Source of the DNA: Calothrix sp. NIES-4105
Lineage (GTDB): Bacteria; Cyanobacteriota; Cyanobacteriia; Cyanobacteriales; Nostocaceae
NCBI RefSeq assembly: GCF_002368415.1
Contig: NZ_AP018290.1
Location: 8,175,717-8,239,716 of the forward strand
Direction of reading: 5' to 3'
DNA length: 64,000 bases
Under the pieces are notes generated by a model. That model had not been told where the DNA came from. It was given only the letters and a program-made list of their open reading frames with translations, and did no database searches. The position numbers and the translations under genes were made by a program. This document shows, piece after piece, positions 1 through 64,000 of the stretch. The stretch's first letter is position 1. Every line of letters starts with the position of its first letter.

Positions 1-186
1 TTCTGCAGGTACAACAGCTAACAGAGCATTTTCTTGGGCTACGGCTTTTAAGGACTGTGCAATGCTAGGATAAGGACATAGAATTGCTTTTGTTGATTGT
101 GTCTTCGCAAGCCAGTTGATATAAAAAAGTGCTGCCTGTTCACTGTAGTTTCCTGGAGGACCTAGATGCGCTACCGATAAATTCAT
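1..186 (-). CDS. pheA: Prephenate dehydratase, N-terminal part (runs off window)
   Basis: Prephenate dehydratase converts prephenate to phenylpyruvate in phenylalanine synthesis. Only the first 62 codons are present; the gene continues beyond base 1. Reading the minus strand from ATG at 186 gives MNLSVAHLGPPGNYSEQAAL, the family's opening strand with the G-P-x-G-x-[FY]-[ST]-x-x-A pattern, and later CPYPSIAQSLKAVA and LAVVPAE, matching the conserved 'AVVPxENS' segment. It is divergent from the DUF1997 gene at 392, about 205 bp away. Neighbourhood with rnhB and rne is, from memory, common in filamentous cyanobacteria. Confidence is high because several family motifs fall in the right order, although no C-terminal half or regulatory ACT domain can be seen. 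Confidence 0.85.
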   Translation of the reverse strand, partial: MNLSVAHLGPPGNYSEQAALFYINWLAKTQSTKAILCPYPSIAQSLKAVAQENALLAVVPAE

Positions 187-391
187 ATTTTTCTACTTAA
201 TATTGCTTTCTTTAAGAAGAGTGAACTGTGTTTTAAAGAACAATAGTAACTTAATTATTAATTTGTATACCTTAAAGTCGATGAAAACTTAAGCAAATTG
301 CTCTTTACTATAGATAATATTTGCGTTTGAGTATTGCAAATTTTTATTGCTAAAAAATATTAAATTAGTTAAAAAGGTATTAGAACGGCTT

Positions 392-988
392 ATGGTTACT
401 AAGTTTACTGCTTCTCAATCAGTAGAAATTCCTGTTCCAGAGCAGCCTGTACCCATTGGGCATTACCTGCGTCAGCGCAGACGCTTGGTTAATGCATTGA
501 CAGACCCTAGTCGCATTCAGCAAATTTCAGACGAAGTATTTCGGCTTAGAATGCGTCCTTTAAGTTTTATGTCGCTTAGTGTTCAACCAACCGTAGACAT
601 GAGAGTATGGGCTGAATCAAATGGTACAATTAGGCTTCAGTCTATTGCTTGTGAAATTCTAGGTTTTGAGTATATTAACCAGCGCTTTGCACTCTCATTG
701 CAAGGCTTTTTAATTCCTGAACAAATTGGTACAGGTACTCGGCTTCGCGGTCGAGCCGATTTGCAAGTAGAAGTAGATTTCCCTCCGCCATTTTGCTTTA
801 CCCCTAAACCTATTTTAGAGACAACTGGTAACAGCTTATTGAAGAGTGTACTACTAACTGTTAAACAAAGATTGTTACACCAGCTACTTGCTGATTACAA
901 TGATTGGGTGAAATCAACTCAAGAAACGCTCCCAAACGTAAATACAAGCGTAAATAAAGGTGAACTACCTATATTTAATTTAGAATAA
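392..988 (+). CDS. DUF1997 family protein
   Basis: Conserved cyanobacterial and plastid protein of unknown biochemical role. The frame is open from a TTG at 347, but ATG at 392 (MVTKFTASQSVEIPV) is the better start because the extra 15 residues are low-complexity and basic. The 198-residue product has no signal peptide or membrane segment. Central conserved stretches are FRLRMRPLSFMSLSVQPTVD, then ALSLQGFLIPEQ and LRGRADLQVEVDFPPPF, and a C-terminal segment (LLKSVLLTVKQRLLHQLLADY) typical of this lipid-binding-like (START/polyketide-cyclase-like) fold. It converges with rnhB, whose stop lies only 22 bp away. Function is unknown; family assignment rests on remembered similarity. Confidence 0.75.
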   Translation: MVTKFTASQSVEIPVPEQPVPIGHYLRQRRRLVNALTDPSRIQQISDEVFRLRMRPLSFMSLSVQPTVDMRVWAESNGTIRLQSIACEILGFEYINQRFALSLQGFLIPEQIGTGTRLRGRADLQVEVDFPPPFCFTPKPILETTGNSLLKSVLLTVKQRLLHQLLADYNDWVKSTQETLPNVNTSVNKGELPIFNLE

Positions 989-1010
989 GTACAATTACAA
1001 ATGGCACGAG

Positions 1011-1679
1011 TTAGTCAAATTTTAACTCAAGCTGTAATTTAACTTGACACGGTGAGAAAGATTTGCGGTGTAAACGCGAGGCGCCATATTCCTGCAATGC
1101 AAGTAGGTGGCGCCGACTGCCGTAACCTTTATTCTGTGCTAAATCATACATTGGATATTTAGTAGCTAATCGCAGTATTAAATCATCGCGCCAAACTTTT
1201 GCAACGATGCTCGCTGCCGCAATGGCGATAGATATTGAATCACCCTTAATAATTGTTTTTTGTGGCATTGGCAAACCTTTAACCAATTGATTACCATCAA
1301 TTAAACAAATGTCAGGTTGTACTGATAGCTTCAGCACAGCCCGCTTCATTGCGAGTAAAGATGCTTGTAGTATATTAAGTTGGTCAATTTCAGCAGTTGA
1401 AGCATAACCAATTTTCCAATCGCTGCAAGCTATTATTTGCGCGAAGAGTTGCTTTCTTCTAAGCACTGACAACTTTTTACTGTCATTTATCCCAGCAGCA
1501 ACTAATTGTGGCAAAGCATTGTTCGGCAATATAACTGCGGCTGCAACCACAGGGCCAAATAAGGCGCCTCGACCTACTTCGTCAACACCCGCTTGTATAA
1601 TTTCGCACTTGCTAGATAATTCTAGCCAGCTTGATTGACTTGTAGGTAATGAGTTTGCTGTATCGAGGTGCCTTACCAT
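1011..1679 (-). CDS. rnhB: Ribonuclease HII
   Basis: Cuts the RNA strand of RNA-DNA hybrids and starts removal of misincorporated ribonucleotides. The 222-residue protein carries the RNase HII signature AGVDEVGRGALFGPVVAAAV with catalytic Asp33 and Glu34, the third acidic residue in LIDGNQ (Asp128), and the C-terminal motif KVWRDD (Asp165) followed by YPMYDLAQNKGYGSRRH, completing the D-E-D-D set. The first 25 residues are a variable extension. It lies 27 bp downstream of rne on the same strand, so the two are probably co-transcribed as rne-rnhB, an order familiar in cyanobacteria. GGCGCC lies several times inside the gene. Confidence 0.93.
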   Translation of the reverse strand: MVRHLDTANSLPTSQSSWLELSSKCEIIQAGVDEVGRGALFGPVVAAAVILPNNALPQLVAAGINDSKKLSVLRRKQLFAQIIACSDWKIGYASTAEIDQLNILQASLLAMKRAVLKLSVQPDICLIDGNQLVKGLPMPQKTIIKGDSISIAIAAASIVAKVWRDDLILRLATKYPMYDLAQNKGYGSRRHLLALQEYGASRLHRKSFSPCQVKLQLELKFD

Positions 1680-1706
1680 GTTTATTCACCCACTATTACC
1701 TATTTG

Positions 1707-3863
1707 CTAATAGTCAGAATCACCATCAGCTGCTGAAGAACGACGGCGCCTACGACGGGTAGTACCTTCCTTGACTTCATCATCTGTATAACTAGATTGC
1801 ATGTTGGGTTGTACTGGTGGTTGTACTGGTGGTGGTTGTACTGGCTGTACTGTTTGTATTGGTGGAACAACTTTCCTTGGCATCGGAGTCGGCGTAGAAG
1901 CTGGTTCTGATGCAACTTCTCCCCAAGGTTCTGGTAGGTTATCAATATTGGGGATACGCTCAACCCGCTCAGTTTTTGGTCTGGGCAAAGGTGTTGTAGA
2001 AACTGTTGGAGACGGTGGTTCGATGTCAAAGTTGGAGGTTTCTGGTGGTTGTCCAGGTAAAGTAACGTTAATAATTACTGATTTTGGATTTTTAACTTCC
2101 CTGTTAAGACGTACTAAAGGCGAAACTCCCATCAATGCGTAAACATCTTGCTCATCATCATTCATTTCCACCGATACAATCTCTGGCGGTTCGACAACTG
2201 GCTTAATTGGGTCGAGTTTTGAAATTTTACGCTCTCGTATCGGTTCCCAACTGGGTTTTGAACCCATTGTCGATGGAACAGGATTATTATCTATTTCCCC
2301 ATCTTGTTCGATGTCCATGTCTGAGTCATTTACATATGACATGGGACTTGATGTTACACGCGGTTCTGAATTTCCATTTGCTCCTGGAACACCAATTCGC
2401 TGACGGCGCCGAACACGACGTTTATCACCGATTTCATGGTAACTAGGATGGTTAACCCCTACCGAGTTATATTCTGTCTCTGGCTCAAATGATGATTCCG
2501 AAAATCCTTCATAAGTCTCTTGAGGATTGCTAGCTCTTGCTTGTGGCACTCGCTCTCGAATTGGTGTTGATGCCACAAAACGGTCGGGTACTTCCGTTGG
2601 TGCTGGTGGTGATACGCGTGGTTCGCTTTCTCCTGGTAGCTGCACGATATGCCCTAAACCACCGCAAGTTGGGCAAGTATGTCCAAATAACTCGTATACG
2701 TTTTGACCTTGGCGTTTACGTGTAAGTTCGACTAACCCCAACTCGGTTAATTGAGCGATTTGTGGACGTGCTTTGTCAGCTTTTAATGCTTTGTTAAAGT
2801 GTTCGAGAACTTGAAGCTGGTCACGCCGTGATTCCATGTCTATGAAATCAACTACAATCACACCAGCAATATTACGTAGGCGTAATTGACGAGCAATCTC
2901 GGTTGCCGCTTCGCAGTTAGTCCATAATACGGTTTCGCGCGCAGTTGCCGAGCGTGTAAACGAGCCAGAGTTAACATCTATAACAGTTAATGCTTCGGTC
3001 GGCTCGATAATAACATAGCCACCTGAAGGTAAATCAACTCTTGGTCTAAGAGCTTCTTTAATCGCTGCATTTACACGGAAGTATTCTAATATTGCAGTTC
3101 GGTCGCGATGGTGATCAATCAATAAACCTTGAGGAGTTTGACCTCCACTCCAGTTTTGTAAATACTGCTTGACTCGTTTTAATCCGGTACTCGAATCAAC
3201 TACAATTCGGTTGACATCGGCGCCGTACATATCGCGAAGTACACGCTGAATAAAATCATCATCGCGGTTAAGTAAAGCAGGAGCGCGCGTACCAACCGCT
3301 TCAACCTGAATAGCTTCCCACTGTTTTTGTAATGCTTCTAAATCTTCGATAATCGCTTCTTCTGGTTTGCCTTCGGCTTCAGTGCGAACTAACAAACCCA
3401 TTCCCGCAGGTTTGATCAAAATTGCTAACGCTCGCAATCGATTACGTTCGTTTTCGTTACGAATGCGACGCGATAAATTTACGCCTCTACCATACGGCAT
3501 CAATACTACATAACGACCAGGAAGCGTAATATTCCCTGTAAGTCGTGGTCCTTTGGTGCCTGTAGGTTCTTTCATCACCTGCACCAAAACCTTTTGCTGC
3601 GGTGTCAACAACTCAGTAATTGCTGATGCTGCACGTTTTAATCGCAGTGGACCTAAATCTGTAACGTGAATAAAACCATTTCGCTCTGGGTCACCAATAT
3701 TGACAAAAGCAGCGTCAATACCAGGTAACACATTTTCTACAACACCTAAGTAAATATCACCAATTTGGTGATGTCCTGTAGCAACAACAAGCTCTTGTAT
3801 TTGGTCTTCAGAAAAGACAGCAGCGATTTGATGCTGCTCGGCTATAATAATTTGTTTTGGCAT
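1707..3863 (-). CDS. rne: Ribonuclease E/G (cyanobacterial type)
   Basis: Endoribonuclease that starts mRNA decay and processes stable RNA. Of 718 residues, about 35-120 form the S1 RNA-binding domain (GDIYLGVVENVLPGIDAAFV), followed by the 5'-sensor and DNase I-like domains. The catalytic metal ligands are visible as Asp296 (TVIDVNSGSF) and Asp339 (VIVVDFIDME), and the Zn-link cysteines as Cys397 and Cys400 (CPTCGG). From about 410 onward the protein is a disordered Pro/Glu/Thr-rich tail ending in TTRRRRRRSSAADGDSDY. Cyanobacterial RNase E is known to end in such an arginine-rich nonapeptide that recruits polynucleotide phosphorylase. The start is ATG at 3863 with a purine-rich stretch (GAGGAAATTGA) upstream. 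Confidence 0.95.
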   Translation of the reverse strand: MPKQIIIAEQHQIAAVFSEDQIQELVVATGHHQIGDIYLGVVENVLPGIDAAFVNIGDPERNGFIHVTDLGPLRLKRAASAITELLTPQQKVLVQVMKEPTGTKGPRLTGNITLPGRYVVLMPYGRGVNLSRRIRNENERNRLRALAILIKPAGMGLLVRTEAEGKPEEAIIEDLEALQKQWEAIQVEAVGTRAPALLNRDDDFIQRVLRDMYGADVNRIVVDSSTGLKRVKQYLQNWSGGQTPQGLLIDHHRDRTAILEYFRVNAAIKEALRPRVDLPSGGYVIIEPTEALTVIDVNSGSFTRSATARETVLWTNCEAATEIARQLRLRNIAGVIVVDFIDMESRRDQLQVLEHFNKALKADKARPQIAQLTELGLVELTRKRQGQNVYELFGHTCPTCGGLGHIVQLPGESEPRVSPPAPTEVPDRFVASTPIRERVPQARASNPQETYEGFSESSFEPETEYNSVGVNHPSYHEIGDKRRVRRRQRIGVPGANGNSEPRVTSSPMSYVNDSDMDIEQDGEIDNNPVPSTMGSKPSWEPIRERKISKLDPIKPVVEPPEIVSVEMNDDEQDVYALMGVSPLVRLNREVKNPKSVIINVTLPGQPPETSNFDIEPPSPTVSTTPLPRPKTERVERIPNIDNLPEPWGEVASEPASTPTPMPRKVVPPIQTVQPVQPPPVQPPVQPNMQSSYTDDEVKEGTTRRRRRRSSAADGDSDY

Positions 3864-4651
3864 TCAATTTCCTCAAAAAAACCGCAGCACAAATTCTGGA
3901 TGTTAATCAGCCGATATACCCATACAAACACGGTCTGAACTACTTCTAATTTATACTGCGCCCATAAGCGCGTATGCGAGTTACACATTAAAGGAATTAT
4001 CCGATTGACGAACTCCACACTCCAAGAACGTAGGTCATAAAAGCGTTTATAGCGGGAAGGAGTATGGCCTTTATATTAAGAATAAACCCAGAACGGCTGA
4101 CATAAATTAAGCAATAAAAATCATTCGTCCTTTGTCAATTTTGCTACAATGCTTCATCTACATGATTTCATTCTAAAAGTTCTGCCCGTAACAGCCAAAG
4201 TTGCAAAAATCTGTTAAGCCGAAAGCTTGAGTAAAAGGCAACTGCCTGATTTACTCTACTCTAACAAACTGTAATAGAGTCTGCACTTCGAGTTGCGCTC
4301 TCATATCTGTAAGGCGCCGTAACTTCGACTGCTTTAAAAAAGATATAGCTAGAGATTTCTGACGGAGCGATGAAACAATAACTGATTCGCAGATCGCGGA
4401 AAGGGAGGAAGAGTGTTTTTGTCTACACAACTAAAGTCACAGGATAAACTCCTAGAAACGACACTCCAAGGTAATATAACTTTACTGCCCTAATTATCAG
4501 GGTAACGAATCAGCAGTTAGAACATGCAGCGCCAGAAATTTCCTCTTCATATCATTCTAACGCAACCTTGTCAAAAATCAATTCTTTCAAATTAATTTGG
4601 GCATGAATAAATTTATTGCTGCGCGAAGAACACATGCTGTGGACACTGCAT
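3864..4651 (-). promoter_or_regulatory. Long upstream region of rne, probable 5' leader
   Basis: 788 bp without a convincing gene separate the radical SAM gene from rne, both on the minus strand. Cyanobacterial rne mRNAs are known to have long 5' leaders through which RNase E limits its own expression. The part next to rne is U-rich when read as RNA (for example the stretch before the start codon), as expected for an RNase E-cleaved leader. I see no clear terminator after the radical SAM gene, so read-through is possible. Leader length and promoter position cannot be fixed by eye. Confidence 0.45.
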
Positions 4652-7231
4652 TTATTGCAAACCTATACCAAGACGATGGATATGGAGCAATTGATAATCA
4701 CCAGGCATCACAGTCGAGAGCATAAGCAGAATATGTTCAGGACGCAGCAGCATACCATCGTTACGACAACTACCAACATACCGTAATGTGGCAACATGAT
4801 TGTCGTCGCTTTGATCAACTAGTTCTAAATCTAACAAACGTGAGCGTAAATCAATTTGTTGGTGTTTGCCTGACTTGGTTATCTGTTCGCACCAAATTTC
4901 TGTTTGGTTTTTGATTGATGAGAGCGCTTCGTGCCAAAGAATGGGAGTTCCTGGTTCTGTTGCTACAGTAATTAAGTACTCAGCGGTTTGTAATTGGGCA
5001 GCAGCAGCAGGCGCCTTCAAATCGATTTCAACGACTTTATATATAGGTATATCGCTAGGCAGAACCGAAGTCAGCTTGATTTTAAAATCTTCAACATCAA
5101 CAGGTTGTGTCAATTCAAAATCCACAATTTCACCATTGCTAGTGGCGCCTAATGGTAAAGCGCTGGCAAGAGAAATTCGAGGGTTGGGATGATAACCACC
5201 TGTAAATGAGACTGGCAAACTTGCCCTTCGCACCACACGGTCAAAAAGACGCATCAAATCCAAATGGCTGACTAATGCCATATCCCCAGTTTTGCCAAAC
5301 CAAACGCGTAAACGTTGGGTTTTATTTGTGTTAGGCACAAATTCTCCATCAAAAGGAGGGCATTGGGCGGGTGTGATTACTATATTATGACCGAAGTCAG
5401 TGCTGCAAACACCGCAGTGCGAACATTCTGCAAACGAACAGTCAGCAATTGTAGCAGCTTCTAACGCACGTTGTAAATCCTCAACTAACCATTTTTTGTC
5501 AATCCCACTATCAATATGATCCCAAGGTAAAGCAATATCAAGAAATGTATTTAAATTTTCACATTCCATTACATTCCATTCACCGTTTTCGACTTGGCGA
5601 TACTTCCAAGACAAATTTGATAAAGCAATAGCTTGACTCCATGCATTAAACGCGCGCTCGATATTGTCATACCACGAATCCATCCCGGCGCCTAGTTCCC
5701 ATGCTCTTTTCAAAACTTTACCTAAGCTACGATCTCCTCTACCAATAAAATCTTCCATAGCAGAGAGGCGAACATCAGTATAATTTACCTTGACGCCGCG
5801 TAAAGAGCGGAATTCTACACGTAAAAGTCTTTGCTTACGCTCAAATTCAGCTTTTGCAACTGAATGCCACTGAAATGGAGTATGAGGTTTGGGAGTGAAG
5901 TTAGAAATTGTAATGTTAAAGTTGAGCGGTTTTCTACCTTTGCCTCGGCACTCGCGTTGTAACCAAGCTACAGTTTCAACAATACCAACAACATCCGCGT
6001 CGGTTTCGCCTGGTAAGCCAATCATAAAATAAAGCTTAATTTTATCCCAGCCTTTTTCCCAAGCTGTCTTAACACCGCGTAGAAGTTCTTCGTTGGTTAG
6101 ACCTTTGTTGACAATATCGCGCATTCGCTGGGTTCCAGCTTCTGGAGCAAAAGTTAAACCACTTTGCCGTGTTCCACCCAGTATATTAGCAATATTTTCA
6201 TCAAACCTGTCTACCCGTTGACTTGGTAATGAAAGCGAGATATTTTCACCTTTTAAGCGATTTTTGATTTCCATCCCGACGGAGGGCAGGGATAAATAAT
6301 CTGAACAGCTTAATGATAGTAGAGAAAATTCATTATAACCGGTGAAGCGCATTCCTTTCTCAATCGCTTCTACTACCTTTGATGGTTCGACATCGCGCGC
6401 GGGACGGGTAAGCATTCCTGGTTGACAAAATCGACATCCCCTTGTACAGCCACGACGAATTTCGATTGTCAAACGGTCATGGACAGTTTGAACGTAGGGC
6501 ACAAGTCCGACTGAATAAGCGGGAATGGGGGTGGCAACTCGGCGTAAGATTCGTTCGGGTACATCTGAACTTTTGGGACGAACCGATCCGTCAGCAGCTT
6601 GCTCATAAAATCTGGGTACGTATACACCGGGTATTTGAGCAAGGTCTAGTAATAATTCTTCACGATTCAAACAAGCCGCTTTACCTTCTTCCAAAACCAT
6701 ACCAATTTCAGGGAGGAGTTCTTCGCCATCGCCAAGGGCAATAAAATCTAAGAAGTCCGTGTATGGTTCAGGGTTCGATGTTGCGGTTTGTCCACCAGCA
6801 AAAATTAAGGGGTAATTTCCGTTGTCGCGCTCACTTGAAGTCAGGGGTATTCCTGCCAAGTCAAGCATTTCTAAAATATTAGTCGCACCTAGTTCGTAAC
6901 TAAGGCTAAAACCAAGGATATCAAAATCAACAAGCGACCGTTTAGACTCGACAGCAAATAACGGCGTTTTAGATGAGCGCAGTTTTGCTGCTAAGTCTGG
7001 TGCGGGTAAGTACGCACGGTCGCACAATTGACGTGGTTGGGCGTTCAAAATGTTGTATAGGATAATGTGTCCTAAATTTGATGCCCCAACTTCATAGATT
7101 TCTGGATAGGTGAGTACCCAACGGACATTGGCACTTTGCCAAGGTTTGTGTACTGCTCCCAACTCGTTACCGAGGTATCGTGCTGGTTTGAGAATATCCG
7201 ACGTTATTAATTCTTGTACTGCGAAAGCCAC
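4652..7231 (-). CDS. TIGR03960-type radical SAM protein fused to DUF2344 domain
   Basis: 859-residue iron-sulfur protein of unknown substrate. Residues about 30-230 resemble the B12-binding-like N-terminal domain of TIGR03960 (YPEIYEVGASNLGH, LGFSLSYELGATNILEMLDL). The radical SAM core follows, with its [4Fe-4S] ligands in RRGCTRGCRFCQPGM (Cys262, Cys266, Cys269). From about 640 onward comes a DUF2344/TIGR03936 domain (VSHLDLMRLFDRVVRRA, GYHPNPRISLASALPLG), which in other bacteria is a separate gene. A four-cysteine segment near 610-630 (CSFAECSHCGVCSTD) could hold a second cluster. The gene lies upstream of rne on the same strand, an arrangement that suggests a link to RNA or ribosome metabolism; that link is inference. 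Confidence 0.88.
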   Translation of the reverse strand: MAFAVQELITSDILKPARYLGNELGAVHKPWQSANVRWVLTYPEIYEVGASNLGHIILYNILNAQPRQLCDRAYLPAPDLAAKLRSSKTPLFAVESKRSLVDFDILGFSLSYELGATNILEMLDLAGIPLTSSERDNGNYPLIFAGGQTATSNPEPYTDFLDFIALGDGEELLPEIGMVLEEGKAACLNREELLLDLAQIPGVYVPRFYEQAADGSVRPKSSDVPERILRRVATPIPAYSVGLVPYVQTVHDRLTIEIRRGCTRGCRFCQPGMLTRPARDVEPSKVVEAIEKGMRFTGYNEFSLLSLSCSDYLSLPSVGMEIKNRLKGENISLSLPSQRVDRFDENIANILGGTRQSGLTFAPEAGTQRMRDIVNKGLTNEELLRGVKTAWEKGWDKIKLYFMIGLPGETDADVVGIVETVAWLQRECRGKGRKPLNFNITISNFTPKPHTPFQWHSVAKAEFERKQRLLRVEFRSLRGVKVNYTDVRLSAMEDFIGRGDRSLGKVLKRAWELGAGMDSWYDNIERAFNAWSQAIALSNLSWKYRQVENGEWNVMECENLNTFLDIALPWDHIDSGIDKKWLVEDLQRALEAATIADCSFAECSHCGVCSTDFGHNIVITPAQCPPFDGEFVPNTNKTQRLRVWFGKTGDMALVSHLDLMRLFDRVVRRASLPVSFTGGYHPNPRISLASALPLGATSNGEIVDFELTQPVDVEDFKIKLTSVLPSDIPIYKVVEIDLKAPAAAAQLQTAEYLITVATEPGTPILWHEALSSIKNQTEIWCEQITKSGKHQQIDLRSRLLDLELVDQSDDNHVATLRYVGSCRNDGMLLRPEHILLMLSTVMPGDYQLLHIHRLGIGLQ

Positions 7232-7393
7232 GTTATGCTATCTTTTACGTACTTTAATATACAGCTATACCACCTCCAACATAGCATTTATTAGGGTTAT
7301 CGAGATATCTCACAATCCTACTTACACTGGTTGGTGTTATTTGGTGCAGTATTGCTGCATTGGGCAAGAGTGTTTACTTCATCCTACAGGGAA

Positions 7394-7723
7394 TTACACG
7401 CTTGTCAATGCAGTTTCGTCTGCCAATATCTCAAATACACCATCAAGTTGAGTTAATTCAAAAATAATACGCAATGCGGGGGATACACAGCAGATGCTGA
7501 ATCGCTTATTGGTGGCTTGTGCGAGCTTGAGAGCGGAAACTAAAGCCATCAACCCTGCGCTATCCATCGATTCAACTGATGCTAGGTTAACTAGCATGGT
7601 GCCATTATCGTCTTGTCTTAAAGCTGTTGTTAAATCGCGCTCAAACTCTAAAGCGTTAGCTGCATTCAAATTACCTTGAGGACGAATTACGGTCAATTTT
7701 GGATGACTAAGTACTGCTTGCAT
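7394..7723 (-). CDS. STAS-domain anti-sigma factor antagonist-like protein
   Basis: 109-residue single STAS domain of the SpoIIAA/RsbV type. Such proteins bind a partner-switching kinase and are inactivated by phosphorylation. The sequence opens with KLTVIRPQGNLNAANALEFE and has VESMDSAGLMALVSALKLA; the Ser of MDSAG (Ser55) sits at the usual phosphorylation site. The C-terminus (LRIIFELTQLDGVFEILAD) matches the last helix and strand of the domain. No anti-sigma kinase or PP2C phosphatase lies nearby, so partners must be encoded elsewhere. It is separated by 162 bp from the downstream radical SAM gene and probably has its own promoter. Confidence 0.85.
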   Translation of the reverse strand: MQAVLSHPKLTVIRPQGNLNAANALEFERDLTTALRQDDNGTMLVNLASVESMDSAGLMALVSALKLAQATNKRFSICCVSPALRIIFELTQLDGVFEILADETALTSV

Positions 7724-8034
7724 ATTTACTTCCTAATTACCTATTTAAAGTAATCAAACTTCTATGATAGATGTATTTGACCATAAACCTTTTCTCATGA
7801 CATCGACCATTCGTATTACATCTCTTTGCTGAATCTTTATTGATCTAGCCATCTCGCTTAAAGATTACCAAAACTTGAAAAATTTCTGTGCTTAAATATA
7901 CTTTTATCAGTTAAATATTAATTTATTTATATACAGTCGCATTGATTTACCTGGGCTTAACCTTAATTTAATAGCGTATACAATCGAGGATTAGTTATGA
8001 TGAACAAACAATTTATGCTTGTTTTACATAGCTT

Positions 8035-8050
8035 TGAGAAGCGCTTCTCA
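8035..8050. promoter_or_regulatory. Perfect 16-bp palindrome
   Basis: TGAGAAGCGCTTCTCA reads the same on both strands and lies about 200 bp upstream of the small gene at 8250. It could be an operator for a dimeric regulator. Nothing else in the window matches it, and no regulator can be named. Confidence 0.3.
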
Positions 8051-8152
8051 ATCCATTAATATAGAGCATTTATGTCTCAGGGTAGATGAGCATTTAGTGA
8101 AATAACCATACCAGATGATGGCATACAACTTCAAAATAAGCAACATAGTAGC

Positions 8153-8168
8153 TGTGATTCAAATCACG
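8153..8168 (+). promoter_or_regulatory. CRP-like binding site
   Basis: TGTGATTCAAATCACG fits the CRP-family consensus TGTGA-N6-TCACA with one mismatch in the final base. It is 82 bp upstream of the ATG at 8250, a usual activator distance. Filamentous cyanobacteria have cAMP-receptor-type regulators (AnCrpA, SYCRP1) with this specificity; binding here is inference. Confidence 0.35.
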
Positions 8169-8249
8169 AATGAACATACACCTCCATCACTTTTTATACA
8201 AAACTATGTCTGAGATAATAACTAGTATTAAAATTAGGTTTGTAAAAAA

Positions 8250-8444
8250 ATGAAAACAAAATACGCAATTCGGCAACTAGTCGAGAAAGCTTTGAACATT
8301 CAAAAACTAACTCCAGAGATAGAGAATGAGATTAACTACGAGTTAACCGAGATGGGTTATATTTCCGATGTAGACTACGAAGCATTGGAATTGCTTATGG
8401 CTGAGATGGACGCAGGTCGAGTTAAGCTAGTCGCAAGCTACTAA
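8250..8444 (+). CDS. Small acidic conserved cyanobacterial protein (64 aa)
   Basis: Hypothetical 64-residue protein, apparently all helical, with a charged core: ALNIQKLTPEIENEINYEL, then DVDYEALELLMAEMDAGRV. No signal peptide, cysteines or membrane segment. I recall similar small proteins across filamentous cyanobacteria but know no function. It starts at ATG 8250. A CRP-like site lies 82 bp upstream and a strong terminator hairpin 80 bp downstream, so it is most likely a single-gene transcript. Confidence 0.65.
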   Translation: MKTKYAIRQLVEKALNIQKLTPEIENEINYELTEMGYISDVDYEALELLMAEMDAGRVKLVASY

Positions 8445-8524
8445 ATCGGTATATTTTTCTCCAAGCAAAGCTTATGTTTGGTTATGTAGTAAGTCAAATT
8501 TCTTATGCTGAGTTCAAAAAAACG

Positions 8525-8558
8525 AAACCCCTCACCCAAAGTCGTGAGGGGTTTTCAA
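8525..8558. terminator. Intrinsic terminator, probably bidirectional
   Basis: An 11-bp perfect stem (AAACCCCTCAC with GTGAGGGGTTT) around an 8-nt loop, with a short T run on the plus strand and A/T-rich flanks on both sides. It lies between convergent genes ending at 8444 (+) and 8605 (-). Confidence 0.8.
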
Positions 8559-8573
8559 TTATTAAAATATTAA

Positions 8574-8612
8574 CTTAGGTTGGGTGAAGGCTTTGCTCCA
8601 CCCACTACACGC
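8574..8612. repeat. Short dispersed repeat of the TAGGTTGGGTG family
   Basis: TTAGGTTGGGTGAAGGCTTT followed by GCTCCACCCA forms a short inverted repeat. A related sequence (GTAGGTTGGGTGGAGG with GGAACCCAAC) occurs at 61932-61966. The repeat runs into the 3' end of the gene that stops at 8605. Confidence 0.5.
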
Positions 8613-8943
8613 TCCCTTGAACCCAAAGCTTTTGGATAAAATTATGAAGTTGTTGCTTTGCTGTAATGGAAGACAGCTCCTCAAGATGTGCGAAATCGCT
8701 AAAAAATGGAATTACCTCAACTTCCATTGCAGGTTGAAATAAATTTATTGACCAGAGTAAATCGGAACTAGAGCGTAAATCAGTTATTTTATGAGGTTCT
8801 ATTGACTTGTCGGCAAGGAATAGCGGACGTACCCAGCACAACTGACGCTCTTTAACAACTTGAATAAGTTCAGTGTATAAACGCTCAGTACCGCATTCCA
8901 AAAATAAAATTTGTCTTGGTTTAAAATCTAGGCTTTTATCCAT
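8605..8943 (-). CDS. Conserved cyanobacterial hypothetical protein (112 aa)
   Basis: Soluble 112-residue protein with no motif I can name. It opens MDKSLDFKPRQILFLECGTE and contains RLYTELIQVVKERQLCWVRP and FLADKSIEPHKITDLRSSSD, then a helical C-terminus ending QKLWVQGSV. The opening resembles a small beta-rich nucleotide- or RNA-associated domain, but this is only an impression. Its stop lies beside a repeat of the TAGGTTGGGTG family (8576-8610), so the last codons may have been shaped by that repeat. It is divergent from clpS. I recall similar genes in other filamentous cyanobacteria. Confidence 0.6.
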   Translation of the reverse strand: MDKSLDFKPRQILFLECGTERLYTELIQVVKERQLCWVRPLFLADKSIEPHKITDLRSSSDLLWSINLFQPAMEVEVIPFFSDFAHLEELSSITAKQQLHNFIQKLWVQGSV

Positions 8944-9127
8944 ATCTACCTAGCGACACAGACCAAACAGATATAATTATATCAATAAATATCAGCCAAT
9001 AGTGGTAATAATTGTAGTCGAGTGCGAGTATTCGCTTTGAGTCCAAGCTAAAATGGATAAATAAGTGTTAAGATTTCACCTAGCAGCGTCCACGATTGTA
9101 GTATTTGAATAACCATAGCATAGAACT

Positions 9128-9409
9128 GTGTCTGTAGAAACCATTGAAAAAACTTCAACAACCCGAAAGCTGGCGCCTCGATACCGCGTCTTGCTTCATA
9201 ACGACGATTTCAACTCAATGGAACATGTAGTGCAATCGCTCATAACTACAGTACCGAGTCTTACACAACCGCAGGCTGTTAGCATAATGATGGAAGCACA
9301 TACCAACGGTCTTGCTTTGGTCATTACCTGTGCGCTGGAACATGCTGAGTTTTATAGCGAAACCCTTAAAGGTCACGGGTTAACTAGCACTATTGAGCCA
9401 GATGAGTAA
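9128..9409 (+). CDS. clpS: ATP-dependent Clp protease adaptor ClpS
   Basis: Adaptor that delivers N-end-rule substrates to the ClpC/ClpP protease. The 93-residue protein has a short disordered N-terminus (MSVETIEKTSTTRKLAPRY) and the ClpS core: RVLLHNDDFNSMEHVV, the substrate-pocket region, and IMMEAHTNGLALVITCALEH, then AEFYSETLKGHGL. These match the conserved 'NDDxTPMEFV', 'MxxVHxxG' and 'AExYxxxLxxxGL' positions. The start is GTG at 9128; no in-frame ATG precedes the core. A CPBP-protease gene follows only 2-47 bp downstream depending on its start, so the two are probably one operon. Confidence 0.92.
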   Translation: MSVETIEKTSTTRKLAPRYRVLLHNDDFNSMEHVVQSLITTVPSLTQPQAVSIMMEAHTNGLALVITCALEHAEFYSETLKGHGLTSTIEPDE

Positions 9410-9412
9410 TTA

Positions 9413-9440
9413 TGGGACAGCCTGGTCCGGCTGTTCCACA
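9413..9440. repeat. Small palindromic repeat at the 5' end of the CPBP gene
   Basis: GGACAGCC and GGCTGTTCC form a near-perfect hairpin, followed by the tail CACAAGA. It belongs to the same family as the copies at 11586-11630, 12012-12040 and, inside chlD, 56312-56341. It lies between the clpS stop and the likely CPBP start. Confidence 0.6.
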
Positions 9441-9456
9441 AGATTGGCTAGTTTGT

Positions 9457-10272
9457 ATGAAATTTGACATAAGTTGGTTAGCTCAGTATCCAGCCCCAGT
9501 GCGAATTATTGGGTTTTTAGTTTGTTTAGCAATAGTCTGGCTACCTGTTGCGGCGCCAATATACTTACTTATACGCGATGCTAATTTAGTCACAATTTTA
9601 ACAATGGGACTATTAGCAATCGAATTTTTTATATTTCTGCCGTATTGGGGTAAAGTAGTTCATCACCAACCAAGAATATATAAGCATGTAGGTTTAGAGT
9701 TTTCCAAAAAAAATAGCTTTGAACTGTTGCGGGGTTTAGCGATAGGGTTGATAAGCATTGAGTTATTATTTATTGTTCAAGGATTATTCGGTTGGTTAGA
9801 GTGGCGCCAAGCTAACTCTGGAGTATTAAGATTTATTATCGAAGCCATACCTACAGCTATTGGAACTGCCCTTGCTGAAGAATTATTCTTTCGCGGCTTT
9901 TTATACGATGAATTAGAACGCGACTATAAACCGAACGCAGTACTTTGGGCAGTAGCAATAATTTTTCCTGTATCGCACTTTATAAAACCGATACCAGAGA
10001 TAATTCGTACTTCCCCACAATTTTTTGGCTTATTGCTCCTGGCATTAATTTGTATATGGGCAAAGCGCAGTTGTAACGGACGTTTAGGTTTACCCATTGG
10101 TATTCATGCCGGGTTAATTTGGGGATGGTACGTTGTTAATGTCGGTCAATTAATTAAATATACAGGCGCCGTTCCAGTTTGGGTGACAGGTGTAAATGAT
10201 AATCCCTTAGCAGGCATAATAGGATTAACGTTCTTATCAGTATTAGCCCTAAGAATGCGCCAAAGATTGTAG
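9457..10272 (+). CDS. CPBP family intramembrane metalloprotease
   Basis: Membrane protease of the CAAX-prenyl/Abi (CPBP) family; substrates unknown. The frame is open from ATG at 9412, but residues 1-15 of that version come from a dispersed palindromic repeat, so ATG 9457 (MKFDISWLAQYPAPVRIIGF) is preferred, giving 271 residues. About seven hydrophobic segments are visible. The catalytic motif EELFFRGFLYDELERD supplies Glu141, Glu142 and Arg146; the second motif is the histidine in SHFIKP and the third HAGLIWGW. It follows clpS closely. The stop codon (TTGTAGCACGG) falls at the edge of another repeat, so the natural C-terminus could have been altered. Confidence 0.85.
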   Translation: MKFDISWLAQYPAPVRIIGFLVCLAIVWLPVAAPIYLLIRDANLVTILTMGLLAIEFFIFLPYWGKVVHHQPRIYKHVGLEFSKKNSFELLRGLAIGLISIELLFIVQGLFGWLEWRQANSGVLRFIIEAIPTAIGTALAEELFFRGFLYDELERDYKPNAVLWAVAIIFPVSHFIKPIPEIIRTSPQFFGLLLLALICIWAKRSCNGRLGLPIGIHAGLIWGWYVVNVGQLIKYTGAVPVWVTGVNDNPLAGIIGLTFLSVLALRMRQRL

Positions 10273-10386
10273 CACGGCTGTCCCGCCTGTGCAGTAAGGG
10301 TAATTATTTTTACCACGCCCGTCACAGAGGGCACAGAGGAAAGAGAATTTAACCACAAAGACACAAAGGACACAAAGAAAGAGTTA
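10264..10386. repeat. Dispersed repeats: palindrome at a stop codon plus CACAAAGG-type repeat
   Basis: A palindrome-like unit (GTAGCACGGCTGTCCCGCC, then TGTGC) overlaps the stop of the CPBP gene. It is followed by two runs of the CACAGAG/CACAAAGG repeat (CGTCACAGAGGGCACAGAGG; AACCACAAAGACACAAAGGA). The same CACAAAGG motif recurs near 14840, 22718, 58165 and 62820, and a CACAGAGACGCAG variant near 56700 and 62030. Confidence 0.65.
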
Positions 10387-10394
10387 AGAAGAGA

Positions 10395-11486
10395 TTACAA
10401 AGGATTACGGATAAAACCACATTTACCGCTAATACAAACATTTGCGACACCTTCAGAAAAGCGACGAACTTCATCGAACTGTGGTTCAATGACTATTTGA
10501 CCGCTTTTATTTATATAACCCCATTTGGCGCCGACTTTAACTTGAGCTAATCCTTCACTAAAAGCTGTGGCATCTTCAAATGTTGGTTCTATGATAATTT
10601 TGCCTTCACGGTTTATATAACCATATTTATCGCCAACTTTGACTTTTGCTAAATCATCTCTAAACTCAGTGGCACCATCAAATTTAGCAGCAATTACAAA
10701 TTTACCTTGTTTGTTGATAAACCCGTATTTTTCACCCATCTTTACAGGTGTTAGTTCATCACGAAAGAAATTTGCTTCATCAAACTGCGGTTGAATCACA
10801 AATTTACCGCTTTTATTGATAAATCCCCATTTACCACCAGATTTTACTGCCGCTAATCCATTTTTGAACAAAAAGGCGCCTTCAAACTGCGCGGGAATTG
10901 CAAATTGACCCTGTTTATTTATATAACCGTATTTTTCACCTAACTTGATAGCTGCCAAACCCGACTCAAACCCAGAGGTAACTTCATCAAACTGCGGTTG
11001 AATGACAATTTTACCTTGCCGATTAATAAATCCGTACTTATCGCCAATTTTTACAGACACAAGTCCATCACTAAAGAAATCAGGCTCCTCAAGCTGGGGT
11101 AAAATCCTAAATCTACCTTCTCTATTTATATAACCCCACTTGGAATCTAACTTTACTGCTGCCAAACCCTCAGAAAAATCTAAAACCTCATCGAAATTGG
11201 CTTGAATAACGAGTCTACCGCTTTTGTTAATAAAACCGTACTTCTTACCAATACGAACAGGCGCCAAACCTTCTGAAAACTGCGAACCGTTGTAGAATCT
11301 TGCTGGTATCCGGTAACGGGGAATTTTTCTACCTTGGTCTTGCGCTTTTGTCTCGAATGAAATGGGGGTATTAGCAAATGTAGGTGATAAGGTTGTCAGG
11401 GGAACACTAGCAGCAATAAATCCTGTAACCCCTAGCTCAAATAGTTTAAGTAGTATTTGCTTGTAAAAAAGTGCCATGATATACAT
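10395..11486 (-). CDS. Secreted WG-repeat protein
   Basis: 363-residue protein with an N-terminal hydrophobic segment (FELGVTGFIAASVPLTTLSP, about residues 16-35) and a likely signal-peptidase site near ANT, so probably exported. The rest is a regular array of eight WG/YG repeats of about 38 residues, each with a core such as KYGFINKQGKFVI or KWGYINKSGQIVI and ending FDEA.FF..L..VK, plus a partial ninth (GKCGFIRNPL). WG repeats form beta structures used for protein or ligand binding; no catalytic domain is attached. ATG at 11486 or 11477 are both possible starts. The regularity suggests repeat-by-repeat expansion. Confidence 0.85.
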   Translation of the reverse strand: MYIMALFYKQILLKLFELGVTGFIAASVPLTTLSPTFANTPISFETKAQDQGRKIPRYRIPARFYNGSQFSEGLAPVRIGKKYGFINKSGRLVIQANFDEVLDFSEGLAAVKLDSKWGYINREGRFRILPQLEEPDFFSDGLVSVKIGDKYGFINRQGKIVIQPQFDEVTSGFESGLAAIKLGEKYGYINKQGQFAIPAQFEGAFLFKNGLAAVKSGGKWGFINKSGKFVIQPQFDEANFFRDELTPVKMGEKYGFINKQGKFVIAAKFDGATEFRDDLAKVKVGDKYGYINREGKIIIEPTFEDATAFSEGLAQVKVGAKWGYINKSGQIVIEPQFDEVRRFSEGVANVCISGKCGFIRNPL

Positions 11487-11585
11487 TTATTAAATATGTA
11501 CATCCAGATTGGCACAGGGTTAGGCTAGATTAGCTGAGTAATATTGCGTATAAATAATTGTAATATATTTATCTTTGTAAATTAA

Positions 11586-11630
11586 GTTTCTTGTGGAGCT
11601 TGTGGAGCTTGTGGAGCAGGCGTCCTCGCC
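11586..11630. repeat. Palindromic repeat with triplicated GTGGAGCTT tail
   Basis: GTGGAGCTT occurs twice and GTGGAGCAG once in tandem, leading into the hairpin GCAGGCG-tcct-CGCCTGC. It is a member of the same small-repeat family as the copies at 9413, 12012 and 56312. Confidence 0.6.
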
Positions 11631-11657
11631 TGCCGAATTTATTTAAGATGAGGCGCC

Positions 11658-11885
11658 TTAAAGGTCTTGTTGTGGAAAGTTAGCCCATTCCTCAGCGCGC
11701 GCTGCATCGATTTCTATTGCCGATGGCGCCTGTCCTAGAGGGGCACATAACCCCCATAATGATTTACGAGGCAAAGGCTTATCTACTAATTCAAGCTTTA
11801 TATCAGCAGCAAGTTGACGAATCAAACGTAATTTATCTACAGTTGAAAGCTGTTTAGCTAAATTTATAATTTCCTGTAAAGTCAT
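11658..11885 (-). CDS. Antitoxin-like small protein, no toxin beside it
   Basis: 75-residue protein starting MTLQEIINLAKQLSTVDKLR, then LIRQLAADIKLEL, and ending AARAEEWANFPQQDL. I recall this pattern (helical N-terminus, a short linker with 'RKSLWG', and a C-terminus ending NFPxxDL) as a common cyanobacterial small protein encoded upstream of PIN-domain toxins. Here nothing like a toxin follows: the next 50 bp are repeat sequence, then the WG-repeat gene. It may be an orphan antitoxin or a pair that lost its toxin. Function is inferred from remembered context only. Confidence 0.55.
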   Translation of the reverse strand: MTLQEIINLAKQLSTVDKLRLIRQLAADIKLELVDKPLPRKSLWGLCAPLGQAPSAIEIDAARAEEWANFPQQDL

Positions 11886-12011
11886 AATTTAATGCCTTGT
11901 TTAAATGATTAATAATTTAATTAAAATTATCTGAATTGTTTTCAAGGAGGCACAAAGGGTTGGTTTTTAATTTCTGCCATAGTACTTATATTAAAACAAC
12001 TGGCATTTTAG

Positions 12012-12100
12012 GAACGGGCAAGGATGCCCATTCCACAAGATAGCTCTATTCCACAAGATAGGTTTATTTTACAAGATAGATTTATTACACAAGGCAAATT
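12012..12100. repeat. Palindromic repeat with four 18-bp tandem copies
   Basis: GAACGGGCAAGGATGCCCAT is a hairpin (GGGCA/TGCCC) of the dispersed family. It is followed from 12030 by four 18-bp tandem units, ATTCCACAAGATAGCTCT and variants, starting at 12030, 12048, 12066 and 12084. The array ends just past the stop codon of the pentapeptide gene on the other strand. Confidence 0.65.
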
Positions 12101-12103
12101 AGT

Positions 12104-12736
12104 TTATTTTTGGGCTAATGTACCGGTCAGGCAGGCTTTATCTAGGTTGGCGCCATTTAAATTGGTGCCTTCTAGTTCGGCACATAGTAGGTTTGCTCCG
12201 GTTAGGTTTGCTCCTGATAGGTTTGCTCCGCGTAGGTCTGCTTCTTCGAGGTTGGCTTCACTTAAGTTGGCACCTTGTAAATCTGCACGGCTTACGTCTG
12301 CACCTTTAAGGTTGGCGCCTGTAAGGTTTACACCACGCAAATCTGCACCACGTAGGTCTACACCCTGGAGATTGACGTTCATTAAGTTGGCGCCACTTAA
12401 AAATGCTCCTGCAAGTGATACATCGCTGAGTCTGGCACTCATTAGATTTGCACCGCGTAAATTACTGCCGCGTAAATCAGCACCAGTTAAATCGGCTTGC
12501 ATTAAATTGGCGCCCATTAAGTTCGCCCGTAAGTCGGTTTGCTTTAAGTTGGCGCCCATTAAATTAGCACCTTCTAAATGCCCACCTTCGAGTTTAGAGT
12601 TTTGAAAATTAACTCCTACTAAGGTGGCGCCCATTAAAGAAATACGGGTTAAATCTAGACTCGATAAATCCTCGTCTTCTAAATCGCTACCAGGTAAGTT
12701 TTTGAGTGTGCCGTTACGGATTGCTTCAATATTCAT
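12104..12736 (-). CDS. Pentapeptide-repeat protein
   Basis: 210-residue protein made almost wholly of A(D/N)LxG-type pentapeptides (GANLMGANLKQTDLRANLMG and so on), which fold as a right-handed square beta-helix. The N-terminus MNIEAIRNGTLKNLPGSDLE is a common capping sequence. Strikingly often 'GAN' is encoded with GGCGCC, giving at least six copies of that hexamer inside the gene. No signal peptide or membrane anchor. Role unknown; such proteins are abundant in filamentous cyanobacteria. It is 23 bp downstream of the DICT-HD gene on the same strand and could be co-transcribed with it. Confidence 0.85.
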   Translation of the reverse strand: MNIEAIRNGTLKNLPGSDLEDEDLSSLDLTRISLMGATLVGVNFQNSKLEGGHLEGANLMGANLKQTDLRANLMGANLMQADLTGADLRGSNLRGANLMSARLSDVSLAGAFLSGANLMNVNLQGVDLRGADLRGVNLTGANLKGADVSRADLQGANLSEANLEEADLRGANLSGANLTGANLLCAELEGTNLNGANLDKACLTGTLAQK

Positions 12737-12759
12737 TTGCTATTTAATTGATTTGCGAT

Positions 12760-14142
12760 TTATTTTCGAGAACCTATTTCTTGACTTATTTTATTTTCAC
12801 TTTCTAAACGATGATCAAGCAACCACATTCCAGCACTAGTTTTTGGTGTCACCATACCTATTTCTAGTCCTTGCTGTAAACCCATAACTAGCAGTGTTAA
12901 AGCTTCTATTAATTTCGGGTCGAATCGTGTCGATTGTTGCAGTCTACATTCTTCTAAAGATTGTGTAAATACATCCTGGCTACTAATATTACCAGCAGAT
13001 TTTTTCTGATTCACCCTGGCTTGAAAGTCCGATAATAAAGCCAAGATTCTTGACTCTAAAGGAATTTCATTACCCGCTAAACCTGCTGGATCACCTGTCC
13101 CATTCCACCATTCGGTTTGATGAGTAATAATTTGAGCAATCGCACGTAGCCTTGGCATTGTTCGCAGTACTTGGGCGCCAGGTATTAATGGACAAGTAAG
13201 AGGAGTGCTTGGTGCATCTTCTTGGTAGCGATGAAAGTTAGTGTTTGCCAAAACACTTTCCGCTCGCTGTAATGGGTCGATACGATGTAATAAGGCAGCA
13301 AGACGCAAACGCTTAATTTGCCATGCTGGTAAATCAAGTAACTGCCCCATCGTTTCAGCAAGTGCCACAACTTCAGATGCTGCCATTGGGTTTGTAATAT
13401 CCGCAGCATCCATAATTTGCGCCATCCGTAGAAATGCTTGGATTTCATTAGATAGCAAGTTATTGTCTAGAAGCTGCACTTGTGTATTCTTTTGCCCTGT
13501 TTGCAGATAGTCAACGACAAGCGAGACTATTGCATTCAAGTCTTCGGGTGCAGCAAGATGTGGCTGAATTGCATTGTGATATTCAAGTAGCTTTTGTCCT
13601 AGTTCGGGGTTGTAACTATTAACATGAGAAATTGCTATCTCGGCAGTTTCTTTGACTAATTCTGGCTCGAATGTCCACAACCCGTAAAATTTCCTTTCTA
13701 AATCATGTTGAGGAATTCCCGCAACTCCATAATCTGACGCTGAAAGTTCTTGACAAAGAACCATTGCTGTGTAATCAGGAGACAAAATAATTAAATGCCA
13801 TTCTTCTGATACTGGGTCAGATGGGTCGAGTGCTAGCAAGTCAAGATTCGGCAACTGGCTTGTGGGATGTTCTGCCCATCCGCTATCAGGCGCCGCCATA
13901 ATTAGAACATGTTGAGCTTTTTTGGTAATATCTGCATATCGTTCGGCTTCTTGCAGGTACCACTTACCCTTCTGAAAAGCCGTAATTACCAAGGCTTGTC
14001 CACTTTTATCGTTTAATATATAGTCTTCTAAAGCATGACATAGCGAAACCAAAGTGTTTTTGAAATACACACCGAATCGTATCGGTCGCTTGCTATGACG
14101 ATGATTAGCCTCAAGTTTTTGTAAAATAGAGCCTTCGAGCAT
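12760..14142 (-). CDS. DICT sensory domain protein with degenerate HD-type domain
   Basis: 460-residue cytoplasmic regulator-like protein. Residues about 1-170 match the DICT domain found with two-component proteins and diguanylate cyclases (SILQKLEANHRHSKRPIRFG, then LVSLCHALEDYIL, LSPDYTAMVLCQELS). The C-terminal half resembles HD-GYP-type phosphohydrolases: LRLAALLHRIDPLQRAE, AIAQIITHQTEWWNGTGDPA, then GNEIPLESRILALLSDFQAR. In canonical proteins the first segment reads 'LLHDIG' with an HD pair; here it is His-Arg, so one metal ligand is missing and catalysis is doubtful. It probably acts as a sensor or binding protein. The pentapeptide gene follows 23 bp downstream. Confidence 0.75.
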   Translation of the reverse strand: MLEGSILQKLEANHRHSKRPIRFGVYFKNTLVSLCHALEDYILNDKSGQALVITAFQKGKWYLQEAERYADITKKAQHVLIMAAPDSGWAEHPTSQLPNLDLLALDPSDPVSEEWHLIILSPDYTAMVLCQELSASDYGVAGIPQHDLERKFYGLWTFEPELVKETAEIAISHVNSYNPELGQKLLEYHNAIQPHLAAPEDLNAIVSLVVDYLQTGQKNTQVQLLDNNLLSNEIQAFLRMAQIMDAADITNPMAASEVVALAETMGQLLDLPAWQIKRLRLAALLHRIDPLQRAESVLANTNFHRYQEDAPSTPLTCPLIPGAQVLRTMPRLRAIAQIITHQTEWWNGTGDPAGLAGNEIPLESRILALLSDFQARVNQKKSAGNISSQDVFTQSLEECRLQQSTRFDPKLIEALTLLVMGLQQGLEIGMVTPKTSAGMWLLDHRLESENKISQEIGSRK

Positions 14143-14457
14143 GGTGGTAATAAAAGTAACCTTACTTCGCGCCAGGGGTGTATATCAATAATATAAACGC
14201 TCTTTATCAACAAAACAATTTTTTCTAATGACCAAGACTTATAACCAGACTTTGGCCATATTATTCTATGAAGCAACCTACTAAAGACGTAACTTTTACG
14301 AATGATTTAAGACCGCTATCGTTAAAACATTCTAATTGGAATATCATCTATGACAACAAACAAGCGCCAAAGTTTATGAGTATTCATAATCAAACGCGCA
14401 GCAAAAATAAGCCAAATACCAGACTACATGCGTTAAAGAGGTAAGTGAGTATATCGA
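14143..14457. other. Intergenic, no recognised feature
   Basis: About 315 bp of AT-rich sequence upstream of the DICT-HD gene. I see no gene, strong hairpin or known repeat here; it should contain the promoter of that gene. Confidence 0.4.
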
Positions 14458-14646
14458 CTATTTACTGATAAACCTTTCTACTTCTACTGAACCATCGTTA
14501 AAGAATTCTATTTCCCATCGTTGTCCGGGAATAGCTGCCATCACCATTATCGCTTCTTCTCGGTGATGAGCTAATGTGTAATGTATTTTATATCTTTCCA
14601 ACTGATTAATAAAATTTGTTAGCTTTATAAATCCATTGCTACTCAT
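14458..14646 (-). CDS. Small conserved cyanobacterial protein (62 aa)
   Basis: 62-residue protein with an N-terminal helix (GFIKLTNFINQLERYKIHYT) and a beta-rich C-terminus (AIMVMAAIPGQRWEIEFFND, then GSVEVERFISK). I recall the ending 'VAVPGERWEVEFxxDGSVExErF' in many cyanobacterial small proteins, often near toxin-antitoxin or Rhs-type genes, but no function is established. Here it stands alone, with a repeat element just upstream. ATG at 14646 is the natural start. Confidence 0.6.
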   Translation of the reverse strand: MSSNGFIKLTNFINQLERYKIHYTLAHHREEAIMVMAAIPGQRWEIEFFNDGSVEVERFISK

Positions 14647-14721
14647 TTATTAAACCTTTTATTATCACTGCTGAGTTAAAAATGTAGTTTATAAAAATCC
14701 CCCCTAGCTCCCCTTAATAAG

Positions 14722-14908
14722 GGCTACCGTGTACACATATCTTTAATAATCCTTCTTATATTCCCCCCTTTGTGTTCTAAAGAGCGGGAAATACGAGCGG
14801 ATTATGTGACCAAAGTGGTTTATCTTTTTAAAGAACCACGCTCGTCACAAAGGGCACAAAGAAAGAGAAGAAAAGTAACTTGGAGAGACTTGTGTGTACA
14901 CGGTAGCC
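14722..14908. repeat. MITE-like element with 16-bp perfect inverted ends
   Basis: GGCTACCGTGTACACA at 14722-14737 and its exact reverse complement at 14893-14908 enclose 155 bp. The interior has a CACAAAGGGCACAAAG repeat and no convincing gene. Size, perfect ends and lack of coding suggest a miniature inverted-repeat element. No clear target duplication is visible. Confidence 0.5.
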
Positions 14909-14923
14909 GCGTGGAAGGGAGGA

Positions 14924-16513
14924 TTAAACGCCTACTAGTTGTTTTTGTTTGTTCTCGATAGGCGCCGTTAGTGCTTCTTCGAGAGAGGCACATCCCAAGC
15001 GTTGTTCTAGGATGTTCATAACTTCGCGTCCGAAGTCGTTGGGGTTTTGGCGCCAAGCTTGTAAGCAAACTTCACCGAAGAAGGAACCAAGGGGTTCGGG
15101 GTTCCATAGTAATTTCTTGGCTGTCCACGGCATTAAGCTCATGGGGTCATATCCAGGTTGAAGAATATTTTCCTTGAGAGCATATTCTTCTAAGTGGGTA
15201 TGAGGTTGTAAACCAATAAAGAATATAGCAGGTTCTACTTTGTCGGCGCCAAAAATGCGTTCGAGTTCGCGATGATATGCGATGGTTTGACGAATGGTTT
15301 CGGGACGTTCGTCAATGACGTTAAATGAGTAGTTTACAGATACTAAGTCATTAAAACCAGCAGCTTTTAGATCACGGCAGTTTTGTAGAACTGTACGTAG
15401 GTTATAACCCATTCGCATTTTCCGCACGAGTTCTTGCGAACCGCTGGTAATACCGATTTCAAAATAGTTCATTCCGGTCTTTACCATCAAGTCGGATAAT
15501 TCAGGTGTAACATTATCCGCGCGAATGTATGCTGCCCAATTAATATCGCTCATTCCAGAATCAACGATTTTCTGTAATAACTCAATTGCATCATCGATGA
15601 ACCGACGCGCGGGGATAAATTGAGCATCGGTAAACCAGAAGTTACGAACACCTCTGTTATATAGCTGACGCATTTCGGCAACCACTTCGTCTGCTGGGTT
15701 GATGCGTACCTGTTTACCTTCAACTACCGTGTACACGCAATAACAACAGTTGTGTGGGCAACCGCGTTTAGTTTGGACACCAATATAAAAGTCTTTCTCT
15801 GACAAGTAGTAGTTAAATTCGGGCCAGATGGTTTCGATATAGTCGTAATTGCAAGCTGTTTTTTCGAGTGGAGTTGGCTGCTCGTGAATTAAACGTTCTC
15901 TGGGTGCGTCTTCTCCAACAACGTAACATCTCTCGTCGCGAAACTCTCCACCGCTTAATAATTTACTTAAAAGCGTTTCACCTTCACCAACTGAAACAAT
16001 TGTTCCTTTGGGTAAACTCTTATTTAGCTGCTCGTAAAATACGCTGACCGCTCCACCACCTACCATTGCCCTAGCTTGAGGTTGATATCGCTGCGCGCGT
16101 TTTAGCCCACGCTTGATAAGTCCAAGGTTACGCCACAACTCAACGTAGTAAGCAATGAAAATTCTTAAACCACCCAAGGCGCCGCGTAATTTAATAAACG
16201 GATTTTTAGCATAGTAAAATTCAAAAGCGTTTTGGAGTGGGTTGCCACCACGTCCACCCACTGGTGCATAAATTTGAATATCTCGCCATGAAAACACTAG
16301 CAAAGTCGGTTTAAATTCATCAATACAGCGGTCTAAAGCCGAACTGTAATCCAAAGGTGGTACAGTTCCTAAGTCAAAAATCCGCTGTTCGATATACGGA
16401 AACTGTTTATGAACATGGTCAGATAGATAAACAACCCCAATAGGGAAGATAGGGTTACAAGGAAGGCGAACGTAAAGTATTCGGTTTTGTATAATCTGAG
16501 TTTTAACTTCCAT
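14924..16513 (-). CDS. Radical SAM protein with B12-binding-like N-terminus
   Basis: 529-residue radical SAM enzyme. The N-terminal third (LPCNPIFPIGVVYLSDHVHK, then EFKPTLLVFSWRDIQIYAPV) resembles the cobalamin-binding-like domain of this superfamily. The [4Fe-4S] ligands are in TKRGCPHNCCYCVYTVVEGK (CxxxCxxC). The rest is the partial TIM barrel (FWFTDAQFIPARRFIDDAIE; AAYIRADNVTPELSDLM; FEIGITSGSQELVRKMRMGY). I recall near-identical cyanobacterial proteins carrying the database name 'photosystem II high light acclimation radical SAM protein', but I cannot verify that name. The protein starts at ATG 16513. It stands alone. Confidence 0.8.
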   Translation of the reverse strand: MEVKTQIIQNRILYVRLPCNPIFPIGVVYLSDHVHKQFPYIEQRIFDLGTVPPLDYSSALDRCIDEFKPTLLVFSWRDIQIYAPVGGRGGNPLQNAFEFYYAKNPFIKLRGALGGLRIFIAYYVELWRNLGLIKRGLKRAQRYQPQARAMVGGGAVSVFYEQLNKSLPKGTIVSVGEGETLLSKLLSGGEFRDERCYVVGEDAPRERLIHEQPTPLEKTACNYDYIETIWPEFNYYLSEKDFYIGVQTKRGCPHNCCYCVYTVVEGKQVRINPADEVVAEMRQLYNRGVRNFWFTDAQFIPARRFIDDAIELLQKIVDSGMSDINWAAYIRADNVTPELSDLMVKTGMNYFEIGITSGSQELVRKMRMGYNLRTVLQNCRDLKAAGFNDLVSVNYSFNVIDERPETIRQTIAYHRELERIFGADKVEPAIFFIGLQPHTHLEEYALKENILQPGYDPMSLMPWTAKKLLWNPEPLGSFFGEVCLQAWRQNPNDFGREVMNILEQRLGCASLEEALTAPIENKQKQLVGV

Positions 16514-17010
16514 TTTGCCTTGGTTTTAGTGGGTAAACGGGGTCATCTTAATAAAAGTGTAAATTTATTTTTATTTATATCGTCATCTTCTATTTTACTT
16601 GACTTTTCAACGCTCGGTGATTACTAAGCATTACTGCTGCGTACATTAAACGATTTTTAGAGCAACAGTCACTTTATTGCTACACATAGAACGACTAAAA
16701 TTAATCGTGACTCGATAGGGAGCATCACTCAATAGCTAATATAGGTAAATCTAATGTACTGAAGGTATTTTTCGGTTGTGTTCAAAATCTGTAGTGTATA
16801 GTGTATAATTGCAGAAAAGGCATATATTTTTACGAAAATTTCATAAATATACTTCGACCGAGACAAATGCTTTACGTGTAATCCATGTCTTTAGGTAGAT
16901 TTGCAATATAAAGCTTAAGTTGGTATTCACAGTTACAGCATGTGGGGATCACTCGATGTTAGCTTGGCAGGTGTAATGTAAAATTGTGGCGTATAGATAC
17001 GAGCGCAGTT
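16514..17010. other. Divergent intergenic region, nothing specific recognised
   Basis: Roughly 500 bp between the radical SAM gene (minus) and the DUF1830 gene (plus). It must contain both promoters. I see no RNA gene or repeat beyond short AT-rich runs such as TAGTGTATAGTGTATAATTG near 16795. Confidence 0.35.
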
Positions 17011-17382
17011 ATGGCTCAAATATTAGACTCTCTACCACCTGACCAATCTGAGAAAACTCTTTGCTGTTACGTCAATGCCACTAGTAAAATCCAAGTGGCA
17101 CGTATCAGTGACGTTCCTAACTGGTACTTTGAAAGGGTTGTTTTTCCTGGACAAAGGCTAGTTTTTGAAGCACCACGTGAAGCTCATTTAGAGATTCATA
17201 CGGGAATGATGGCAAGCGCTATTTTATCGGATCACATCCCATGTCATAGTCTTTCTATCGATGATGCTGTTAATGATAGTAACTCCGAACCCGTTGATCA
17301 CACTATCAATAATAAAACAAACGTACCATCGATTTTAACAAAACCTGAAGATACAGCAAAAACTTTAAAAGCGCTTGTTTAG
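17011..17382 (+). CDS. DUF1830 family protein
   Basis: Cyanobacteria-specific small protein of unknown role. The frame opens at TTG 16984, but ATG 17011 gives the usual start MAQILDSLPPDQSEKTLCCY. The DUF1830 core is visible over about 75 residues: NATSKIQVARISDVPNWYFE, then RVVFPGQRLVFEAPREAHLE and IHTGMMASAILSDHIPC. The last 40 residues are a polar, probably disordered tail that is not part of the family core. A clear terminator hairpin follows at 17420. Family assignment is from remembered similarity; there is no functional hint from the neighbours. Confidence 0.8.
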   Translation: MAQILDSLPPDQSEKTLCCYVNATSKIQVARISDVPNWYFERVVFPGQRLVFEAPREAHLEIHTGMMASAILSDHIPCHSLSIDDAVNDSNSEPVDHTINNKTNVPSILTKPEDTAKTLKALV

Positions 17383-17419
17383 CATCAAGTTGTTTAAGAA
17401 AAAAATTTTCAATAATTAT

Positions 17420-17447
17420 GGGTTGCTATCTTAAGCAACCCTATTTT
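17420..17447 (+). terminator. Intrinsic terminator after the DUF1830 gene
   Basis: GGGTTGCT and AGCAACCC form an 8-bp stem around a 6-nt loop, followed by TATTTTATTT. Confidence 0.75.
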
Positions 17448-17604
17448 ATTTATTATCTAGTACGGGTGGGTTTAGTTATATCCTGGTAGATATTTATTAT
17501 CTAGTACGGGCGGGTTTAGTTATATCCTGATAGGGCGGGTTTAGTTATATCCTGGTAGATATTTATTATCTAGTACGGGCGGGTTTAGTTATATCCTGGT
17601 AGAT
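17448..17604. repeat. Tandem 44-bp repeat array, about 3.5 units
   Basis: Units beginning ATTTATTATCTAGTACGGG start at 17448, 17492 and 17561, with a shortened unit (GGGCGGGTTTAGTTATATCC) around 17533. Each unit also holds GTTTAGTTATATCCTGGTAG. The array ends 33 bp before the start codon of the DUF4079 gene, so copy-number change could move or alter its promoter. Confidence 0.75.
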
Positions 17605-17636
17605 AGTTAAAGATTTAGGTTAACCCGCCCGTACAC

Positions 17637-18107
17637 ATGAATTTGCCTTCGTTTATTTGGTTGTGGAAAATTGCTGCTTGGTCAATGGGGTTATCTCTGT
17701 TGGCTTATTTTTTCCTGGCAGTGTCGGGTGCGTGGATGTTTTACACTCGCACAGCACAAAAACCCCTTCTTCATGGTTTTAGTCATGTATTTACCGATAA
17801 AACAGGGGGTATGCGTTTATTTCATTATGTGATGGGCGCCTCTATGGTAGCGCTAGTGCTATTACTTTTAGCTATTGGGATAGTTGGCACTTTAGGGCAC
17901 TTTGGAACGCTTGGACATTCTTCGCACCTAGTAGCTGGGTTAATAGTAGTGTTTTTAGTATTAATTTCTGCTTTTAGTGCAACACAAATTGGCGCCAACC
18001 GTAACTGGGCTAGACCTTTACACATTGGCACCAATATTATTCTATTCATTGGCTTTGTCTGGGTTTCCCTTACTGGTTGGGATGTAGTACAAAAATATTT
18101 ACCGTAG
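17637..18107 (+). CDS. DUF4079 domain membrane protein
   Basis: 156-residue membrane protein with four predicted helices: near 9-30, 65-88, 98-117 and 132-150. Conserved histidines (LLHGFSHVFTDK, LFHYVMG, LHIGTNI) at helix edges recall b-type haem ligation, as I remember for the DUF4079/cytochrome b561-like group shared by cyanobacteria and plastids; haem binding is inference. The ATG at 17637 follows a tandem repeat array. The IS607 element begins just 40 bp beyond its stop, so the insertion lies immediately downstream and has not cut the gene. Confidence 0.75.
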   Translation: MNLPSFIWLWKIAAWSMGLSLLAYFFLAVSGAWMFYTRTAQKPLLHGFSHVFTDKTGGMRLFHYVMGASMVALVLLLLAIGIVGTLGHFGTLGHSSHLVAGLIVVFLVLISAFSATQIGANRNWARPLHIGTNIILFIGFVWVSLTGWDVVQKYLP

Positions 18108-18148
18108 GATGCTGTTTATGATTAACGAGAGTGCAACTTTTAAGCTAA

Positions 18149-19363
18149 TCAAAAGCTCATTACGTGATTAACTATGGCATCCGTCAATTCCGACGAATCA
18201 GAAAGCACGATTGAATCATGCGTCACGGTGAAGGCAGTTGCTTGCAAAGCACGCAATAAAATATTACGTGCGCCATTTACATCGCGGCTAATTTGTATTC
18301 CGCAATGTGGGCATTTAAATACTTTGTTTCCACCTAGTTTATGGTGAATATGACCGCAGTTGCCACAAGTTTTAGAGGTGTAAGATTCGTTGCATAATAC
18401 AACTATTACACCTTTTCTTTGTGCAGCTTGTTTAAGATGTTGCTCAAACTTGTAATGAGAAAGCGTTAACATTTGACGTACTGACTTGCTGTTAATCTTA
18501 CGCTTCTTACCACTACGTTTCTTGATTACCATTTGGCTAGAATCAAATGTTGGTAAGTAGATAACTTTATACGAATTAACAAGCAAATTAGCAGCTTTGT
18601 TGTGCAAATCCTTAATCAAATTTTGAATTCTTTCTCTTACACGGTTCGCAGCAATACGCATCTTTCTACGTTTACGGCATGTTGTTTTGGTAGAACGGCT
18701 TATTAGATTGTCAAGGTGCTGACACAATCTTTGTATGCGTCCGATATCTCCCTTACCAATCTCTAAAACGTTTTCTCCATCAAAACCAGTCAAGAAAGTA
18801 CGATTACCAGGGTCTAAGGCTATTACTCTATCACTACCAGTAAGTACGATTTCTTTGTATTGAGGAAAGCAACCGAACCATTTACCACGACGGTATACAA
18901 GCTCTGTACCGTATTCACATTGAAAAGGAACAGTTTGACCAATCGTAGTAAACCCTAACCCTTTTGTTGTGCGTGAGTACCAAGTACCATTTTTGAAGTT
19001 ACCTACTTTAAATTGGATGGCTTGGCTAGTTGCTTTACAACTTTTAAACTTAGCATTGCCACCCTGACTACGAGCTTGCTTAAATGCATCAAATGCTTCA
19101 AAACACGACTCTTGCCGTTGATGACCGGGTAATGTTTTGACCCATTCAGGTACATCCATTTTTTGAGCTATTTTATCCAACTCTTCAGCAGAAAGCTTAA
19201 CTTCTTTTTCTTTACCAGTTTTCTTATCAATAATTACTCTAGTCTGAGTATCGTAATTATTGTGGAGATAACTAATACATTGATTGAAGTAATAGCGATA
19301 AGCAGCGAGCCAACGTTTCCAAACTTGCTGTAATTCCTTGCTAGGAAATAGCCTGATTTTCAA
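18149..19363 (-). CDS. tnpB: TnpB, RNA-guided nuclease of IS607-type element
   Basis: TnpB proteins are RNA-guided DNA nucleases ancestral to Cas12. The frame is open far upstream, but the first 200 codons are an out-of-frame reading of tnpA; the likely start is TTG at 19363 (LKIRLFPSKELQQVWKRWLA), overlapping the tnpA end by 23 bp and giving 404 residues. RuvC-I Asp184 is in VIALDPGNRTFLTGFDG, the second acidic position is Asp274 in LPTFDSSQMV (usually Glu in relatives I remember), and RuvC-III Asp360 in SRDVNGARN. A zinc ribbon, CGNCGH...CPHCG, is complete. The guide (omega) RNA is expected to overlap the 3' end of the gene and run toward 18110. Confidence 0.85.
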   Translation of the reverse strand: MKIRLFPSKELQQVWKRWLAAYRYYFNQCISYLHNNYDTQTRVIIDKKTGKEKEVKLSAEELDKIAQKMDVPEWVKTLPGHQRQESCFEAFDAFKQARSQGGNAKFKSCKATSQAIQFKVGNFKNGTWYSRTTKGLGFTTIGQTVPFQCEYGTELVYRRGKWFGCFPQYKEIVLTGSDRVIALDPGNRTFLTGFDGENVLEIGKGDIGRIQRLCQHLDNLISRSTKTTCRKRRKMRIAANRVRERIQNLIKDLHNKAANLLVNSYKVIYLPTFDSSQMVIKKRSGKKRKINSKSVRQMLTLSHYKFEQHLKQAAQRKGVIVVLCNESYTSKTCGNCGHIHHKLGGNKVFKCPHCGIQISRDVNGARNILLRALQATAFTVTHDSIVLSDSSELTDAIVNHVMSF

Positions 19364-19982
19364 TACACTGTTCGGTGACTGCTTTGTCGAACATGAGTGT
19401 CGAGCTTTCTTTTTGTAAGTCTTCTTTGATTGTTGATTTGTACTTTCTAAGTCCGTACAACCTACTAGAGAAACAGTGAATGATGGACAGCATATCTTGT
19501 ACGAGTTCTTGCTCTGGAGAGAGTTTGCGGTCATTGAGAACCACGAGTTCACACTCAAATTTTGTGCATAACCACTTAACCAATTCAAATCCGAACCGGA
19601 CGAGTCGGTCAGGGTGGGCAATAACAAGACGTTGGATATCATCGTCGATGATTCGTTCCAAAATTGAGAGGAATTTTTTCCGCTTAAAATTGAGTCCGCT
19701 TCCAACCTCTGAAATAACTTCTGCCTCTGGATATCGCGTGCGTAAGTGTTCAAGTTGTCGTTGCAAATCGTCTTGCTGGGAATGAGTCGAGACTCGTCCG
19801 TAGCAAACAGTTCTAATTGACCTGGGCATTCCCGCGACTTTCTCAACCTCGTCAAGGATGAATCTCCTTTGACCGCCTGGTGTACGGATTGCTCTAAGCT
19901 TTCCTTCATTCTCCCACCTTCTAAGGCTGGAGACGTGTACACCAAGGATTTTTGCTGCTTCCTTGGGGGTGACATGTTGCAT
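19341..19982 (-). CDS. tnpA: IS607-family serine recombinase (transposase)
   Basis: 213-residue transposase. The N-terminus is a MerR-like helix-turn-helix (MQHVTPKEAAKILGVHVSSL, then RRWENEGKLRAIRTPGGQRR). The serine-recombinase domain follows, with catalytic Ser in VCYGRVSTHSQQDDLQRQLE, the IS607-type EVGSGLNFKRKKF, and VIAHPDRLVRFGFELVKWLC. The C-terminal helix (VQDMLSIIHCFSSRLYGLRK) is complete. ATG at 19982. No frameshift or stop is present, unlike the second IS607-like element at 28 kb. It overlaps tnpB by 23 bp. Confidence 0.9.
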   Translation of the reverse strand: MQHVTPKEAAKILGVHVSSLRRWENEGKLRAIRTPGGQRRFILDEVEKVAGMPRSIRTVCYGRVSTHSQQDDLQRQLEHLRTRYPEAEVISEVGSGLNFKRKKFLSILERIIDDDIQRLVIAHPDRLVRFGFELVKWLCTKFECELVVLNDRKLSPEQELVQDMLSIIHCFSSRLYGLRKYKSTIKEDLQKESSTLMFDKAVTEQCIENQAIS

Positions 19983-20064
19983 TAAAACCTCATCAACTCA
20001 ACTACTCTTAGTATAGCGTGAGTTAATAAGGTTTACTCGATTTAAGCAAAGAATCTACAATTAG

Positions 20065-20388
20065 TTACACGTCTCCGCAAAGAAAACTAGCAGGCGCCCA
20101 GCCAAGTTTACTTTTATGAGAGATATGCCACCACCATTTACCATCAGTAGAATATTCTCCACCCATCAAAGAAACTTCTTCACCGTTGGGAATTTCTCGA
20201 ACTTGCTGATAATTTTGTCCAGGGCCAGTACGTAGAAAAAGATTACCAGTATCACGGTTAGTGCATACTGTTGCAGAACCTTGGATGCGCGATGCAAAGC
20301 TTGTAGTGCGTCCCATACCTGGGCCTATTCCGGCACTTGCTGGTAATGCTGTTAAGATTAAGGCGCCTGCGATTAGTTTAGAAAACAT
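20065..20388 (-). CDS. Secreted SH3-domain protein
   Basis: Small exported protein. ATG 20388 gives MFSKLIAGALILTALPASA, a good signal peptide with an Ala-Ser-Ala cleavage site; the longer frame up to 20460 crosses a terminator hairpin and is unlikely. The mature part holds a bacterial SH3-like fold (CTNRDTGNLFLRTGPGQNYQ, then EIPNGEEVSLMGGEY, KSKLGWAPASFLCG) and two cysteines that could form a disulfide. It is a diverged tandem duplicate of the gene just upstream. Ligand unknown; SH3b domains often bind cell-wall peptides. Confidence 0.75.
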   Translation of the reverse strand: MFSKLIAGALILTALPASAGIGPGMGRTTSFASRIQGSATVCTNRDTGNLFLRTGPGQNYQQVREIPNGEEVSLMGGEYSTDGKWWWHISHKSKLGWAPASFLCGDV

Positions 20389-20422
20389 AATTTTATATAT
20401 TTTATATTTTTGTAAAACAAAC

Positions 20423-20452
20423 AAGCCCAGTTTCTTTGAAGAAACCAGGCTT
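20423..20452 (-). terminator. Hairpin terminator between the two SH3 genes
   Basis: AAGCCCAGTTTCTT and AAGAAACCAGGCTT form a 14-bp stem with one mismatch around a 2-nt loop. It separates the two tandem SH3 genes and lies in the leader of the second, so they are probably separate or attenuated transcripts. Confidence 0.7.
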
Positions 20453-20467
20453 TTACTCACGGATTTT

Positions 20468-20770
20468 CTAGTTCACACAAACGTAGTCAGCACGAACCCA
20501 TCCCACTTGGCCTCTGTAAGAAACTTTCATCCAGGTAAAACCATCTCTACCTCGTGTGCTTTCCAAAACGCGAATTCCATTGCCTGCGGGAATTTGTGTT
20601 AGCACACGGTTGCCTTGTCCAGGCGCCCTACGTAGCGACAAACGACCGCCAGCGTCGTTAGTACAAACGTAAGCTTCATATCCACCACCAACTCCGGGCC
20701 CTACTTGCTGTGCGTTTGCTGGTACAGCAGCAACTAGAATTAATGCACTCGCGATTAAAGCTTTAAACAT
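20468..20770 (-). CDS. Secreted SH3-domain protein (paralogue)
   Basis: ATG 20770 is preceded by AGGAG (read TCAGGAGTTTCAAATC) and opens MFKALIASALILVAAVPANA, a signal peptide cleaved after ANA. The mature 80-odd residues form an SH3-like domain: VCTNDAGGRLSLRRAPGQGN, RVLTQIPAGNGIRVLE, YRGQVGWVRADYVCVN. It shares layout, paired cysteines and signal peptide with the downstream gene, so the two arose by duplication. The frame extends to 20794 but the shorter start has the ribosome binding site. Role unknown; probably periplasmic. Confidence 0.78.
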   Translation of the reverse strand: MFKALIASALILVAAVPANAQQVGPGVGGGYEAYVCTNDAGGRLSLRRAPGQGNRVLTQIPAGNGIRVLESTRGRDGFTWMKVSYRGQVGWVRADYVCVN

Positions 20771-20870
20771 GATTTGAAACTCCTGATTAAACAAATAATT
20801 TATTAAAAACTTGAAAAGCTGAAAATTGGTTTACACACACTTCTGAGCAGTTCTCACAAAAGCAATTCAT

Positions 20871-20886
20871 AAGGACTGAAGTCCTT
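20871..20886. repeat. Short palindrome of the GGACTGAAGTCC repeat family
   Basis: AAGGACT-ga-AGTCCTT is a perfect 7-bp hairpin. It resembles the core of dispersed cyanobacterial repeats bounded by TACGTAG/CTACTACG seen here at 32509 and 47995. Confidence 0.45.
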
Positions 20887-20919
20887 GTGACCAGCGGGTT
20901 TTTGTTGCCGTTCGGCTGA

Positions 20920-21615
20920 TTAGATTTTGACTTCGAGTAATTTTGGTCGGTAGGTACGGACGTATTCCAGTACCTCATTTAAATCTTCCTGGTTAGTTAG
21001 CCCAATACATCCAGATGTACCGTCCTCGCCGTTGTTTTGGTTGAACGATGGGTCTACATGAATACCCAGCGCTGTACGACCAGTTCGGAAATTTGGATAT
21101 ATCGGTAGAAAAAGCTTTCCTGCTTCCACAATTGTTCCCTTCTTTGTTGATGTCGCAACTCTATATTCGCCATCGGGTAACGGCGCCTCTGTTCCTGAAC
21201 GGTTACGGTCTTTATTTTGAGTGTGCGCGCGTCCAGATACGGTTCGGTAAGTAGAATCCTCTTGTCCGTTTACGTACAAAGTCAGTTTATAAATTGGGTT
21301 GCCCAGATTATTTACTGCTTCTGTCCGCGTCAACCTCATGTAGTTACCATTCCCGGTATAGGCAGGTTCAGTTGAGATTTGCTGAGATTCGTTAGTGCCT
21401 TTATTAAATTCCTCATTACTAATATCAAATGACACTTGCTTTGAAGAATCAATTGCACCAGTTACGATGTCAGTCTTCTTGGTATTTTCTGCGGAAAGCT
21501 GAATTGTACTAGCTGATTCGGGGATGGAAGAACTTTGTGGTACTCTCACTGCATTCGCACTACAACTTGTTAATACTATGCAACTCAAAGAAGTCATTAC
21601 TAATCGAAAAACCAT
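20920..21615 (-). CDS. L,D-transpeptidase (YkuD) lipoprotein
   Basis: Cell-wall cross-linking or protein-anchoring enzyme of the YkuD family. The N-terminus MVFRLVMTSLSCIVLTSCSA has a lipobox (LTSC), so the protein is probably lipid-anchored. After a polar linker of about 80 residues comes the catalytic domain: RLTRTEAVNNLGNPIYKLTL, DGEYRVATSTK, then GIHVDPSFNQNNGEDGTSGC and IGLTNQEDLNEVLEYV. The His in GIHVD and the Cys in SGC match the YkuD H...S-x-G-C pattern. 231 residues is normal for the family. No neighbour shares a transcript on this strand. Confidence 0.85.
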   Translation of the reverse strand: MVFRLVMTSLSCIVLTSCSANAVRVPQSSSIPESASTIQLSAENTKKTDIVTGAIDSSKQVSFDISNEEFNKGTNESQQISTEPAYTGNGNYMRLTRTEAVNNLGNPIYKLTLYVNGQEDSTYRTVSGRAHTQNKDRNRSGTEAPLPDGEYRVATSTKKGTIVEAGKLFLPIYPNFRTGRTALGIHVDPSFNQNNGEDGTSGCIGLTNQEDLNEVLEYVRTYRPKLLEVKI

Positions 21616-22094
21616 TCCAATTGCTTTGTTTTATGTTTTTTCGACTATAAGCTTGCTGTAACGCATAAAACCTGCGAAATAATCCTGATTTCTTTACAGG
21701 CGCCGACTTCTGTAAAAATCGCTAATCTTAATCTTATTTTTAATAATTTTTGATAAATTACCTGAATGTAGAGACGTGATATATTACGTCTCCGTAATTT
21801 ATACATCACGTTCCCATAGTTTTAATACGCACAATTTTGCTGTCATCCAAATAGCCAAATCAAGATGTAGACAGAGATTCATAATATTTTTTATTTATTG
21901 AAAGGAAATTTATAGTTCCGTTTTGTAGTAAAATAATACTTATGTGTATTTTCGTATAATTAAGTAATTAAAATAACTTTTATAGTTTTGGTTAAGCTAT
22001 CAAAAACTAGCGTTAAGCCTCGTAATCAATCGGGAGCAGTCACATTAAAGCCGTTACCATATTATATAGAGCAGCATTCCAAGCGACTTTCATT
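21616..22094. other. Divergent intergenic region with one palindromic repeat
   Basis: 479 bp between the transpeptidase (minus) and a membrane-protein gene (plus). It holds a copy of the GTAGAGACGT...ACGTCTC repeat at 21768-21793. The remainder is AT-rich with no gene seen. Confidence 0.4.
21768..21793. repeat. GTAGAGACG palindromic repeat
   Basis: GAGACGT and ACGTCTC flank a short spacer. Related copies lie at 52082, 54535, 56645, 62057 and 63752, and inside the helicase gene at 59939. Confidence 0.6.
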
Positions 22095-22658
22095 ATGACG
22101 ACAACTAACTCCACGAGCATACAAACTACTATTTTTCGCCTATCACCGCTAATCAGAATTACTCTTCTGTCTTTATATGTGGCACTTACCGTTCCTTTAC
22201 CTTTTTTGGCAGAAGCAACTAAGGCGCCAACACCTCCTGCATTACTATGGGTGGGGATTAGTCTTGGTTTGGTAGGTTTGTACGCGGTATTATGCGAACG
22301 AGTTATTGTTGATGACGAAACGATTCAAGTTACATACCCAAATTGGGTACCGCGCTTTTTCCGCAAAGGATGGTCATTACCGTGGTCACAGGTTAAAGAA
22401 TTAAAACCCCGTACTACTGGTCAAGGTGGTTTGGTTTATTATTTTCTTAGTCAAGAAGGTAAAGCTTATTTATTGCCAATGCGTGTAGCTGGTTTCGCGC
22501 GTTTGGTAAACCTGGTACAAGAAAAAACTGGTATTGATACAAAAAATGTATATCCGCTCGCACAACCTTGGATGTACGCTATTTTATTAGGATTTACAAC
22601 GCTACTTCTATTAGTTGACGCTTGGACAATTACAACTGCTTTAGGACAACCGTTGTAG
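22095..22658 (+). CDS. Conserved cyanobacterial membrane protein with PH-like segment
   Basis: 187-residue protein with three hydrophobic segments: about 19-38, 48-67 and 160-178. Between the second and third lies a soluble stretch (RVIVDDETIQVTYPNWVPRF, then SLPWSQVKELKPRTTGQGGL) that looks like the short PH-like (bPH/YdbT-type) fold seen in other two-helix membrane proteins. No catalytic motif. I recall it as conserved in cyanobacteria without known function. The stop codon (TTGTAGCACAGG) abuts the same small repeat that ends the CPBP gene. Confidence 0.6.
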   Translation: MTTTNSTSIQTTIFRLSPLIRITLLSLYVALTVPLPFLAEATKAPTPPALLWVGISLGLVGLYAVLCERVIVDDETIQVTYPNWVPRFFRKGWSLPWSQVKELKPRTTGQGGLVYYFLSQEGKAYLLPMRVAGFARLVNLVQEKTGIDTKNVYPLAQPWMYAILLGFTTLLLLVDAWTITTALGQPL

Positions 22659-22745
22659 CACAGGTATCCCGTCGTTAGAAATGTACATTTGTATGGTTGC
22701 CAATGGCGACTTTACTTACCACAGGGACACAGAAAGAGAAAGAAA
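22656..22745. repeat. Dispersed repeats at a stop codon
   Basis: GTAGCACAGGTATCCCGTCG resembles the unit at 10270 and includes the TAG stop of the preceding gene. A CACAGGGACACAGAAAGAGA repeat follows at about 22720. Confidence 0.5.
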
Positions 22746-22923
22746 AATTAACAAATATTAGATTAATGAGGCGCCATTCTCAGAATATTGCCTCAAAAAC
22801 TTCTTCTTTGTACTCTTTGCTGTCGCTTTATCCAATTTAAGAGTAGATTTTTGACTATAGCATCCTTAAGATAAAATGGACAAATGTTTGTTAAATAAAT
22901 TGTAAATAAAGGAAAGTCTTAAA

Positions 22924-23232
22924 ATGCAATATCAGGTTTTTGTGCAAAGCGAATCTGAACAGCACTTTGTAGCATCAGTGCTAGGAATACCAAATTTAAC
23001 TGTTGAAGGTAAAACAGAGGAAGAAGCTATCTGTAACATAAAATCTGCTTTAGAAGCACAATTAGCCAAAGGTAAATTTATGACAATTGAAGTAGAGGCA
23101 CCCAAAGAGGGGAATCAAAATGCTACCTGGATGAAATACGCAGGAATATTTGCTTCTGACCCAACATTTGATGACTTTATGGAGAAACTCTCTGTTATCC
23201 GCAAAGAAGCAAATGGCACAGTGGATGAATGA
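22924..23232 (+). CDS. HicB-like antitoxin of a PIN-toxin pair
   Basis: 102-residue protein. The first 60 residues resemble the HicB partial RNase H-like fold (MQYQVFVQSESEQHFVASVL, TVEGKTEEEAICNIKSALEA). The tail, MKYAGIFASDPTFDDFMEKL, is the C-terminal toxin-binding region I recall from cyanobacterial antitoxins paired with VapC-type PIN toxins. SD-like GGAAAG precedes the ATG. Its stop overlaps the start of a 13-codon stub of a PIN toxin (23229), so the pair has lost its toxin. Pairing is inference from the stub and family memory. Confidence 0.7.
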   Translation: MQYQVFVQSESEQHFVASVLGIPNLTVEGKTEEEAICNIKSALEAQLAKGKFMTIEVEAPKEGNQNATWMKYAGIFASDPTFDDFMEKLSVIRKEANGTVDE

Positions 23233-23270
23233 TGACGATTTATATATTAGACACAGACTATTTAACTTAA
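23229..23270 (+). pseudogene. Stub of a PIN-domain (VapC) toxin
   Basis: ATG at 23229 overlaps the antitoxin stop (ATGATG) and reads MMTIYILDTDYLT then TAA. 'YILDTDxL' is the first catalytic-aspartate strand of PIN toxins. The remainder of the gene (about 120 codons) is missing; the following sequence is AT-rich and non-coding. The toxin has therefore been removed by deletion, leaving only the overlapped start. Confidence 0.6.
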
Positions 23271-23424
23271 ATGTTAAAAAGCCCTGCTTCTTAAAAAAAC
23301 GTAGGTTTTAGCACTATAAATACAGTTAACATAGTAAAAATAATTACTTAGGATTAAACTATTTTACTGTTGTGACTGCACATCACCAGACAGATGTGCT
23401 ACAAGTTAAAACAATTAAAAAAAC

Positions 23425-23464
23425 AAACTGTTGTTCCCCCCTTATTAAGCTAGGGGGCATCTAA
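23425..23464. terminator. Inverted repeat, possible terminator or dispersed repeat
   Basis: CCCCCCTTATTAAGCTAGGG continues to GGG and forms a C/G-rich stem. A related string (CCCCTAGCTCCCCTTAATAA) occurs at 14701, so this may be a dispersed repeat rather than a gene-specific terminator. Confidence 0.4.
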
Positions 23465-23504
23465 ACTAATATATTAAAACTATAGTTACTCACTTACATC
23501 AAAC

Positions 23505-24275
23505 TTGAATAATCTTACTTCGCAAGCCATACTCAAGCTTGAACAAGTTAGCTTCAATGCAAAGCTAAACGTCAAAACCAAAGAGAATCTACCGGGATAC
23601 TCTATTCTTAAAGATATTTCATTTGAAGTACCTACAGGCGCCCGCGTTGCAATTGTAGGGCCAACTGGTGCGGGTAAGACATTTTTGCTGCGTTTGCTAA
23701 ATCGTTTGAGTGAACCGACTAGCGGCAAGATTATCTATGAAAATCAAGACTATACAAAAATCCCTGTAATACAATTACGTTCCTCGGTTGTACTCGTTCC
23801 CCAGGAGTCAAGGTTACTAGGTATGACGGTGAAAGATGCTTTATCTTATCCTTTGGTTCTACAGCGTTTACCTAAAGCTGAAATTACTCAACGGGTAAGT
23901 CAATGCGTTGAACAATTACAAATACCCGATGATTGGTTGGGAAGAACTGAGGTACAACTTTCAGTAGGTCAAAGACAGTTGGTTGCCCTAGCGCGCGCTT
24001 TGGTTATGAAACCCAAAGTTTTATTACTCGATGAACCAACTTCTAACCTTGATATTGGTACCACACAGAAATTATTACAAACACTTTCCCAGCTAGCTCA
24101 GACACAAAATACAACTGTTTTAATGGTCAATCATCAACTCGATATGGCTTCGAGTTGCGATAATGTTATACATTTATCACAAGGGCGCCTAATCTCGAAT
24201 CAACACGCTCGTGATATCGATTGGGAAATGCTTAAAGCTAACATTACCACTACCGAAGCTCTTGATGATTTTTAG
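23505..24275 (+). CDS. ABC transporter ATP-binding protein (FetA/YbbL-like)
   Basis: 256-residue ABC ATPase. Walker A is GPTGAGKT (about residue 53-60), the signature reads LSVGQRQLVALARALVMKPK (LSVGQ instead of LSGGQ), Walker B is VLLLDEPTS, and the H-loop histidine is in MVNHQLD. Short single-domain ATPases like this, with no transmembrane part, resemble FetA/YbbL. No permease gene is adjacent, so the partner must lie elsewhere. The only usable start is TTG at 23505; there is no in-frame ATG before the Walker A. Substrate unknown. Confidence 0.8.
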   Translation: MNNLTSQAILKLEQVSFNAKLNVKTKENLPGYSILKDISFEVPTGARVAIVGPTGAGKTFLLRLLNRLSEPTSGKIIYENQDYTKIPVIQLRSSVVLVPQESRLLGMTVKDALSYPLVLQRLPKAEITQRVSQCVEQLQIPDDWLGRTEVQLSVGQRQLVALARALVMKPKVLLLDEPTSNLDIGTTQKLLQTLSQLAQTQNTTVLMVNHQLDMASSCDNVIHLSQGRLISNQHARDIDWEMLKANITTTEALDDF

Positions 24276-24282
24276 AGGTGTA

Positions 24283-25053
24283 TTACCTGGGTATACTTAC
24301 TGTTGATGCAGTTGTTGGCGCCAACCGTTCTTTTGCTATCCTTGTTTGTGACTGCGGTAAACTCGCGTTTAATAGCTCCATATTAAAACGATACCCTACG
24401 TTGCGGATTGTTTGAATTAAACTTGGCTGACGTGGGTCGAGTTCAACTTTTTTTCTCAGTGATAATACATGCGTGTCAATAGTACGGGGGTTGTCAATGG
24501 CATCAGGCCATGCACGACGCAGTAATTCAGATCGACTTAGGGGTACACCGCTAGCTTGTGCCAGAACATACAGCAAGCTAAATTCTTGCGGTGTTAAATC
24601 GATGAATTCTCCCTGAAAGCGGACTCGACGCTGGACTAAATCGATTTGCAGTGAACCGTAATCTAGATATGCAGGTGCCACAGGAGTGCGTTTGCGACGA
24701 ATCAGCGCTTCGGTACGTGCAAGAAATTCCTGCATTCCAAACGGTTTGGACAGGTAATCATCGGCGCCAGCTTTAAGACCTGCGACAACATCACCTTCAC
24801 CACTACGCGCTGACAGCATTAAAATTAGCGGTTGCTGCTGACGATTTAACCAGCGACAAAACTCAATGCCATCACCATCAGATAAATCAGCATCGAGAAT
24901 AATTAGCGTTGGCTGGTGGCTTAGAAAAACTTCTCTAGCCTGATAAATACTCGCAGCTTGATGTACTCGATAGTCAAGCTGTTGTAAATGCCAACCAAGC
25001 AAAGACCTCAAGTGGGGATTCCCCTCAACAATTTCAATACATACCGAACCCAC
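24283..25053 (-). CDS. OmpR/PhoB-type response regulator
   Basis: DNA-binding response regulator. The receiver domain holds the phosphoacceptor Asp in TLIILDADLSDGDGIEFCRW and the switch lysine in DDYLSKPFGMQEFLAR. The usual acidic pair after strand 1 is replaced by VEGN (one Glu remains), so phosphorylation may be weak or atypical. The winged-helix output domain follows (VRFQGEFIDLTPQEFSLLYV; RTIDTHVLSLRKKVELDPRQ; TIRNVGYRFNME). The frame is open to 25089, but GTG 25053 with GAGGGG upstream is more likely. No histidine kinase is adjacent. The gene converges on the ABC ATPase 8 bp away. Confidence 0.85.
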   Translation of the reverse strand: MGSVCIEIVEGNPHLRSLLGWHLQQLDYRVHQAASIYQAREVFLSHQPTLIILDADLSDGDGIEFCRWLNRQQQPLILMLSARSGEGDVVAGLKAGADDYLSKPFGMQEFLARTEALIRRKRTPVAPAYLDYGSLQIDLVQRRVRFQGEFIDLTPQEFSLLYVLAQASGVPLSRSELLRRAWPDAIDNPRTIDTHVLSLRKKVELDPRQPSLIQTIRNVGYRFNMELLNASLPQSQTRIAKERLAPTTASTVSIPR

Positions 25054-25617
25054 AGTGGCAAGACCCCTCGTGCGTCTATAGAGTTTCAAGGTATCAAAGC
25101 CTTGTGTTATGGTTTTGTAACCGTTGTTACTTCAGTTGTAAATTGTTTGAGAATAACTGTCGAAAATTTTCGTGCTTTGTATCTATCAATCGGTCGATAC
25201 AGCGATTTTACTCAATTGTTAAATTTTTATGACAAACAGCAGTGCATTTGCTTGTTGTTGCCTGATTGTGTCTTTTTAAGCAAGCATTTCTTTCTCTGAG
25301 TTGCATTTAACACACAAAACGCGCGCTGTCATCTTGAGGATATATGAACTACGTTTATCGCGCGGAAAAAAAGTTACAATAATTCCATAATATTATCGAT
25401 GCAAGAAATCATTTTCCATGCATAATAATAAAAATAACTTTGCTAACTCGCTTATTCCCATACTTCTGGAATAGGATGGGGATAGACTGTAGCTTATGGT
25501 AAGTGTTCTCTGAGGGAGATATATTAGCTATGAATTGATGTCAAAATAGGTTTAGTACTTCACTTTTTAGCTTGAATATTTTACAATTCTCATTCCAAAC
25601 AGATTTCTAAAGCAGCT
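25054..25617. other. Divergent intergenic region, nothing specific recognised
   Basis: About 560 bp between the response regulator and the DUF6761 gene. It contains promoters for both by necessity. I see no repeat of the window's families, no RNA gene and no strong hairpin. Confidence 0.35.
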
Positions 25618-25872
25618 ATGCTCCAAGACACACAGACCATCCGTTTTTATCAAAGAATAACCGATGCCTTCGTCGAGTTATGGAATCGCGGCTATCGGAC
25701 GGACGATATGCGGATGTATTTGGATGGCTATCTAGCCTCATTGCGACACAGTAATGCCATTGAACCTTACTTGATTCATCGCTTGGAGGAAGAAGCTACT
25801 CGCTACTTATATGATGTATCTAATTTTGCAATGACAATGACGCAGCCTGAGCCGGAACACGATTACTATTAG
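25618..25872 (+). CDS. DUF6761 family protein (84 aa)
   Basis: Small helical, acidic cyanobacterial protein: MLQDTQTIRFYQRITDAFVE, LWNRGYRTDDMRMYLDGYLA, SLRHSNAIEPYLIHRLEEEA. I recall this as the DUF6761 family, conserved in cyanobacteria with no known function. ATG 25618; a long-stemmed terminator follows at 26013. It faces the Grx4 gene. Confidence 0.7.
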   Translation: MLQDTQTIRFYQRITDAFVELWNRGYRTDDMRMYLDGYLASLRHSNAIEPYLIHRLEEEATRYLYDVSNFAMTMTQPEPEHDYY

Positions 25873-26012
25873 ATGTAACTTGATTAATGCGCTTTTGACC
25901 GAGACGTTAATCAATAGTTCATCAACGCAGATGATTCTAGCACATCATCTGCTGTTGTCAATAGTAGCGACGGTGTGAAATTTAAGAATTAATTGTAATT
26001 TACTTTAATTTA

Positions 26013-26074
26013 ATAACCCCAGCCACATTCTAATGTCGATCTAATGTCGATTATTTCGACGCGGCTGGGGTTAT
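26013..26074. terminator. Long-stem hairpin between convergent genes
   Basis: ATAACCCCAGCC and GGCTGGGGTTAT pair perfectly over 12 bp around a 38-nt loop that carries the direct repeat CTAATGTCGAT twice. T-rich flanks on both strands fit a bidirectional terminator for the DUF6761 and Grx4 genes. Confidence 0.65.
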
Positions 26075-26102
26075 CAAGTGTAGTTTCGTTCTTCGGCTGA
26101 GG

Positions 26103-26426
26103 TTAGGAAGCTAGTGCGACTTCCACCATCTGCTGTAATTCGCCTTTTTGGTAAAGTTCAATCAAGATGTCGGAGCCGCCTACGAACTCTCCATTAATGT
26201 AAACTTGAGGAATTGTAGGCCACGCCGAAAACTCTTTTATGCCTTGACGAATATCATAATCGCTTAAAACATCGATTGTTTCAAAAGGAACGCCCAAAGT
26301 ATTCAGTATTTGCACCACGTTGTTTGAGAAGCCACACTGAGGCATTAGCTTGGTGCCTTTCATGAATACCATGATTTTGTTTTGTTTAATCAGGTTGTCA
26401 ATACGCTGTTGTAATTCGGGTGTCAT
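26103..26426 (-). CDS. grxD: Monothiol glutaredoxin, Grx4 family
   Basis: CGFS-type glutaredoxin that binds and hands on [2Fe-2S] clusters. The 107-residue protein has VFMKGTKLMPQCGFSNNVVQ with the CGFS active site, then TIDVLSDYDIRQGIKEFSAW and PTIPQVYINGEFVGGSDIL, the glutathione-binding TIPQV and GG motifs. Length is normal. It lies 52 bp downstream of a BolA gene on the same strand; CGFS glutaredoxins and BolA proteins form heterodimers that share an iron-sulfur cluster, so the pair is probably one operon with a joint function in iron sensing or cluster delivery. Confidence 0.95.
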   Translation of the reverse strand: MTPELQQRIDNLIKQNKIMVFMKGTKLMPQCGFSNNVVQILNTLGVPFETIDVLSDYDIRQGIKEFSAWPTIPQVYINGEFVGGSDILIELYQKGELQQMVEVALAS

Positions 26427-26478
26427 GGTTTTTCCTTAAATCGTTGATGGTTAGCGATGAATAGTTTATTGATTCTAA

Positions 26479-26730
26479 TCAGCTTTGTGTAGTTGCTTGC
26501 CAAGAGTCAGGAGTGTATGTTTTGAGTGCTAAGGCGTGAATTGCCTCACTAGACATAGCCTGCTGTACAGCACGATACACTATTTGATGCTGTTGTACTA
26601 ACCCCTTGTTTGTAAACTGCGACGAGACAACAGTTACATCAAAATGCTCGCCGTCTGGACTCTGTACGTTAACTTGGGCATCAGGAAGTGCTGCCTGAAT
26701 CATTGCCTCAACTTGATCTGGGCTTATCAT
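26479..26730 (-). CDS. BolA family protein
   Basis: 83-residue BolA protein, partner of the monothiol glutaredoxin encoded just downstream. ATG 26730 gives MISPDQVEAMIQAALPDAQV; a TTG three codons upstream is less likely. The core DGEHFDVTVVSSQFTNKGLV, then QQHQIVYRAVQQAMSSEAIH and ALALKTYTP, matches the BolA fold, with the invariant histidine in IHALALKT. The Grx4-BolA arrangement is widespread in cyanobacteria. Upstream lies the 95-bp repeat array. Confidence 0.93.
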   Translation of the reverse strand: MISPDQVEAMIQAALPDAQVNVQSPDGEHFDVTVVSSQFTNKGLVQQHQIVYRAVQQAMSSEAIHALALKTYTPDSWQATTQS

Positions 26731-26787
26731 CGCTCTCAAAGTCGCTCAAAAGGTCATTATCTATTATTAGCAAAATTATTACTGCTT

Positions 26788-27262
26788 GTTTGCAACGGAT
26801 ACAACGGATGTAACGGATGAGTTATCGGCTATGAACAAGGACTTAATTTGATGAATCAATTTTATAATACATTGGTATTGAAAATAGCTAGTTTGCAACG
26901 GATGTAACGGATGAGTTATCGGCTATGAACAAGGACTTAATTTGATGAATCAATTTTGCAATACATTTGTATTTAAAAATAGCTAGTTTGCAACGGATGT
27001 AACGGATGAGTTATCGGCTATGAACAAGGACTTAATTAGATGAATCAACTTTACAATACGTTTGTATTGAAAATAGCTAGTTTGCAACGGATGTAACGGA
27101 TGAGTTATCGGCTATGAACAAGGACTTAATTTGATGAATCAATTTTATAATACATTGGTATTGAAAAATAGCTAGTTTGCAACGGATGTAACGGATGAGT
27201 TATTGGCTACGAACAAGGACTTGATTTGATGAATCAATTATCCGTTACATCCGTTTATCATC
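26788..27262. repeat. Tandem array of five ~95-bp units
   Basis: GTTTGCAACGGAT marks unit starts at 26788, 26891, 26986, 27080 and 27175 (spacings 103, 95, 94, 95). Each unit contains AACGGATGTAACGGATGAG, TTATCGGCTATGAACAAGG, ACTTAATTTGATGAATCAA and a variable AT-rich end. The final unit runs into an inverted copy (ATCCGTTACATCCGTTTATC) just before the stop codon of the next gene. Units are nearly identical with no variable spacers, so this is not CRISPR. Confidence 0.9.
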
Positions 27263-27271
27263 CGTTGCCAG

Positions 27272-27874
27272 TTATTTTTGAGATGAGGAAGTATTGCTAC
27301 CGCGCGGGAATGGAGCATCAACGAATCCTAGTTCCAAAAGTTGCTGGTAAGCTCTTTTACCTAAATCTCGCGTTGGGTTTTGGCTTTTAACGATTTGTAC
27401 GAGTAGTGGGACTGCGAGTTCAGGTTTGTTTTGCGCGCGGTGTACAAGTGCTAGTTGATAAGTTGCTTGGTCACGCATTTGGGCGCTTTCGAGTGCTTTT
27501 TTACGCTGGGTGTCAGCGATACGGTTATCAATTCCAGAAAAACTAGCGGTGAGTTCTTGATAGAAATTGGATAGCTGATTGAAAACAGCGCGCGCGTCTT
27601 GAAGTTTCTTCACTGCACTATCATAGTTTTGAGAAGAAACGGCGCTTTCAGCTTCAGACATCAATCGTTTTCCACCTTCCATGCTTAAAACACCGCTGCT
27701 TTGACCTGATGGACGCAGGTTAGATGGGTTGCTTGGGTCAATAGGTTGCGCTTGGTTAGAGTTTGGTGTTAGTGGCGTTTGCGCTTGTGCATGAATTGGT
27801 GATAACAAGCTAAGGGCTGTTATCAACGACAAACAAGTGAAGCGAACCTTCGTGACAGTTGCTGCTTCTTTCAT
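27272..27874 (-). CDS. Exported cyanobacterial protein with TPR-like region
   Basis: From ATG 27874 the product begins MKEAATVTKVRFTCLSLITA, then LSLLSPIHAQAQ, a signal peptide with an AQA cleavage site; the frame extends to 27928 without support. The mature part has a Pro/Ser/Asn-rich linker followed by helices (RLMSEAESAVSSQNYDSAVK, DQATYQLALVHRAQNKPELA) that look like one or two degenerate TPR units. I recall conserved cyanobacterial homologues but no function. Its stop codon is directly beside the end of the tandem repeat array. Confidence 0.65.
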   Translation of the reverse strand: MKEAATVTKVRFTCLSLITALSLLSPIHAQAQTPLTPNSNQAQPIDPSNPSNLRPSGQSSGVLSMEGGKRLMSEAESAVSSQNYDSAVKKLQDARAVFNQLSNFYQELTASFSGIDNRIADTQRKKALESAQMRDQATYQLALVHRAQNKPELAVPLLVQIVKSQNPTRDLGKRAYQQLLELGFVDAPFPRGSNTSSSQK

Positions 27875-28086
27875 GAGTATATTTTCGTGGGACAACTGAG
27901 TAAAATTATTGGAAAACGAGGATTTCAACTTCGGGTATATTAACTCTGTTTTGGCTTAAGACAAAGCAAAGCTACATACGCGCGTTTCTTTTATTTAAGA
28001 CTCATAATTAATTGAACCATGTTCCCAGGTTGTCAGAAGACAAAATATAGGAGTAAAATCGAGTAAATCTCAGTTAATCCATCTTT

Positions 28087-28668
28087 ATGCAATATTTGAC
28101 ACCTCAACAAGTGTAAAAACAATACGGCTTCCACCCAAAAACACTTGCTGATTGGGCAGACGATGGAAAAATAGAGTTTATCCGTTCTCCGGGAGGTCAT
28201 CGACGTTATTCCCAACAATCCATCGAAAATATCAAGGTTGGTGGTGACAATCGCAGTATAATTCTCTATGCGCGTGTTTCGACTTCTCAACAAAAACCGG
28301 AACTCGAAAAACAGATTGATTATCTTGGTCAAAGCTTTCCAAATACTCGTTGCATTTTTGAAATTGGTTCTGGAATGAATTTTAAACGTAAAAAATTCAT
28401 TTCTTTGATGGAATCAGTTGCAAAAAACTAGATTAAAGAGATTGTGATTGCTCATAAAGACAGACTTGTTCGTTTTGGCTTCGAGTTTATTGAATGGTTT
28501 TGCCTGAAGCACAATTGTCAAATTACCGTGCTAAACAACAATAGTCCCAGTCCACAAGCTGAGTTAATGCAAGATATGTTACGCATCATACATTGTTCAG
28601 TTCGCGCTTATACTTTCGAGCAAAGGTACGAAAAACAGATTTTGAAGCATATTGACAAAACGGAGTGA
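28087..28668 (+). pseudogene. tnpA: IS607-type serine recombinase, inactivated by two stop codons
   Basis: Reading from ATG 28087: MQYLTPQQV, TAA at 28114, then KQYGFHPKTLADWADDGKIE with the MerR-like helix, RSPGGHRRYS, and the recombinase domain IILYARVSTSQQKPELEKQI with its catalytic serine. A second stop, TAG at 28429-28431, falls between SLMESVAKN and IKEIVIAHKDRLVRFGFEFI. All segments are in one frame, so only two point changes break it. The last part alone is open from 28444. Related to, but clearly different from, the intact tnpA at 19341. Confidence 0.85.
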
Positions 28669-28711
28669 ATAGGAGTAAAATACCATCCCATCCCACTCAG
28701 CGGCTCAAGAT

Positions 28712-30232
28712 ATGCCTAAACGTAAAGCGACTATAACAACAGAATATACGGTGACTAGAGTTGCTTACTCGATTGGTGACATTAATCCTGAGTTACTGGA
28801 ATTAGCTTCCACTCTAGGAAAATTACGCTCTGAGTTGTGGAACAAATACGGTTCTCTCAAAGCTTGGGGAATAAATAAAAATGACATAATTAAGGAAATT
28901 CGGAATACTCCACATTTGAGAAAAATTTATGGAGCAGAACGTTTTAATTTAAGCTCTGAGATTTGGGAGCGTACAGTTCAATCTGTTCTTGATGATATTC
29001 ACGCAGTTCAGGAAGCAGCTAAATCACAAGTTATTCGTAAAGTATATCAATTTTTTAAACCAGAACAGCATCAAGTACAGAAAGGTAAAAAGTTAGTTTG
29101 GGAAGATATTCCGGAAACATCGTTTAGACATGAATTAATAAAAGCACTTAATTCTTCATATTCTGAATGGTATCAGTATCCACTTTTATCTCGTTGGATA
29201 CGGCAATATTATCAACGTGGACATACTCATGTTAATAATCAAATAGTTATTAATGCAACTAGTCGTGCAATGAAAGGCAGGATTGAACACAATACTCGTT
29301 CAATTACTACTTTTCTAATTCCATCTAAAATGGTAGATTCCAAGTGTCAGTGGCTAGAAATAAAATTTAAAACAGGTAGAGTAACTCCGCGCGCTGGACG
29401 GTGTCGGTTAATCTTTAATGGTTCAAATTTTGAGTTACATTATCCTCATACGACTAAAATTACAGTTACCAAACAAAGTAGTGTTGTTGGACTGGATAAA
29501 GGATTTACGGAAGGATTTTATAGCAGTGATGGAGATGTTTATGCCTCGGGTCTTGGTGAAATAATTAAAACAGCAAGTCAAGAAAGAACTGACAAGAACA
29601 AGAAACGTCACAAGCTATTCGCTTTATCTCGTATCAATACGGAAAAAGCGGATAGAATCTTAAACAATAACCTTGGGCGCCAAAAAGCAGATAAAAAAGA
29701 TAGAGTTAAGCGTCAGAAAATCAAACAATTAATACGTACAGATGTTCAAAAGATTTTTAATAATTACGGCACTTTAGTTGTTGAGGATTTGAGTAAACAT
29801 ATTAAAGGTAAAAAGAAGGCAAAAGTTTTAAATAGGAAATTAAATGAATGGTCAAAGGGAGAATTACAGAAGGCTTTAGATGAAATTTCTCGGCGGAAAG
29901 GGGCTAAAATAGTTTTAGTAAATCCAGCTTATACCTCACAGGTTGACTCATCCAACGGTACGTTACTAGGAAAACGTTTTGGAAACCAATTCTTTACCTA
30001 CTCTGGGGTGGTATTTCAAGCGGATAAAAATGCAGCAACGAATATTAAAAATCGTGCTTCTGACTCGGAAATAACTCGTTTTATGAAGAAGGAAGAAGTT
30101 CACAAAATTTTGATGTCACGTACTGCCAAATTCCTTGAGCAACTAGGTCACACGTTTGATGAGGCTATCTCAATGGGATGGCTTGATAAAAAACACTTGT
30201 GTCAAGGTGAAGCTTCGCGGCGTAGAAGCTAG
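28712..30232 (+). CDS. tnpB: TnpB-family nuclease lacking the zinc ribbon
   Basis: 506-residue TnpB-like protein, larger than usual (about 400). The RuvC triad looks complete: Asp262 in SVVGLDKGFTEGFYS, Glu358 in TLVVEDLSKHIKG, Asp438 in VVFQADKNAATNIKNR. Where the zinc ribbon should be, the sequence is AYTSQVDSSNGTLLGKRFGN then QFFTYSGVVFQAD, with no cysteine at all. A C-terminal extension of about 60 residues follows RuvC-III (EEVHKILMSRTAKFLEQLGH). I recall this cysteine-less variant as a recurring cyanobacterial TnpB clade. It remains intact although the adjacent transposase is dead. Confidence 0.85.
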   Translation: MPKRKATITTEYTVTRVAYSIGDINPELLELASTLGKLRSELWNKYGSLKAWGINKNDIIKEIRNTPHLRKIYGAERFNLSSEIWERTVQSVLDDIHAVQEAAKSQVIRKVYQFFKPEQHQVQKGKKLVWEDIPETSFRHELIKALNSSYSEWYQYPLLSRWIRQYYQRGHTHVNNQIVINATSRAMKGRIEHNTRSITTFLIPSKMVDSKCQWLEIKFKTGRVTPRAGRCRLIFNGSNFELHYPHTTKITVTKQSSVVGLDKGFTEGFYSSDGDVYASGLGEIIKTASQERTDKNKKRHKLFALSRINTEKADRILNNNLGRQKADKKDRVKRQKIKQLIRTDVQKIFNNYGTLVVEDLSKHIKGKKKAKVLNRKLNEWSKGELQKALDEISRRKGAKIVLVNPAYTSQVDSSNGTLLGKRFGNQFFTYSGVVFQADKNAATNIKNRASDSEITRFMKKEEVHKILMSRTAKFLEQLGHTFDEAISMGWLDKKHLCQGEASRRRS

Positions 30233-30310
30233 GGTTTAGAAACAGTGTCCTAAGAGGGTTATAGTTTGATGGCACACTCTATAATCACTACTGTCAATCA
30301 AACCGCGAAT
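30233..30310 (+). ncRNA. Candidate guide-RNA region downstream of tnpB
   Basis: TnpB guide RNAs normally arise from the 3' end of tnpB and the element's right end. Here GTTTGAT (30264-30270) and ATCAAAC (30297-30303) form a 7-bp stem just downstream of the stop. This is position-based inference; no family match can be tested here. Confidence 0.25.
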
Positions 30311-30417
30311 CATGAAGACAAGCAAGTATTGTAAGGTTGTTCAATTGTTTGAATTACTCCAAAATACTACGTTATGTCAGTACGCCGTAGCCAATATTGC
30401 ACTTCTTTTGTAGCCTT

Positions 30418-32517
30418 ATGACTCAAAACGTAAATCATAACGATTCGCAGTTAACTGGTGTCCCAGCAAGTAGCTTGGGAATGATTCTTCAGCGTGGTGG
30501 TGAAGAGTTAGCACTACGAAAAGTTAATGACCGTTTTACTATTCGTCCTAGTCGTAATTTGTCAGCGAGAGATTTATCGCAGGTCAACTGGGGTAATTGG
30601 CGCCGCAGTATACCAGGAACGAATCTTGAAGTATTTACAGTACCGTCAGCACAGCTAGATACAGCGATGCAGCAAGCGCGCGCTTCTTCTAGTGTAGAGT
30701 TTGCCAGTCATATTTACGAAATTGAGAATAATCCTGGCACGGCTGTTTATTTAGGAAACCAAATCACAATTCAATTTGCACCCTCTATCGATGCAGCAAA
30801 AATCAAGACAATTACAGCGACTTTAAATTTAGTTGAAGATAAACCTGTAGAGGGACTGGCGAATACGTTTGTTTTTTTAGTTGGCCCAGATGCTACTGAA
30901 AACCCAATTAAAATCGCAAATCGACTACAGAAACTAACGGAAGTTTTGGTTGCTGAACCAAATGTTATTATTCGCCAAGAACCGCACTATAGACCTCGTG
31001 ATACCCTGTATCCGCAGCAGTGGTATCTCAATAATAACGGTGGTCATCAATTGGCGCCTTCTTCCTCTATTTTTGTGGAACAAGCTTGGGATATTACCAG
31101 GGGTGTTCGTTCTGTTGTAGTCGCTATTGTCGATGATTCTTTTGATTTGAACCACCCCGATTTTCAGGGTAATGGTAAAGTTGTGGCGCCACGAAACTTG
31201 AAGGATGATAATTTCTTGCCGTTACCAGGTGGAACCCAGAGCAGTCACGGAACAGCATGTGCTGGTGTGGCGGTTGCCGAGGAAAATGGTACAGGTATTG
31301 TGGGGGTAGCACCGGGATGCGCTTTGATGCCAATTCGTACTACTGGTTTTCTCGATGATGAGTCTATCGAAGAAATTTTTGATTGGGCAGTCAAAAAAGG
31401 GGCAAGTGTGATTTCTTGCAGTTGGGGCGCCTCTGCAGTTTATTTTCCTTTATCTTTACGTCAGCGTGCAGCAATAACGCGCGCAGCTACAAAAGGTCGA
31501 TCCGGGAAGGGTTGTGTAATTTTATTTGCTGCTGGTAATGCGAATCGCCCAATCGATGGAACGTTAAACGAGAAAAATTGGGTCAAAAATGTTGTATATG
31601 CTGATACTAAATGGCTCAGTGGTTTTGCGATACATCCCGATGTTATTGCTGTTGCAGCAACGACGAGTTTAGGCAAAAAAGCAGCTTATAGCAACTGGGG
31701 AAAAAGCATTTCTGTCTGCGCTCCAAGTAACAATGCACCCCCAGGAATGTGGTTTCAAACTACAGGGTATGTGTATACAACACCACCAATTGCAGCTGCA
31801 TTACCTGGATTAGGAGTGCTTACAACTGACCAGTTAGGAGCAGCAGGATATGATAAAGGTGATTTTACATCCGACTTTGGCGGAACATCAAGCGCAACGC
31901 CAGTTGTTGCAGGTGTTGCAGCATTAATATTGTCAGCGAATCCTAATTTAACTGCACAGCAAGTCAAGAAGATATTACAAGAAACGGCGGATAAAATTGT
32001 AGACTCAGACCCAGACCCACAGTTAGGAATGCGTGAGGGTCGCTATGATGCTAGTGGTCATTCCCAGTGGTTTGGCTATGGAAAAGTAAATGCACACCGC
32101 GCGCTAAGAGCGGCACAGCAGTATAAGAGCGCAACTTCTGCCATTAAAGAAATTACGGGTAAAAATGAAAATCGGTTGACAATTCCTGACAACGACCGAC
32201 AAGGAATGAAAAGCTTAATAGTAATTACGGACTCTAGTTTGGTTAAAAACATTGAGATCGGTATTAATATTACCCATGATTTTTTAGGTGATTTAGAAAT
32301 TTATTTAATCTCGCCAAATAATCAACGGGTTTTATTACAAAGCCGTACTTTGGGTCGTCGCCGGGAATTGCAAGCGAATTACACAATTAAGAAGGCGCCT
32401 GTTTTAGGTCAATTAATTGGTACACCAGCTTCGGGACGCTGGTTTCTCTGGGTAATTGACTATGCGCCGCAAGATGTGGGAACTCTCAATAGCTGGGAGT
32501 TAAAATTAGGTACGTAG
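30418..32517 (+). CDS. prcA: Subtilisin-family protease with C-terminal P domain (PrcA-like)
   Basis: 699-residue S8 peptidase from ATG 30418 (MTQNVNHNDSQLTGVPASSL); a TTG 21 bp upstream is less likely. After a propeptide-like N-terminus of about 200 residues comes the catalytic domain: Asp in VVAIVDDSFDLNHPDFQGNG, His in SSHGTACAGVAVAEENGTG, Ser in FGGTSSATPVVAGVAALILS. From about residue 580 a proprotein-convertase P domain follows (NITHDFLGDLEIYLISPNNQ; SGRWFLWVIDYAPQDVGTLN). The layout matches the calcium-dependent protease PrcA of Anabaena, to which I assign it with moderate confidence. The stop codon lies inside a duplicated 35-bp repeat. Confidence 0.82.
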   Translation: MTQNVNHNDSQLTGVPASSLGMILQRGGEELALRKVNDRFTIRPSRNLSARDLSQVNWGNWRRSIPGTNLEVFTVPSAQLDTAMQQARASSSVEFASHIYEIENNPGTAVYLGNQITIQFAPSIDAAKIKTITATLNLVEDKPVEGLANTFVFLVGPDATENPIKIANRLQKLTEVLVAEPNVIIRQEPHYRPRDTLYPQQWYLNNNGGHQLAPSSSIFVEQAWDITRGVRSVVVAIVDDSFDLNHPDFQGNGKVVAPRNLKDDNFLPLPGGTQSSHGTACAGVAVAEENGTGIVGVAPGCALMPIRTTGFLDDESIEEIFDWAVKKGASVISCSWGASAVYFPLSLRQRAAITRAATKGRSGKGCVILFAAGNANRPIDGTLNEKNWVKNVVYADTKWLSGFAIHPDVIAVAATTSLGKKAAYSNWGKSISVCAPSNNAPPGMWFQTTGYVYTTPPIAAALPGLGVLTTDQLGAAGYDKGDFTSDFGGTSSATPVVAGVAALILSANPNLTAQQVKKILQETADKIVDSDPDPQLGMREGRYDASGHSQWFGYGKVNAHRALRAAQQYKSATSAIKEITGKNENRLTIPDNDRQGMKSLIVITDSSLVKNIEIGINITHDFLGDLEIYLISPNNQRVLLQSRTLGRRRELQANYTIKKAPVLGQLIGTPASGRWFLWVIDYAPQDVGTLNSWELKLGT

Positions 32518-32617
32518 TTGTTGCTCTAGCCCTCTAAATTCATGGTACGTAGTTGTTGCTCTAGCCCTCTAAATTAATGTTTTTTATGCGAAGACAGCGC
32601 TACTACGAACCTATTAA
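32509..32617. repeat. 35-bp tandem duplication at the prcA stop, with palindromic end
   Basis: GGTACGTAGTTGTTGCTCTA and the following CCCTCTAAATT occur at 32509 and again at 32544. The stop TAG of prcA lies in the first copy. The region closes with GCGCTACTACGAACC, complementary in style to the opening, so the whole looks like a dispersed repeat bounded by TACGTAG and CTACTACG. Confidence 0.7.
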
Positions 32618-32618
32618 T

Positions 32619-33473
32619 TCATGAATTTGTCATCTCGGCAAAAGTATGATTAGTAATTTCTGTTTGGTGGTGGCTTAGTTGTTGTAATGAAGATGCCAAA
32701 TCTGCCGTGAGCATAGGAGCGCCAATCTTACAGCTTAAGCCTTGATAATCAGCGACTTTAATCGGTTTACCAATGTTGATATTGACGTTTGTACCCCAAG
32801 TCGGGTTAGTTTGGCTGTAATCTATGCTAATGGGAATGATTTTTACTCCCAAGGCAGGGTGGTTAGATTCTGCACTTAAAGCCAAACGCGCGATTCCTGG
32901 TTTTAAAGGGTGAAGTTTCCCTTTACGAATACCACCTTCAGGAAAAATAACCAGCGTTTCACCACTAGCTAGTAAATCAACAGCGTGACGAAGCGCAGTA
33001 ATTGAAGGGTTTTTAGGATTAACTGGAAACCCTCCTAAATGCCTGATGAACCATCCTTGTAGTCCTTGGCATTCAGTTATCGTTACCATAAATCGCAAGT
33101 CTCGTCCTGTCAGGCAGCGTCCTGCAGCGTATGGAACGAGTAACGCATCCCACCTCGACCGATGGGTGGGGGCAAGAATAACTGGACCGTCCTTCGGGAT
33201 GTATTGTTGTCCGGTAACAGAAATATGTCCAAAAAATAAAGGCAGAAGCAAATGGCGCCCCAACAGATACGCCAAAGGAGTTAGCCAAGGAGAAACCCGC
33301 GAGATACTGGTTTCGGCAATCGGATTAGCGGCACTAAGGGATTTATTATAGTCGCTTTTATCCTTATTAGCGTGAAATTCGGTCATAGTGGTGGCAGACG
33401 GATTGTCGGGTAAGATTTGATAAAAATTCTGATTAGATACACCGTAAATTTTCTTCCCTAACTTTTGTGACAC
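32619..33473 (-). CDS. 1-acyl-glycerol-3-phosphate acyltransferase family protein
   Basis: PlsC-type acyltransferase for membrane lipid synthesis. The HX4D catalytic motif is in VILAPTHRSRWDALLVPYAA, the substrate-binding motif in LVIFPEGGIRKGKLHPLKPG, and the pro-rich third motif in VKIIPISIDYS. A hydrophobic stretch (PLAYLLGRHLLLPLFFGHIS) precedes the first motif and may anchor it to the membrane. The first 55 residues are variable and the true start could be a later codon. It is 27 bp downstream of tadA on the same strand, so the two are probably co-transcribed. Confidence 0.85.
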   Translation of the reverse strand: MSQKLGKKIYGVSNQNFYQILPDNPSATTMTEFHANKDKSDYNKSLSAANPIAETSISRVSPWLTPLAYLLGRHLLLPLFFGHISVTGQQYIPKDGPVILAPTHRSRWDALLVPYAAGRCLTGRDLRFMVTITECQGLQGWFIRHLGGFPVNPKNPSITALRHAVDLLASGETLVIFPEGGIRKGKLHPLKPGIARLALSAESNHPALGVKIIPISIDYSQTNPTWGTNVNINIGKPIKVADYQGLSCKIGAPMLTADLASSLQQLSHHQTEITNHTFAEMTNS

Positions 33474-33500
33474 CAGCTGGACAGTTTTACCTCTGTCCCC

Positions 33501-33980
33501 TTACTTAGTTCTATGTCTTCGATTTGTAAACCACATTTGTAGTACGTTACGACAATCTGATTCCAGAATGCCTCCAATTACACTTAATTGATGATTAGAA
33601 GCCGCACTATCAGGAATATTGAGTACAGTCCGCAAAGCTCCAGTTTTCGCATCATCCACTCCATATACAACAGTCCCGACACGGGAATGTACTATTGCAC
33701 CAGCACACATCGGGCAAGGTTCAAGGGTGACGTAGAGAATACACTCGTTCAGGCGCCAAGTTTGTAACGTTTTTGCAGCAGCCCTTAATGCGATTATTTC
33801 CGCATGAGCAGTAGGGTCTTGGTCGCGTTCTTTTCTGTTCTCAGCTTCTGCAATTAATTCTCCATTGGAATTAATAATTACTGCCCCTACAGGAACATCA
33901 CCATGCTCACCTGCAGATTGAGCTAATTGTAAAGCGTGGCTCATCCATTGCCGATGTATAAGATATTCTTCGTATTCCAT
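33501..33980 (-). CDS. tadA: tRNA adenosine(34) deaminase
   Basis: Converts A34 to inosine in tRNA-Arg(ACG). The start is ATG 33980 (MEYEEYLIHRQWMSHALQLA); the longer frame to 34040 adds an unlikely Ile/Lys-rich leader. The zinc-dependent deaminase motifs are complete: PTAHAEIIALRAAAKTLQTW with the His-Ala-Glu catalytic set, and LEPCPMCAGAIVHSRVGTVV with the two zinc cysteines. The C-terminus (SVIGGILESDCRNVLQMWFT) is the usual TadA ending. Plausible operon with the acyltransferase downstream. Confidence 0.93.
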   Translation of the reverse strand: MEYEEYLIHRQWMSHALQLAQSAGEHGDVPVGAVIINSNGELIAEAENRKERDQDPTAHAEIIALRAAAKTLQTWRLNECILYVTLEPCPMCAGAIVHSRVGTVVYGVDDAKTGALRTVLNIPDSAASNHQLSVIGGILESDCRNVLQMWFTNRRHRTK

Positions 33981-34056
33981 TAAGATTTTCTTATCAATGA
34001 TTTTCTCTGACAACAAAATATTTGAAATTTTGATAACCATTGGTTAACAAATTTGA

Positions 34057-35193
34057 TTAAGTTCCCAAGGCAATTACTGCGTTAGTTCCACCAAATCCGA
34101 AGCTGAAGCACATTACCCGCTCAATTCTACTTATGTGTGCTTTGTAAACTAAATTTAAATCAAAGTCAGTTTCGCGCAAACCTACGCATGGTGGAAGTAT
34201 TTGATTTTTTAATGCCAGTAACGAAAAAGCTACACCGACTGCACCACTAGCGCCAATTGTATGACCTGTGGCGCCTTTAGTTGAACTGACATACGGGCGA
34301 TGTGTAAAAACATGCTTGATAATACGACTTTCAACTTCATCGTTAAGTATTGTAGCAGTGCCGTGAGCGTGAATGTAGTCGATGTCGTTTGGTTCTAAAG
34401 TACTTCGTTTTAAACATTGTTTGACAGCTGCCACAGCCATTTTTCCTTCGGGGTCTGGGGAGTTGGAATGATAAGCATCAGCAGTTGATCCAAAACCAAG
34501 AACTTTACCATAAATTCTTGCGTTTCTTTGTTTTGCTAATTTTGCGGACTCTAAAATAAATACTGCTCCACCTTCACCCAAAACCAAACCTTCGCGATGT
34601 TTATCGAAGGGATATGCTCCGGTTTTAGCCAAAGCACCCATTTGTGCAAATCCAGTAATCGTCATTCGTGTAATTGGTGCTTCTATTGCACCCGCAATTA
34701 CACGTACACATTGTCCGGTTTGAATTAGTAAAGCTGCCTGTATAAGAGCGCTAATTCCAGTGGCACATGCAGCCATTGGAGCTAAAACAATACCAGTGGC
34801 GCCAATTTGCCGAGCTACTGAAACAGCATTCATGTGAGGTAAACTATTAAGCCAATTATTGCCCCATTGAGTTGTGCGGTGGGCGTAAATATCAGGCGCC
34901 ATTTTTTCCCATGTTGCTATAAACGCGCGACTAGAGCCAATAACTACACCACAATCTGGTAAAGGTGGATTTATACCAGCATCTTGGAGCGCAGAAAAAA
35001 CAACCAGTTGAGTTAATTTTTGTAACTCAACTGGTTGATTAGCAATCATCGCCAAAGGGCGTGCAGTAAGTTCTGAAAATGGCTGTTGTAAACGAATTCC
35101 TGTTTTAAGTGCGACAATATTTTGCCAGTTAGCTTCTAGGTTTTCACCTATTGCTGAAGTTAAACCGATACCAGTTACTACAACCGAATCCAT
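34057..35193 (-). CDS. Beta-ketoacyl-ACP synthase (KAS II-like)
   Basis: 378-residue condensing enzyme. The catalytic triad is Cys-His-His: Cys143 in LAPMAACATGISALIQAALL, His in DYIHAHGTATILNDEVESRI, and His in STKGATGHTIGASGAVGVAF. It ends in the typical SFGFGGTNAVIALGT. It is about 35 residues shorter than housekeeping FabF, mainly in the N-terminal half, so I take it to be a second KAS II-type enzyme found in cyanobacteria rather than the main FabF. No acyl carrier protein gene is adjacent. It begins at ATG 35193, 140 bp from a large inverted-repeat element. Confidence 0.82.
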   Translation of the reverse strand: MDSVVVTGIGLTSAIGENLEANWQNIVALKTGIRLQQPFSELTARPLAMIANQPVELQKLTQLVVFSALQDAGINPPLPDCGVVIGSSRAFIATWEKMAPDIYAHRTTQWGNNWLNSLPHMNAVSVARQIGATGIVLAPMAACATGISALIQAALLIQTGQCVRVIAGAIEAPITRMTITGFAQMGALAKTGAYPFDKHREGLVLGEGGAVFILESAKLAKQRNARIYGKVLGFGSTADAYHSNSPDPEGKMAVAAVKQCLKRSTLEPNDIDYIHAHGTATILNDEVESRIIKHVFTHRPYVSSTKGATGHTIGASGAVGVAFSLLALKNQILPPCVGLRETDFDLNLVYKAHISRIERVMCFSFGFGGTNAVIALGT

Positions 35194-35206
35194 AGAATAA
35201 GTTTAA

Positions 35207-35347
35207 AGTGCGCTCGTGCGCTCGTGCTGAGTATTGAGTGCTAAGTATTGAGTACTGAGTTTAAAGTTATAACTTTTAACTCCTAGCTCCTAACTTATAA
35301 CTCCTAACTCTCAATTCCGCTCCTCAGCACGAGCGCACGAGCGCACT
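35207..35347. repeat. Inverted-repeat element with 25-bp perfect arms
   Basis: The arms at 35207-35231 and 35323-35347 are exact reverse complements; both contain the CGCTCGTGCGCTCGTGC core. The interior is a string of GAGTATTGAGTGCTAAGTAT and CTCCTAACTTATAACTCCT motifs, commonly seen as dispersed cyanobacterial repeats. It separates the ketoacyl synthase and cyclophilin genes and could fold as a very stable hairpin. Confidence 0.8.
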
Positions 35348-35359
35348 CATTACTCTTTA

Positions 35360-36181
35360 TTACTTTCCGCCATTTTTCAAATTTTCGGCGCCTTGTGTGA
35401 CTTTGGCTGAGTCGATGCGGTCACCTTGCTGAATTTTGTCAACAATATCCATGCCTTGGGTAACGTTACCAAATACAGCATACGAACCATCGAGGAATTC
35501 GAGATTTGCCAAAGCAAAGTAGAACTGGGAAGAAGCGGAGTTTGGCATTTGGGAACGTGCCATTGCGACGGCGCCTACCTTATGGGTAAGTACAGGGGGT
35601 TGGTTAACTCTAGCTTCTTGGAGAGTTTTACCGTAAATTGGTTCGTCTGAGCCTTTGGTCTTAATTTCGAGGGGAATACGTCGTTCGCTATTAGTAGTTT
35701 TATCGATAAAACCACCTGTTCCCAATCTGTTCGCTGGGAAGTTTTGGTCTTTACTTTGTGGATCTCCACCTTGAACTACAAATGGCTGAGGACTACGTAC
35801 AACTCGATGGAAAGACAAGCCATCATAAACACCTCTTTGAACTAAATCAATAAAATTTCCAGCTGTAATTGGGGCATTTGTGCCGTCAACTTCAATAGTG
35901 ATTGGTGAACCTTTAACGGTCATCACTACGGTTGCCTTTCCTTCGAGTCTTGGTAAATCGTTCATACCTGGGATATCACTATTATTTTGAGATACAGAGT
36001 TGGTCTGAGTTGCAGTCTCTGTTGTTGTTGTCTCGCCTGTTGCAGCAGTAGTTGCGGTTCTTGCTTCAATTGCCGTTGCACTTGAGTCGGCGCCACTTGA
36101 GGTTGTCTGTGATGTTGTACACCCACCCACAAATATTGCACCTACAACTATAAGCGCTATCAAAAACTTAGGAATTTTCAC
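35360..36181 (-). CDS. Cyclophilin-type peptidyl-prolyl isomerase, lipoprotein
   Basis: Folding catalyst anchored outside the cytoplasm. [20 protein letters not shown] ends in the lipobox GGC (Cys21), followed by a Thr/Ser/Ala-rich linker to about residue 75. The cyclophilin domain has [40 protein letters not shown] and [20 protein letters not shown], giving the conserved FHR, Q-x-x-x-F and FG residues. 273 residues including the linker is normal for thylakoid- or periplasm-directed cyclophilins of cyanobacteria. Single gene, divergent neighbours none; next upstream on the same strand is ycf4. Confidence 0.9.
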
Positions 36182-36320
36182 GCTGCTCTTGCCAGTCTTT
36201 GTGTCAACTTAAGTATCTTAATAAAGATTTTGGATTTTAGATTTTAGATTGATTTAGAATCCCAAATCTATTCATGTCCGTAAACGCAGTTTTCCCGTAG
36301 GGTAGGAAAATCCAAAATTC

Positions 36321-36917
36321 TTAGAGTCCTTCTAGAGAAACGCCTAAAAATCGAGCTAATTGGGCGCCAGTTACTTCCAAATCTTGTAATGCAATAGGTT
36401 GTCCAACTCGTGTTAAGGGAATGTCTCTACGACCCTTGACGCGCAAATACAGCGCACGACGGGGGTTAAGACCCTCTTTAATTTCGACACGCACTGACTG
36501 TACATCATCGATAGAGCAGTCAATCTCGATTTTGCGGTTTTTACCAGGGAAACCCCAACGAAATATCTTAATTTTATTTGTCTCGCGATTAAATTCGTTA
36601 TAACCGCCGCCAATGTCCCATAATATAGCCAGCCAAAGGTAAAGCGACAAAAGTAAACCAGCGATACCGTATAGCCCCATTACAATCCCTTGTGGGATGA
36701 AGATTAGCTGGGTTGCGTCGGTGACAGGAAGTAAATTTACTTTAAGATAACTTGACAAACCAGCAAGTAAAAACCCTGTTGCACCAGAAGTAACAACAAT
36801 AGCCCACCAGTAATTGCTAAATCGACGAGAACCCAAAACTTTTTGATTTAAAACTTTTGAAGCGGAGTTGTCGCCGTTGGGCGATTCGCCTCGATTTATC
36901 GTTGTTGAAGCTGTCAT
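36321..36917 (-). CDS. ycf4: Photosystem I assembly protein Ycf4
   Basis: Thylakoid membrane protein that helps assemble photosystem I. After a disordered 30-residue N-terminus the two membrane segments are WWAIVVTSGATGFLLAGLSS and FIPQGIVMGLYGIAGLLLSL. The soluble domain contains GGGYNEFNRETNKIKIFRWG, FPGKNRKIEIDCSIDDVQSV and GLNPRRALYLRVKGRRDIPL, all characteristic of Ycf4. Length 198 is typical. It is divergent from psbD across a 935-bp gap, so photosystem I assembly and photosystem II core genes share this intergenic region. Confidence 0.95.
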   Translation of the reverse strand: MTASTTINRGESPNGDNSASKVLNQKVLGSRRFSNYWWAIVVTSGATGFLLAGLSSYLKVNLLPVTDATQLIFIPQGIVMGLYGIAGLLLSLYLWLAILWDIGGGYNEFNRETNKIKIFRWGFPGKNRKIEIDCSIDDVQSVRVEIKEGLNPRRALYLRVKGRRDIPLTRVGQPIALQDLEVTGAQLARFLGVSLEGL

Positions 36918-37852
36918 GTAACTACCGAGAATCCTTAGTTGTTATCTGTATACTCCCAAAAGTCGCGCTTGTTGATTTGTGACAAGCGTAGCTTCTACTT
37001 AAAAGTCTGACATTGAATAACGAATTCTTGCAAGTGCTGAAAACAGTGCTGACTATTAACTATTAAGTGTTTGTTCGGAATTTGGGGGCAACAAGAGCGT
37101 CGGATTGGCGCCAATACTCCGTAAAGAAACGTAAATTTTAAGTTTTCTGAGAAAACATGTGTCAAATTGTTAATTTTCTGATATTGATATTAGTAGTGAG
37201 TGTTTGCGTTTTATACCTGAAAAACAAGTATGAATGAGGCATAAGCACGAACAATGTGATAAATTAAGATTGGTTAAGAAATCATGCATCGCTTTTGATG
37301 GTGCATGGTTTGGGTTTTGGCAACACCCAGAAAGCGCTTTGTCATAGTACAAGGTAGCTTCTCATAATCTTGGTAGCTAGAATGTTACGAAGAATGTCAC
37401 AAACAAACGTTAATTCCTTCTACAGCGACAAAACATAAAGAAATATGTATATTCCTTGTGTTTTGTGCCCTGTTTTAAAACGTCGCAATTTTAGTAAATA
37501 AGAGGATTTTACAGTCCGTCACGAACCCCAGACTATCAGTCACGGGGCTTGAAATAGGAAAGCTAACCACTTTCTTCATCGAGTTAAAACAGTGTCTAGC
37601 TTACAGGTTAAAAGCCTAAACTGAACTGTCTGGGCGTGGTAGCCCGAAGGATGTTAAGAATGCAGACCCTATTTTTAACCTCTCCGACAGTCAGTAGCGA
37701 TGGGAAATATATACGGGTTTTGCAAAGTTCCTGGCTTTATAAGCATAAAAACTTTGCTTTTAACAAAAATTGCCACTCAGGATTAATCGTGTTGAGGCGT
37801 GTTTCCTCCACGGGTTAAAACCATGTGGTTTCCAAACTATCAGGAGAGATTG
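36918..37852 (+). promoter_or_regulatory. Long psbD upstream region with structured leader candidate
   Basis: 935 bp without a supported gene between ycf4 and psbD. From about 37515 it becomes rich in self-complementary segments: AACCCCAGACT with AGTCACGGGGCTT (37523-37553), GGGC-gtggta-GCCC (37630-37643) and GCAAAGTT with AACTTTGC (37722-37757). Ribosome binding is AGGAGAGATTG just before ATG 37853. psbD genes have long, light-controlled leaders in several cyanobacteria; a similar role here is inference. Confidence 0.45.
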
Positions 37853-38911
37853 ATGACCATCGCAGCAGGACGCGCCCCCAGAAGCCGTGGGTGGTTTGAC
37901 GTACTCGACGACTGGTTAAAGCGTGACCGTTTTGTGTTTGTAGGTTGGTCGGGGATTCTACTGTTTCCCTGTGCTTTCCTAGCACTTGGCGGTTGGCTAA
38001 CCGGCACAACCTTCGTCACCTCGTGGTATACTCACGGATTAGCATCGAGCTACTTAGAAGGTTGTAACTTCTTGACAGTAGCAGTTTCAACTCCAGCAGA
38101 CGCAATGGGACACTCATTGTTGCTGTTGTGGGGACCTGAAGCACAAGGCGATTTTACTCGCTGGTGTCAGTTAGGTGGATTGTGGGCATTTGTTGCATTG
38201 CACGGAGCTTTCGGATTGATTGGCTTTATGCTACGTCAGTTTGAAGTCGCGCGCTTAGTAGGGATTCGTCCTTACAACGCAATTGCTTTCAGTGCGCCAA
38301 TTGCTGTATTCGTCAGCGTATTCTTGATGTACCCCTTGGGTCAGTCATCGTGGTTCTTTGCTCCAAGCTTTGGAGTGGCAGCAATCTTCCGTTTCTTGCT
38401 GTTTTTACAAGGTTTCCACAACTGGACTCTTAACCCCTTCCACATGATGGGAGTAGCGGGTGTACTCGGTGGCGCGCTGTTATGTGCGATTCACGGTGCA
38501 ACTGTGGAAAACACTTTGTTTGAAGATGGTGACGGATCGAACACCTTCCGCGCTTTCAACCCAACTCAAGCAGAAGAAACTTATTCGATGGTGACTGCAA
38601 ACCGTTTCTGGTCACAGATTTTCGGTATTGCTTTCTCTAACAAACGCTGGTTGCACTTCTTCATGTTATTCGTACCTGTAACAGGGTTATGGATGAGTGC
38701 AGTTGGTATCGTTGGTCTAGCGCTGAACTTACGTGCATATGATTTCGTATCACAAGAGCTACGTGCAGCAGAAGACCCCGAATTTGAAACTTTTTATACC
38801 AAGAACATTTTGCTAAACGAGGGTATCCGCGCTTGGATGGCTCCTCAAGATCAGCCTCACGAAAAATTTGTATTCCCTGAAGAGGTACTACCGCGTGGTA
38901 ACGCTCTCTAA
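37853..38911 (+). CDS. psbD: Photosystem II D2 protein
   Basis: Core reaction-centre subunit that, with D1, binds P680, pheophytins, quinone Q_A and the non-haem iron. ATG 37853 follows AGGAG by 9 bases and gives [20 protein letters not shown] and exactly 352 residues, the standard D2 length. An upstream in-frame start at 37799 is not used. Five membrane helices are evident, with conserved segments such as [40 protein letters not shown] and the C-terminal [20 protein letters not shown]. The gene overlaps psbC by 17 bp, as in most cyanobacteria and plastids. Confidence 0.98.
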
Positions 38912-40280
38912 TCGTTCAATCAATTTAGGTGGTCGCGACCAAGAATCCACTGGTTTCGCTTGGTGGTCTGGTAACGCACGTTTAATCAATTTGTCCGGTA
39001 AGCTGTTGGGCGCCCATGTGGCCCACTCTGGTTTGATAGTATTCTGGGCTGGTGCAATGACTTTGTTTGAAGTCGCGCACTTTATTCCTGAAAAGCCCAT
39101 GTACGAGCAAGGTTTAATCTTGCTACCTCACTTAGCAACTCTCGGTTGGGGTGTAGGTCCAGGCGGCGAAGTATTTGATACATTCCCTTACTTCGTAGTT
39201 GGCGTACTCCACTTAATTTCGTCTGCAGTTTTAGGATTTGGCGGTATTTATCATGCTGTTCGCGGTCCAGAAACCTTAGAAGAATACTCTTCATTCTTTG
39301 GTTACGACTGGAAAGACAAGAACAAGATGACCAATATCATTGGCTTCCACTTAATCATTCTTGGTTGTGGTGCGCTGTTGTTGGTATTGAAAGCTATGTT
39401 CTTTGGCGGTTTGTATGATACTTGGGCGCCAGGTGGTGGTGACGTTCGTGTCATTACAAATCCAACGTTGAACCCAGCAACGATTTTTGGTTATTTGCTT
39501 AAGTCCCCCTTCGGTGGAGAAGGTTGGATTGTTAGCGTTAACAACCTTGAAGACGTTGTTGGTGGTCACATTTGGGTTGCGTTAATCTGTATCTTCGGTG
39601 GTATATTCCATATCTTCTCCAAACCTTTTGCTTGGGCACGTCGTGCATTCATCTGGTCTGGTGAAGCTTACCTTTCCTACAGCTTGGGCGCCTTGTCCTT
39701 AATGGGCTTCATCGCTTCTTGTATGGTTTGGTACAACAATACTGTATACCCTAGCGAATTCTTCGGTCCTACAGGACCTGAAGCTTCGCAAGCACAAGCA
39801 TTAACCTTCTTGATTCGTGACCAACGCTTAGGTGCTAACGTTGGTTCTGCTCAAGGTCCTACAGGTCTTGGTAAATACTTGATGCGCTCACCTTCTGGTG
39901 AAATCATCTTCGGTGGTGAAACGATGCGCTTCTGGGACTTTAAAGGTCCTTGGTTAGAGCCATTACGTGGACCCAACGGTCTTGACCTCGACAAAATCAA
40001 AAATGATATTCAACCTTGGCAAGCACGTCGTGCTGCTGAGTACATGACACACGCTCCTCTGGGTTCTTTGAACTCTGTAGGTGGTGTTGCAACTGAAATC
40101 AACTCCTTCAACTACGTATCTCCTCGTGCGTGGTTGTCAACTTCTCACTTCGTATTAGGATTCTTCTTCCTAATTGGTCACTTATGGCACGCAGGTCGCG
40201 CGCGCGCTGCTGCTGGTGGCTTCGAGAAAGGTATCGACCGTGAGAACGAACCAGTAATGTTCATGAAGGAACTTGACTAG
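38895..40280 (+). CDS. psbC: Photosystem II CP43 chlorophyll apoprotein
   Basis: Inner antenna protein of photosystem II; also ligates the Mn4CaO5 cluster. GTG 38895 inside the psbD end gives (V)[19 protein letters not shown] and 461 residues, the usual CP43 length; the open frame begins at 38868 but GTG is the conserved start. Six helices with chlorophyll-binding histidines are present, and the large lumenal loop carries [20 protein letters not shown] with the Glu and Arg that approach the Mn cluster. Translation is probably coupled to psbD through the 17-bp overlap. A strong terminator follows at 40339. Confidence 0.98.
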
Positions 40281-40338
40281 TTTGTATTCAACTGCGGGCA
40301 ACGCAAAAAAATATATCTTTCATAACTTATAATCGTTT

Positions 40339-40372
40339 AACCCTCGGCTAATTTATAGTCCGAGGGTTTTTA
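40339..40372 (+). terminator. Terminator of the psbD-psbC transcript
   Basis: AACCCTCGG and CCGAGGGTT form a 9-bp stem with a 12-nt loop, followed directly by TTTTAAC. Confidence 0.85.
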
Positions 40373-40600
40373 ACTAAGTATTGCGGATAGAGTAGGATAA
40401 CTAATGATACGTTGAGTCCACGTGAAATACTTGTAAGTAATGTACTGAAGACTGCTTTAGGTAATTACTGAATATCTTTAGAAACTCTTCAAAGGATTTC
40501 CAGCAAAATTCACCTAGCAGGAAAGATTTCTTACTTTAATAATGAGATAAGGGTTTTAACGCTCTTTGATTCCATTTAACGTGCAGCGAGTTGACAGTGC

Positions 40601-42208
40601 ATGAGCTACTGCTTAAATCCTACTTGTCCTAATCCAGACAATCCAGCTTACAGCGAGAGGTGTCAGTCTTGTGGCTCGCGTTTACTGTTACGCGACCGCT
40701 ACCGGGTGCTTTCATCGCTAGGTCAAGGCGGCTTCGGTGCTACATTCATTGCCCTTGATGAATTTTTACCTGGGGAACCAACTTGTGTTATTAAACAATT
40801 ACGTCCTTCAGGAACCGCACCGCATGTCTTGCAAATGGCGCGCGAACTGTTCGAGCGCGAAGCTGTCACTTTAGGAAGAATTGGCAACCATCCTCAAGTT
40901 CCGAGGTTGCTTGATTTTTTTGAAGACCGTGAACAATTTTATTTAGTTCAGGAATACATATCAGGCGCCACTTTGCAACAAGAGGTAAAAACTCAAGGAG
41001 TATTCAGCGAGGCTGGAGTTAAACAATTCTTGAGTGAAGTTTTACCATTGCTGCAATACATCCACGAGCAAAAGGTGATTCACCGTGACATCAAGCCAGC
41101 AAACTTGATACGTCGCGCTCAAGATAGCCGACTTGTACTAATTGATTTTGGTGCAGTTAAAAACCAAGTCAGCCAAACTGCGGCACTTCAATCCGGACAA
41201 ACCGCATTGACAGCATACGCAATAGGAACTCCTGGGTTTGCCCCACCTGAGCAAATGGCAATGCGTCCAGTATATTCTTCAGATATTTACGCTTTAGGTG
41301 TAACTTGTATTTATTTACTAACTGGCAAATCTCCAAAAGATTTAGACTATAATCCGACCACCGGCGAAATGATGTGGGAACATCTAGTGCAAATTAGCCC
41401 GCATCTTAGCGATGTACTGCGGAAAATGCTTGATGTATCCGTGAGAAACCGTTATCAATCATCGCCAGATGTACTACGCGCGCTAGAGATGGAGCCGTAC
41501 CTTGATAGTCTTGCACAAAGCCTAGTTAGCCAACCAGTCGGTGGTATTAAAGACCGAGGTAGTCGTTTTGATGATTCAGGAGTGCTACTAAGTAATTCTT
41601 CGAGTGGTGGTTATTCAAGTGCAGGTGTTGCCCAGGTTGCTGCTGCAATTCGTGAAAGACGAGCCAAGGTAGCACAAGCAACAAGTGCAACTGCTCATAA
41701 AGTAACAACAGTTAAATCTAATACTTGGAGTGGTATAAATACTAGCGCTAGCATTGGTTCTAAATCTAAAGTTGCTCCCCAGATGAATACTGAAGGACTG
41801 CGAGCCGCTTACAGTAAAGGTCGGCGCGATTTTGCACTGTATAATTTTAGCTTGCTTAATCTTTCCGGTACCGATTTATCAGGAGCAAGCTTCCATTCTG
41901 GAGTGTTAGAGCGTGCTAATTTAAGCGGCGCCAACTTACACAATAGTGACTTTGGTAGAGCAAGCCTTAACCGTGCCAATCTTCGCGACGCTAATATGAG
42001 TAAAGCTTATCTTAGTCATGCCGATTTAGAAGGAGCCGACCTACGTGGCGCTGACCTTAGTTATGCTTACCTTAATAATGCTAACCTGCGCGGAGCTAAC
42101 TTGTGTGGTGCAAATCTTACTGGCGCCAAAGTTTCAGATGAGCAACTGGCACTAGCTAAGACTAACTGGATGACAGTACGCCCGTCGGGCAAACGCGGTT
42201 TATTGTAA
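40601..42208 (+). CDS. Ser/Thr protein kinase, SpkB-like, with Cys motif and pentapeptide repeats
   Basis: 535-residue Hanks-type kinase. The N-terminus has a Cys-rich motif (Cys4, Cys9, Cys21, Cys24 in SYCLNPTCPNPDNP and CQSCGSR), as in Synechocystis SpkB, where it matters for activity. The kinase domain has the Gly loop SLGQGGFGATF, catalytic HRDIKPANLI (Asp163), IDFG (Asp182) and an activation loop ending GTPGFAPPEQ. A Ser-rich linker (about 320-400) leads to a C-terminal pentapeptide-repeat beta-helix (LSGANLHNSDFGRASLNRAN). There is no membrane segment. It starts a cluster of signalling genes running to 51 kb. Confidence 0.9.
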   Translation: MSYCLNPTCPNPDNPAYSERCQSCGSRLLLRDRYRVLSSLGQGGFGATFIALDEFLPGEPTCVIKQLRPSGTAPHVLQMARELFEREAVTLGRIGNHPQVPRLLDFFEDREQFYLVQEYISGATLQQEVKTQGVFSEAGVKQFLSEVLPLLQYIHEQKVIHRDIKPANLIRRAQDSRLVLIDFGAVKNQVSQTAALQSGQTALTAYAIGTPGFAPPEQMAMRPVYSSDIYALGVTCIYLLTGKSPKDLDYNPTTGEMMWEHLVQISPHLSDVLRKMLDVSVRNRYQSSPDVLRALEMEPYLDSLAQSLVSQPVGGIKDRGSRFDDSGVLLSNSSSGGYSSAGVAQVAAAIRERRAKVAQATSATAHKVTTVKSNTWSGINTSASIGSKSKVAPQMNTEGLRAAYSKGRRDFALYNFSLLNLSGTDLSGASFHSGVLERANLSGANLHNSDFGRASLNRANLRDANMSKAYLSHADLEGADLRGADLSYAYLNNANLRGANLCGANLTGAKVSDEQLALAKTNWMTVRPSGKRGLL

Positions 42209-42847
42209 TCGGTTTTATCATCACAATCACCTGCAATAAACCGTTTGGCAACTTACTGCACCCAGTCGCGCCCATATTCGCGGCGCATTTCTCTATTTTG
42301 ATAAATTTAATAATATTTTAATTATTATGACTAATTATTTAATAATAATTTAATCATTTTTTCAAGGTAATTTAATACTAATTTAATCATTGCAAGTCTT
42401 GATTGTCGCATTTGCTTGTTACAAGCTTTGATTATAACTAGTTGTACTCACTATTTTGTAAAAAAAGCAAGTATATACTCATACGAATAACTTATTGTTA
42501 TACCTTTAATAATACTATTAAGTTAAGAGTTCTTAAGGTTTTTTTTAGAAGAGACTAGCATAAAAAAGTTACAAAGATGTATATAATGGGACACCAAGTC
42601 CTATTAATAATTTTTTTATGAAAATGTTTAGTTATGTAACGGAGTATTAAATCTAGTAAACCAGATATGAAAGCCTAACTATGACTTACTAAGGCTTTCG
42701 CGCTTTCTTTGTGTAGTTGTAGTCATTACTCTAGTTTCGGCTACAATCGGCATTTACTAGATGCAATCAAACGATGAACAATCGTTCTAAAACTAGATAG
42801 ATATTTAACAAGTGTATTTGTTGTTATAGCCAGAGGCTTACCTAACT
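42209..42847. other. AT-rich intergenic region with candidate small transcript
   Basis: About 640 bp. The first half is very AT-rich with TAATTTAAT repeats (42290-42400). TATAAT at 42582 could be a promoter element; 90 bp on, GAAAGCCT (42669) and AGGCTTTC (42692) form an 8-bp hairpin followed by CGCGCTTTCTTT. Together these could bound a short RNA of about 110 nt. The remaining 140 bp before the FHA gene hold its promoter. Confidence 0.3.
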
Positions 42848-43546
42848 ATGCCTGAGTGTGTAGAAGCAGAACTCGAACAGAGATTATGTCTATATCAGAC
42901 ATTTTTAAAATTATATGAACAACACGGCAGCCTTTTGGATGAAATTCTTGAGTTAGAGACTTTTCATTCCTCAATCACAGGAGTAAAATCATTTTACTTG
43001 CAAGGTATCATAGATAATTCCGCTGTATACGTGACTACAAATTTGTGTCAAGGTGAAACATTGTCTTTGAAGCAACCACAACATATTTGGACTTTAGGGC
43101 GTGGTGTGAATAGTGGTATTCATATACTTGACTCGTATGTATCGCGATGTCACGCAGCTATTCAATATGTGGAGTGTGAGCAAAAGTTTTATTTGATTGA
43201 TTTCAATAGCTCGAATGGTTCATATGTTAATGGTGAACAAATATTTAAACAAGTTGAGTTGAAAGACGGCGACCACATTCGTCTTGGAAATACAACTTTC
43301 GATTTCTTCTTAAATGTCACCACTCGTATTTTGCCAGCAGTTTCATTAGAAACACTAATGTTACTTAGCCAAGAATCAACAGAAGTTGTTACTACGAAGA
43401 ATATTTATCAACACGAGAGTGCTAATTTAAATGTTTTGGAAGGTACCGGATATGAATATTTGCCGTGCATAACTGGGGCGCCTTCAAAAGCTTTACACTT
43501 TGAACAGTCACAAGAAATTGTAGATTATTTTTTGAGTAAAAAATGA
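42848..43546 (+). CDS. FHA-domain protein
   Basis: 232-residue protein with one forkhead-associated domain, a reader of phosphothreonine made by kinases like those next to it. The FHA residues are all present: Gly84-Arg85 (WTLGRGVNSGIHILD), Ser99 and His102 (YVSRCHAAIQ), Asn123-Gly124 and Asn128 (NSSNGSYVNG). The N-terminal 50 residues are helical, and the C-terminal 70 have no recognised domain. Its stop overlaps the start of the next gene by four bases (ATGA), so the two are one operon. Confidence 0.88.
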   Translation: MPECVEAELEQRLCLYQTFLKLYEQHGSLLDEILELETFHSSITGVKSFYLQGIIDNSAVYVTTNLCQGETLSLKQPQHIWTLGRGVNSGIHILDSYVSRCHAAIQYVECEQKFYLIDFNSSNGSYVNGEQIFKQVELKDGDHIRLGNTTFDFFLNVTTRILPAVSLETLMLLSQESTEVVTTKNIYQHESANLNVLEGTGYEYLPCITGAPSKALHFEQSQEIVDYFLSKK

Positions 43547-44013
43547 ATCAAATGCTTGAACGACTAGAATCTTTCAAAGCTGCAACAATTGCTAGCTTCT
43601 GCTCGATTTTAGCGTTCACTATCACAAATCAATTTAGCGCATATGTACTATTGAAATATTCAATATTTAATGCAAAATACATTAATATATTTGATTCGCG
43701 CTCTTTGCTAAGTGCTGCTATCGTATTATTTTCTGGATTTCTATTTGGAGTTACGTACAGATATATTGTTCGTGATGACAATAACTTTCAACTTAAAGCT
43801 GGAGGAGTCATGGCATTTGGGCTTGTACGCGGATTAGCACAAGTGAATATGACTGTTATACCAAGTGATATTAATAATCTTGGACATGACGCTTTACCTT
43901 TAATTTTACTTTTAGCGGAAAATATCTTTTTGTTTGGACTTGCTGCACTTGGGCTTGACGTAGCAATACGTGTTGGTTGGGTAAAACCCTTTAAAGCAGG
44001 CGCCATAGTATAA
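43543..44013 (+). CDS. Membrane protein co-translated with the FHA gene
   Basis: 156-residue hydrophobic protein, four probable membrane helices (about 15-35, 53-72, 87-103, 117-140). No catalytic motif recognised. Its ATG overlaps the FHA stop, which suggests translational coupling and a shared role, for example the FHA protein reporting on or docking to this membrane protein. I do not recognise the family; I see it only as a conserved-looking cyanobacterial membrane protein. The functional link is inference from the overlap. Confidence 0.6.
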   Translation: MNQMLERLESFKAATIASFCSILAFTITNQFSAYVLLKYSIFNAKYINIFDSRSLLSAAIVLFSGFLFGVTYRYIVRDDNNFQLKAGGVMAFGLVRGLAQVNMTVIPSDINNLGHDALPLILLLAENIFLFGLAALGLDVAIRVGWVKPFKAGAIV

Positions 44014-44103
44014 ATAGGAATTATCTTTTTGTTTATTTCCATTACTTGTAATTATATAATAATCGTGAATATAATATACAAGGTGATTATAAAAATGTAA
44101 AAT

Positions 44104-44537
44104 ATGGATTCCTCTAGGTACTGGATTGTCGTAGCATCAAAAAATCATGTACAAAAAGGAGTTTCGGGTGGTTTTATTGCCGCGCGTGTCATGGGAAAGC
44201 ATCCCCTTTAAGACGCTTACACCCATTTGATTGGGTAATTTATTATTCACCGAAACAAACATATTTAGGGGAAGAAAAATGTCAAGCTTTTACAGCAATA
44301 GGCAGAGTAGTAGGAGATTCGGTTTATCCTTGTAATATGGGTAATGGTTTTACGCCATACCGCCGTTCCGTTGAATTTTTTGATTGTAATGAAGTGAGTA
44401 TCATACCTTTGATTCCAAATTTACATTTCATAAAGAATAAGCTTTGTTGGGGTTATGTATTCCAATATGGCTTGTTAGAAATACAACAGCCTGACTTTGA
44501 GTTTATTCACAGTCAGATGTGTCAAACACCTTCTTAA
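44104..44537 (+). pseudogene. EVE-domain protein, broken by a frameshift
   Basis: EVE domains bind modified bases in RNA or DNA. Frame 1 from ATG 44104 reads [35 protein letters not shown] and hits TAA at 44209. Another frame continues [60 protein letters not shown] and ends at 44537. A single base is missing near the C run at 44203-44206 (the relative probably read KHAPLRRL). The two halves together make a full-length EVE protein. It is followed by a MarR gene, the usual partner. Confidence 0.8.
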
Positions 44538-44572
44538 AATCGAGGTAGTGTCCGTTGAACTCGCCACACAAG

Positions 44573-45022
44573 ATGATGGTATTTCAGTTTGAAAACCCAG
44601 ATGACAGCCCAGGATTTTTACTGTGGCAAGTGTCAAATCTTTGGCAGCGAAAAATGAATTCTGGATTAAAAAAGTTGGGTTTAACCCACGTACAATTTGT
44701 TTTGCTCGCAGGAATAATTTGGCTAAGTCAAGGTCAACAAACTGTTACCCAAGCCAAATTGGCTGCCCATGTCAAAGCAGATATTATGATGACTTCCAAA
44801 GTTTTACGTGCGTTAGAACAACGAGGATTAATTAAGCGTGAGACTGACTTAAAAGATACCAGAGCAAAATCTTTAACAATAACTAAGGAAGGTTATGATT
44901 TAGCAGTTGCAGCAATACACGTTGTTGACAAAGTTGACAAAGATTTTTTCGGCATATTAAACGACCAAGTAACCGATTTAAACTCACACCTTCTCAAAAT
45001 TATCAATGCCAATAATTCTTAG
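44573..45022 (+). CDS. MarR-family transcriptional regulator
   Basis: 149-residue winged-helix regulator. ATG 44573 (MMVFQFENPDDSPGFLLWQV) is preferred over TTG 44555. Conserved parts: LGLTHVQFVLLAGIIWLSQG, the recognition region AKLAAHVKADIMMTSKVLRA and the wing LIKRETDLKDTRAKSLTITK. The opening 'FDNPDDSPGFLLWQVSNLWQ' is familiar from MarR genes that sit next to EVE-domain genes. Here the EVE gene upstream carries a frameshift, so the regulator may have outlived its partner. Confidence 0.85.
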   Translation: MMVFQFENPDDSPGFLLWQVSNLWQRKMNSGLKKLGLTHVQFVLLAGIIWLSQGQQTVTQAKLAAHVKADIMMTSKVLRALEQRGLIKRETDLKDTRAKSLTITKEGYDLAVAAIHVVDKVDKDFFGILNDQVTDLNSHLLKIINANNS

Positions 45023-45216
45023 GGCAGTCCTGGTGAAGAGTAAAAGGTAAATACTATATTCTGTGAGGGTATGACCGCAGCGTTGTACCCTTTTGCATTA
45101 CTTGACCTCACTTCCCGCATCTGTGGCTTAAGCCACCCTACTACGATTAATGTAATTATATTTAATGTATTATATGTATTATATAAAAAAATACTATTCT
45201 TGGGATAAATAATAAA

Positions 45217-45777
45217 ATGTCTAAAAATAAAGATAGAAGTTTTTACTATTTGGTGGTTGATTTAGAGGCAACTTGTTCCGAAGATTCTTCCGTTCCACGT
45301 GAGCAAATGGAAATTATTGAAATCGGCGCCGTGATGCTGAACCGTTCGACGTGGCAAATCGATTCGGAGTTTCAGCAATTTGTCAAGCCTGTTAGAAACC
45401 CACATTTAACAGAATTTTGCATTCAACTCACGACTATTAAACAGTCAGATGTAGAAAAGGCGCCGACTTTTCCCGAAGTAATGCTTAATTTTCAACATTG
45501 GTTGAGTGAGTTTCCTAATTATATTTTTTGTTCTTGGGGAGATTATGATAGAAAGCAATTTATCCAAGACTGTGAATTTCATCAAGTTCTCTATCCATTT
45601 TCTTCTGAGCATATCAATATTAAAAAACAGTTCTCAGAATATCTTGGTACATCCAAAGGGTACGGTATGGCAGGCGCCTTATCTAAATTAGGAATTGAAT
45701 TAAAAGGTACTCATCATCGTGGTATTGATGACGCGCGTAACATTGCAAGCATTTTTAAATACATCAAAAAAGCGTGA
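45217..45777 (+). CDS. DEDDh 3'-5' exonuclease (KapD/ERI-1-like)
   Basis: 186-residue exonuclease acting on RNA or single-stranded DNA ends. The DEDDh residues are visible: Asp and Glu in YLVVDLEATCSEDSSVPREQ, a third Asp in YIFCSWGDYDRKQFIQDCEF, and His plus Asp in KGTHHRGIDDARNIASIFKY. The sequence resembles the KapD/ERI-1-like group that trims structured RNA ends. It has its own ATG at 45217 and stands between signalling genes with no obvious operon partner. Substrate is unknown. Confidence 0.85.
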   Translation: MSKNKDRSFYYLVVDLEATCSEDSSVPREQMEIIEIGAVMLNRSTWQIDSEFQQFVKPVRNPHLTEFCIQLTTIKQSDVEKAPTFPEVMLNFQHWLSEFPNYIFCSWGDYDRKQFIQDCEFHQVLYPFSSEHINIKKQFSEYLGTSKGYGMAGALSKLGIELKGTHHRGIDDARNIASIFKYIKKA

Positions 45778-46156
45778 TCAGTAGAACTCAAAATCGAAAC
45801 TAATGTATCATAATTAACTTGTAAATTGCTTCAGTGCGTAAGAGCATAAAAACAAAGCGGGAGCAATACGAATTACTTTGTCAATTTATGGGTATACCAG
45901 CAGCAAAACTGTCACAGAGGCTTAGTTATAAATGTTGCTAGTATCTAAGAATAGTTGCAGCATTTAATACATCAAACAGACAAGCATCAGACTGTAATAA
46001 AAAATATAAAATTAGCATGAATATTTACGTGTAACTAACGAGGATATTTGTGTGGGTTTTATAAAGCAGCATTCAATAGCATTATTTTGTAAGGGTTTCC
46101 GGAATTAGATAACAACGTAGGAAAAATGTAGAAAGGAATGACTAAGTAACCAACTT
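45778..46156. other. Intergenic, no recognised feature
   Basis: About 380 bp upstream of the second kinase gene. It contains no repeat of the window's main families and no strong hairpin; the promoter of the kinase should lie here. Confidence 0.35.
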
Positions 46157-47980
46157 ATGACTCACCACATGCTCGGTAAAGTACTGTATAGACGTTACCA
46201 AATCGTACAAAGCCTAGGTGCTGGGGTGTTTGGACAGACATACATTGCTGTAGATATTGACCACCCAGAGAATCCGAAGTGCGTTATTAAACAACTTAAA
46301 GTGACAAATTTTCACCCTAGTCACCTGGAAACACTGAGGTTACGGTTTTTGACGGAAACTCAAACTCTCAAGCAATTAGGACATCACAACCAAATTCCAC
46401 AACTTATTGCTTGTTTTGAAGAAAATGAACGTTTTTACTTAGTTCAAGAGTTTATCGAAGGACATGCGCTAACAGCAGAATTGCCGACCAAGCATAAGTT
46501 GAGTTATTTCTGGAGCGAAGACGAAGTTATCAAGTTTTTAAGCGATGTTCTGTCCATACTTGATTTTGTTCACTCCAATGGTGTTATTCACTGCGACGTT
46601 AAGCCAGAAAATCTAATTCGCCGAGCCAGTGATGGTAAAATAGTATTAATAGATTTTGGTTCAATTCAGCCAGTTGATTTTGGGACAGATACAGTACTAC
46701 CGATTTATCGAATACCTGTTACTTCGTTAGGATATATTCCTCCTGAGCAATTTATTGGTCAGACACAGCTTAGTAGTGATATTTACGCGCTGGGAATGAT
46801 TGCAATTCAAGCGCTGACGGGACTAACTCCATTACAATTACAAGTAGACCCTCGAAGTAATGAGATTGTTTGGAGAACTCAAGAAACACAAGTTAGTGAT
46901 TATTTGGCTGCCATTATTAGTCAAATGATTCGTTACAATCATAAAAATCGTTTCCAAACAGCAGCTTCCGTATATCAGGCACTTCAACGAATACCTAAAA
47001 ATGCTCATCCATATACGGTTGAAGCTGAGTATACAGTTATTGAAACAGTAGACGAGCTTCCTAAAACTAATCCTAAAACTGATAGTCAAGAAAAGAAGAA
47101 TACTTCACCGCTTTTAACAGGTGTAAAGGTTGGATTAGCTGCAAATTCGTTAGTATTAGGTTTTGGGGTTTACTCGTTAATTCATAATAATACTCCGGCG
47201 CCATCAGAAACTGAGACATTATATAAAGCGACAGAAGATTTTCAGTCTGGAGATTTAAACGGCGCCATTGCAAGAGTAAAATCTATACCTTCAACTTCTA
47301 ACGTTTATCCAGAAGCGCAGGCAACTATTGAAGAATGGCAGCATCAATGGCAAATAGCAGCCGAACAATATAAAACTGCGGAAAACGCTGTTTCGGAGGG
47401 GCGTTGGTCGGATGTATTAAAAGTTGCTCCTATTGTTCCAGATATATTATACTGGCAATCTAAAACTGATAGATTAGTTGCACAAGCGAATCGTCATATT
47501 GAAGTGACTAGTAAAACTTTACTTGCAAAAGCTTATGAAAGAGCAGGCGCCAAAGACTTTAATACAGCATTAGATTATTTAGAGCAAATCCCGAAAAACA
47601 GTACGAATACAGTAGTAGAGCAAAAGATAGCTGAATATACTCAAAAACGTCATGTACGTGCAGCTTATCTTTTACAACAAGCTTATCAAAAAGCTACAAA
47701 CCAAGAGTTTGAAGTAGCAGTTAAATACTTAAAACAAATACCTGAAGATACTTCAGTATATGCAACAGCCCAAGCAAAGCTAATTGAGTATACGCATAAA
47801 CAACGTGTATTTGCTGAAAGCGAAGTTGCAATGTCTACACAGGTTATAAATCTAAATCGTAATCAAACTAGCACAAAAAAATTAGATAATACAAACGACT
47901 CATTTATTAATGGCGCCTCGGTAACGAGACTCCAAGATTTACAGCCTGGAGATTTGATGCGAGAGATAAATATTAGATAA
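46157..47980 (+). CDS. Ser/Thr protein kinase with one membrane helix and helical repeats
   Basis: 607-residue Hanks-type kinase. The Gly loop is SLGAGVFGQTYIAVD, the ATP lysine KCVIKQL, the catalytic loop IHCDVKPENLIRR (His145-Cys146-Asp147, so Arg of HRD is replaced by Cys), and the metal-binding IDFGSI. HCD kinases lack the arginine that holds a phosphorylated activation loop, so this one may not need such activation. A hydrophobic segment (VGLAANSLVLGFGVYSLI, about 322-340) follows, then an external or cytoplasmic part with three helical-hairpin repeats of the type ARAYxxAxxKxFxxAxxYLxQIP. Its 3' end is duplicated just downstream. Confidence 0.85.
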   Translation: MTHHMLGKVLYRRYQIVQSLGAGVFGQTYIAVDIDHPENPKCVIKQLKVTNFHPSHLETLRLRFLTETQTLKQLGHHNQIPQLIACFEENERFYLVQEFIEGHALTAELPTKHKLSYFWSEDEVIKFLSDVLSILDFVHSNGVIHCDVKPENLIRRASDGKIVLIDFGSIQPVDFGTDTVLPIYRIPVTSLGYIPPEQFIGQTQLSSDIYALGMIAIQALTGLTPLQLQVDPRSNEIVWRTQETQVSDYLAAIISQMIRYNHKNRFQTAASVYQALQRIPKNAHPYTVEAEYTVIETVDELPKTNPKTDSQEKKNTSPLLTGVKVGLAANSLVLGFGVYSLIHNNTPAPSETETLYKATEDFQSGDLNGAIARVKSIPSTSNVYPEAQATIEEWQHQWQIAAEQYKTAENAVSEGRWSDVLKVAPIVPDILYWQSKTDRLVAQANRHIEVTSKTLLAKAYERAGAKDFNTALDYLEQIPKNSTNTVVEQKIAEYTQKRHVRAAYLLQQAYQKATNQEFEVAVKYLKQIPEDTSVYATAQAKLIEYTHKQRVFAESEVAMSTQVINLNRNQTSTKKLDNTNDSFINGASVTRLQDLQPGDLMREINIR

Positions 47981-48160
47981 TAGTAGTACGTAGTTGGACT
48001 TGAGTCCTCTATGTATTTTTATACTTTTTGCGCTGCTTGGAGATTTGATGCGAGAGATAAATATTAGATAATAGTAGTACGTAGTTGGACTTGAGTCGTC
48101 TATGTATTTTTATACTTTTTGCGCGCTCCGCGCTACTACGTACCTACGTACCTATCTTTT
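47947..48160. repeat. 91-bp duplication of the kinase gene end, in a palindromic repeat
   Basis: Sequence starting TGGAGATTTGATGCGAGAGA at 47947 is repeated from 48038 with a few changes; the first copy contains the kinase stop at 47978-47980. Both copies hold AGTAGTACGTAGTTGGACTT. The region ends GCGCTACTACGTACC at about 48140, so, as at 32509, a repeat bounded by TACGTAG and CTACTACG surrounds a stop codon. Confidence 0.75.
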
Positions 48161-50275
48161 GATTATCTGCTGTGGTTGTTGTAGTTGTTGTTGTGCTTGT
48201 GCTGCTTTTAGGGCATTTATTGCTTGTTGGTAGTCTGGTTTTAGCTTGACAGCATGTTCATAAGAAGCAATAGCATCTTGGAAACGCTGCATGTTGAAAA
48301 ATGAGTTTCCTCGACTGTACCAACTTTCGTAATGGCTTGGCTCATAACGAATGGCACGGTTGTATGATGCTACTGCTTCAGAGTAGCGTTTTAAGCTAAA
48401 TAGCGAATTACCACGATTGTACCAAGCTTGGTAGTCGTTACGCTTGACTACTATTGCTTTATCGTAAGATTGTACTGCTTGTTCATATTGTTGCTGTTGA
48501 TGTAATAACCAACCGCGATTTAAAAATGCGCTTATATTATCAGGGTCATATTTTACAACTTGGTTGAATGAGTCAAGCGCTTCTGGGTATCGTCGTAAAT
48601 TTAGTAACGTATTGCTTCTGGAAATCCACGCAGTCACATAATCTGGTTTTAACTGTACAGCTTTATCGTAAGCATTAAATGCGTCTTGATAGCGTTGTAA
48701 ATTTATTAACGCATTACCTTTGTTATACCAAGCTGCTTCATAACTAGGTTTCAACTCGATTGTTTTATCATAGGCGCCTATAGCGTCATCATAACGTTTA
48801 AGGGTATGGAGTATTTTGCCCTTATTAAACCAAGATTGATAATAATCTGGTTTTATCTCCACAGCCTTATCAAAAGCTTTAATTGCATCATCATACCGCT
48901 TTAAATCACTATTAGACTCACCTAATGCGTTCCATACCTCAAAATCATTCGGTTGTATAGTTAATGCTTTATTATATGAAGCAATAGCTTCGCTTTCACG
49001 ATTTAACTTATCTAAAGTAAATCCTCTACCTTTCCAAGCGTCTTTATTGTTTGGAGAAATTTGAATAGATTTATCATACGCGGATAAAGCATCTTTGTAC
49101 CGCTTGAGTTCATACAAAGCTTTACCTTTACCATACCAAGCATCACTATAGTCAGCGCGAATCTCAACAGCTTTTTGATATGTATTTAACGCATCATTAT
49201 AACGCTGTAAGTCATACAATGTATTAGCTTGTTTGTACAATTCATTGGAATTATTAGAGTTTACAGCGTTTGAAACAAACACATATATTGTTGTCACACA
49301 ACCTAGCACAGCTATTCCAGTTAAAGTTTTAGTAGCAATAGCTTTTATATTAATAGACTTAAATAATTTAATATAATTTATAGGTTGGATATGTTGCTGT
49401 ACTGGAACAATTGGAGACGCAGGTGCAAGTGCAATTGTAGCTTGTGCTGATTGATGCTTATTTAAATCTTTTAATGCTTGTAGCGCAATACTAGCATCTT
49501 GATACCGTTGACGAAAATCGTAACGCACCATTTTATCTAGAAATGCTGCAAGCTCTTCACTGACAGTTGTTTGATGGCGCCAAATAATTTCCGAAGTCGA
49601 GTCATCATGTTCTAATTGTTCAGGTGGTATACCCGTTAAAGCTTGAATACCGATAATTCCTAGTGCATAAATATCACTGCTATATCTAGGATTTCCCTGT
49701 GCTTGTTCGCTGGGAATGTATCCAGGAGTACCTATAGCTACAGTGAATTTTTGACTTTGAGAAGTTACAACATTTGTAGTAATTTGCTTAACGGCGCCAA
49801 AATCAATTAAAAATAACTTATTATTATGCTTGTTGCGGAGGATATTACGGGGGTTTAAATCACGATGAATAACTTTATTTTGATGAACAAATTTTAATAT
49901 TTCTAAAATTTCTTGTAAAAGTAAAATAACTTGTTCTTGGGAGTAAACTTTACCCGGTATTAATTCATTGCCGAGGTCATGACCTTCAATGAACTCTTGC
50001 ACAAGGTAAAACTCTTGATTCTCCTCAAAATACGCTCTTAATTGAGGAATTTGTTTGTGAGTACCCAACTGGTATAAAACCTGTGCCTCAGTATCAAATA
50101 ACCTCCGCGCGGTTTGTAGAGTTTCAGGGTCATTTGATTGAGGCTTGAGTTTTTTAACCACACATTGCGGTGTACCAGGAAGTTGGGTATCACAAGCAAC
50201 ATAGGTTTCACCAAAACCACCACCACCAAGGCAACTAATAATTTGGTATCGAAGTGCGAGTGTGCTTCCTAACAT
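48152..50275 (-). CDS. Ser/Thr protein kinase with membrane helix and about ten TPRs
   Basis: 707-residue kinase. Gly loop CLGGGGFGETYVACD; catalytic loop KVIHRDLNPRNILRN (His137-Arg138-Asp139, with Asn141 where Lys is usual), and LIDFGAVKQI. A membrane helix near 310-335 (ATKTLTGIAVLGCVTTIYVF) separates it from a C-terminal array of about ten TPR units, each like AWYNKGNALINLQRYQDAFN and AYDKAVQLKPDY. The TPRs would lie on the other side of the membrane or bind partners. The extreme C-terminus is Gln-rich (QAQQQLQQPQQ). It is divergent from the rhomboid-like gene. Confidence 0.88.
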   Translation of the reverse strand: MLGSTLALRYQIISCLGGGGFGETYVACDTQLPGTPQCVVKKLKPQSNDPETLQTARRLFDTEAQVLYQLGTHKQIPQLRAYFEENQEFYLVQEFIEGHDLGNELIPGKVYSQEQVILLLQEILEILKFVHQNKVIHRDLNPRNILRNKHNNKLFLIDFGAVKQITTNVVTSQSQKFTVAIGTPGYIPSEQAQGNPRYSSDIYALGIIGIQALTGIPPEQLEHDDSTSEIIWRHQTTVSEELAAFLDKMVRYDFRQRYQDASIALQALKDLNKHQSAQATIALAPASPIVPVQQHIQPINYIKLFKSINIKAIATKTLTGIAVLGCVTTIYVFVSNAVNSNNSNELYKQANTLYDLQRYNDALNTYQKAVEIRADYSDAWYGKGKALYELKRYKDALSAYDKSIQISPNNKDAWKGRGFTLDKLNRESEAIASYNKALTIQPNDFEVWNALGESNSDLKRYDDAIKAFDKAVEIKPDYYQSWFNKGKILHTLKRYDDAIGAYDKTIELKPSYEAAWYNKGNALINLQRYQDAFNAYDKAVQLKPDYVTAWISRSNTLLNLRRYPEALDSFNQVVKYDPDNISAFLNRGWLLHQQQQYEQAVQSYDKAIVVKRNDYQAWYNRGNSLFSLKRYSEAVASYNRAIRYEPSHYESWYSRGNSFFNMQRFQDAIASYEHAVKLKPDYQQAINALKAAQAQQQLQQPQQIIKR

Positions 50276-50327
50276 TTGCTTTCATTAATGCGATATATCT
50301 AATTTTAATATTGACATACTCAATTTT

Positions 50328-51035
50328 ATGATTCCTGTTAGCGATAATGTATTTTTGTTTACGCGCGCAAAGCCGTTTAGTACTTGGAGCTTAATTGGTT
50401 TAAACATCGCTTTATTTTTATACGAACTAAAACTCGAACTTTCAGGAGAGCTAGGATATTTTATTAATACTTGGGGAGTGGCGCCAGCCCAAATTTCAAA
50501 TGCAATTGCAAGCACTGTATCAGGTAATGCGGCAGCTGGCATTGCCGTTATAATGCGTTCGACGTCCTTATTGACAGGAATGTTTCTACACGGCAGTTTT
50601 GCCCAAATACTGGGAAATATGCTGTTTTTGTGGGTTTTTGGTAGTACTCTCGAAAAAGTACTGAGTTCAATACGCTTTTTAACTCTTTATCTTATAGCGG
50701 GAATATTAACAATTATAGTACAAATATTCGTAGAGCCGAATTTAGCTGTACCGCTAATAGGAGCGAACGGCGCCGTAGCTGCTTGCTTGGGAGCATACAT
50801 ATATAAATTTCCCAAAGTTAAAATAGATTCAGTATTACCTTTACTAGTTGTATTCATTCCAGTAGAAATACCTGCTTTTTTATATTTATTTTGGTGGTTT
50901 ATACAACAATTATTTTATGGAATTGGTAGTTTAGATATTCCACCTAACGGTGTTAACCAATGGAGTACTGCTTATTGGACGCATGGAATTGGAATGTTGT
51001 TTGGTGCCGTCTTTATGCGATTTCAACGAAGGTAA
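50328..51035 (+). CDS. Rhomboid-family protein, catalytic Ser replaced by Asn
   Basis: 235-residue polytopic protein with the rhomboid layout: amphipathic N-terminus (SDNVFLFTRAKPFSTWSLIG), the helix-2 motif MFLHGSFAQILGNMLFLWVF and the last helix YWTHGIGMLFGAVFMRF with the catalytic His (His219). Active rhomboids have GASGA; here the motif reads IGANGAVAACLGAY, so the nucleophile is Asn147. This points to a proteolytically dead (iRhom- or derlin-like) member, unless a neighbouring residue substitutes. It starts 52 bp from the divergent TPR-kinase, so the two could share regulation. Confidence 0.85.
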   Translation: MIPVSDNVFLFTRAKPFSTWSLIGLNIALFLYELKLELSGELGYFINTWGVAPAQISNAIASTVSGNAAAGIAVIMRSTSLLTGMFLHGSFAQILGNMLFLWVFGSTLEKVLSSIRFLTLYLIAGILTIIVQIFVEPNLAVPLIGANGAVAACLGAYIYKFPKVKIDSVLPLLVVFIPVEIPAFLYLFWWFIQQLFYGIGSLDIPPNGVNQWSTAYWTHGIGMLFGAVFMRFQRR

Positions 51036-51137
51036 AAATATATATGGGTTATTATTCTCTCTTGACACAATAATTAACAAGTAATTTAGTTCTAGTTGAA
51101 TTTTCAGTGGTACATTAGTCTGAACAAGGGTAAACTT

Positions 51138-52046
51138 ATGACAAATACAATACCAACAAAAACGATTGGTGATACTGGTGTTGCTCTACCTCCAACTCAG
51201 TTAGAGTTGCCTTACGACGAGAGTACCCCAGGTGATGAAATAAGCATCGCTTTACCCCCTACCCAGTTGGAACTACCTTACGACGACAATACGACGATGG
51301 AAACCCAAAGACATAAAGTGCAAATGGAATTGCTGATTGACACTTTATTACCTTGGCTTGACCAGCGTCCAGATGGGTATGTGGGCGGCAACATGTTTGT
51401 ATACTACAGCTTGGCACAAGTTAAAAATACTGATTTTAAAGGGCCAGATTTTTTCGTTGTACTTGATGTACCAAAAGGAGAGCGACTAAGCTGGGTATGC
51501 TGGGAAGAGGGCAAAGCTCCCGATATTATTATCGAGCTACTTTCTGACAGTACAAAAGCTGCTGATAAAGATGAGAAGAAACTTGTCTATCAAAATCAAA
51601 TGCGTGTACCTGAGTACTTTTGGTTTCACCCTTTTGACCCAAGCGACTGGGCAGGGTTTTCATGGCAAAATCAGATATATCAGCCAATAAATCCGAACGC
51701 ACAAGGTCAGCTAGTAAGTCAAGTACTCGGTTTGGCATTGGTGCGATGGCAAGGCGACTATAAGGGTGTCAAAAATATTACTTGGTTACGCTGGGCAACT
51801 TTGGATGGACAATTACTACCAAACCCTGAAGAACTTGCTGAACAAGGACAACAGCGCGCTGAACAGGAACAACAGCGTGCTGAACAAGAACAACAGCGTG
51901 CTGAACAAGAAAAACAACGCGCGGATAATGCTGAGTCACAATTAAAGCAAGTTGCAGCAAATTTGTTAAAGCAAGGTATGACTATAGAACAGGTAGCGCA
52001 ATTAACGGGTTTATCAGAATTACAAGTTGCAGAACTTGGTAATTGA
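51138..52046 (+). CDS. Uma2 family (DUF820) endonuclease-like protein
   Basis: 302 residues from ATG 51138 (MTNTIPTKTIGDTGVALPPT). The Uma2/DUF820 core, a PD-(D/E)xK-like nuclease fold common in cyanobacteria, is visible in YVGGNMFVYYSLAQVKNTDF, GPDFFVVLDVPKGERLSWVC and APDIIIELLSDSTKAADKDE (likely Asp, Glu and Lys). The N-terminus has an imperfect duplication of ALPPTQLELPYD, and the C-terminus has three to four copies of the heptad QQRAEQE, a coiled coil, leading to a small helix-turn-helix-like tail (MTIEQVAQLTGLSELQVAEL). Function unknown. Confidence 0.82.
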   Translation: MTNTIPTKTIGDTGVALPPTQLELPYDESTPGDEISIALPPTQLELPYDDNTTMETQRHKVQMELLIDTLLPWLDQRPDGYVGGNMFVYYSLAQVKNTDFKGPDFFVVLDVPKGERLSWVCWEEGKAPDIIIELLSDSTKAADKDEKKLVYQNQMRVPEYFWFHPFDPSDWAGFSWQNQIYQPINPNAQGQLVSQVLGLALVRWQGDYKGVKNITWLRWATLDGQLLPNPEELAEQGQQRAEQEQQRAEQEQQRAEQEKQRADNAESQLKQVAANLLKQGMTIEQVAQLTGLSELQVAELGN

Positions 52047-52081
52047 ATTCGGCGTTGCGTAATTTGAGTATCAATTTTTAT

Positions 52082-52112
52082 GTGGAGATGCGATGTTTTA
52101 CGCATCTCTACA
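52082..52112. repeat. GAGATGCG palindromic repeat
   Basis: GAGATGCG and CGCATCTC flank ATGTTTTA; a variant of the GTAGAGACG family. It overlaps the 3' end of the gene that stops at 52108. Confidence 0.55.
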
Positions 52113-52764
52113 CTATTTCTCCTAAGATTTCTAAAATTTCTCGAACAGGCACCTTCTGTTGATTTAACTCTTGAACTATTGCCAACAGTTTTTTCTGAAT
52201 ATACTTTGAGGATTTTATTAAGCAGTCTCCTTTATCCCAAAATTCGTATTGGTAATAAGCCTCGTAATACTCTTTACCTTTCTTAATAACTTTGCGGTGA
52301 TATATACATCCGCTACCAGTACCCTTTAGGCGCCGCGTTTTCCTAGAGGATATATTTAAGTCTTGTTTATCCTCTAGGAATTCGCAAGTGTCTATTTTCC
52401 TAGAGGATATATTTAAGTCTTGCTTATCCTCTAGGAATTCGCAAGTGTCTATTTTCCTAGAGGATATATTAATGTCTTGCTTATCCTCTAGGAATTCAGG
52501 AGTGTCTATTTTCCTAGAGGATATATCAATGTCTTGCTTATCCTCTAGGAATTCGGAAGTGTTTATTTTCCTAGAGGATATATCAATGTCTTGCTTATCC
52601 TCTAGGAATTCGGAAGTGTTTATTTTCCTAGAGGATATATTTGTGTCAAAAGATTTCTTAATCTTGTTTCCAGTCCAGTATCTACCTTCTGGCTCTTTGA
52701 CTGGAAAAACGCGCGGTGCTGAAACAGAGTTTCTGTTGAAATCCTTGGTAGAGGTAGTAGTCAT
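52108..52764 (-). CDS. Protein expanded by 57-bp palindromic repeats
   Basis: 218 residues from ATG 52764 (MTTTSTKDFNRNSVSAPRVF), with GAAGGT ten bases upstream; the frame also opens at 52773. Residues about 45-140 are five tandem 19-residue units of the type NISSRKIDTCEFLEDKQDL. Both flanks look conserved: PVKEPEGRYWTGNKIKKSF before, and GSGCIYHRKVIKKGKEYYEA, YYQYEFWDKGDCLIKSSKYI, VREILEILGEIV after. I recall the flanking sequence from accessory cyanobacterial regions, without known function. The repeats look like an insertion that kept the frame. An XRE-like regulator lies upstream in the opposite direction. Confidence 0.6.
   Translation of the reverse strand: MTTTSTKDFNRNSVSAPRVFPVKEPEGRYWTGNKIKKSFDTNISSRKINTSEFLEDKQDIDISSRKINTSEFLEDKQDIDISSRKIDTPEFLEDKQDINISSRKIDTCEFLEDKQDLNISSRKIDTCEFLEDKQDLNISSRKTRRLKGTGSGCIYHRKVIKKGKEYYEAYYQYEFWDKGDCLIKSSKYIQKKLLAIVQELNQQKVPVREILEILGEIV
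52338..52643. repeat. Five tandem 57-bp units, each a hairpin, inside a gene
   Basis: TCCTAGAGGATATAT recurs at 52341, 52398, 52455, 52512, 52569 and 52626, exactly 57 bp apart. In each unit TTCCTAGAGGATA and TATCCTCTAGGAA are inverted copies. Because of this symmetry both strands are open and encode similar peptides (SSRK/FLEDK on minus, SSRN/FLEDI on plus). Confidence 0.9.
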
Positions 52765-52843
52765 AAGTCGCACCTTCTCACATGCATAATGGTTTGCTCG
52801 CTTACTTGCCGAATAAAAATTTTGGGGTAATAATACGGAGACA

Positions 52844-53044
52844 TTAATTAACTTGATTGATACAGTTACTAACTTCCGTTTTTAAGGAAGGAAAGCAAGA
52901 GGACAACAAGAAGTCGTTAATCGACATTCTCTCTCCTGTCCACTTATCGAGCGCACGAGCAGTCTGGCCTCTACCATCAGTCAGGGCGCCAACAATATTT
53001 TTGGTTGGTTCCTTAACAAGCAACTCAAAGTACGATTTAGGCAA
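52844..53044 (-). CDS. Possible small hypothetical protein (66 aa)
   Basis: Weakly supported frame from TTG 53044: MPKSYFELLVKEPTKNIVGA, LTDGRGQTARALDKWTGERM, SINDFLLSSCFPSLKTEVSN. Composition is protein-like and soluble, but there is no good ribosome binding site and no family I recognise. It sits in the divergent gap between the repeat-expanded gene (same strand) and the XRE-like gene. An opposite-strand frame (52857-53075) covers the same bases; I cannot exclude that neither is real. Confidence 0.3.
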   Translation of the reverse strand: MPKSYFELLVKEPTKNIVGALTDGRGQTARALDKWTGERMSINDFLLSSCFPSLKTEVSNCINQVN

Positions 53045-53116
53045 AATTGTGAATCGTTTGGTACGATTGGATTAGCCGTATATCGCTACTTACTATTGTA
53101 TCGCTTAGTATACAGC

Positions 53117-53132
53117 GTATAGATAACTATAC
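53117..53132. promoter_or_regulatory. Inverted repeat, possible operator of the XRE-like gene
   Basis: GTATAG-ATAA-CTATAC is a perfect 6-bp inverted repeat ending 10 bp before ATG 53143. Similar half-sites (GTATAC, GTATCG) lie just upstream. The position suits autorepression by the helix-turn-helix protein encoded here; inference only. Confidence 0.4.
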
Positions 53133-53142
53133 AATATAAAAA

Positions 53143-53523
53143 ATGCAAAGTTTTATAACGCAGGAAAATTTTGAATCGCACTGGCGGTTGTTCGACGAAA
53201 TGATGAACCGCTTCAATTTGAATGCGACAAAAATAGCTGCTGATGCTGGCATTTCAAGAGTTATTCTTTCGCGATTTCGTCATGGAAAAGCTGATTTAGG
53301 AGCCGCAAAGCTAATTGCTCTACTCCTAGTACTGCCCCAAGATGCAAGAACTTGGTATTTATGTGAATTATTTGGAGTAAAGACTGAAGGTGCTAGTTTA
53401 CGAACAATGGTTGTTCAAGCGGCGCCTGAAGAACAAGTTGAGGTTTTACGATTAATTGCTGACTCTTTAGCAAAGAATAATCTTAAATCATCTAGTACTA
53501 ATGAATTGCCTCAAGCTGTTTAG
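53143..53523 (+). CDS. XRE-like helix-turn-helix regulator
   Basis: 126-residue DNA-binding protein. The HTH is NLNATKIAADAGISRVILSR, then FRHGKADLGAAKLIALLLVL, the lambda-repressor-like pattern with Gly at the turn. The C-terminal half (VQAAPEEQVEVLRLIADSLA) is helical and may dimerise. A good inverted repeat precedes the start codon. The gene converges with dusA and their 3' ends overlap by 26 bp. It may control the divergent repeat-expanded gene; that link is inferred from position only. Confidence 0.75.
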   Translation: MQSFITQENFESHWRLFDEMMNRFNLNATKIAADAGISRVILSRFRHGKADLGAAKLIALLLVLPQDARTWYLCELFGVKTEGASLRTMVVQAAPEEQVEVLRLIADSLAKNNLKSSSTNELPQAV

Positions 53524-54493
53524 TTGGTACCAAAGCAAGTGCTTGTGCGACAACTTGTGACTGTGTACCCTCACGGCAAGAATATTCTGTTAAATGCTGT
53601 TTCCACGCGCGACTACCTGGTTGTCCAGCAAATAATTGGAGCATGTGACGGGTAATTTTATTAAGCTTCAAACCCTTTGCTGCCCATTTGTCTATATAAG
53701 GAAACATTGCTTCTACTACTTCATGGCGTGTCGGCACCTGAGTATTTTCTTCGTAAATTTGTGAGTCAGCAGTGGCGAATATATAAGGGTTATCATAAGC
53801 TGCACGTCCAATCATAACCGCATCAACTGATTGTAACTGCGTGCGAACCTGTTCTAGATTTAAAAAACCGCCGTTGATTTCAATAAATAAGTGTGGAAAT
53901 TCTGCTTTGAGACGATGAACATCAGAGTAACGTAAAGGTGGAATATCTCGATTTTCCTTTGGACTTAAACCTTTTAACCAAGCTTTACGGGCGTGAACAT
54001 TAAATATACGGCATCCAGCATCAGCAACAATACTAACGAAGTTTGCCATATCAAAGTAAGAGTCAAGCTCATCAACACCAATACGGTGCTTAACGCTTAC
54101 AGGAATATTAACAGCATTAATCATTGCTGCTACACAATCAGCAACTTTATGGGGTTGTGTCATTAAACAGGCGCCAAAGTTACCATCTTGGACGCGACTG
54201 CTTGGACACCCAACATTTAGATTAATTTCGTCATACCCCATATCGGATGCGATACGCGCGCAAGTAGCAAGTTGTGCGGGGTTATCGCCACCGACTTGTA
54301 AAACAAGAGGTTTTTCTTCGGGTGAGAATCCTAAAAGACGTTCTTGATCACCGTGTAATATTGCTGCGCTTGTAACCATTTCGGTATATAGCAGAGTTTT
54401 TTTTGTAATCTGCCGCATGAAATACCGGAAGTGACGGTCTGTGTGGTCCATCATTGGCGCCACGCTTAAGGGGTAGTAGTCTTGTCGTATCAA
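53498..54493 (-). CDS. dusA: tRNA dihydrouridine synthase A
   Basis: Flavoenzyme that reduces uridines 20/20a of tRNA. 331 residues with the FMN-binding start YYPLSVAPMMDHTDRHFRYF, the catalytic Cys in NLNVGCPSSRVQDGNFGACL, the SVKHRIGVDELDSY motif with the conserved KHR, and FNVHARKAWLKGLSPKENRD typical of DusA rather than DusB/C. EINGGF and MIGRAAYDNPY complete the TIM barrel. Its last 26 bp overlap the convergent XRE-like gene. A palindromic repeat separates its start from chlD upstream. Confidence 0.93.
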   Translation of the reverse strand: MIRQDYYPLSVAPMMDHTDRHFRYFMRQITKKTLLYTEMVTSAAILHGDQERLLGFSPEEKPLVLQVGGDNPAQLATCARIASDMGYDEINLNVGCPSSRVQDGNFGACLMTQPHKVADCVAAMINAVNIPVSVKHRIGVDELDSYFDMANFVSIVADAGCRIFNVHARKAWLKGLSPKENRDIPPLRYSDVHRLKAEFPHLFIEINGGFLNLEQVRTQLQSVDAVMIGRAAYDNPYIFATADSQIYEENTQVPTRHEVVEAMFPYIDKWAAKGLKLNKITRHMLQLFAGQPGSRAWKQHLTEYSCREGTQSQVVAQALALVPTKQLEAIH

Positions 54494-54534
54494 ATTTTTA
54501 ATGTTTGCTGGTTTGATGTAAAAATTGTGCGTTG

Positions 54535-54562
54535 GTAGAGACGTGATTAATCACGTCTCTAC
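54535..54562. repeat. GTAGAGACG perfect palindrome (28 bp)
   Basis: GTAGAGACGTGATT followed by its exact reverse complement AATCACGTCTCTAC. It lies between the chlD stop and the dusA start on the minus strand and could act as a terminator hairpin for chlD. Confidence 0.7.
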
Positions 54563-54578
54563 ATCACATTTATTAATT

Positions 54579-56594
54579 TTAGCGTCTTAAATCGGCAATG
54601 GCGCCTCTTGTCATTGCGGCAATCGCTTGGTCGGTTGCTTTTGGTAGGTGATAATATTTACCACCTGATACAGTCGCTAATTCTTTTGCAAATCCTGTTG
54701 AAACAAATTTGCTTTCGGTATCAATTACTAAAAGCTGCATTCCAAGGGCGCGAATTCGTCCTGCTATATCTAATAATTCGGCTTTGATATCAGGTTTTTG
54801 GTCTGGGTCTTGCGGTTCACCTAATGAGCGCGATAAAGAAATATTACCACGACCATCAGTAATTGCTACTAATACTACTTGCCCAATGTCGCCACTCATC
54901 TGAGCGTTCATACCTACACGTACAGCTTGAGTTAGTCCATGTGCTAATGGCGAACCACCACCACAAGGCAATCTTTCCAAACGGTTACGTGCCAGCGCTA
55001 TGGAACGAGTTGGAGGTAATAGCACTTCTGCTTGTTCACCTCTAAAAGGTATTAATGAAACTTGGTCACGGTTTTGATACGCTTCGGTTAGTAATTGCAT
55101 GACGGCGCCTTTTGCAGACTGCATCCTATTTAATGCCATCGAACCAGATGCATCAACAATAAATACAACTAAGGCGCCTGCTTTACGAACCAACCGTTTT
55201 GAGCGGATATCACCTTGTTCAACAACGACTTTACGGTTTGGTTGTCTTTCTCGACGGGCTTTTTGATATGGCGCCGCAGCACGTAAAGTAGCATCAACAG
55301 CAATACGTTTAACTTTACCCTTGGGCAACATTGGCTTAACGTAACGTCCTCGGTCATCAGAGAATATCGAATTACGACTTCCGGACTTACCTTGACGTTG
55401 TGCCATTTGGGCAAAATACAGCACACTGTCATCAAGAATAACTCCCTCTGGGTCAAAGATAAATTCTTCAGGAATACCCGGTGGTTCTTGTTCAGGTTCT
55501 TCTTGGTCTTCGTTTTCTTCCTGCTCCTGTTCCTCTTCTTGATCTTCTTGCTCGTCTTGACTTTGAGGTGGTGGGGGAGGAGGAGGCGGTGGTTGGTCGG
55601 GTGGTGTTTGAATAACAGTTGCCCTTGGCACTATTACTAATTCCACCGCACGTTTTAAATCTTCTGCTGTAACTTTATTACGTCCTTCCAAAGCAGCAGC
55701 AGCTTTTGCCACTCGTACAGCAAATAACTCCGCACGGTGTCCCTGAACTTGCGCTCGTACTGCCTCATCAACTAAATAAGCTATTTGCTCATGGGTAATA
55801 GCTACCTCTTTGAGCCACTCGCGCGCCAAAATAATCTGAGTTTTAATGCTATCAATATCTTCGCTATACTGCTGTAAAAACTCTTGAGGCGAACGGGAGT
55901 AAGATATAGCTTGTTCCACAGCTTCAACACGCTGGTCTAAACCAAGTACACCACTAGCAGAAAGCGCTATAGCAATGCGGTCAAGAAGGTGTTCGCGTAA
56001 GTCGCCTTCTTCTGGGTTATACGTGGCTATAAATAAAGGTCTACAAGGATGTTGAAAGCTAATACCCTCACGTTCAATTTGGTTACGTCCGTCAGATAAT
56101 ACACTTAATAGCTGATTACTTATTTGGTCATCGAGTAAGTTAATTTCATCAACATATAAAACTCCCCGATGTGCAGCAGCTAGTAAACCAGGTTGAAATA
56201 TAGTGGCGCCTTGTTTTACTGACTCTTCCACATCAACAGAACCCAATAGCCTATCCTCTGTAGTGCCAAGTGGTATCTGTACAAAAGGCGCCGGAATAAT
56301 TTCTGTCTCTCTTGTGGAACAGGCATCTTGCCTGTTCAACAAAATATCATCCCACTCATCAGGACGGTCAGGGTCACAATTACTTATCCCCCCCTTTACC
56401 ACCTCAATAGGAGGCAACAAAGCATGAATAGCGCGCGCCATTACAGACTTTGCCGTACCGCGACGACCAGCAATAGCAACTCCCCCTAGTCCAGGGTCAA
56501 CTGCTGCTAATAGTAAAGCTAGTTTAATTGCTTCCTGACCGACAACCGCAGTCAGGGGAAAAGCTGTAATAGTAGGTTGAATAGAAGCTGGCAT
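54579..56594 (-). CDS. chlD: Magnesium chelatase subunit D
   Basis: Subunit of the ATP-dependent enzyme that inserts Mg into protoporphyrin IX in chlorophyll synthesis. 671 residues: AAA+ domain (Walker A-like GRRGTAKS at 43-50, [27 protein letters not shown]), a linker with a run of prolines and a long Glu/Gln-rich acidic stretch near 335-385, and a C-terminal VWA domain with the MIDAS motif [20 protein letters not shown]. Residues 87-95 (NRQDACSTR) are foreign: they are the translation of a dispersed palindromic repeat inserted in frame. The rest looks complete, so the protein probably tolerates the insertion. Confidence 0.95.
56312..56341. repeat. Palindromic repeat inserted in frame in chlD
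   Basis: GAACAGGCA-tct-TGCCTGTTC is a perfect 9-bp hairpin within TTGTGGAACAGGCATCTTGC and the following CTGTTCAAC. Same family as 9413, 11586 and 12012. On the chlD strand it encodes NRQDACSTR, a peptide I associate with this repeat in several cyanobacterial proteins. Confidence 0.85.
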
Positions 56595-56644
56595 GAACTT
56601 AAATAATTATCTTATTGGCTTATAGCATACCAGAATAGTGCTGA

Positions 56645-56730
56645 GTAGAGACGCGATTAATCGCGTCTGTACGGGTGCTGAGTGTTAGTAAGATAATTAC
56701 CACAGAGACGCAGGTTCACAGACAGGGGTT
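56645..56730. repeat. GTAGAGACG palindrome and CACAGAGACGCAG repeat
   Basis: GTAGAGACGCGATT and AATCGCGTCTGTAC (56645-56672) form a near-perfect hairpin, followed at 56700 by ACCACAGAGACGCAGGTTCA, a member of the CACAGAG family. Both are upstream of chlD and of the broken antitoxin gene. Confidence 0.6.
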
Positions 56731-56801
56731 ACACTGTACACAGCAACTTTTCGCAAGGTACGCTAATTTAAATACAGGCGAAGTATAACAGTGTGCTAAC
56801 A

Positions 56802-57096
56802 ATGTCAGAAATTATTACTGCTGTCTACTCCAATGGGATGCTGCACCCCCAAAGTACGAGTGTCCCTAACTGATGGGCAGACTGTGCGACTGCAAGTTTT
56901 GGGTCAAGAATCATCAAAGGACACCGAACAGATAATTCAGTCACTAGTGGCAGCGGGACTGGTAACTCCTCCCTCTAAAAGCAGCGATGTTGAGCCAGTC
57001 TCGGAAGATGCATGGCATGAACTGACCCAGAGACTTACAGCATCAGGAGGCAAGCCGCTCTCTGAAATCATTATCGAAGAACGAGGTTTAATGTGA
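56802..57096 (+). pseudogene. Antitoxin gene with frameshift (DUF104-like N-terminus)
   Basis: ATG 56802 reads MSEIITAVYSNGMLHPQSTS and stops after 22 codons. In the next frame the continuation is KVRVSLTDGQTVRLQVLGQE, IIQSLVAAGLVTPPSKSSDV and ends KPLSEIIIEERGLM at 57096. Restoring one base less in the CACCCCC run joins them as SNGMLHPKVRVSLTDGQTVR, close to the usual 'ENGVLxPLxxLxLxDGQxVRL' of such antitoxins. A shorter protein from ATG 56833 is conceivable. The stop overlaps the toxin start by four bases (GTGA). Confidence 0.7.
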
Positions 57097-57489
57097 CCGC
57101 CTACTTCGTAGATAGCAGCGCCCTTGTAAAACGATACGTGCCAGAAATCGGTAGTATCTGGATACAATCGCTCTCGGCTTTGCAACAGGACAACTTATTA
57201 TTTATTTCTCGAATTACTTGGGTAGAAGTCCTAAGTGCGCGCTTCGAGAAGAGAACGGGAAGGTACTTTGACTTCTACCGATAGAACATTGATTATTCAA
57301 CAATTTCGCTTTGACCTAAATAATCAGTACCAAGTTATTGAACTCGATGCCAAACTTGCAGAAACTGCGGGTCTATTAGTTGGGCAATATCCTCTGCGTG
57401 CTTATGATGCTGTACAGTTGGCATCAGTGCTAAAAATTCAACCCGCTTTCTCTACTGAGCAACCTATCTCCTTAATTTTTCTTACATAG
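57093..57489 (+). pseudogene. PIN-domain (VapC) toxin gene with frameshift
   Basis: GTG 57093 opens MTAYFVDSSALVKRYVPEIG with the first PIN aspartate and WVEVLSA with the second acidic position, then runs out of frame at about 57238. The other frame continues RREREGTLTSTDRTLIIQQF, VIELDAKLAETAGLLVGQYP and LRAYDAVQLASVLKIQPAF, which has the third and fourth PIN acids (LRAYDAVQLA). One extra base near GCGCGCTTC separates them. Antitoxin and toxin each have a single frameshift, so the locus is dead or decaying. Confidence 0.75.
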
Positions 57490-57564
57490 TAGCGACCGCC
57501 TGAATACTATTGCTCAGGCTCTTGGGTTACTAACCGATAATCCTAATTATCATCCTTGAGAAGC

Positions 57565-57789
57565 TCAACCTACTGGTTCTCCGCTATCTATTTGAGCGTA
57601 TAAATTATGTGTCGTTACCTGTGATAATAACTCATCAAGGTTATATACTTTCTTGCCAAAGTGGGGTAAGCTGCTTGTAATACCTTGTAAAGCCAAACAT
57701 TCTACAGATTGACCAGTTAATTCTGCAAAGCGGTGTAATTCCTCAAAGAGTGATTCTGATATTTCAAGCGTTAGCTTTTGAGTAGCCAT
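57565..57789 (-). CDS. Small antitoxin-like protein
   Basis: 74 residues from ATG 57789 (MATQKLTLEISESLFEELHR); the frame extends to 57840 without support. The N-terminal part looks like a short beta strand plus helices of a ribbon-helix-helix type protein, and the tail FGKKVYNLDELLSQVTTHNL, YAQIDSGEPVG recalls antitoxins paired with PIN toxins. No toxin follows; the next gene downstream is the broken pair on the other strand. Assignment is tentative. Confidence 0.5.
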   Translation of the reverse strand: MATQKLTLEISESLFEELHRFAELTGQSVECLALQGITSSLPHFGKKVYNLDELLSQVTTHNLYAQIDSGEPVG

Positions 57790-57927
57790 TTTACTTATCG
57801 CTAATGACACAAAATCATTAATGTATGTATAAGGAAACAACCCTTATTCGTTAATTATGATATCACAAGTATAAACTAACTATCACACCAAGCCTAGACT
57901 TGTATCAAGATAAATCAATAGCGCTCC

Positions 57928-58071
57928 TCAGCCGCGTGCATTAATAATAGTAGTGCTTAAAGGCTCTCCTTTAACTGGAATTGCCTCTCGAAATTTTTTA
58001 AGGTCTGCTAAATACTGTTCTCTTTGGTGCGGGGGAACCAAACGAAGCTCAACTTTATTTTTCTCTAACAA
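57928..58071 (-). CDS. Very small hypothetical protein (47 aa)
   Basis: Read from TTG 58071 with GGGAGGTAATT directly upstream, an excellent ribosome binding site: MLEKNKVELRLVPPHQREQY, LADLKKFREAIPVKGEPLST, TIINARG. The sequence is protein-like and basic at first, and could be an antitoxin-type peptide. No partner gene is visible. Weight of evidence is the ribosome binding site and codon content; there is no family match I know. Confidence 0.45.
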   Translation of the reverse strand: MLEKNKVELRLVPPHQREQYLADLKKFREAIPVKGEPLSTTIINARG

Positions 58072-58122
58072 AATTACCTCCCAAAATATGGCGTAGAATA
58101 TTGACGTAGTAAAATTAAATCA

Positions 58123-58237
58123 TATAGCAATCCGTTTAGGAGTTGTAAAAAATGATATTGATGTAACGAACCACAAAGGACACAAAGGTAAGAAAGAAGA
58201 GAAGAAATATTTTATAAATGATGCGCGGACTGCTATA
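58123..58237. repeat. MITE, TATAGCA-ended, copy 1
   Basis: 115 bp between TATAGCA (58123) and TGCTATA (58231), with longer imperfect inverted ends (TATAGCAATCCG versus the reverse complement of GCGGACTGCTATA). The interior has ATGTAACGAACCACAAAGGA and CACAAAGG repeats and is nearly the same as copy 2 at 62776. The TAG stop of the helicase gene lies within its right end. Confidence 0.8.
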
Positions 58238-61200
58238 CTAAGCCTTCACTACAAACAATAAAGGGAATTGGTTGAGATAATGTAGGCAAGTTATTGTCTT
58301 GTAACTCGTGCATGTTGTGTTGTTTGTAAATTTGTACTAACTGATTAAATAGTTCTTTGCCTGTAAACCCGTCGCGGCGTAATTTATTTAGCTCGCGGTT
58401 GACTGCTTGGTTTACACTTAAGCGAAAGGCTTTTTCTAAAATATTGACTTGACCTTTTATTTCCTCGTCTGCGACTAACTTAAAGAATACTCTCAGTTCC
58501 CTCACAATATATCTTTGTCCCTGAGTCAAACGCTGGTTAAACTCTCTTTCTGCTTGACGATGTTTTACAACTTCTGCAAATTGTTGTTTGACGCGCGTCA
58601 CAGTAACATTATGAGATGGAGGAATTTTGGATGTGGGGGTGGTGTCTGTAGCTTTAATGGCGCCTAAGATACGAGGAATATCTCTGGAAATTATTTCTCC
58701 GTTATCGTCTAATAAAAATAATTGCTGGTAGCCTTTAATATCAGGACGGTTCGGGTCGGAAGCTTCACAGAAAACGTATGTTCCTTTTTGCATGGAAAAT
58801 TGAGCAGTACGAATACCATGTGGTAAATTAGCAATGCGTTCAAACTCTTCTGGTTCTTCTTTCTGTAACTTTCTCAGAATTTCTTCTGCTTCGTTTAAAT
58901 CTAAAAAGTTCTCTTCATCATCGACATCAAAGAGACTTAACTGCTTACCTTGTTGCTCATAGATAGCGTACATAGCTTCTTCGTTGAGTTGTTCTGTTTT
59001 ATCAAGGATGGCAGCGTCTTCACCGATAGTATCATGAATTTCTTGAATCCTATTTTTCAGCTTTTGTTTTAATCCTAAGTTCCGCTCAATTCCTAGTTCT
59101 GGTAAAAAGTTATATCCATATATAACATCTTTATCGCTACCAATACGGTCAATACGACCAAAACGCTGAATTAGTTTAACTGGGTTCCAGTGCAGGTCAT
59201 AATTAATGATTAAATCACCATCCTGTAGGTTTAACCCTTCTGCTAAAATATCAGTAGCAATTAAGGTATTTAATTCTGACTCTCCAGATTTAAATTTATA
59301 CTCTTTATTAGCATTAGGCGCAAATCTTCCTACTACCCGTGATTTGTTTTTGTTGTTGCCGCTATAAATTACATCAATCTCATCGCGCGTGCCATCTGGG
59401 TTTAAATTATCGTATAAGTACTTTGCAGTATCGGCATACTGAGTAAAAATTAAACGTTTTTTGTCTTTGAGGTTTGGTTTAGATAACCATTTAATTAAAG
59501 TCTGTAATTTAGCATCTTTATCAGGAGTAATTGGTTTAACTAAATCTAAAACTTTCTGCAACAGTTTAATATCATGCTCAATATGCTGGTATAATCTTTC
59601 TGCATCAAAATCAGCCAGGTCATATTTATTTGATACCTGTTGCAGTGCGTCCATCAAGTCTTGTTCTTCAGCTTGGTTATAATCTTCAGATAGTAAAAGT
59701 TGTGCGTCTTCACCAGCAGGCACAAATCCTTGAGATAATGCTTTTAAAAACCGTTCGTGGACTATCAATAGTTTTTTGATAGTTTCTTGAAAAGCATAAA
59801 CACTTGACTCAAAGCGTTTAAACAATAGTACCCGCATTAAACCGCGTAAATTGGCGCCTGCTCGTTGTAAGGTATTATATGGTTCTTGCTTTTGTTTATC
59901 CTTTAAAACATAATTCCATAAACCATAACGCGCGTATTGTAGAGACGTTACATGTGGAGACGCGAAATTTACCTGCGGTACACTTCGTGAACGCGTCTCT
60001 ACATTTTGATTTTTGCGTTTACCAGATTTACCCATATATTTACGTAAATCTTGATACAGCCCTTGGTACGTGTCCTCAATGCTGTACTCGATAGTTTCTA
60101 ATTCGCGTTTGGGAAAAAACCGATGCTTTCCACCGACAATGACATAAGCGCGTCGGGTTCCATCTAGATATGCTCTAAAGTTTGTGGGGTCAACTTTTTG
60201 GTGAGTTTTTGAGTCAAACCCGTAAAAGCGTAATATATGGTTACGGGTACGACGAATAAGGATATGAGAAAGTAACTCAGGTAATTTCTTCTCACCCCTT
60301 TCTACCAATTGAAAATATTCTTTTAAATTAGGTGGGTCTATGGGTAGGTCAGTTTTATCATCTTGATGAAATAACTTGAGTTGATGATAAATGTCCCAAG
60401 CTGTTTTGTTACGCGGAGTCGCTGTTAAAAAGCAACAACGTTTCCCGGCGCCTAAAAATGCTTCTACAACTTTATATCTTTGGGTGCTATTATTCCGCAG
60501 GTTATGACTTTCGTCGATTAGTACAAAATCTCTATCTTTATATTTAAAATCATTTAATAACGTTTTTACATCGCCTTCATCTTCCTTCAACATTCCCATT
60601 GACAGCACACGAGCATTTAGCTGGTATACTTCGTTATAACGTTCCCACATCTCTATAAGTGGCGCCGGACATATAATTAAAGGACGCGCGCGTTCGGTTT
60701 GCTCAAATCTTTTCACAATAGCGGCGCCGATAAAACTCTTACCTAACCCAACTACATCTGAAACAAAGGCGCCGTCATAGTCGCGAATATTGCGTACAGC
60801 ATGATTAACAGCCACTTTTTGAAAATCTGCTAACTGCTTACTAATTTCGTCTTCGATAATTAACTCTTTGGAAGCAGTATCTTCTAACCTATCTTTGACT
60901 AAACTATAAAGAGTTTTCATGTAAACATCATAAGGGCGAACGGGTACACCTGCCCAAGATTGTTTCATTTCTTGCATCAAAGCAGCATTAAAATCTTCCG
61001 CTTCATCCCATAGTTCATCAAACCAATGAGTTAATTCGCTATGATTATCATTACCATGAATAACTACATTAAGTTCGGTGTTATGGGTAATGCCAGAAAG
61101 GGTAAGATTAGAAGAACCAACTATAGCAATACCTTTTTCTGAACGTTCTAAAGGTCTACCTTTATTATCGTAAACAGTACCATAGTCAAAAATATAAGCT

Positions 61201-61640
61201 TTGGCGTGTAATGTGCCTTTAGTATAAACTCGTACATGAAGCCGTTTTTCTTCTATCATCTGCACTAAGTTTTTAACCAGCGTCTCAGCTTCATCAGTCT
61301 GATCCATTAGTTCGATACTAGAACGGATATTAGCTGCTGTTTCCGATGCCATCCGTTTTTCTTCCGCGCGCTTCGGATATTTTTGCGCTTCGATTTTATC
61401 TTCAATTAATTCTAATCTACGGTATCCTTGGGCAATTTGTTCGATAGTTTCGCGGTTGGTAGTATTGCCAATTAATAAACGTAGTTCTTTAATATTAGTA
61501 AGACGTTCTGCAATAGCAGTGAAGCCGGAGAGAAAAAAGTAACCTACCGCAAAATGTGCTGCTTCGGATGAGTCGAGTATGCACTTGATTTGGTCTACTA
61601 ATTTTTGATTGCGGTTGTCTATAATATCATGTGTAGGCAT
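58233..61640 (-). CDS. PLD-domain and SNF2-type helicase fusion, defence-like
   Basis: 1135-residue protein. Residues 1-230 form a phospholipase D-like nuclease domain (LHAKAYIF with His145 and Lys147, then VGSSNLTLSGI). A SNF2/DEAD helicase follows: Walker A VVGLGKS (297-302), DESH box (376-379) after DFVLID, motif III LTATPRNKTAW, and C-terminal helicase domain TDILAEGLNLQDGDLIINYD, then WNPVKLIQRFGRIDRIGS. Such PLD-helicase fusions occur in restriction/defence loci, which fits the methylase remnant nearby. Residues about 546-567 (NVETRSRSVPQVNFASPHVT and on) are an in-frame dispersed repeat. The stop codon comes from a MITE. Confidence 0.85.
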   Translation of the reverse strand: MPTHDIIDNRNQKLVDQIKCILDSSEAAHFAVGYFFLSGFTAIAERLTNIKELRLLIGNTTNRETIEQIAQGYRRLELIEDKIEAQKYPKRAEEKRMASETAANIRSSIELMDQTDEAETLVKNLVQMIEEKRLHVRVYTKGTLHAKAYIFDYGTVYDNKGRPLERSEKGIAIVGSSNLTLSGITHNTELNVVIHGNDNHSELTHWFDELWDEAEDFNAALMQEMKQSWAGVPVRPYDVYMKTLYSLVKDRLEDTASKELIIEDEISKQLADFQKVAVNHAVRNIRDYDGAFVSDVVGLGKSFIGAAIVKRFEQTERARPLIICPAPLIEMWERYNEVYQLNARVLSMGMLKEDEGDVKTLLNDFKYKDRDFVLIDESHNLRNNSTQRYKVVEAFLGAGKRCCFLTATPRNKTAWDIYHQLKLFHQDDKTDLPIDPPNLKEYFQLVERGEKKLPELLSHILIRRTRNHILRFYGFDSKTHQKVDPTNFRAYLDGTRRAYVIVGGKHRFFPKRELETIEYSIEDTYQGLYQDLRKYMGKSGKRKNQNVETRSRSVPQVNFASPHVTSLQYARYGLWNYVLKDKQKQEPYNTLQRAGANLRGLMRVLLFKRFESSVYAFQETIKKLLIVHERFLKALSQGFVPAGEDAQLLLSEDYNQAEEQDLMDALQQVSNKYDLADFDAERLYQHIEHDIKLLQKVLDLVKPITPDKDAKLQTLIKWLSKPNLKDKKRLIFTQYADTAKYLYDNLNPDGTRDEIDVIYSGNNKNKSRVVGRFAPNANKEYKFKSGESELNTLIATDILAEGLNLQDGDLIINYDLHWNPVKLIQRFGRIDRIGSDKDVIYGYNFLPELGIERNLGLKQKLKNRIQEIHDTIGEDAAILDKTEQLNEEAMYAIYEQQGKQLSLFDVDDEENFLDLNEAEEILRKLQKEEPEEFERIANLPHGIRTAQFSMQKGTYVFCEASDPNRPDIKGYQQLFLLDDNGEIISRDIPRILGAIKATDTTPTSKIPPSHNVTVTRVKQQFAEVVKHRQAEREFNQRLTQGQRYIVRELRVFFKLVADEEIKGQVNILEKAFRLSVNQAVNRELNKLRRDGFTGKELFNQLVQIYKQHNMHELQDNNLPTLSQPIPFIVCSEGLV
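59939..60002. repeat. GTAGAGACG repeat inserted in the helicase reading frame
   Basis: GTAGAGACGTTACATGTGGA begins and ACGCGTCTCTAC ends a compound palindromic repeat of about 64 bp, with GTGGAGACGCG and its partner inside. It lies in the helicase gene between the segments encoding DLRKYMGKSGKRKNQ and YARYGLWNYVLKDK, without breaking the frame. Confidence 0.75.
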
Positions 61641-61650
61641 TGGTATATAT

Positions 61651-61929
61651 ATGAGTAATTTTGAAGAAGTTAATAAGCTGATTGAATCTAATGCTAAAGC
61701 AATTCAAAAAATGATTAATTTAAGAGATTCAATTTTACCAAGGATAGATAAAATGCAACGTCAAGTAGCGGATATGCAACAACAAGTAGCGAATATGCAA
61801 AAAGAAGTAGCGAATATGCAACGTCATAGAATTAATAGTCAAAAAAGATATAGTGATAATACAGATATTAAAGAGTTGATGCTTGAAAATCAAAGGATTT
61901 TAAACTATTTAGAATCTCTAAATAAATAA
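61651..61929 (+). CDS. Coiled-coil protein (92 aa)
   Basis: From ATG 61651: MSNFEEVNKLIESNAKAIQK, then a repetitive coiled coil MQRQVADMQQQVANMQKEVA and NMQRHRINSQKRYSDNTDIK. The MQxxVAxMQ heptads recur three to four times, suggesting repeat expansion. The frame opens at 61609 but would overlap the divergent helicase start, so 61651 is chosen. No enzyme domain. It may be an oligomeric accessory protein of the neighbouring helicase, but only position suggests this. Confidence 0.65.
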   Translation: MSNFEEVNKLIESNAKAIQKMINLRDSILPRIDKMQRQVADMQQQVANMQKEVANMQRHRINSQKRYSDNTDIKELMLENQRILNYLESLNK

Positions 61930-62160
61930 TTGTAGGTTGGGTGGAGGAACGGAACCCAACAAACGCTACAGGTCACACATAATGTATCTACTGGTTCATG
62001 TCATCAGTTATGTTTGTAAATATTTTTACCACAGAGACGCAGAGTACACAGAGAGAGTAGAGACACGATTAATCGTGTCTGTACAGAGATTTTATGTTAG
62101 CGCTTGCCGTAAGGTGGGCACTGCCCACCATACAACGCCCCAAAATTAATGACATAGACC
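61930..62160. repeat. Cluster of four dispersed repeats
   Basis: In order: GTAGGTTGGGTGGAGG with GGAACCCAAC (61932-61966); ACCACAGAGACGCAGAGTAC (about 62030); the GTAGAGACACGATT/AATCGTGTCTGTAC palindrome (62057-62084); and GGTGGGCACTGCCCACC, a perfect short palindrome (62112-62128). No gene is visible between them. Confidence 0.65.
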
Positions 62161-62177
62161 AGTAGAAGCTGGAATAT

Positions 62178-62417
62178 TTAACGTTCCCATGACTCCCGTT
62201 CCTCTTTCAGATACTTATCAACTTCTTCGGCAGTTTTGAAAAGCTGTCTCCCTGGTAACTCGTTAAGAATATCTACTGCTGAACGCTTTTTAGTTTCCAC
62301 CTTCTCTGGCAAAACCACAAATACATCTACGCTATCCCCAATTTCAGCTTCAGGAACTTGAATTTCTATTTTGTTCCCTGGTGAAACCTTGGTTGTGATA
62401 TGTAAAGCTGATTGCAT
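62178..62417 (-). CDS. Antitoxin-like protein (79 aa), copy 1
   Basis: 79 residues: MQSALHITTKVSPGNKIEIQ, VPEAEIGDSVDVFVVLPEKV and the C-terminus FKTAEEVDKYLKEERESWER. The N-terminal half has the beta-rich swapped-hairpin look of an AbrB/MazE-type DNA-binding domain, and the tail 'EVDxYLxEERxSW' is familiar from cyanobacterial antitoxins that precede PIN toxins. AAGGAAAAACC precedes the ATG. It is about 75% identical over its first 50 residues to the next gene, so the pair is a recent duplication. No toxin follows. Confidence 0.65.
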   Translation of the reverse strand: MQSALHITTKVSPGNKIEIQVPEAEIGDSVDVFVVLPEKVETKKRSAVDILNELPGRQLFKTAEEVDKYLKEERESWER

Positions 62418-62488
62418 GGTTTTTCCTTAAAATTTATTAATACTGTAGGCGAGATTATCGATATATAGGAGACTAGAAGAAGGAAACA

Positions 62489-62728
62489 CTAGCCTTCCCA
62501 TGATGCACGTTCTTCTTGGAGTTGTCTATCTATATCCTCAGCAGTTCGAGAAGCGTGTCTCTTGCGACTTTCTTCTATAATGTCTAGTACAGAACGCTTT
62601 TTGGTTTCTGCTTTTTCTGGCAAAACAACAAATACATCTACACTATCGCCAATTTGAGCTTCTGGAACTTGAATTTCTATTTTGTTTCCTGGTAAAACTT
62701 TGGTTGTAATATGTAAAGCTGGTTGCAC
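62489..62728 (-). CDS. Antitoxin-like protein (79 aa), copy 2
   Basis: Paralogue of the gene at 62178: MQPALHITTKVLPGNKIEIQ, VPEAQIGDSVDVFVVLPEKA, then a diverged C-terminus SRTAEDIDRQLQEERASWEG. The start is GTG 62728 (CGTG after GAGGAAAAAGC). Its stop overlaps a possible GTG start at 62489 by one base (TAGTG), from which MFPSSSLLYIDNLAYSINKF is read before a stop at about 62430; this may be a toxin stub. The region upstream of both copies (CTATATATCGATARTCTC) is shared, so the promoter was duplicated too. Confidence 0.65.
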   Translation of the reverse strand: MQPALHITTKVLPGNKIEIQVPEAQIGDSVDVFVVLPEKAETKKRSVLDIIEESRKRHASRTAEDIDRQLQEERASWEG

Positions 62729-62775
62729 GGCTTTTTCCTCAATATATCTTAATACGCTAGGTGAGACTATCGATA

Positions 62776-62901
62776 TATAGCATCTCCCATTGATTTGTAA
62801 AAAATAATGTTGATGTAACGAACCACAAAGGACACAAAGGACACAAAGGAAGGAAAGAAAGAAGAGAATAAAAATATTACAAATGATTTGAAACTGCTAT
62901 A
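62776..62901. repeat. MITE, TATAGCA-ended, copy 2
   Basis: 126 bp between TATAGCA (62776) and TGCTATA (62895-62901). Inverted ends extend to ATTTGTAA about 18 bp inside each terminus. The interior (ATGTAACGAACCACAAAGGA, CACAAAGG repeats, GAAAGAAGAGAA) matches copy 1 at 58123. Its right end provides the TAG stop of the truncated methyltransferase. Confidence 0.8.
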
Positions 62902-63580
62902 TGAGACTAGAAGAAGGAAATGCTAGCTGTCCCAAACGGTTAAACAGCTTTTGGGTAAATAACCGTTTAGTTTCAGAATCAATTGCTCCTTTAATTAAAC
63001 TTTCTACTTTCTCAAAGGTTTTACGATATTCTCTAAAAAATTCCTGAGTGACAGCTTCAACATCAAACGCTTCATCATGGCGTGCTTGAATATCTAAAGG
63101 TGATGCATTAGGAATTTTTTCTAAGTCCAACAAACTTATTCTTTCTGTTGCAGTGCGTAGTTGTTCACCTTCCCCTACGGTAATGCGGCGAAATAATCTT
63201 CGTTTTTGGGGCGAACTATCGTACTTGACATTTAGAAAGTGCCAACGTGATTGAGTGTTATTGGAAAATACGAACAAAGCATATGGATGTTCTTGCAAAA
63301 GGTGATTAACTACTACTCTTTCGCTTTGTCTAGATAAATTTTCTGATTTGAGACGAGTATAAATTACATGGAAAGCTTTATTGGCGCCTCCAGAAGCTAA
63401 TAACAAAGGTTCACCTTCAACTTCACCCTTGACTGCATCGCTTAATGTTCTGCTAGAAAGTTCTTTGTTTTCGCGCTCGTAATTTAACTGACTCCAAAAT
63501 AGTTTTTTAAGTGCTTCGATATTTTTTAATTTATGGAGCGAAGATTTTATCGATTCTTGTAGTTCTAGTGCGACTGCCAT
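62897..63580 (-). pseudogene. Truncated N-terminus of a large restriction-type DNA methyltransferase
   Basis: 227 codons: MAVALELQESIKSSLHKLKN and on to LLDLEKIPNASPLDIQARHD, FDVEAVTQEFFREYRKTFEK, ETKRLFTQKLFNRL. I recall these as the N-terminal region of PglX/Eco57I-like type IIG methyltransferases of about 1000 or more residues, in which 'LFNRLMFIxFxQKKG' continues into the methylase domain. Here the match stops at FNRL and the last residues, GQLAFPSSSLI, come from the antitoxin junction and MITE. The catalytic NPPY-type motif is absent, so the protein cannot methylate. Confidence 0.75.
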
Positions 63581-64000
63581 ATATATAAACCCTGTTTACG
63601 TGATGTGTTGTCCTCAAAACGCGCGCTTTCATGCCTGCAATGCTCAAATGCAGTAATTATTAATAATTCAAAGCAGCACGGATGCGGCGCCAGTCAGATA
63701 AAACTGCTGTGCTTATGTCGTTAAAATTTTTGGTAAAATTTAAATTGTAGGGTGGAGACGTGATTAATCACGTCTCTACATTAATAGGCATTATTTCATA
63801 GCAAAATAAAGCATATTCCACAGAGGAAAATGCATTTATATGTATTACAAAGGTTTAAAGATAATAGTGCTTATAGCATTAAACACGTATCCGCGTTACA
63901 AGTGTCGTTTTCAAGCCCTGATAAACGTTGTCTCTATGAGATGTAACCTTTACCTGATTTGAACTCAGTATAATTGTCTACACAGTTAAATGTAAGGTAT
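63581..64000. other. Non-coding end of window with one palindromic repeat
   Basis: About 420 bp without a supported gene. It includes the GTGGAGACGTGATT/AATCACGTCTCTAC palindrome at 63752-63779. The upstream promoter of the truncated methyltransferase must lie near 63590-63650. Anything starting beyond 64000 is not visible. Confidence 0.45.
63752..63779. repeat. GTGGAGACG palindromic repeat
   Basis: GTGGAGACGTGATT followed by AATCACGTCTCTAC, one mismatch from a perfect 28-bp palindrome; almost identical to the copy at 54535. Confidence 0.7.

Follow-up and report, generated by a model that had tools for sequence, protein, structure and literature searches.

GGCGCC is the alternate highly iterated palindrome of a genus-level clade including Calothrix PCC 7103, whose genomes share a HindV/BsaHI-type methyltransferase

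Why cyanobacterial genomes fill with one palindrome is an open question. In the account of Elhai (2015; PMC4390886), the highly iterated palindrome HIP1 (GCGATCGC) is tied to the solitary methyltransferases DmtA (GATC) and DmtC (CGATCG), and GGCGCC is named as an alternate HIP, accompanied by GRCGYC methyltransferases, in Calothrix PCC 7103 and D253. The methyltransferase/repair idea for GGCGCC was put forward there for Calothrix PCC 7103, and alternate HIPs have been regarded in print as sporadic and not persisting. A further related system is HindV/BsaHI restriction-modification (GRCGYC), in which M.BsaHI modifies the central C of GRCGYC and for which the TL motif of the target recognition domain has been described (PMC2413257). 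The clade analysed here bears on the open question, and it resembles the HIP1 system as set out in PMC4390886 in having a dispersed palindrome at about 1 per kb tied to a solitary methyltransferase, but both the word and the enzyme are different.

Direct counting in the window, i.e., the whole stretch of 64,000 nucleotides under analysis, gave exactly 99 GGCGCC sites dispersed over positions 1 to 64000 (~1.5 per kb), compared with 4.05 expected from base composition and 6.3 from dinucleotides. This confirms the first-pass annotation, which had counted about 99 by hand and considered GGCGCC the highly iterated palindrome of this DNA. A maximum-order Markov model, which uses sub-words of GGCGCC itself, expects 42.5. 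The HIP1 octamer, which had not been seen in the first pass either, is absent from the window, as is CGATCG (6 to 9 expected), and GATC is scarce (27 versus 154 to 230 expected). Genome-wide, GGCGCC occurs 18,131 times in 12.04 Mb, the reversed word CCGCGG 7 times, and HIP1 125 times, which makes the latter nearly absent rather than over-represented. In a 382-kb sample that includes the window, 588 GGCGCC sites were found versus 34.4 (first-order) or 31.4 (second-order) expected, and the word ranked first among all 4,096 hexamers in the second-order ranking, with observed/expected ratios (O/E) of 17.1 relative to dinucleotides and 18.7 relative to trinucleotides. GGCGCC is thus far from its Markov expectation and GCGATCGC is not common elsewhere in the genome, the two points on which the annotation had let its claim depend.

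The sites were further located in 264 kb comprising the window and its surroundings, using simple ORF calls as throughout; sequence-level work covered 4.5% of the genome. ORFs hold 340 of the 388 sites, with all three codon phases in use (191, 62, and 87), and the other 48 lie outside ORFs at 0.80 to 0.83 per kb in DNA of 35% GC, in agreement with the coding and intergenic occurrence noted in the first pass. The 30-mers around the 388 sites are all distinct, so the sites do not stem from the copying of a single repeat. GGCGCC therefore shows the properties of a HIP: over-representation against Markov models, dispersal through coding and noncoding DNA, and no longer surrounding repeat.

GGCGCC is high in each of the seven genus genomes sampled (7,475 to 20,380 sites; 1,150 to 1,711 per Mb), which contain 31 to 163 HIP1 copies each, and reaches at most 1,053 in the 185 other genomes of the family sample. 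The 192 genomes of this sample were drawn evenly from a larger group, so the genus may have further members. Calothrix PCC 7103 (genome G115 of the present sample), Calothrix PCC 7716, and Dulcicalothrix desertica PCC 7102 all belong to this genus-level clade, whose alternate HIP is GGCGCC. Our findings match what is described for PCC 7103 and D253 in the same word, the loss of HIP1, the strong depletion of GATC and CGATCG, and methyltransferases of the GRCGYC m5C type. The swap of GGCGCC for HIP1 is thus not new in kind; new is its presence in all seven sampled genomes, including that of the window, and the trait is old. This contradicts the view of alternate HIPs as sporadic and non-persistent and removes one argument against them, namely their supposed failure to persist in clades.

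A HindV-type methyltransferase orthologue is likewise present in all seven genomes. The enzyme L012 of the window's own genome (G000) carries the catalytic PCQ and ENV motifs, as do its orthologues in each of the six other genomes (80 to 90% identical), and shares 55% identity with an annotated HindV methylase that adjoins a HindVP endonuclease; for the G000 methyltransferases as a group, identity to an annotated HindV methylase is 51.5 to 55%. The TL-motif region is nearly the same in L012 and this annotated enzyme (YYYRHPR-Y-RRAIFSIDEP-PT-RGVNRP), and the TL motif with its conserved flanks was also found when the three G000 copies were compared with two plasmid HindV-type enzymes. The region is conserved in all seven L012 orthologues, four of which have RSVNRP for RGVNRP (G to S after TIR). 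The exact string IGNAVP was not found near the C terminus of the L012-type methylase of G076. A methyltransferase partner of GGCGCC is thus well supported by sequence comparison, and its expected specificity is GRCGYC, broader than GGCGCC itself; we infer the central C to be most likely the base that L012-type enzymes methylate (GGmCGCC). NCBIfam assigned no specificity to the ten methylases scanned, and a PDB search with another methylase, L014, returned general m5C methyltransferases, the best being M.HaeIII. The L021-type methylase was considered as a CGATCG enzyme and rejected, because its relatives on three plasmids adjoin Cfr10I/Bse634I-type enzymes.

Unlike in HindV/BsaHI systems, the recognition sites are enriched rather than avoided and the endonuclease was not detected: a profile search for RE_HindVP gave no match in any of the seven genus genomes, and none of eight ORFs scanned near the three G000 methylase copies has an endonuclease domain. 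The RE_HindVP search matched in 11 of 17 methylase-bearing outgroup genomes, which had been chosen when their GGCGCC counts were already available (no more than 7 sites in 11 of them, 71 or more in the other 6), and a Fisher test on endonuclease detection gave P = 0.005 in what is a case-control design and not a survey. Four of the 11 matches have internal stops (G154 and G020) or are split (G019 and G160). In six outgroup genomes the methylase is present and the endonuclease was not detected, yet the sites are few (71 to 277 in G021, G070, G112, G183, and G062; 3 in G045), so an orphan enzyme alone is insufficient.

Site turnover was followed in positions 1 to 18106 of the window, a segment that is colinear across the other six genomes of the genus and whose alignment runs past both ends. 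Terminal branches show 54 losses of GGCGCC, 39 of which are C-to-T changes at the central C. This change affected 39 of 1,122 central C positions, about twice the rate of GCG sites elsewhere (87 of 5,012; P = 6e-4) and far above that of all other C (1,152 of 120,355; P = 2e-11), and the excess is a 5-methylcytosine-like footprint. No strict gain was found on terminal branches in five lineages, and a relaxed rule gave one (in G138), so new GGCGCC sites are not visibly arising now; L132-region outgroup loci were left out of gain polarisation, with too few GGCGCC sites estimated in their well-aligned part. Among other all-G/C hexamers, losses likewise outnumber gains (86 and 37); in these control rates, as in those of the two-state fits below, the hexamers overlap and are not independent. 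Over short branches, retention of GGCGCC is below the level of all hexamers (75% versus 81% from G127 to G115; 72% versus 80% from G127 to G076). Over longer times it is far above synonymous controls: from G101 to G138, Gly-Ala codon pairs written GGCGCC were retained in 26 of 27 cases and other synonymous pairs in 15 of 64, which indicates that deaminated sites are restored or purged. A two-state fit gave a rate of 18 from GGTGCC/GGCACC to GGCGCC versus 0.30 in other contexts, both rough because fits in several rows ran into boundaries (root frequencies at 0 or 1, rates either 0 or several hundred); in the phase-2 synonymous test, a high return rate was not required (lnL drop of 0.40).

We consider it probable that GGCGCC, as the alternate HIP of this clade, has its central C marked by a solitary HindV/BsaHI-type methylase and that deamination is offset by a bias toward the methylated word. 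The cytosine-5 methyltransferase, its restriction partner undetected, would methylate GGmCGCC, deamination would steadily convert sites into GGTGCC, and yet over longer time scales sites are retained or regained. As this happens despite deamination, we infer a bias in favor of the methylated word; its likeliest source is mismatch repair or gene conversion that depends on methylation, much as in the GmeC model of Elhai. Of the first-pass proposal of a different partner methyltransferase or a repair bias, the enzyme thus stands by homology in all seven genomes; the substitution data on site maintenance fit a repair bias and, indistinguishably, purifying selection. Selection on the sites, e.g., as anchors in repair, in recombination, or in organising the nucleoid, would purge deaminated copies without any repair bias, and slow purging would equally yield recent losses with high long-term retention. 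It would also fit the single constant GGTGCC/GGCACC site found where ~8 are expected from comparable GC-flanked contexts. However, a selectable benefit would be needed at each of ~18,000 sites, these occupy all codon phases and intergenic DNA, and we know of no functional effect of GGCGCC sites, which we count against selection; we take it seriously as a minority possibility.

The original replication-fork ratchet of Elhai, in which GmeC-directed mismatch repair builds GGCGCC from one-off words to ~1 per kb and a second methylase copy is the likely trigger, appears rather unlikely to us. The densities in the seven genomes are near or somewhat above its proposed set point, and the remaining methylatable words are depleted in G000 (O/E of 0.22 for GACGCC and 0.06 for GACGTC), both of which speak for it, but the lack of strict recent gains speaks against it, as does the sharing of 133 of 147 G000 sites with an agreeing ingroup. 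Moreover, G101 and G127 have one methylase match each (E of 1e-40 or better) and both keep the GGCGCC HIP, so that, differing from the PCC 7103 report, one detected copy is enough and maintenance does not depend on a second. The relevant part of PMC4390886 itself presents the GmeC nicking enzyme as hypothetical. Dcm/Vsr-like very-short-patch repair acting on G:T mismatches in GGTGCC would agree with the dominance of C/T changes at the presumed methylated position, but it should lower C-to-T losses, which are raised, and Vsr (PF03852) had no match in any of the seven genus genomes in a search that was positive in 5 of 14 controls, Escherichia coli among them; this disfavored repair type is very improbable. 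An origin of the sites as a side effect of codon usage or base composition would account for phase 0 (Gly-Ala) being the most frequent phase within ORFs (191 of 340), but has virtually no likelihood left and is refuted by the O/E values of 17.1 to 18.7, the density outside ORFs, and the Gly-Ala pairs of G127, where GGCGCC occurs 210 times, GGCGCA 4 times, and GGCGCT 3 times. With its swapped word and presumed enzyme, and with deamination and return traceable between species, the clade makes repair bias, gene conversion, and selection directly testable.

One further reading, which we offer as doubtful, takes the HIP to be a methylation mark that perpetuates itself, with methyl-directed gene conversion among polyploid chromosome copies overwriting GGTGCC from GGmCGCC. 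If so, an orphan methyltransferase would, by marking a word, make that word accumulate and last, and CGCGCG would represent a second word in which this process is less advanced.

Another word, CGCGCG, is iterated as well and is younger than GGCGCC, a further difference from the PCC 7103 report. The enrichment of GCGCGC suspected in the first pass holds, with 37 copies in the window (positions 1 to 64000), and CGCGCG is stronger with 48, overlaps between the two being possible. No enzyme serving CGCGCG was identified among the listed relatives of five methylases, which had no telling names, or in four inspected neighborhoods. Tandem repeats supply part of the CGCGCG counts, e.g., four copies at 63-base spacing in G127. 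Separately, the window contains a photosynthesis locus on the forward strand (37799 to 40280), consisting of a Photo_RC ORF of the photosystem II reaction-centre type (37799 to 38911; Pfam PF00124) and a PSII-family ORF (38868 to 40280; Pfam PF00421).

Word counts in the 64-kb window (39.9% GC) gave 99 copies of GGCGCC, where base composition predicts 4.05 and dinucleotide frequencies 6.3, in agreement with the first-pass annotation, which had put them at about 99 and the chance number at about five. The classical cyanobacterial highly iterated palindrome (HIP), the octamer HIP1 (GCGATCGC), was absent from the window, as had been noted there, and so was CGATCG; GATC occurred 27 times (154 to 230 expected). 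The whole genome of Calothrix sp. NIES-4105 (G000; 12.04 Mb, eight contigs) contains 18,131 copies of GGCGCC versus 7 of the reversed word, CCGCGG, and HIP1, looked for beyond the window as possible evidence to the contrary, was scarce (125 copies). Against a Markov background, a 382-kb sample of this genome (the window, 13 methylase neighborhoods, seven coordinate-picked 20-kb stretches, and 40 kb left of the window) held 588 copies versus 34.4 (first order) or 31.4 (second order) expected, and GGCGCC ranked first among all 4,096 hexamers by second-order observed/expected ratio. Within 264 kb, 340 of 388 copies were located in open reading frames (ORFs) of at least 100 amino acids (codon phases 191/62/87) and 48 outside them (0.83 per kb), which bears out the earlier remark that the word occurs in both coding and intergenic DNA. 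Spacing was near random (coefficient of variation, 1.10), and all 388 surrounding 30-mers were distinct. The iteration noticed at first reading is a real and strong feature.

Furthermore, we analyzed 192 family genomes spanning 56 genera, sampled evenly out of a larger group. The seven genus genomes carry 7,475 to 20,380 copies of GGCGCC (1,150 to 1,711 per Mb) and 31 to 163 of HIP1, while the remaining 185 carry 0 to 1,053 copies of GGCGCC; the maximum, in G089, is accompanied by 1,270 copies of the reversed word. Five genus genomes (G030, G076, G115, G127, and G138; here the ingroup) show 94 to 97% mutual identity in a first syntenic set of ~57 kb and 93 to 95% in a longer one; in the first set, G000 stands at 85 to 86% and the genus genome G101 at 79 to 80% identity to them. 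Since G101 shares the iteration, the trait is older than a 20% divergence. Four family genomes, G022, G082, G083, and G154, have low HIP1 counts (535, 30, 990, and 574) without GGCGCC iteration and are candidates for further alternate HIPs.

As a kind, the GGCGCC HIP is already known from one strain: the relevant passages of Elhai 2015 (PMC4390886), the only paper found to name both Calothrix and GGCGCC, describe GGCGCC from Calothrix PCC 7103, and from fragments of D253, as an alternate HIP, and regard exceptional HIPs as sporadic, not in clades, and without persistence. Among the papers listed by HIP searches of an open library, no later work on GGCGCC was seen, judged by title and start of abstract. 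New here is a lasting GGCGCC swap across the sampled genus, accompanied by a HindV-type orphan enzyme and the footprint of deamination.

A PF00145 search of the G000 genome gave 17 matches, which include fragments of a single gene, and clustering over the seven genus genomes revealed two m5C clusters common to all, one of which is HindV-type. Its G000 members at loci L012, L017, and L014 show 55%, 53%, and 51.5% identity to an annotated HindV methylase adjoining the HindVP endonuclease, and L014 shows 54% to a methylase beside a HindVP-family endonuclease in Citrobacter; their TL-motif recognition region is about the same as in HindV-type relatives. Orthologues of L012 with PCQ and ENV motifs are present in all six other genus genomes (80 to 90% identity), and all seven proteins retain the TL region, with TIRS replacing TIRG in G030, G115, G127, and G138; the G076 copy gave no exact match to the string IGNAVP. 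The suspected different partner methyltransferase was thus, as far as sequence likeness indicates, guessed correctly in kind. HindV and BsaHI enzymes are described as recognizing GRCGYC, with M.BsaHI methylating its central C (PMC2413257), and GRCGYC is listed for Haemophilus influenzae Rd in a methylation-motif table (PMC8565308). The central C is the position required by the model of Elhai 2015, which proposes GmeC-dependent mismatch repair and, in the passages concerned, calls the methylated position unknown (PMC4390886). The same paper reports that GGCGCC is accompanied by two GRCGYC methyltransferases and by a disrupted gene for a CGATCG enzyme, and it suggests that the second methylase copy is perhaps critical. 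G101 and G127 each gave a single match (E of 1e-40 or better), so a second copy is not needed for maintenance of the GGCGCC HIP. A BrnT-type toxin ORF (L012:4090-4389) was observed near the chromosomal methylase, and a TnpB-like ORF with a match to the Cas12f1-like TNB domain, weaker than that of an ORF in the window, near the one on contig C2 (L014:2674-4206).

Outside the genus, 51 of 185 family genomes match L014 (E of 1e-40 or better), with a median of 6 copies of GGCGCC versus 25 in the 134 genomes lacking such a match (Mann-Whitney P = 5e-4, kinship not corrected for). RE_HindVP was detected in none of the seven genus genomes by a search that matched in 11 of 17 methylase-bearing outgroup genomes chosen by GGCGCC count, four of these matches having internal stops or being split. 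It was found in 10 of 11 outgroup genomes with at most 7 copies of GGCGCC versus one of six with at least 71 (Fisher P = 0.005); methylase-bearing outgroup genomes with no endonuclease detected carry 71 to 277 copies, and 3 in G045. Therefore, detection of the endonuclease mostly goes with avoidance of GGCGCC; in outgroup genomes where the methylase alone was detected the word is not iterated, and iteration is confined to this genus.

The turnover of individual sites was traced in alignments to each reference, over colinear stretches as long as 264 kb; in the resulting tree, terminal branches measured 0.032 to 0.037 in the ingroup, 0.089 for G000, and 0.21 for G101. On the five ingroup terminal branches, 531 GGCGCC sites were kept, 54 lost, and none gained (one under a relaxed rule), and 39 of the 54 losses ended as GGTGCC/GGCACC. 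Other all-G/C hexamers showed 675 kept, 86 lost, and 37 gained, and all hexamers except GGCGCC 11,788 lost and 11,842 gained. C-to-T changes affected 39 of 1,122 central C positions of GGCGCC, 87 of 5,012 at GCG elsewhere, and 1,152 of 120,355 at all other C; the outer positions of GGCGCC changed in 6 of 931 and 7 of 1,122 cases. This excess is what central-C methylation predicts.

Over longer times, GGCGCC sites are held. In the 57-kb set, G138 kept 86% of 43 G101 sites (other G/C hexamers, 29% of 166; all hexamers, 30%), and G127 kept 80% of 89 G000 sites versus 38 to 49% of controls. At Gly-Ala pairs with constant amino acids, GGCGCC was kept in 26 of 27 cases versus 15 of 64 from G101 to G138, and in 101 of 115 versus 59 of 114 from G000 to G127. 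Contrary to this, in the same set G127 sites were kept at 75% in G115 and 72% in G076 (all hexamers, 81% and 80%), and sites of G127, G000, and G115 at 39 to 42% in G101 (all hexamers, 31 to 32%), the latter low because G101 has fewer GGCGCC sites. A two-state model with free root (GGCGCC <-> GGTGCC/GGCACC) gave a loss rate of 0.98 and a return rate of 18.2, compared with 0.74 and 0.30 in other NNCGNN contexts. In phase 0, which makes the change synonymous, fixing the return at 0.6, the value from a GGC/GGT control, lowered the log-likelihood by 19.6 units; in phase 2 the drop was only 0.40. One constant GGTGCC/GGCACC site was seen, while 15 comparable GC-flanked contexts held 120, i.e., 8 each. 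Purging of deleterious losses also yields a high return rate in the model, which therefore does not tell restoration from selection. A 2018 study reportedly dealt with selection on HIP1.

A second word, CGCGCG, is also iterated, with 8,759 copies in G000, 3,257 to 5,058 in the six other genus genomes, and 12 to 127 in five outgroup genomes. On the ingroup terminal branches, 44 sites were kept, 12 lost, and none gained. Of the G000 sites for which the ingroup members agree, 15 of 52 CGCGCG sites are shared with them versus 133 of 147 GGCGCC sites (P = 6e-17); therefore, GGCGCC is the old word, and most CGCGCG sites of G000 are young or have been lost from the ingroup.

Several palindromes are missing from the 382-kb G000 sample, namely, TGCGCA (92 expected), GCATGC (87), GTGCAC (68), CCATGG, GAGCTC, CGTACG, and GTCGAC, a pattern suggestive of numerous current or former restriction systems; a 264-kb G000 stretch held two copies of TGCGCA. 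CCGCGG, nearly absent from G000, is the sequence cut by Eco29kI. A methylase at L022:5179-6360, found in six of seven genus genomes, has relatives paired with Eco29kI-family endonucleases on plasmids of Calothrix PCC 7716, PCC 6303, and Halomonas. An m5C methylase at C1:9023922-9024995 (L021:4908-6023), next to ORFs that by eye resemble deoC and recO, is present in all seven; relatives on three plasmids adjoin Cfr10I/Bse634I-type enzymes, which points to a likely RCCGGY-specific, DmtD-like enzyme. The window itself also carries a TnpB-like ORF (18149-19975, minus strand) with a domain match to the Cas12f1-like TNB domain.
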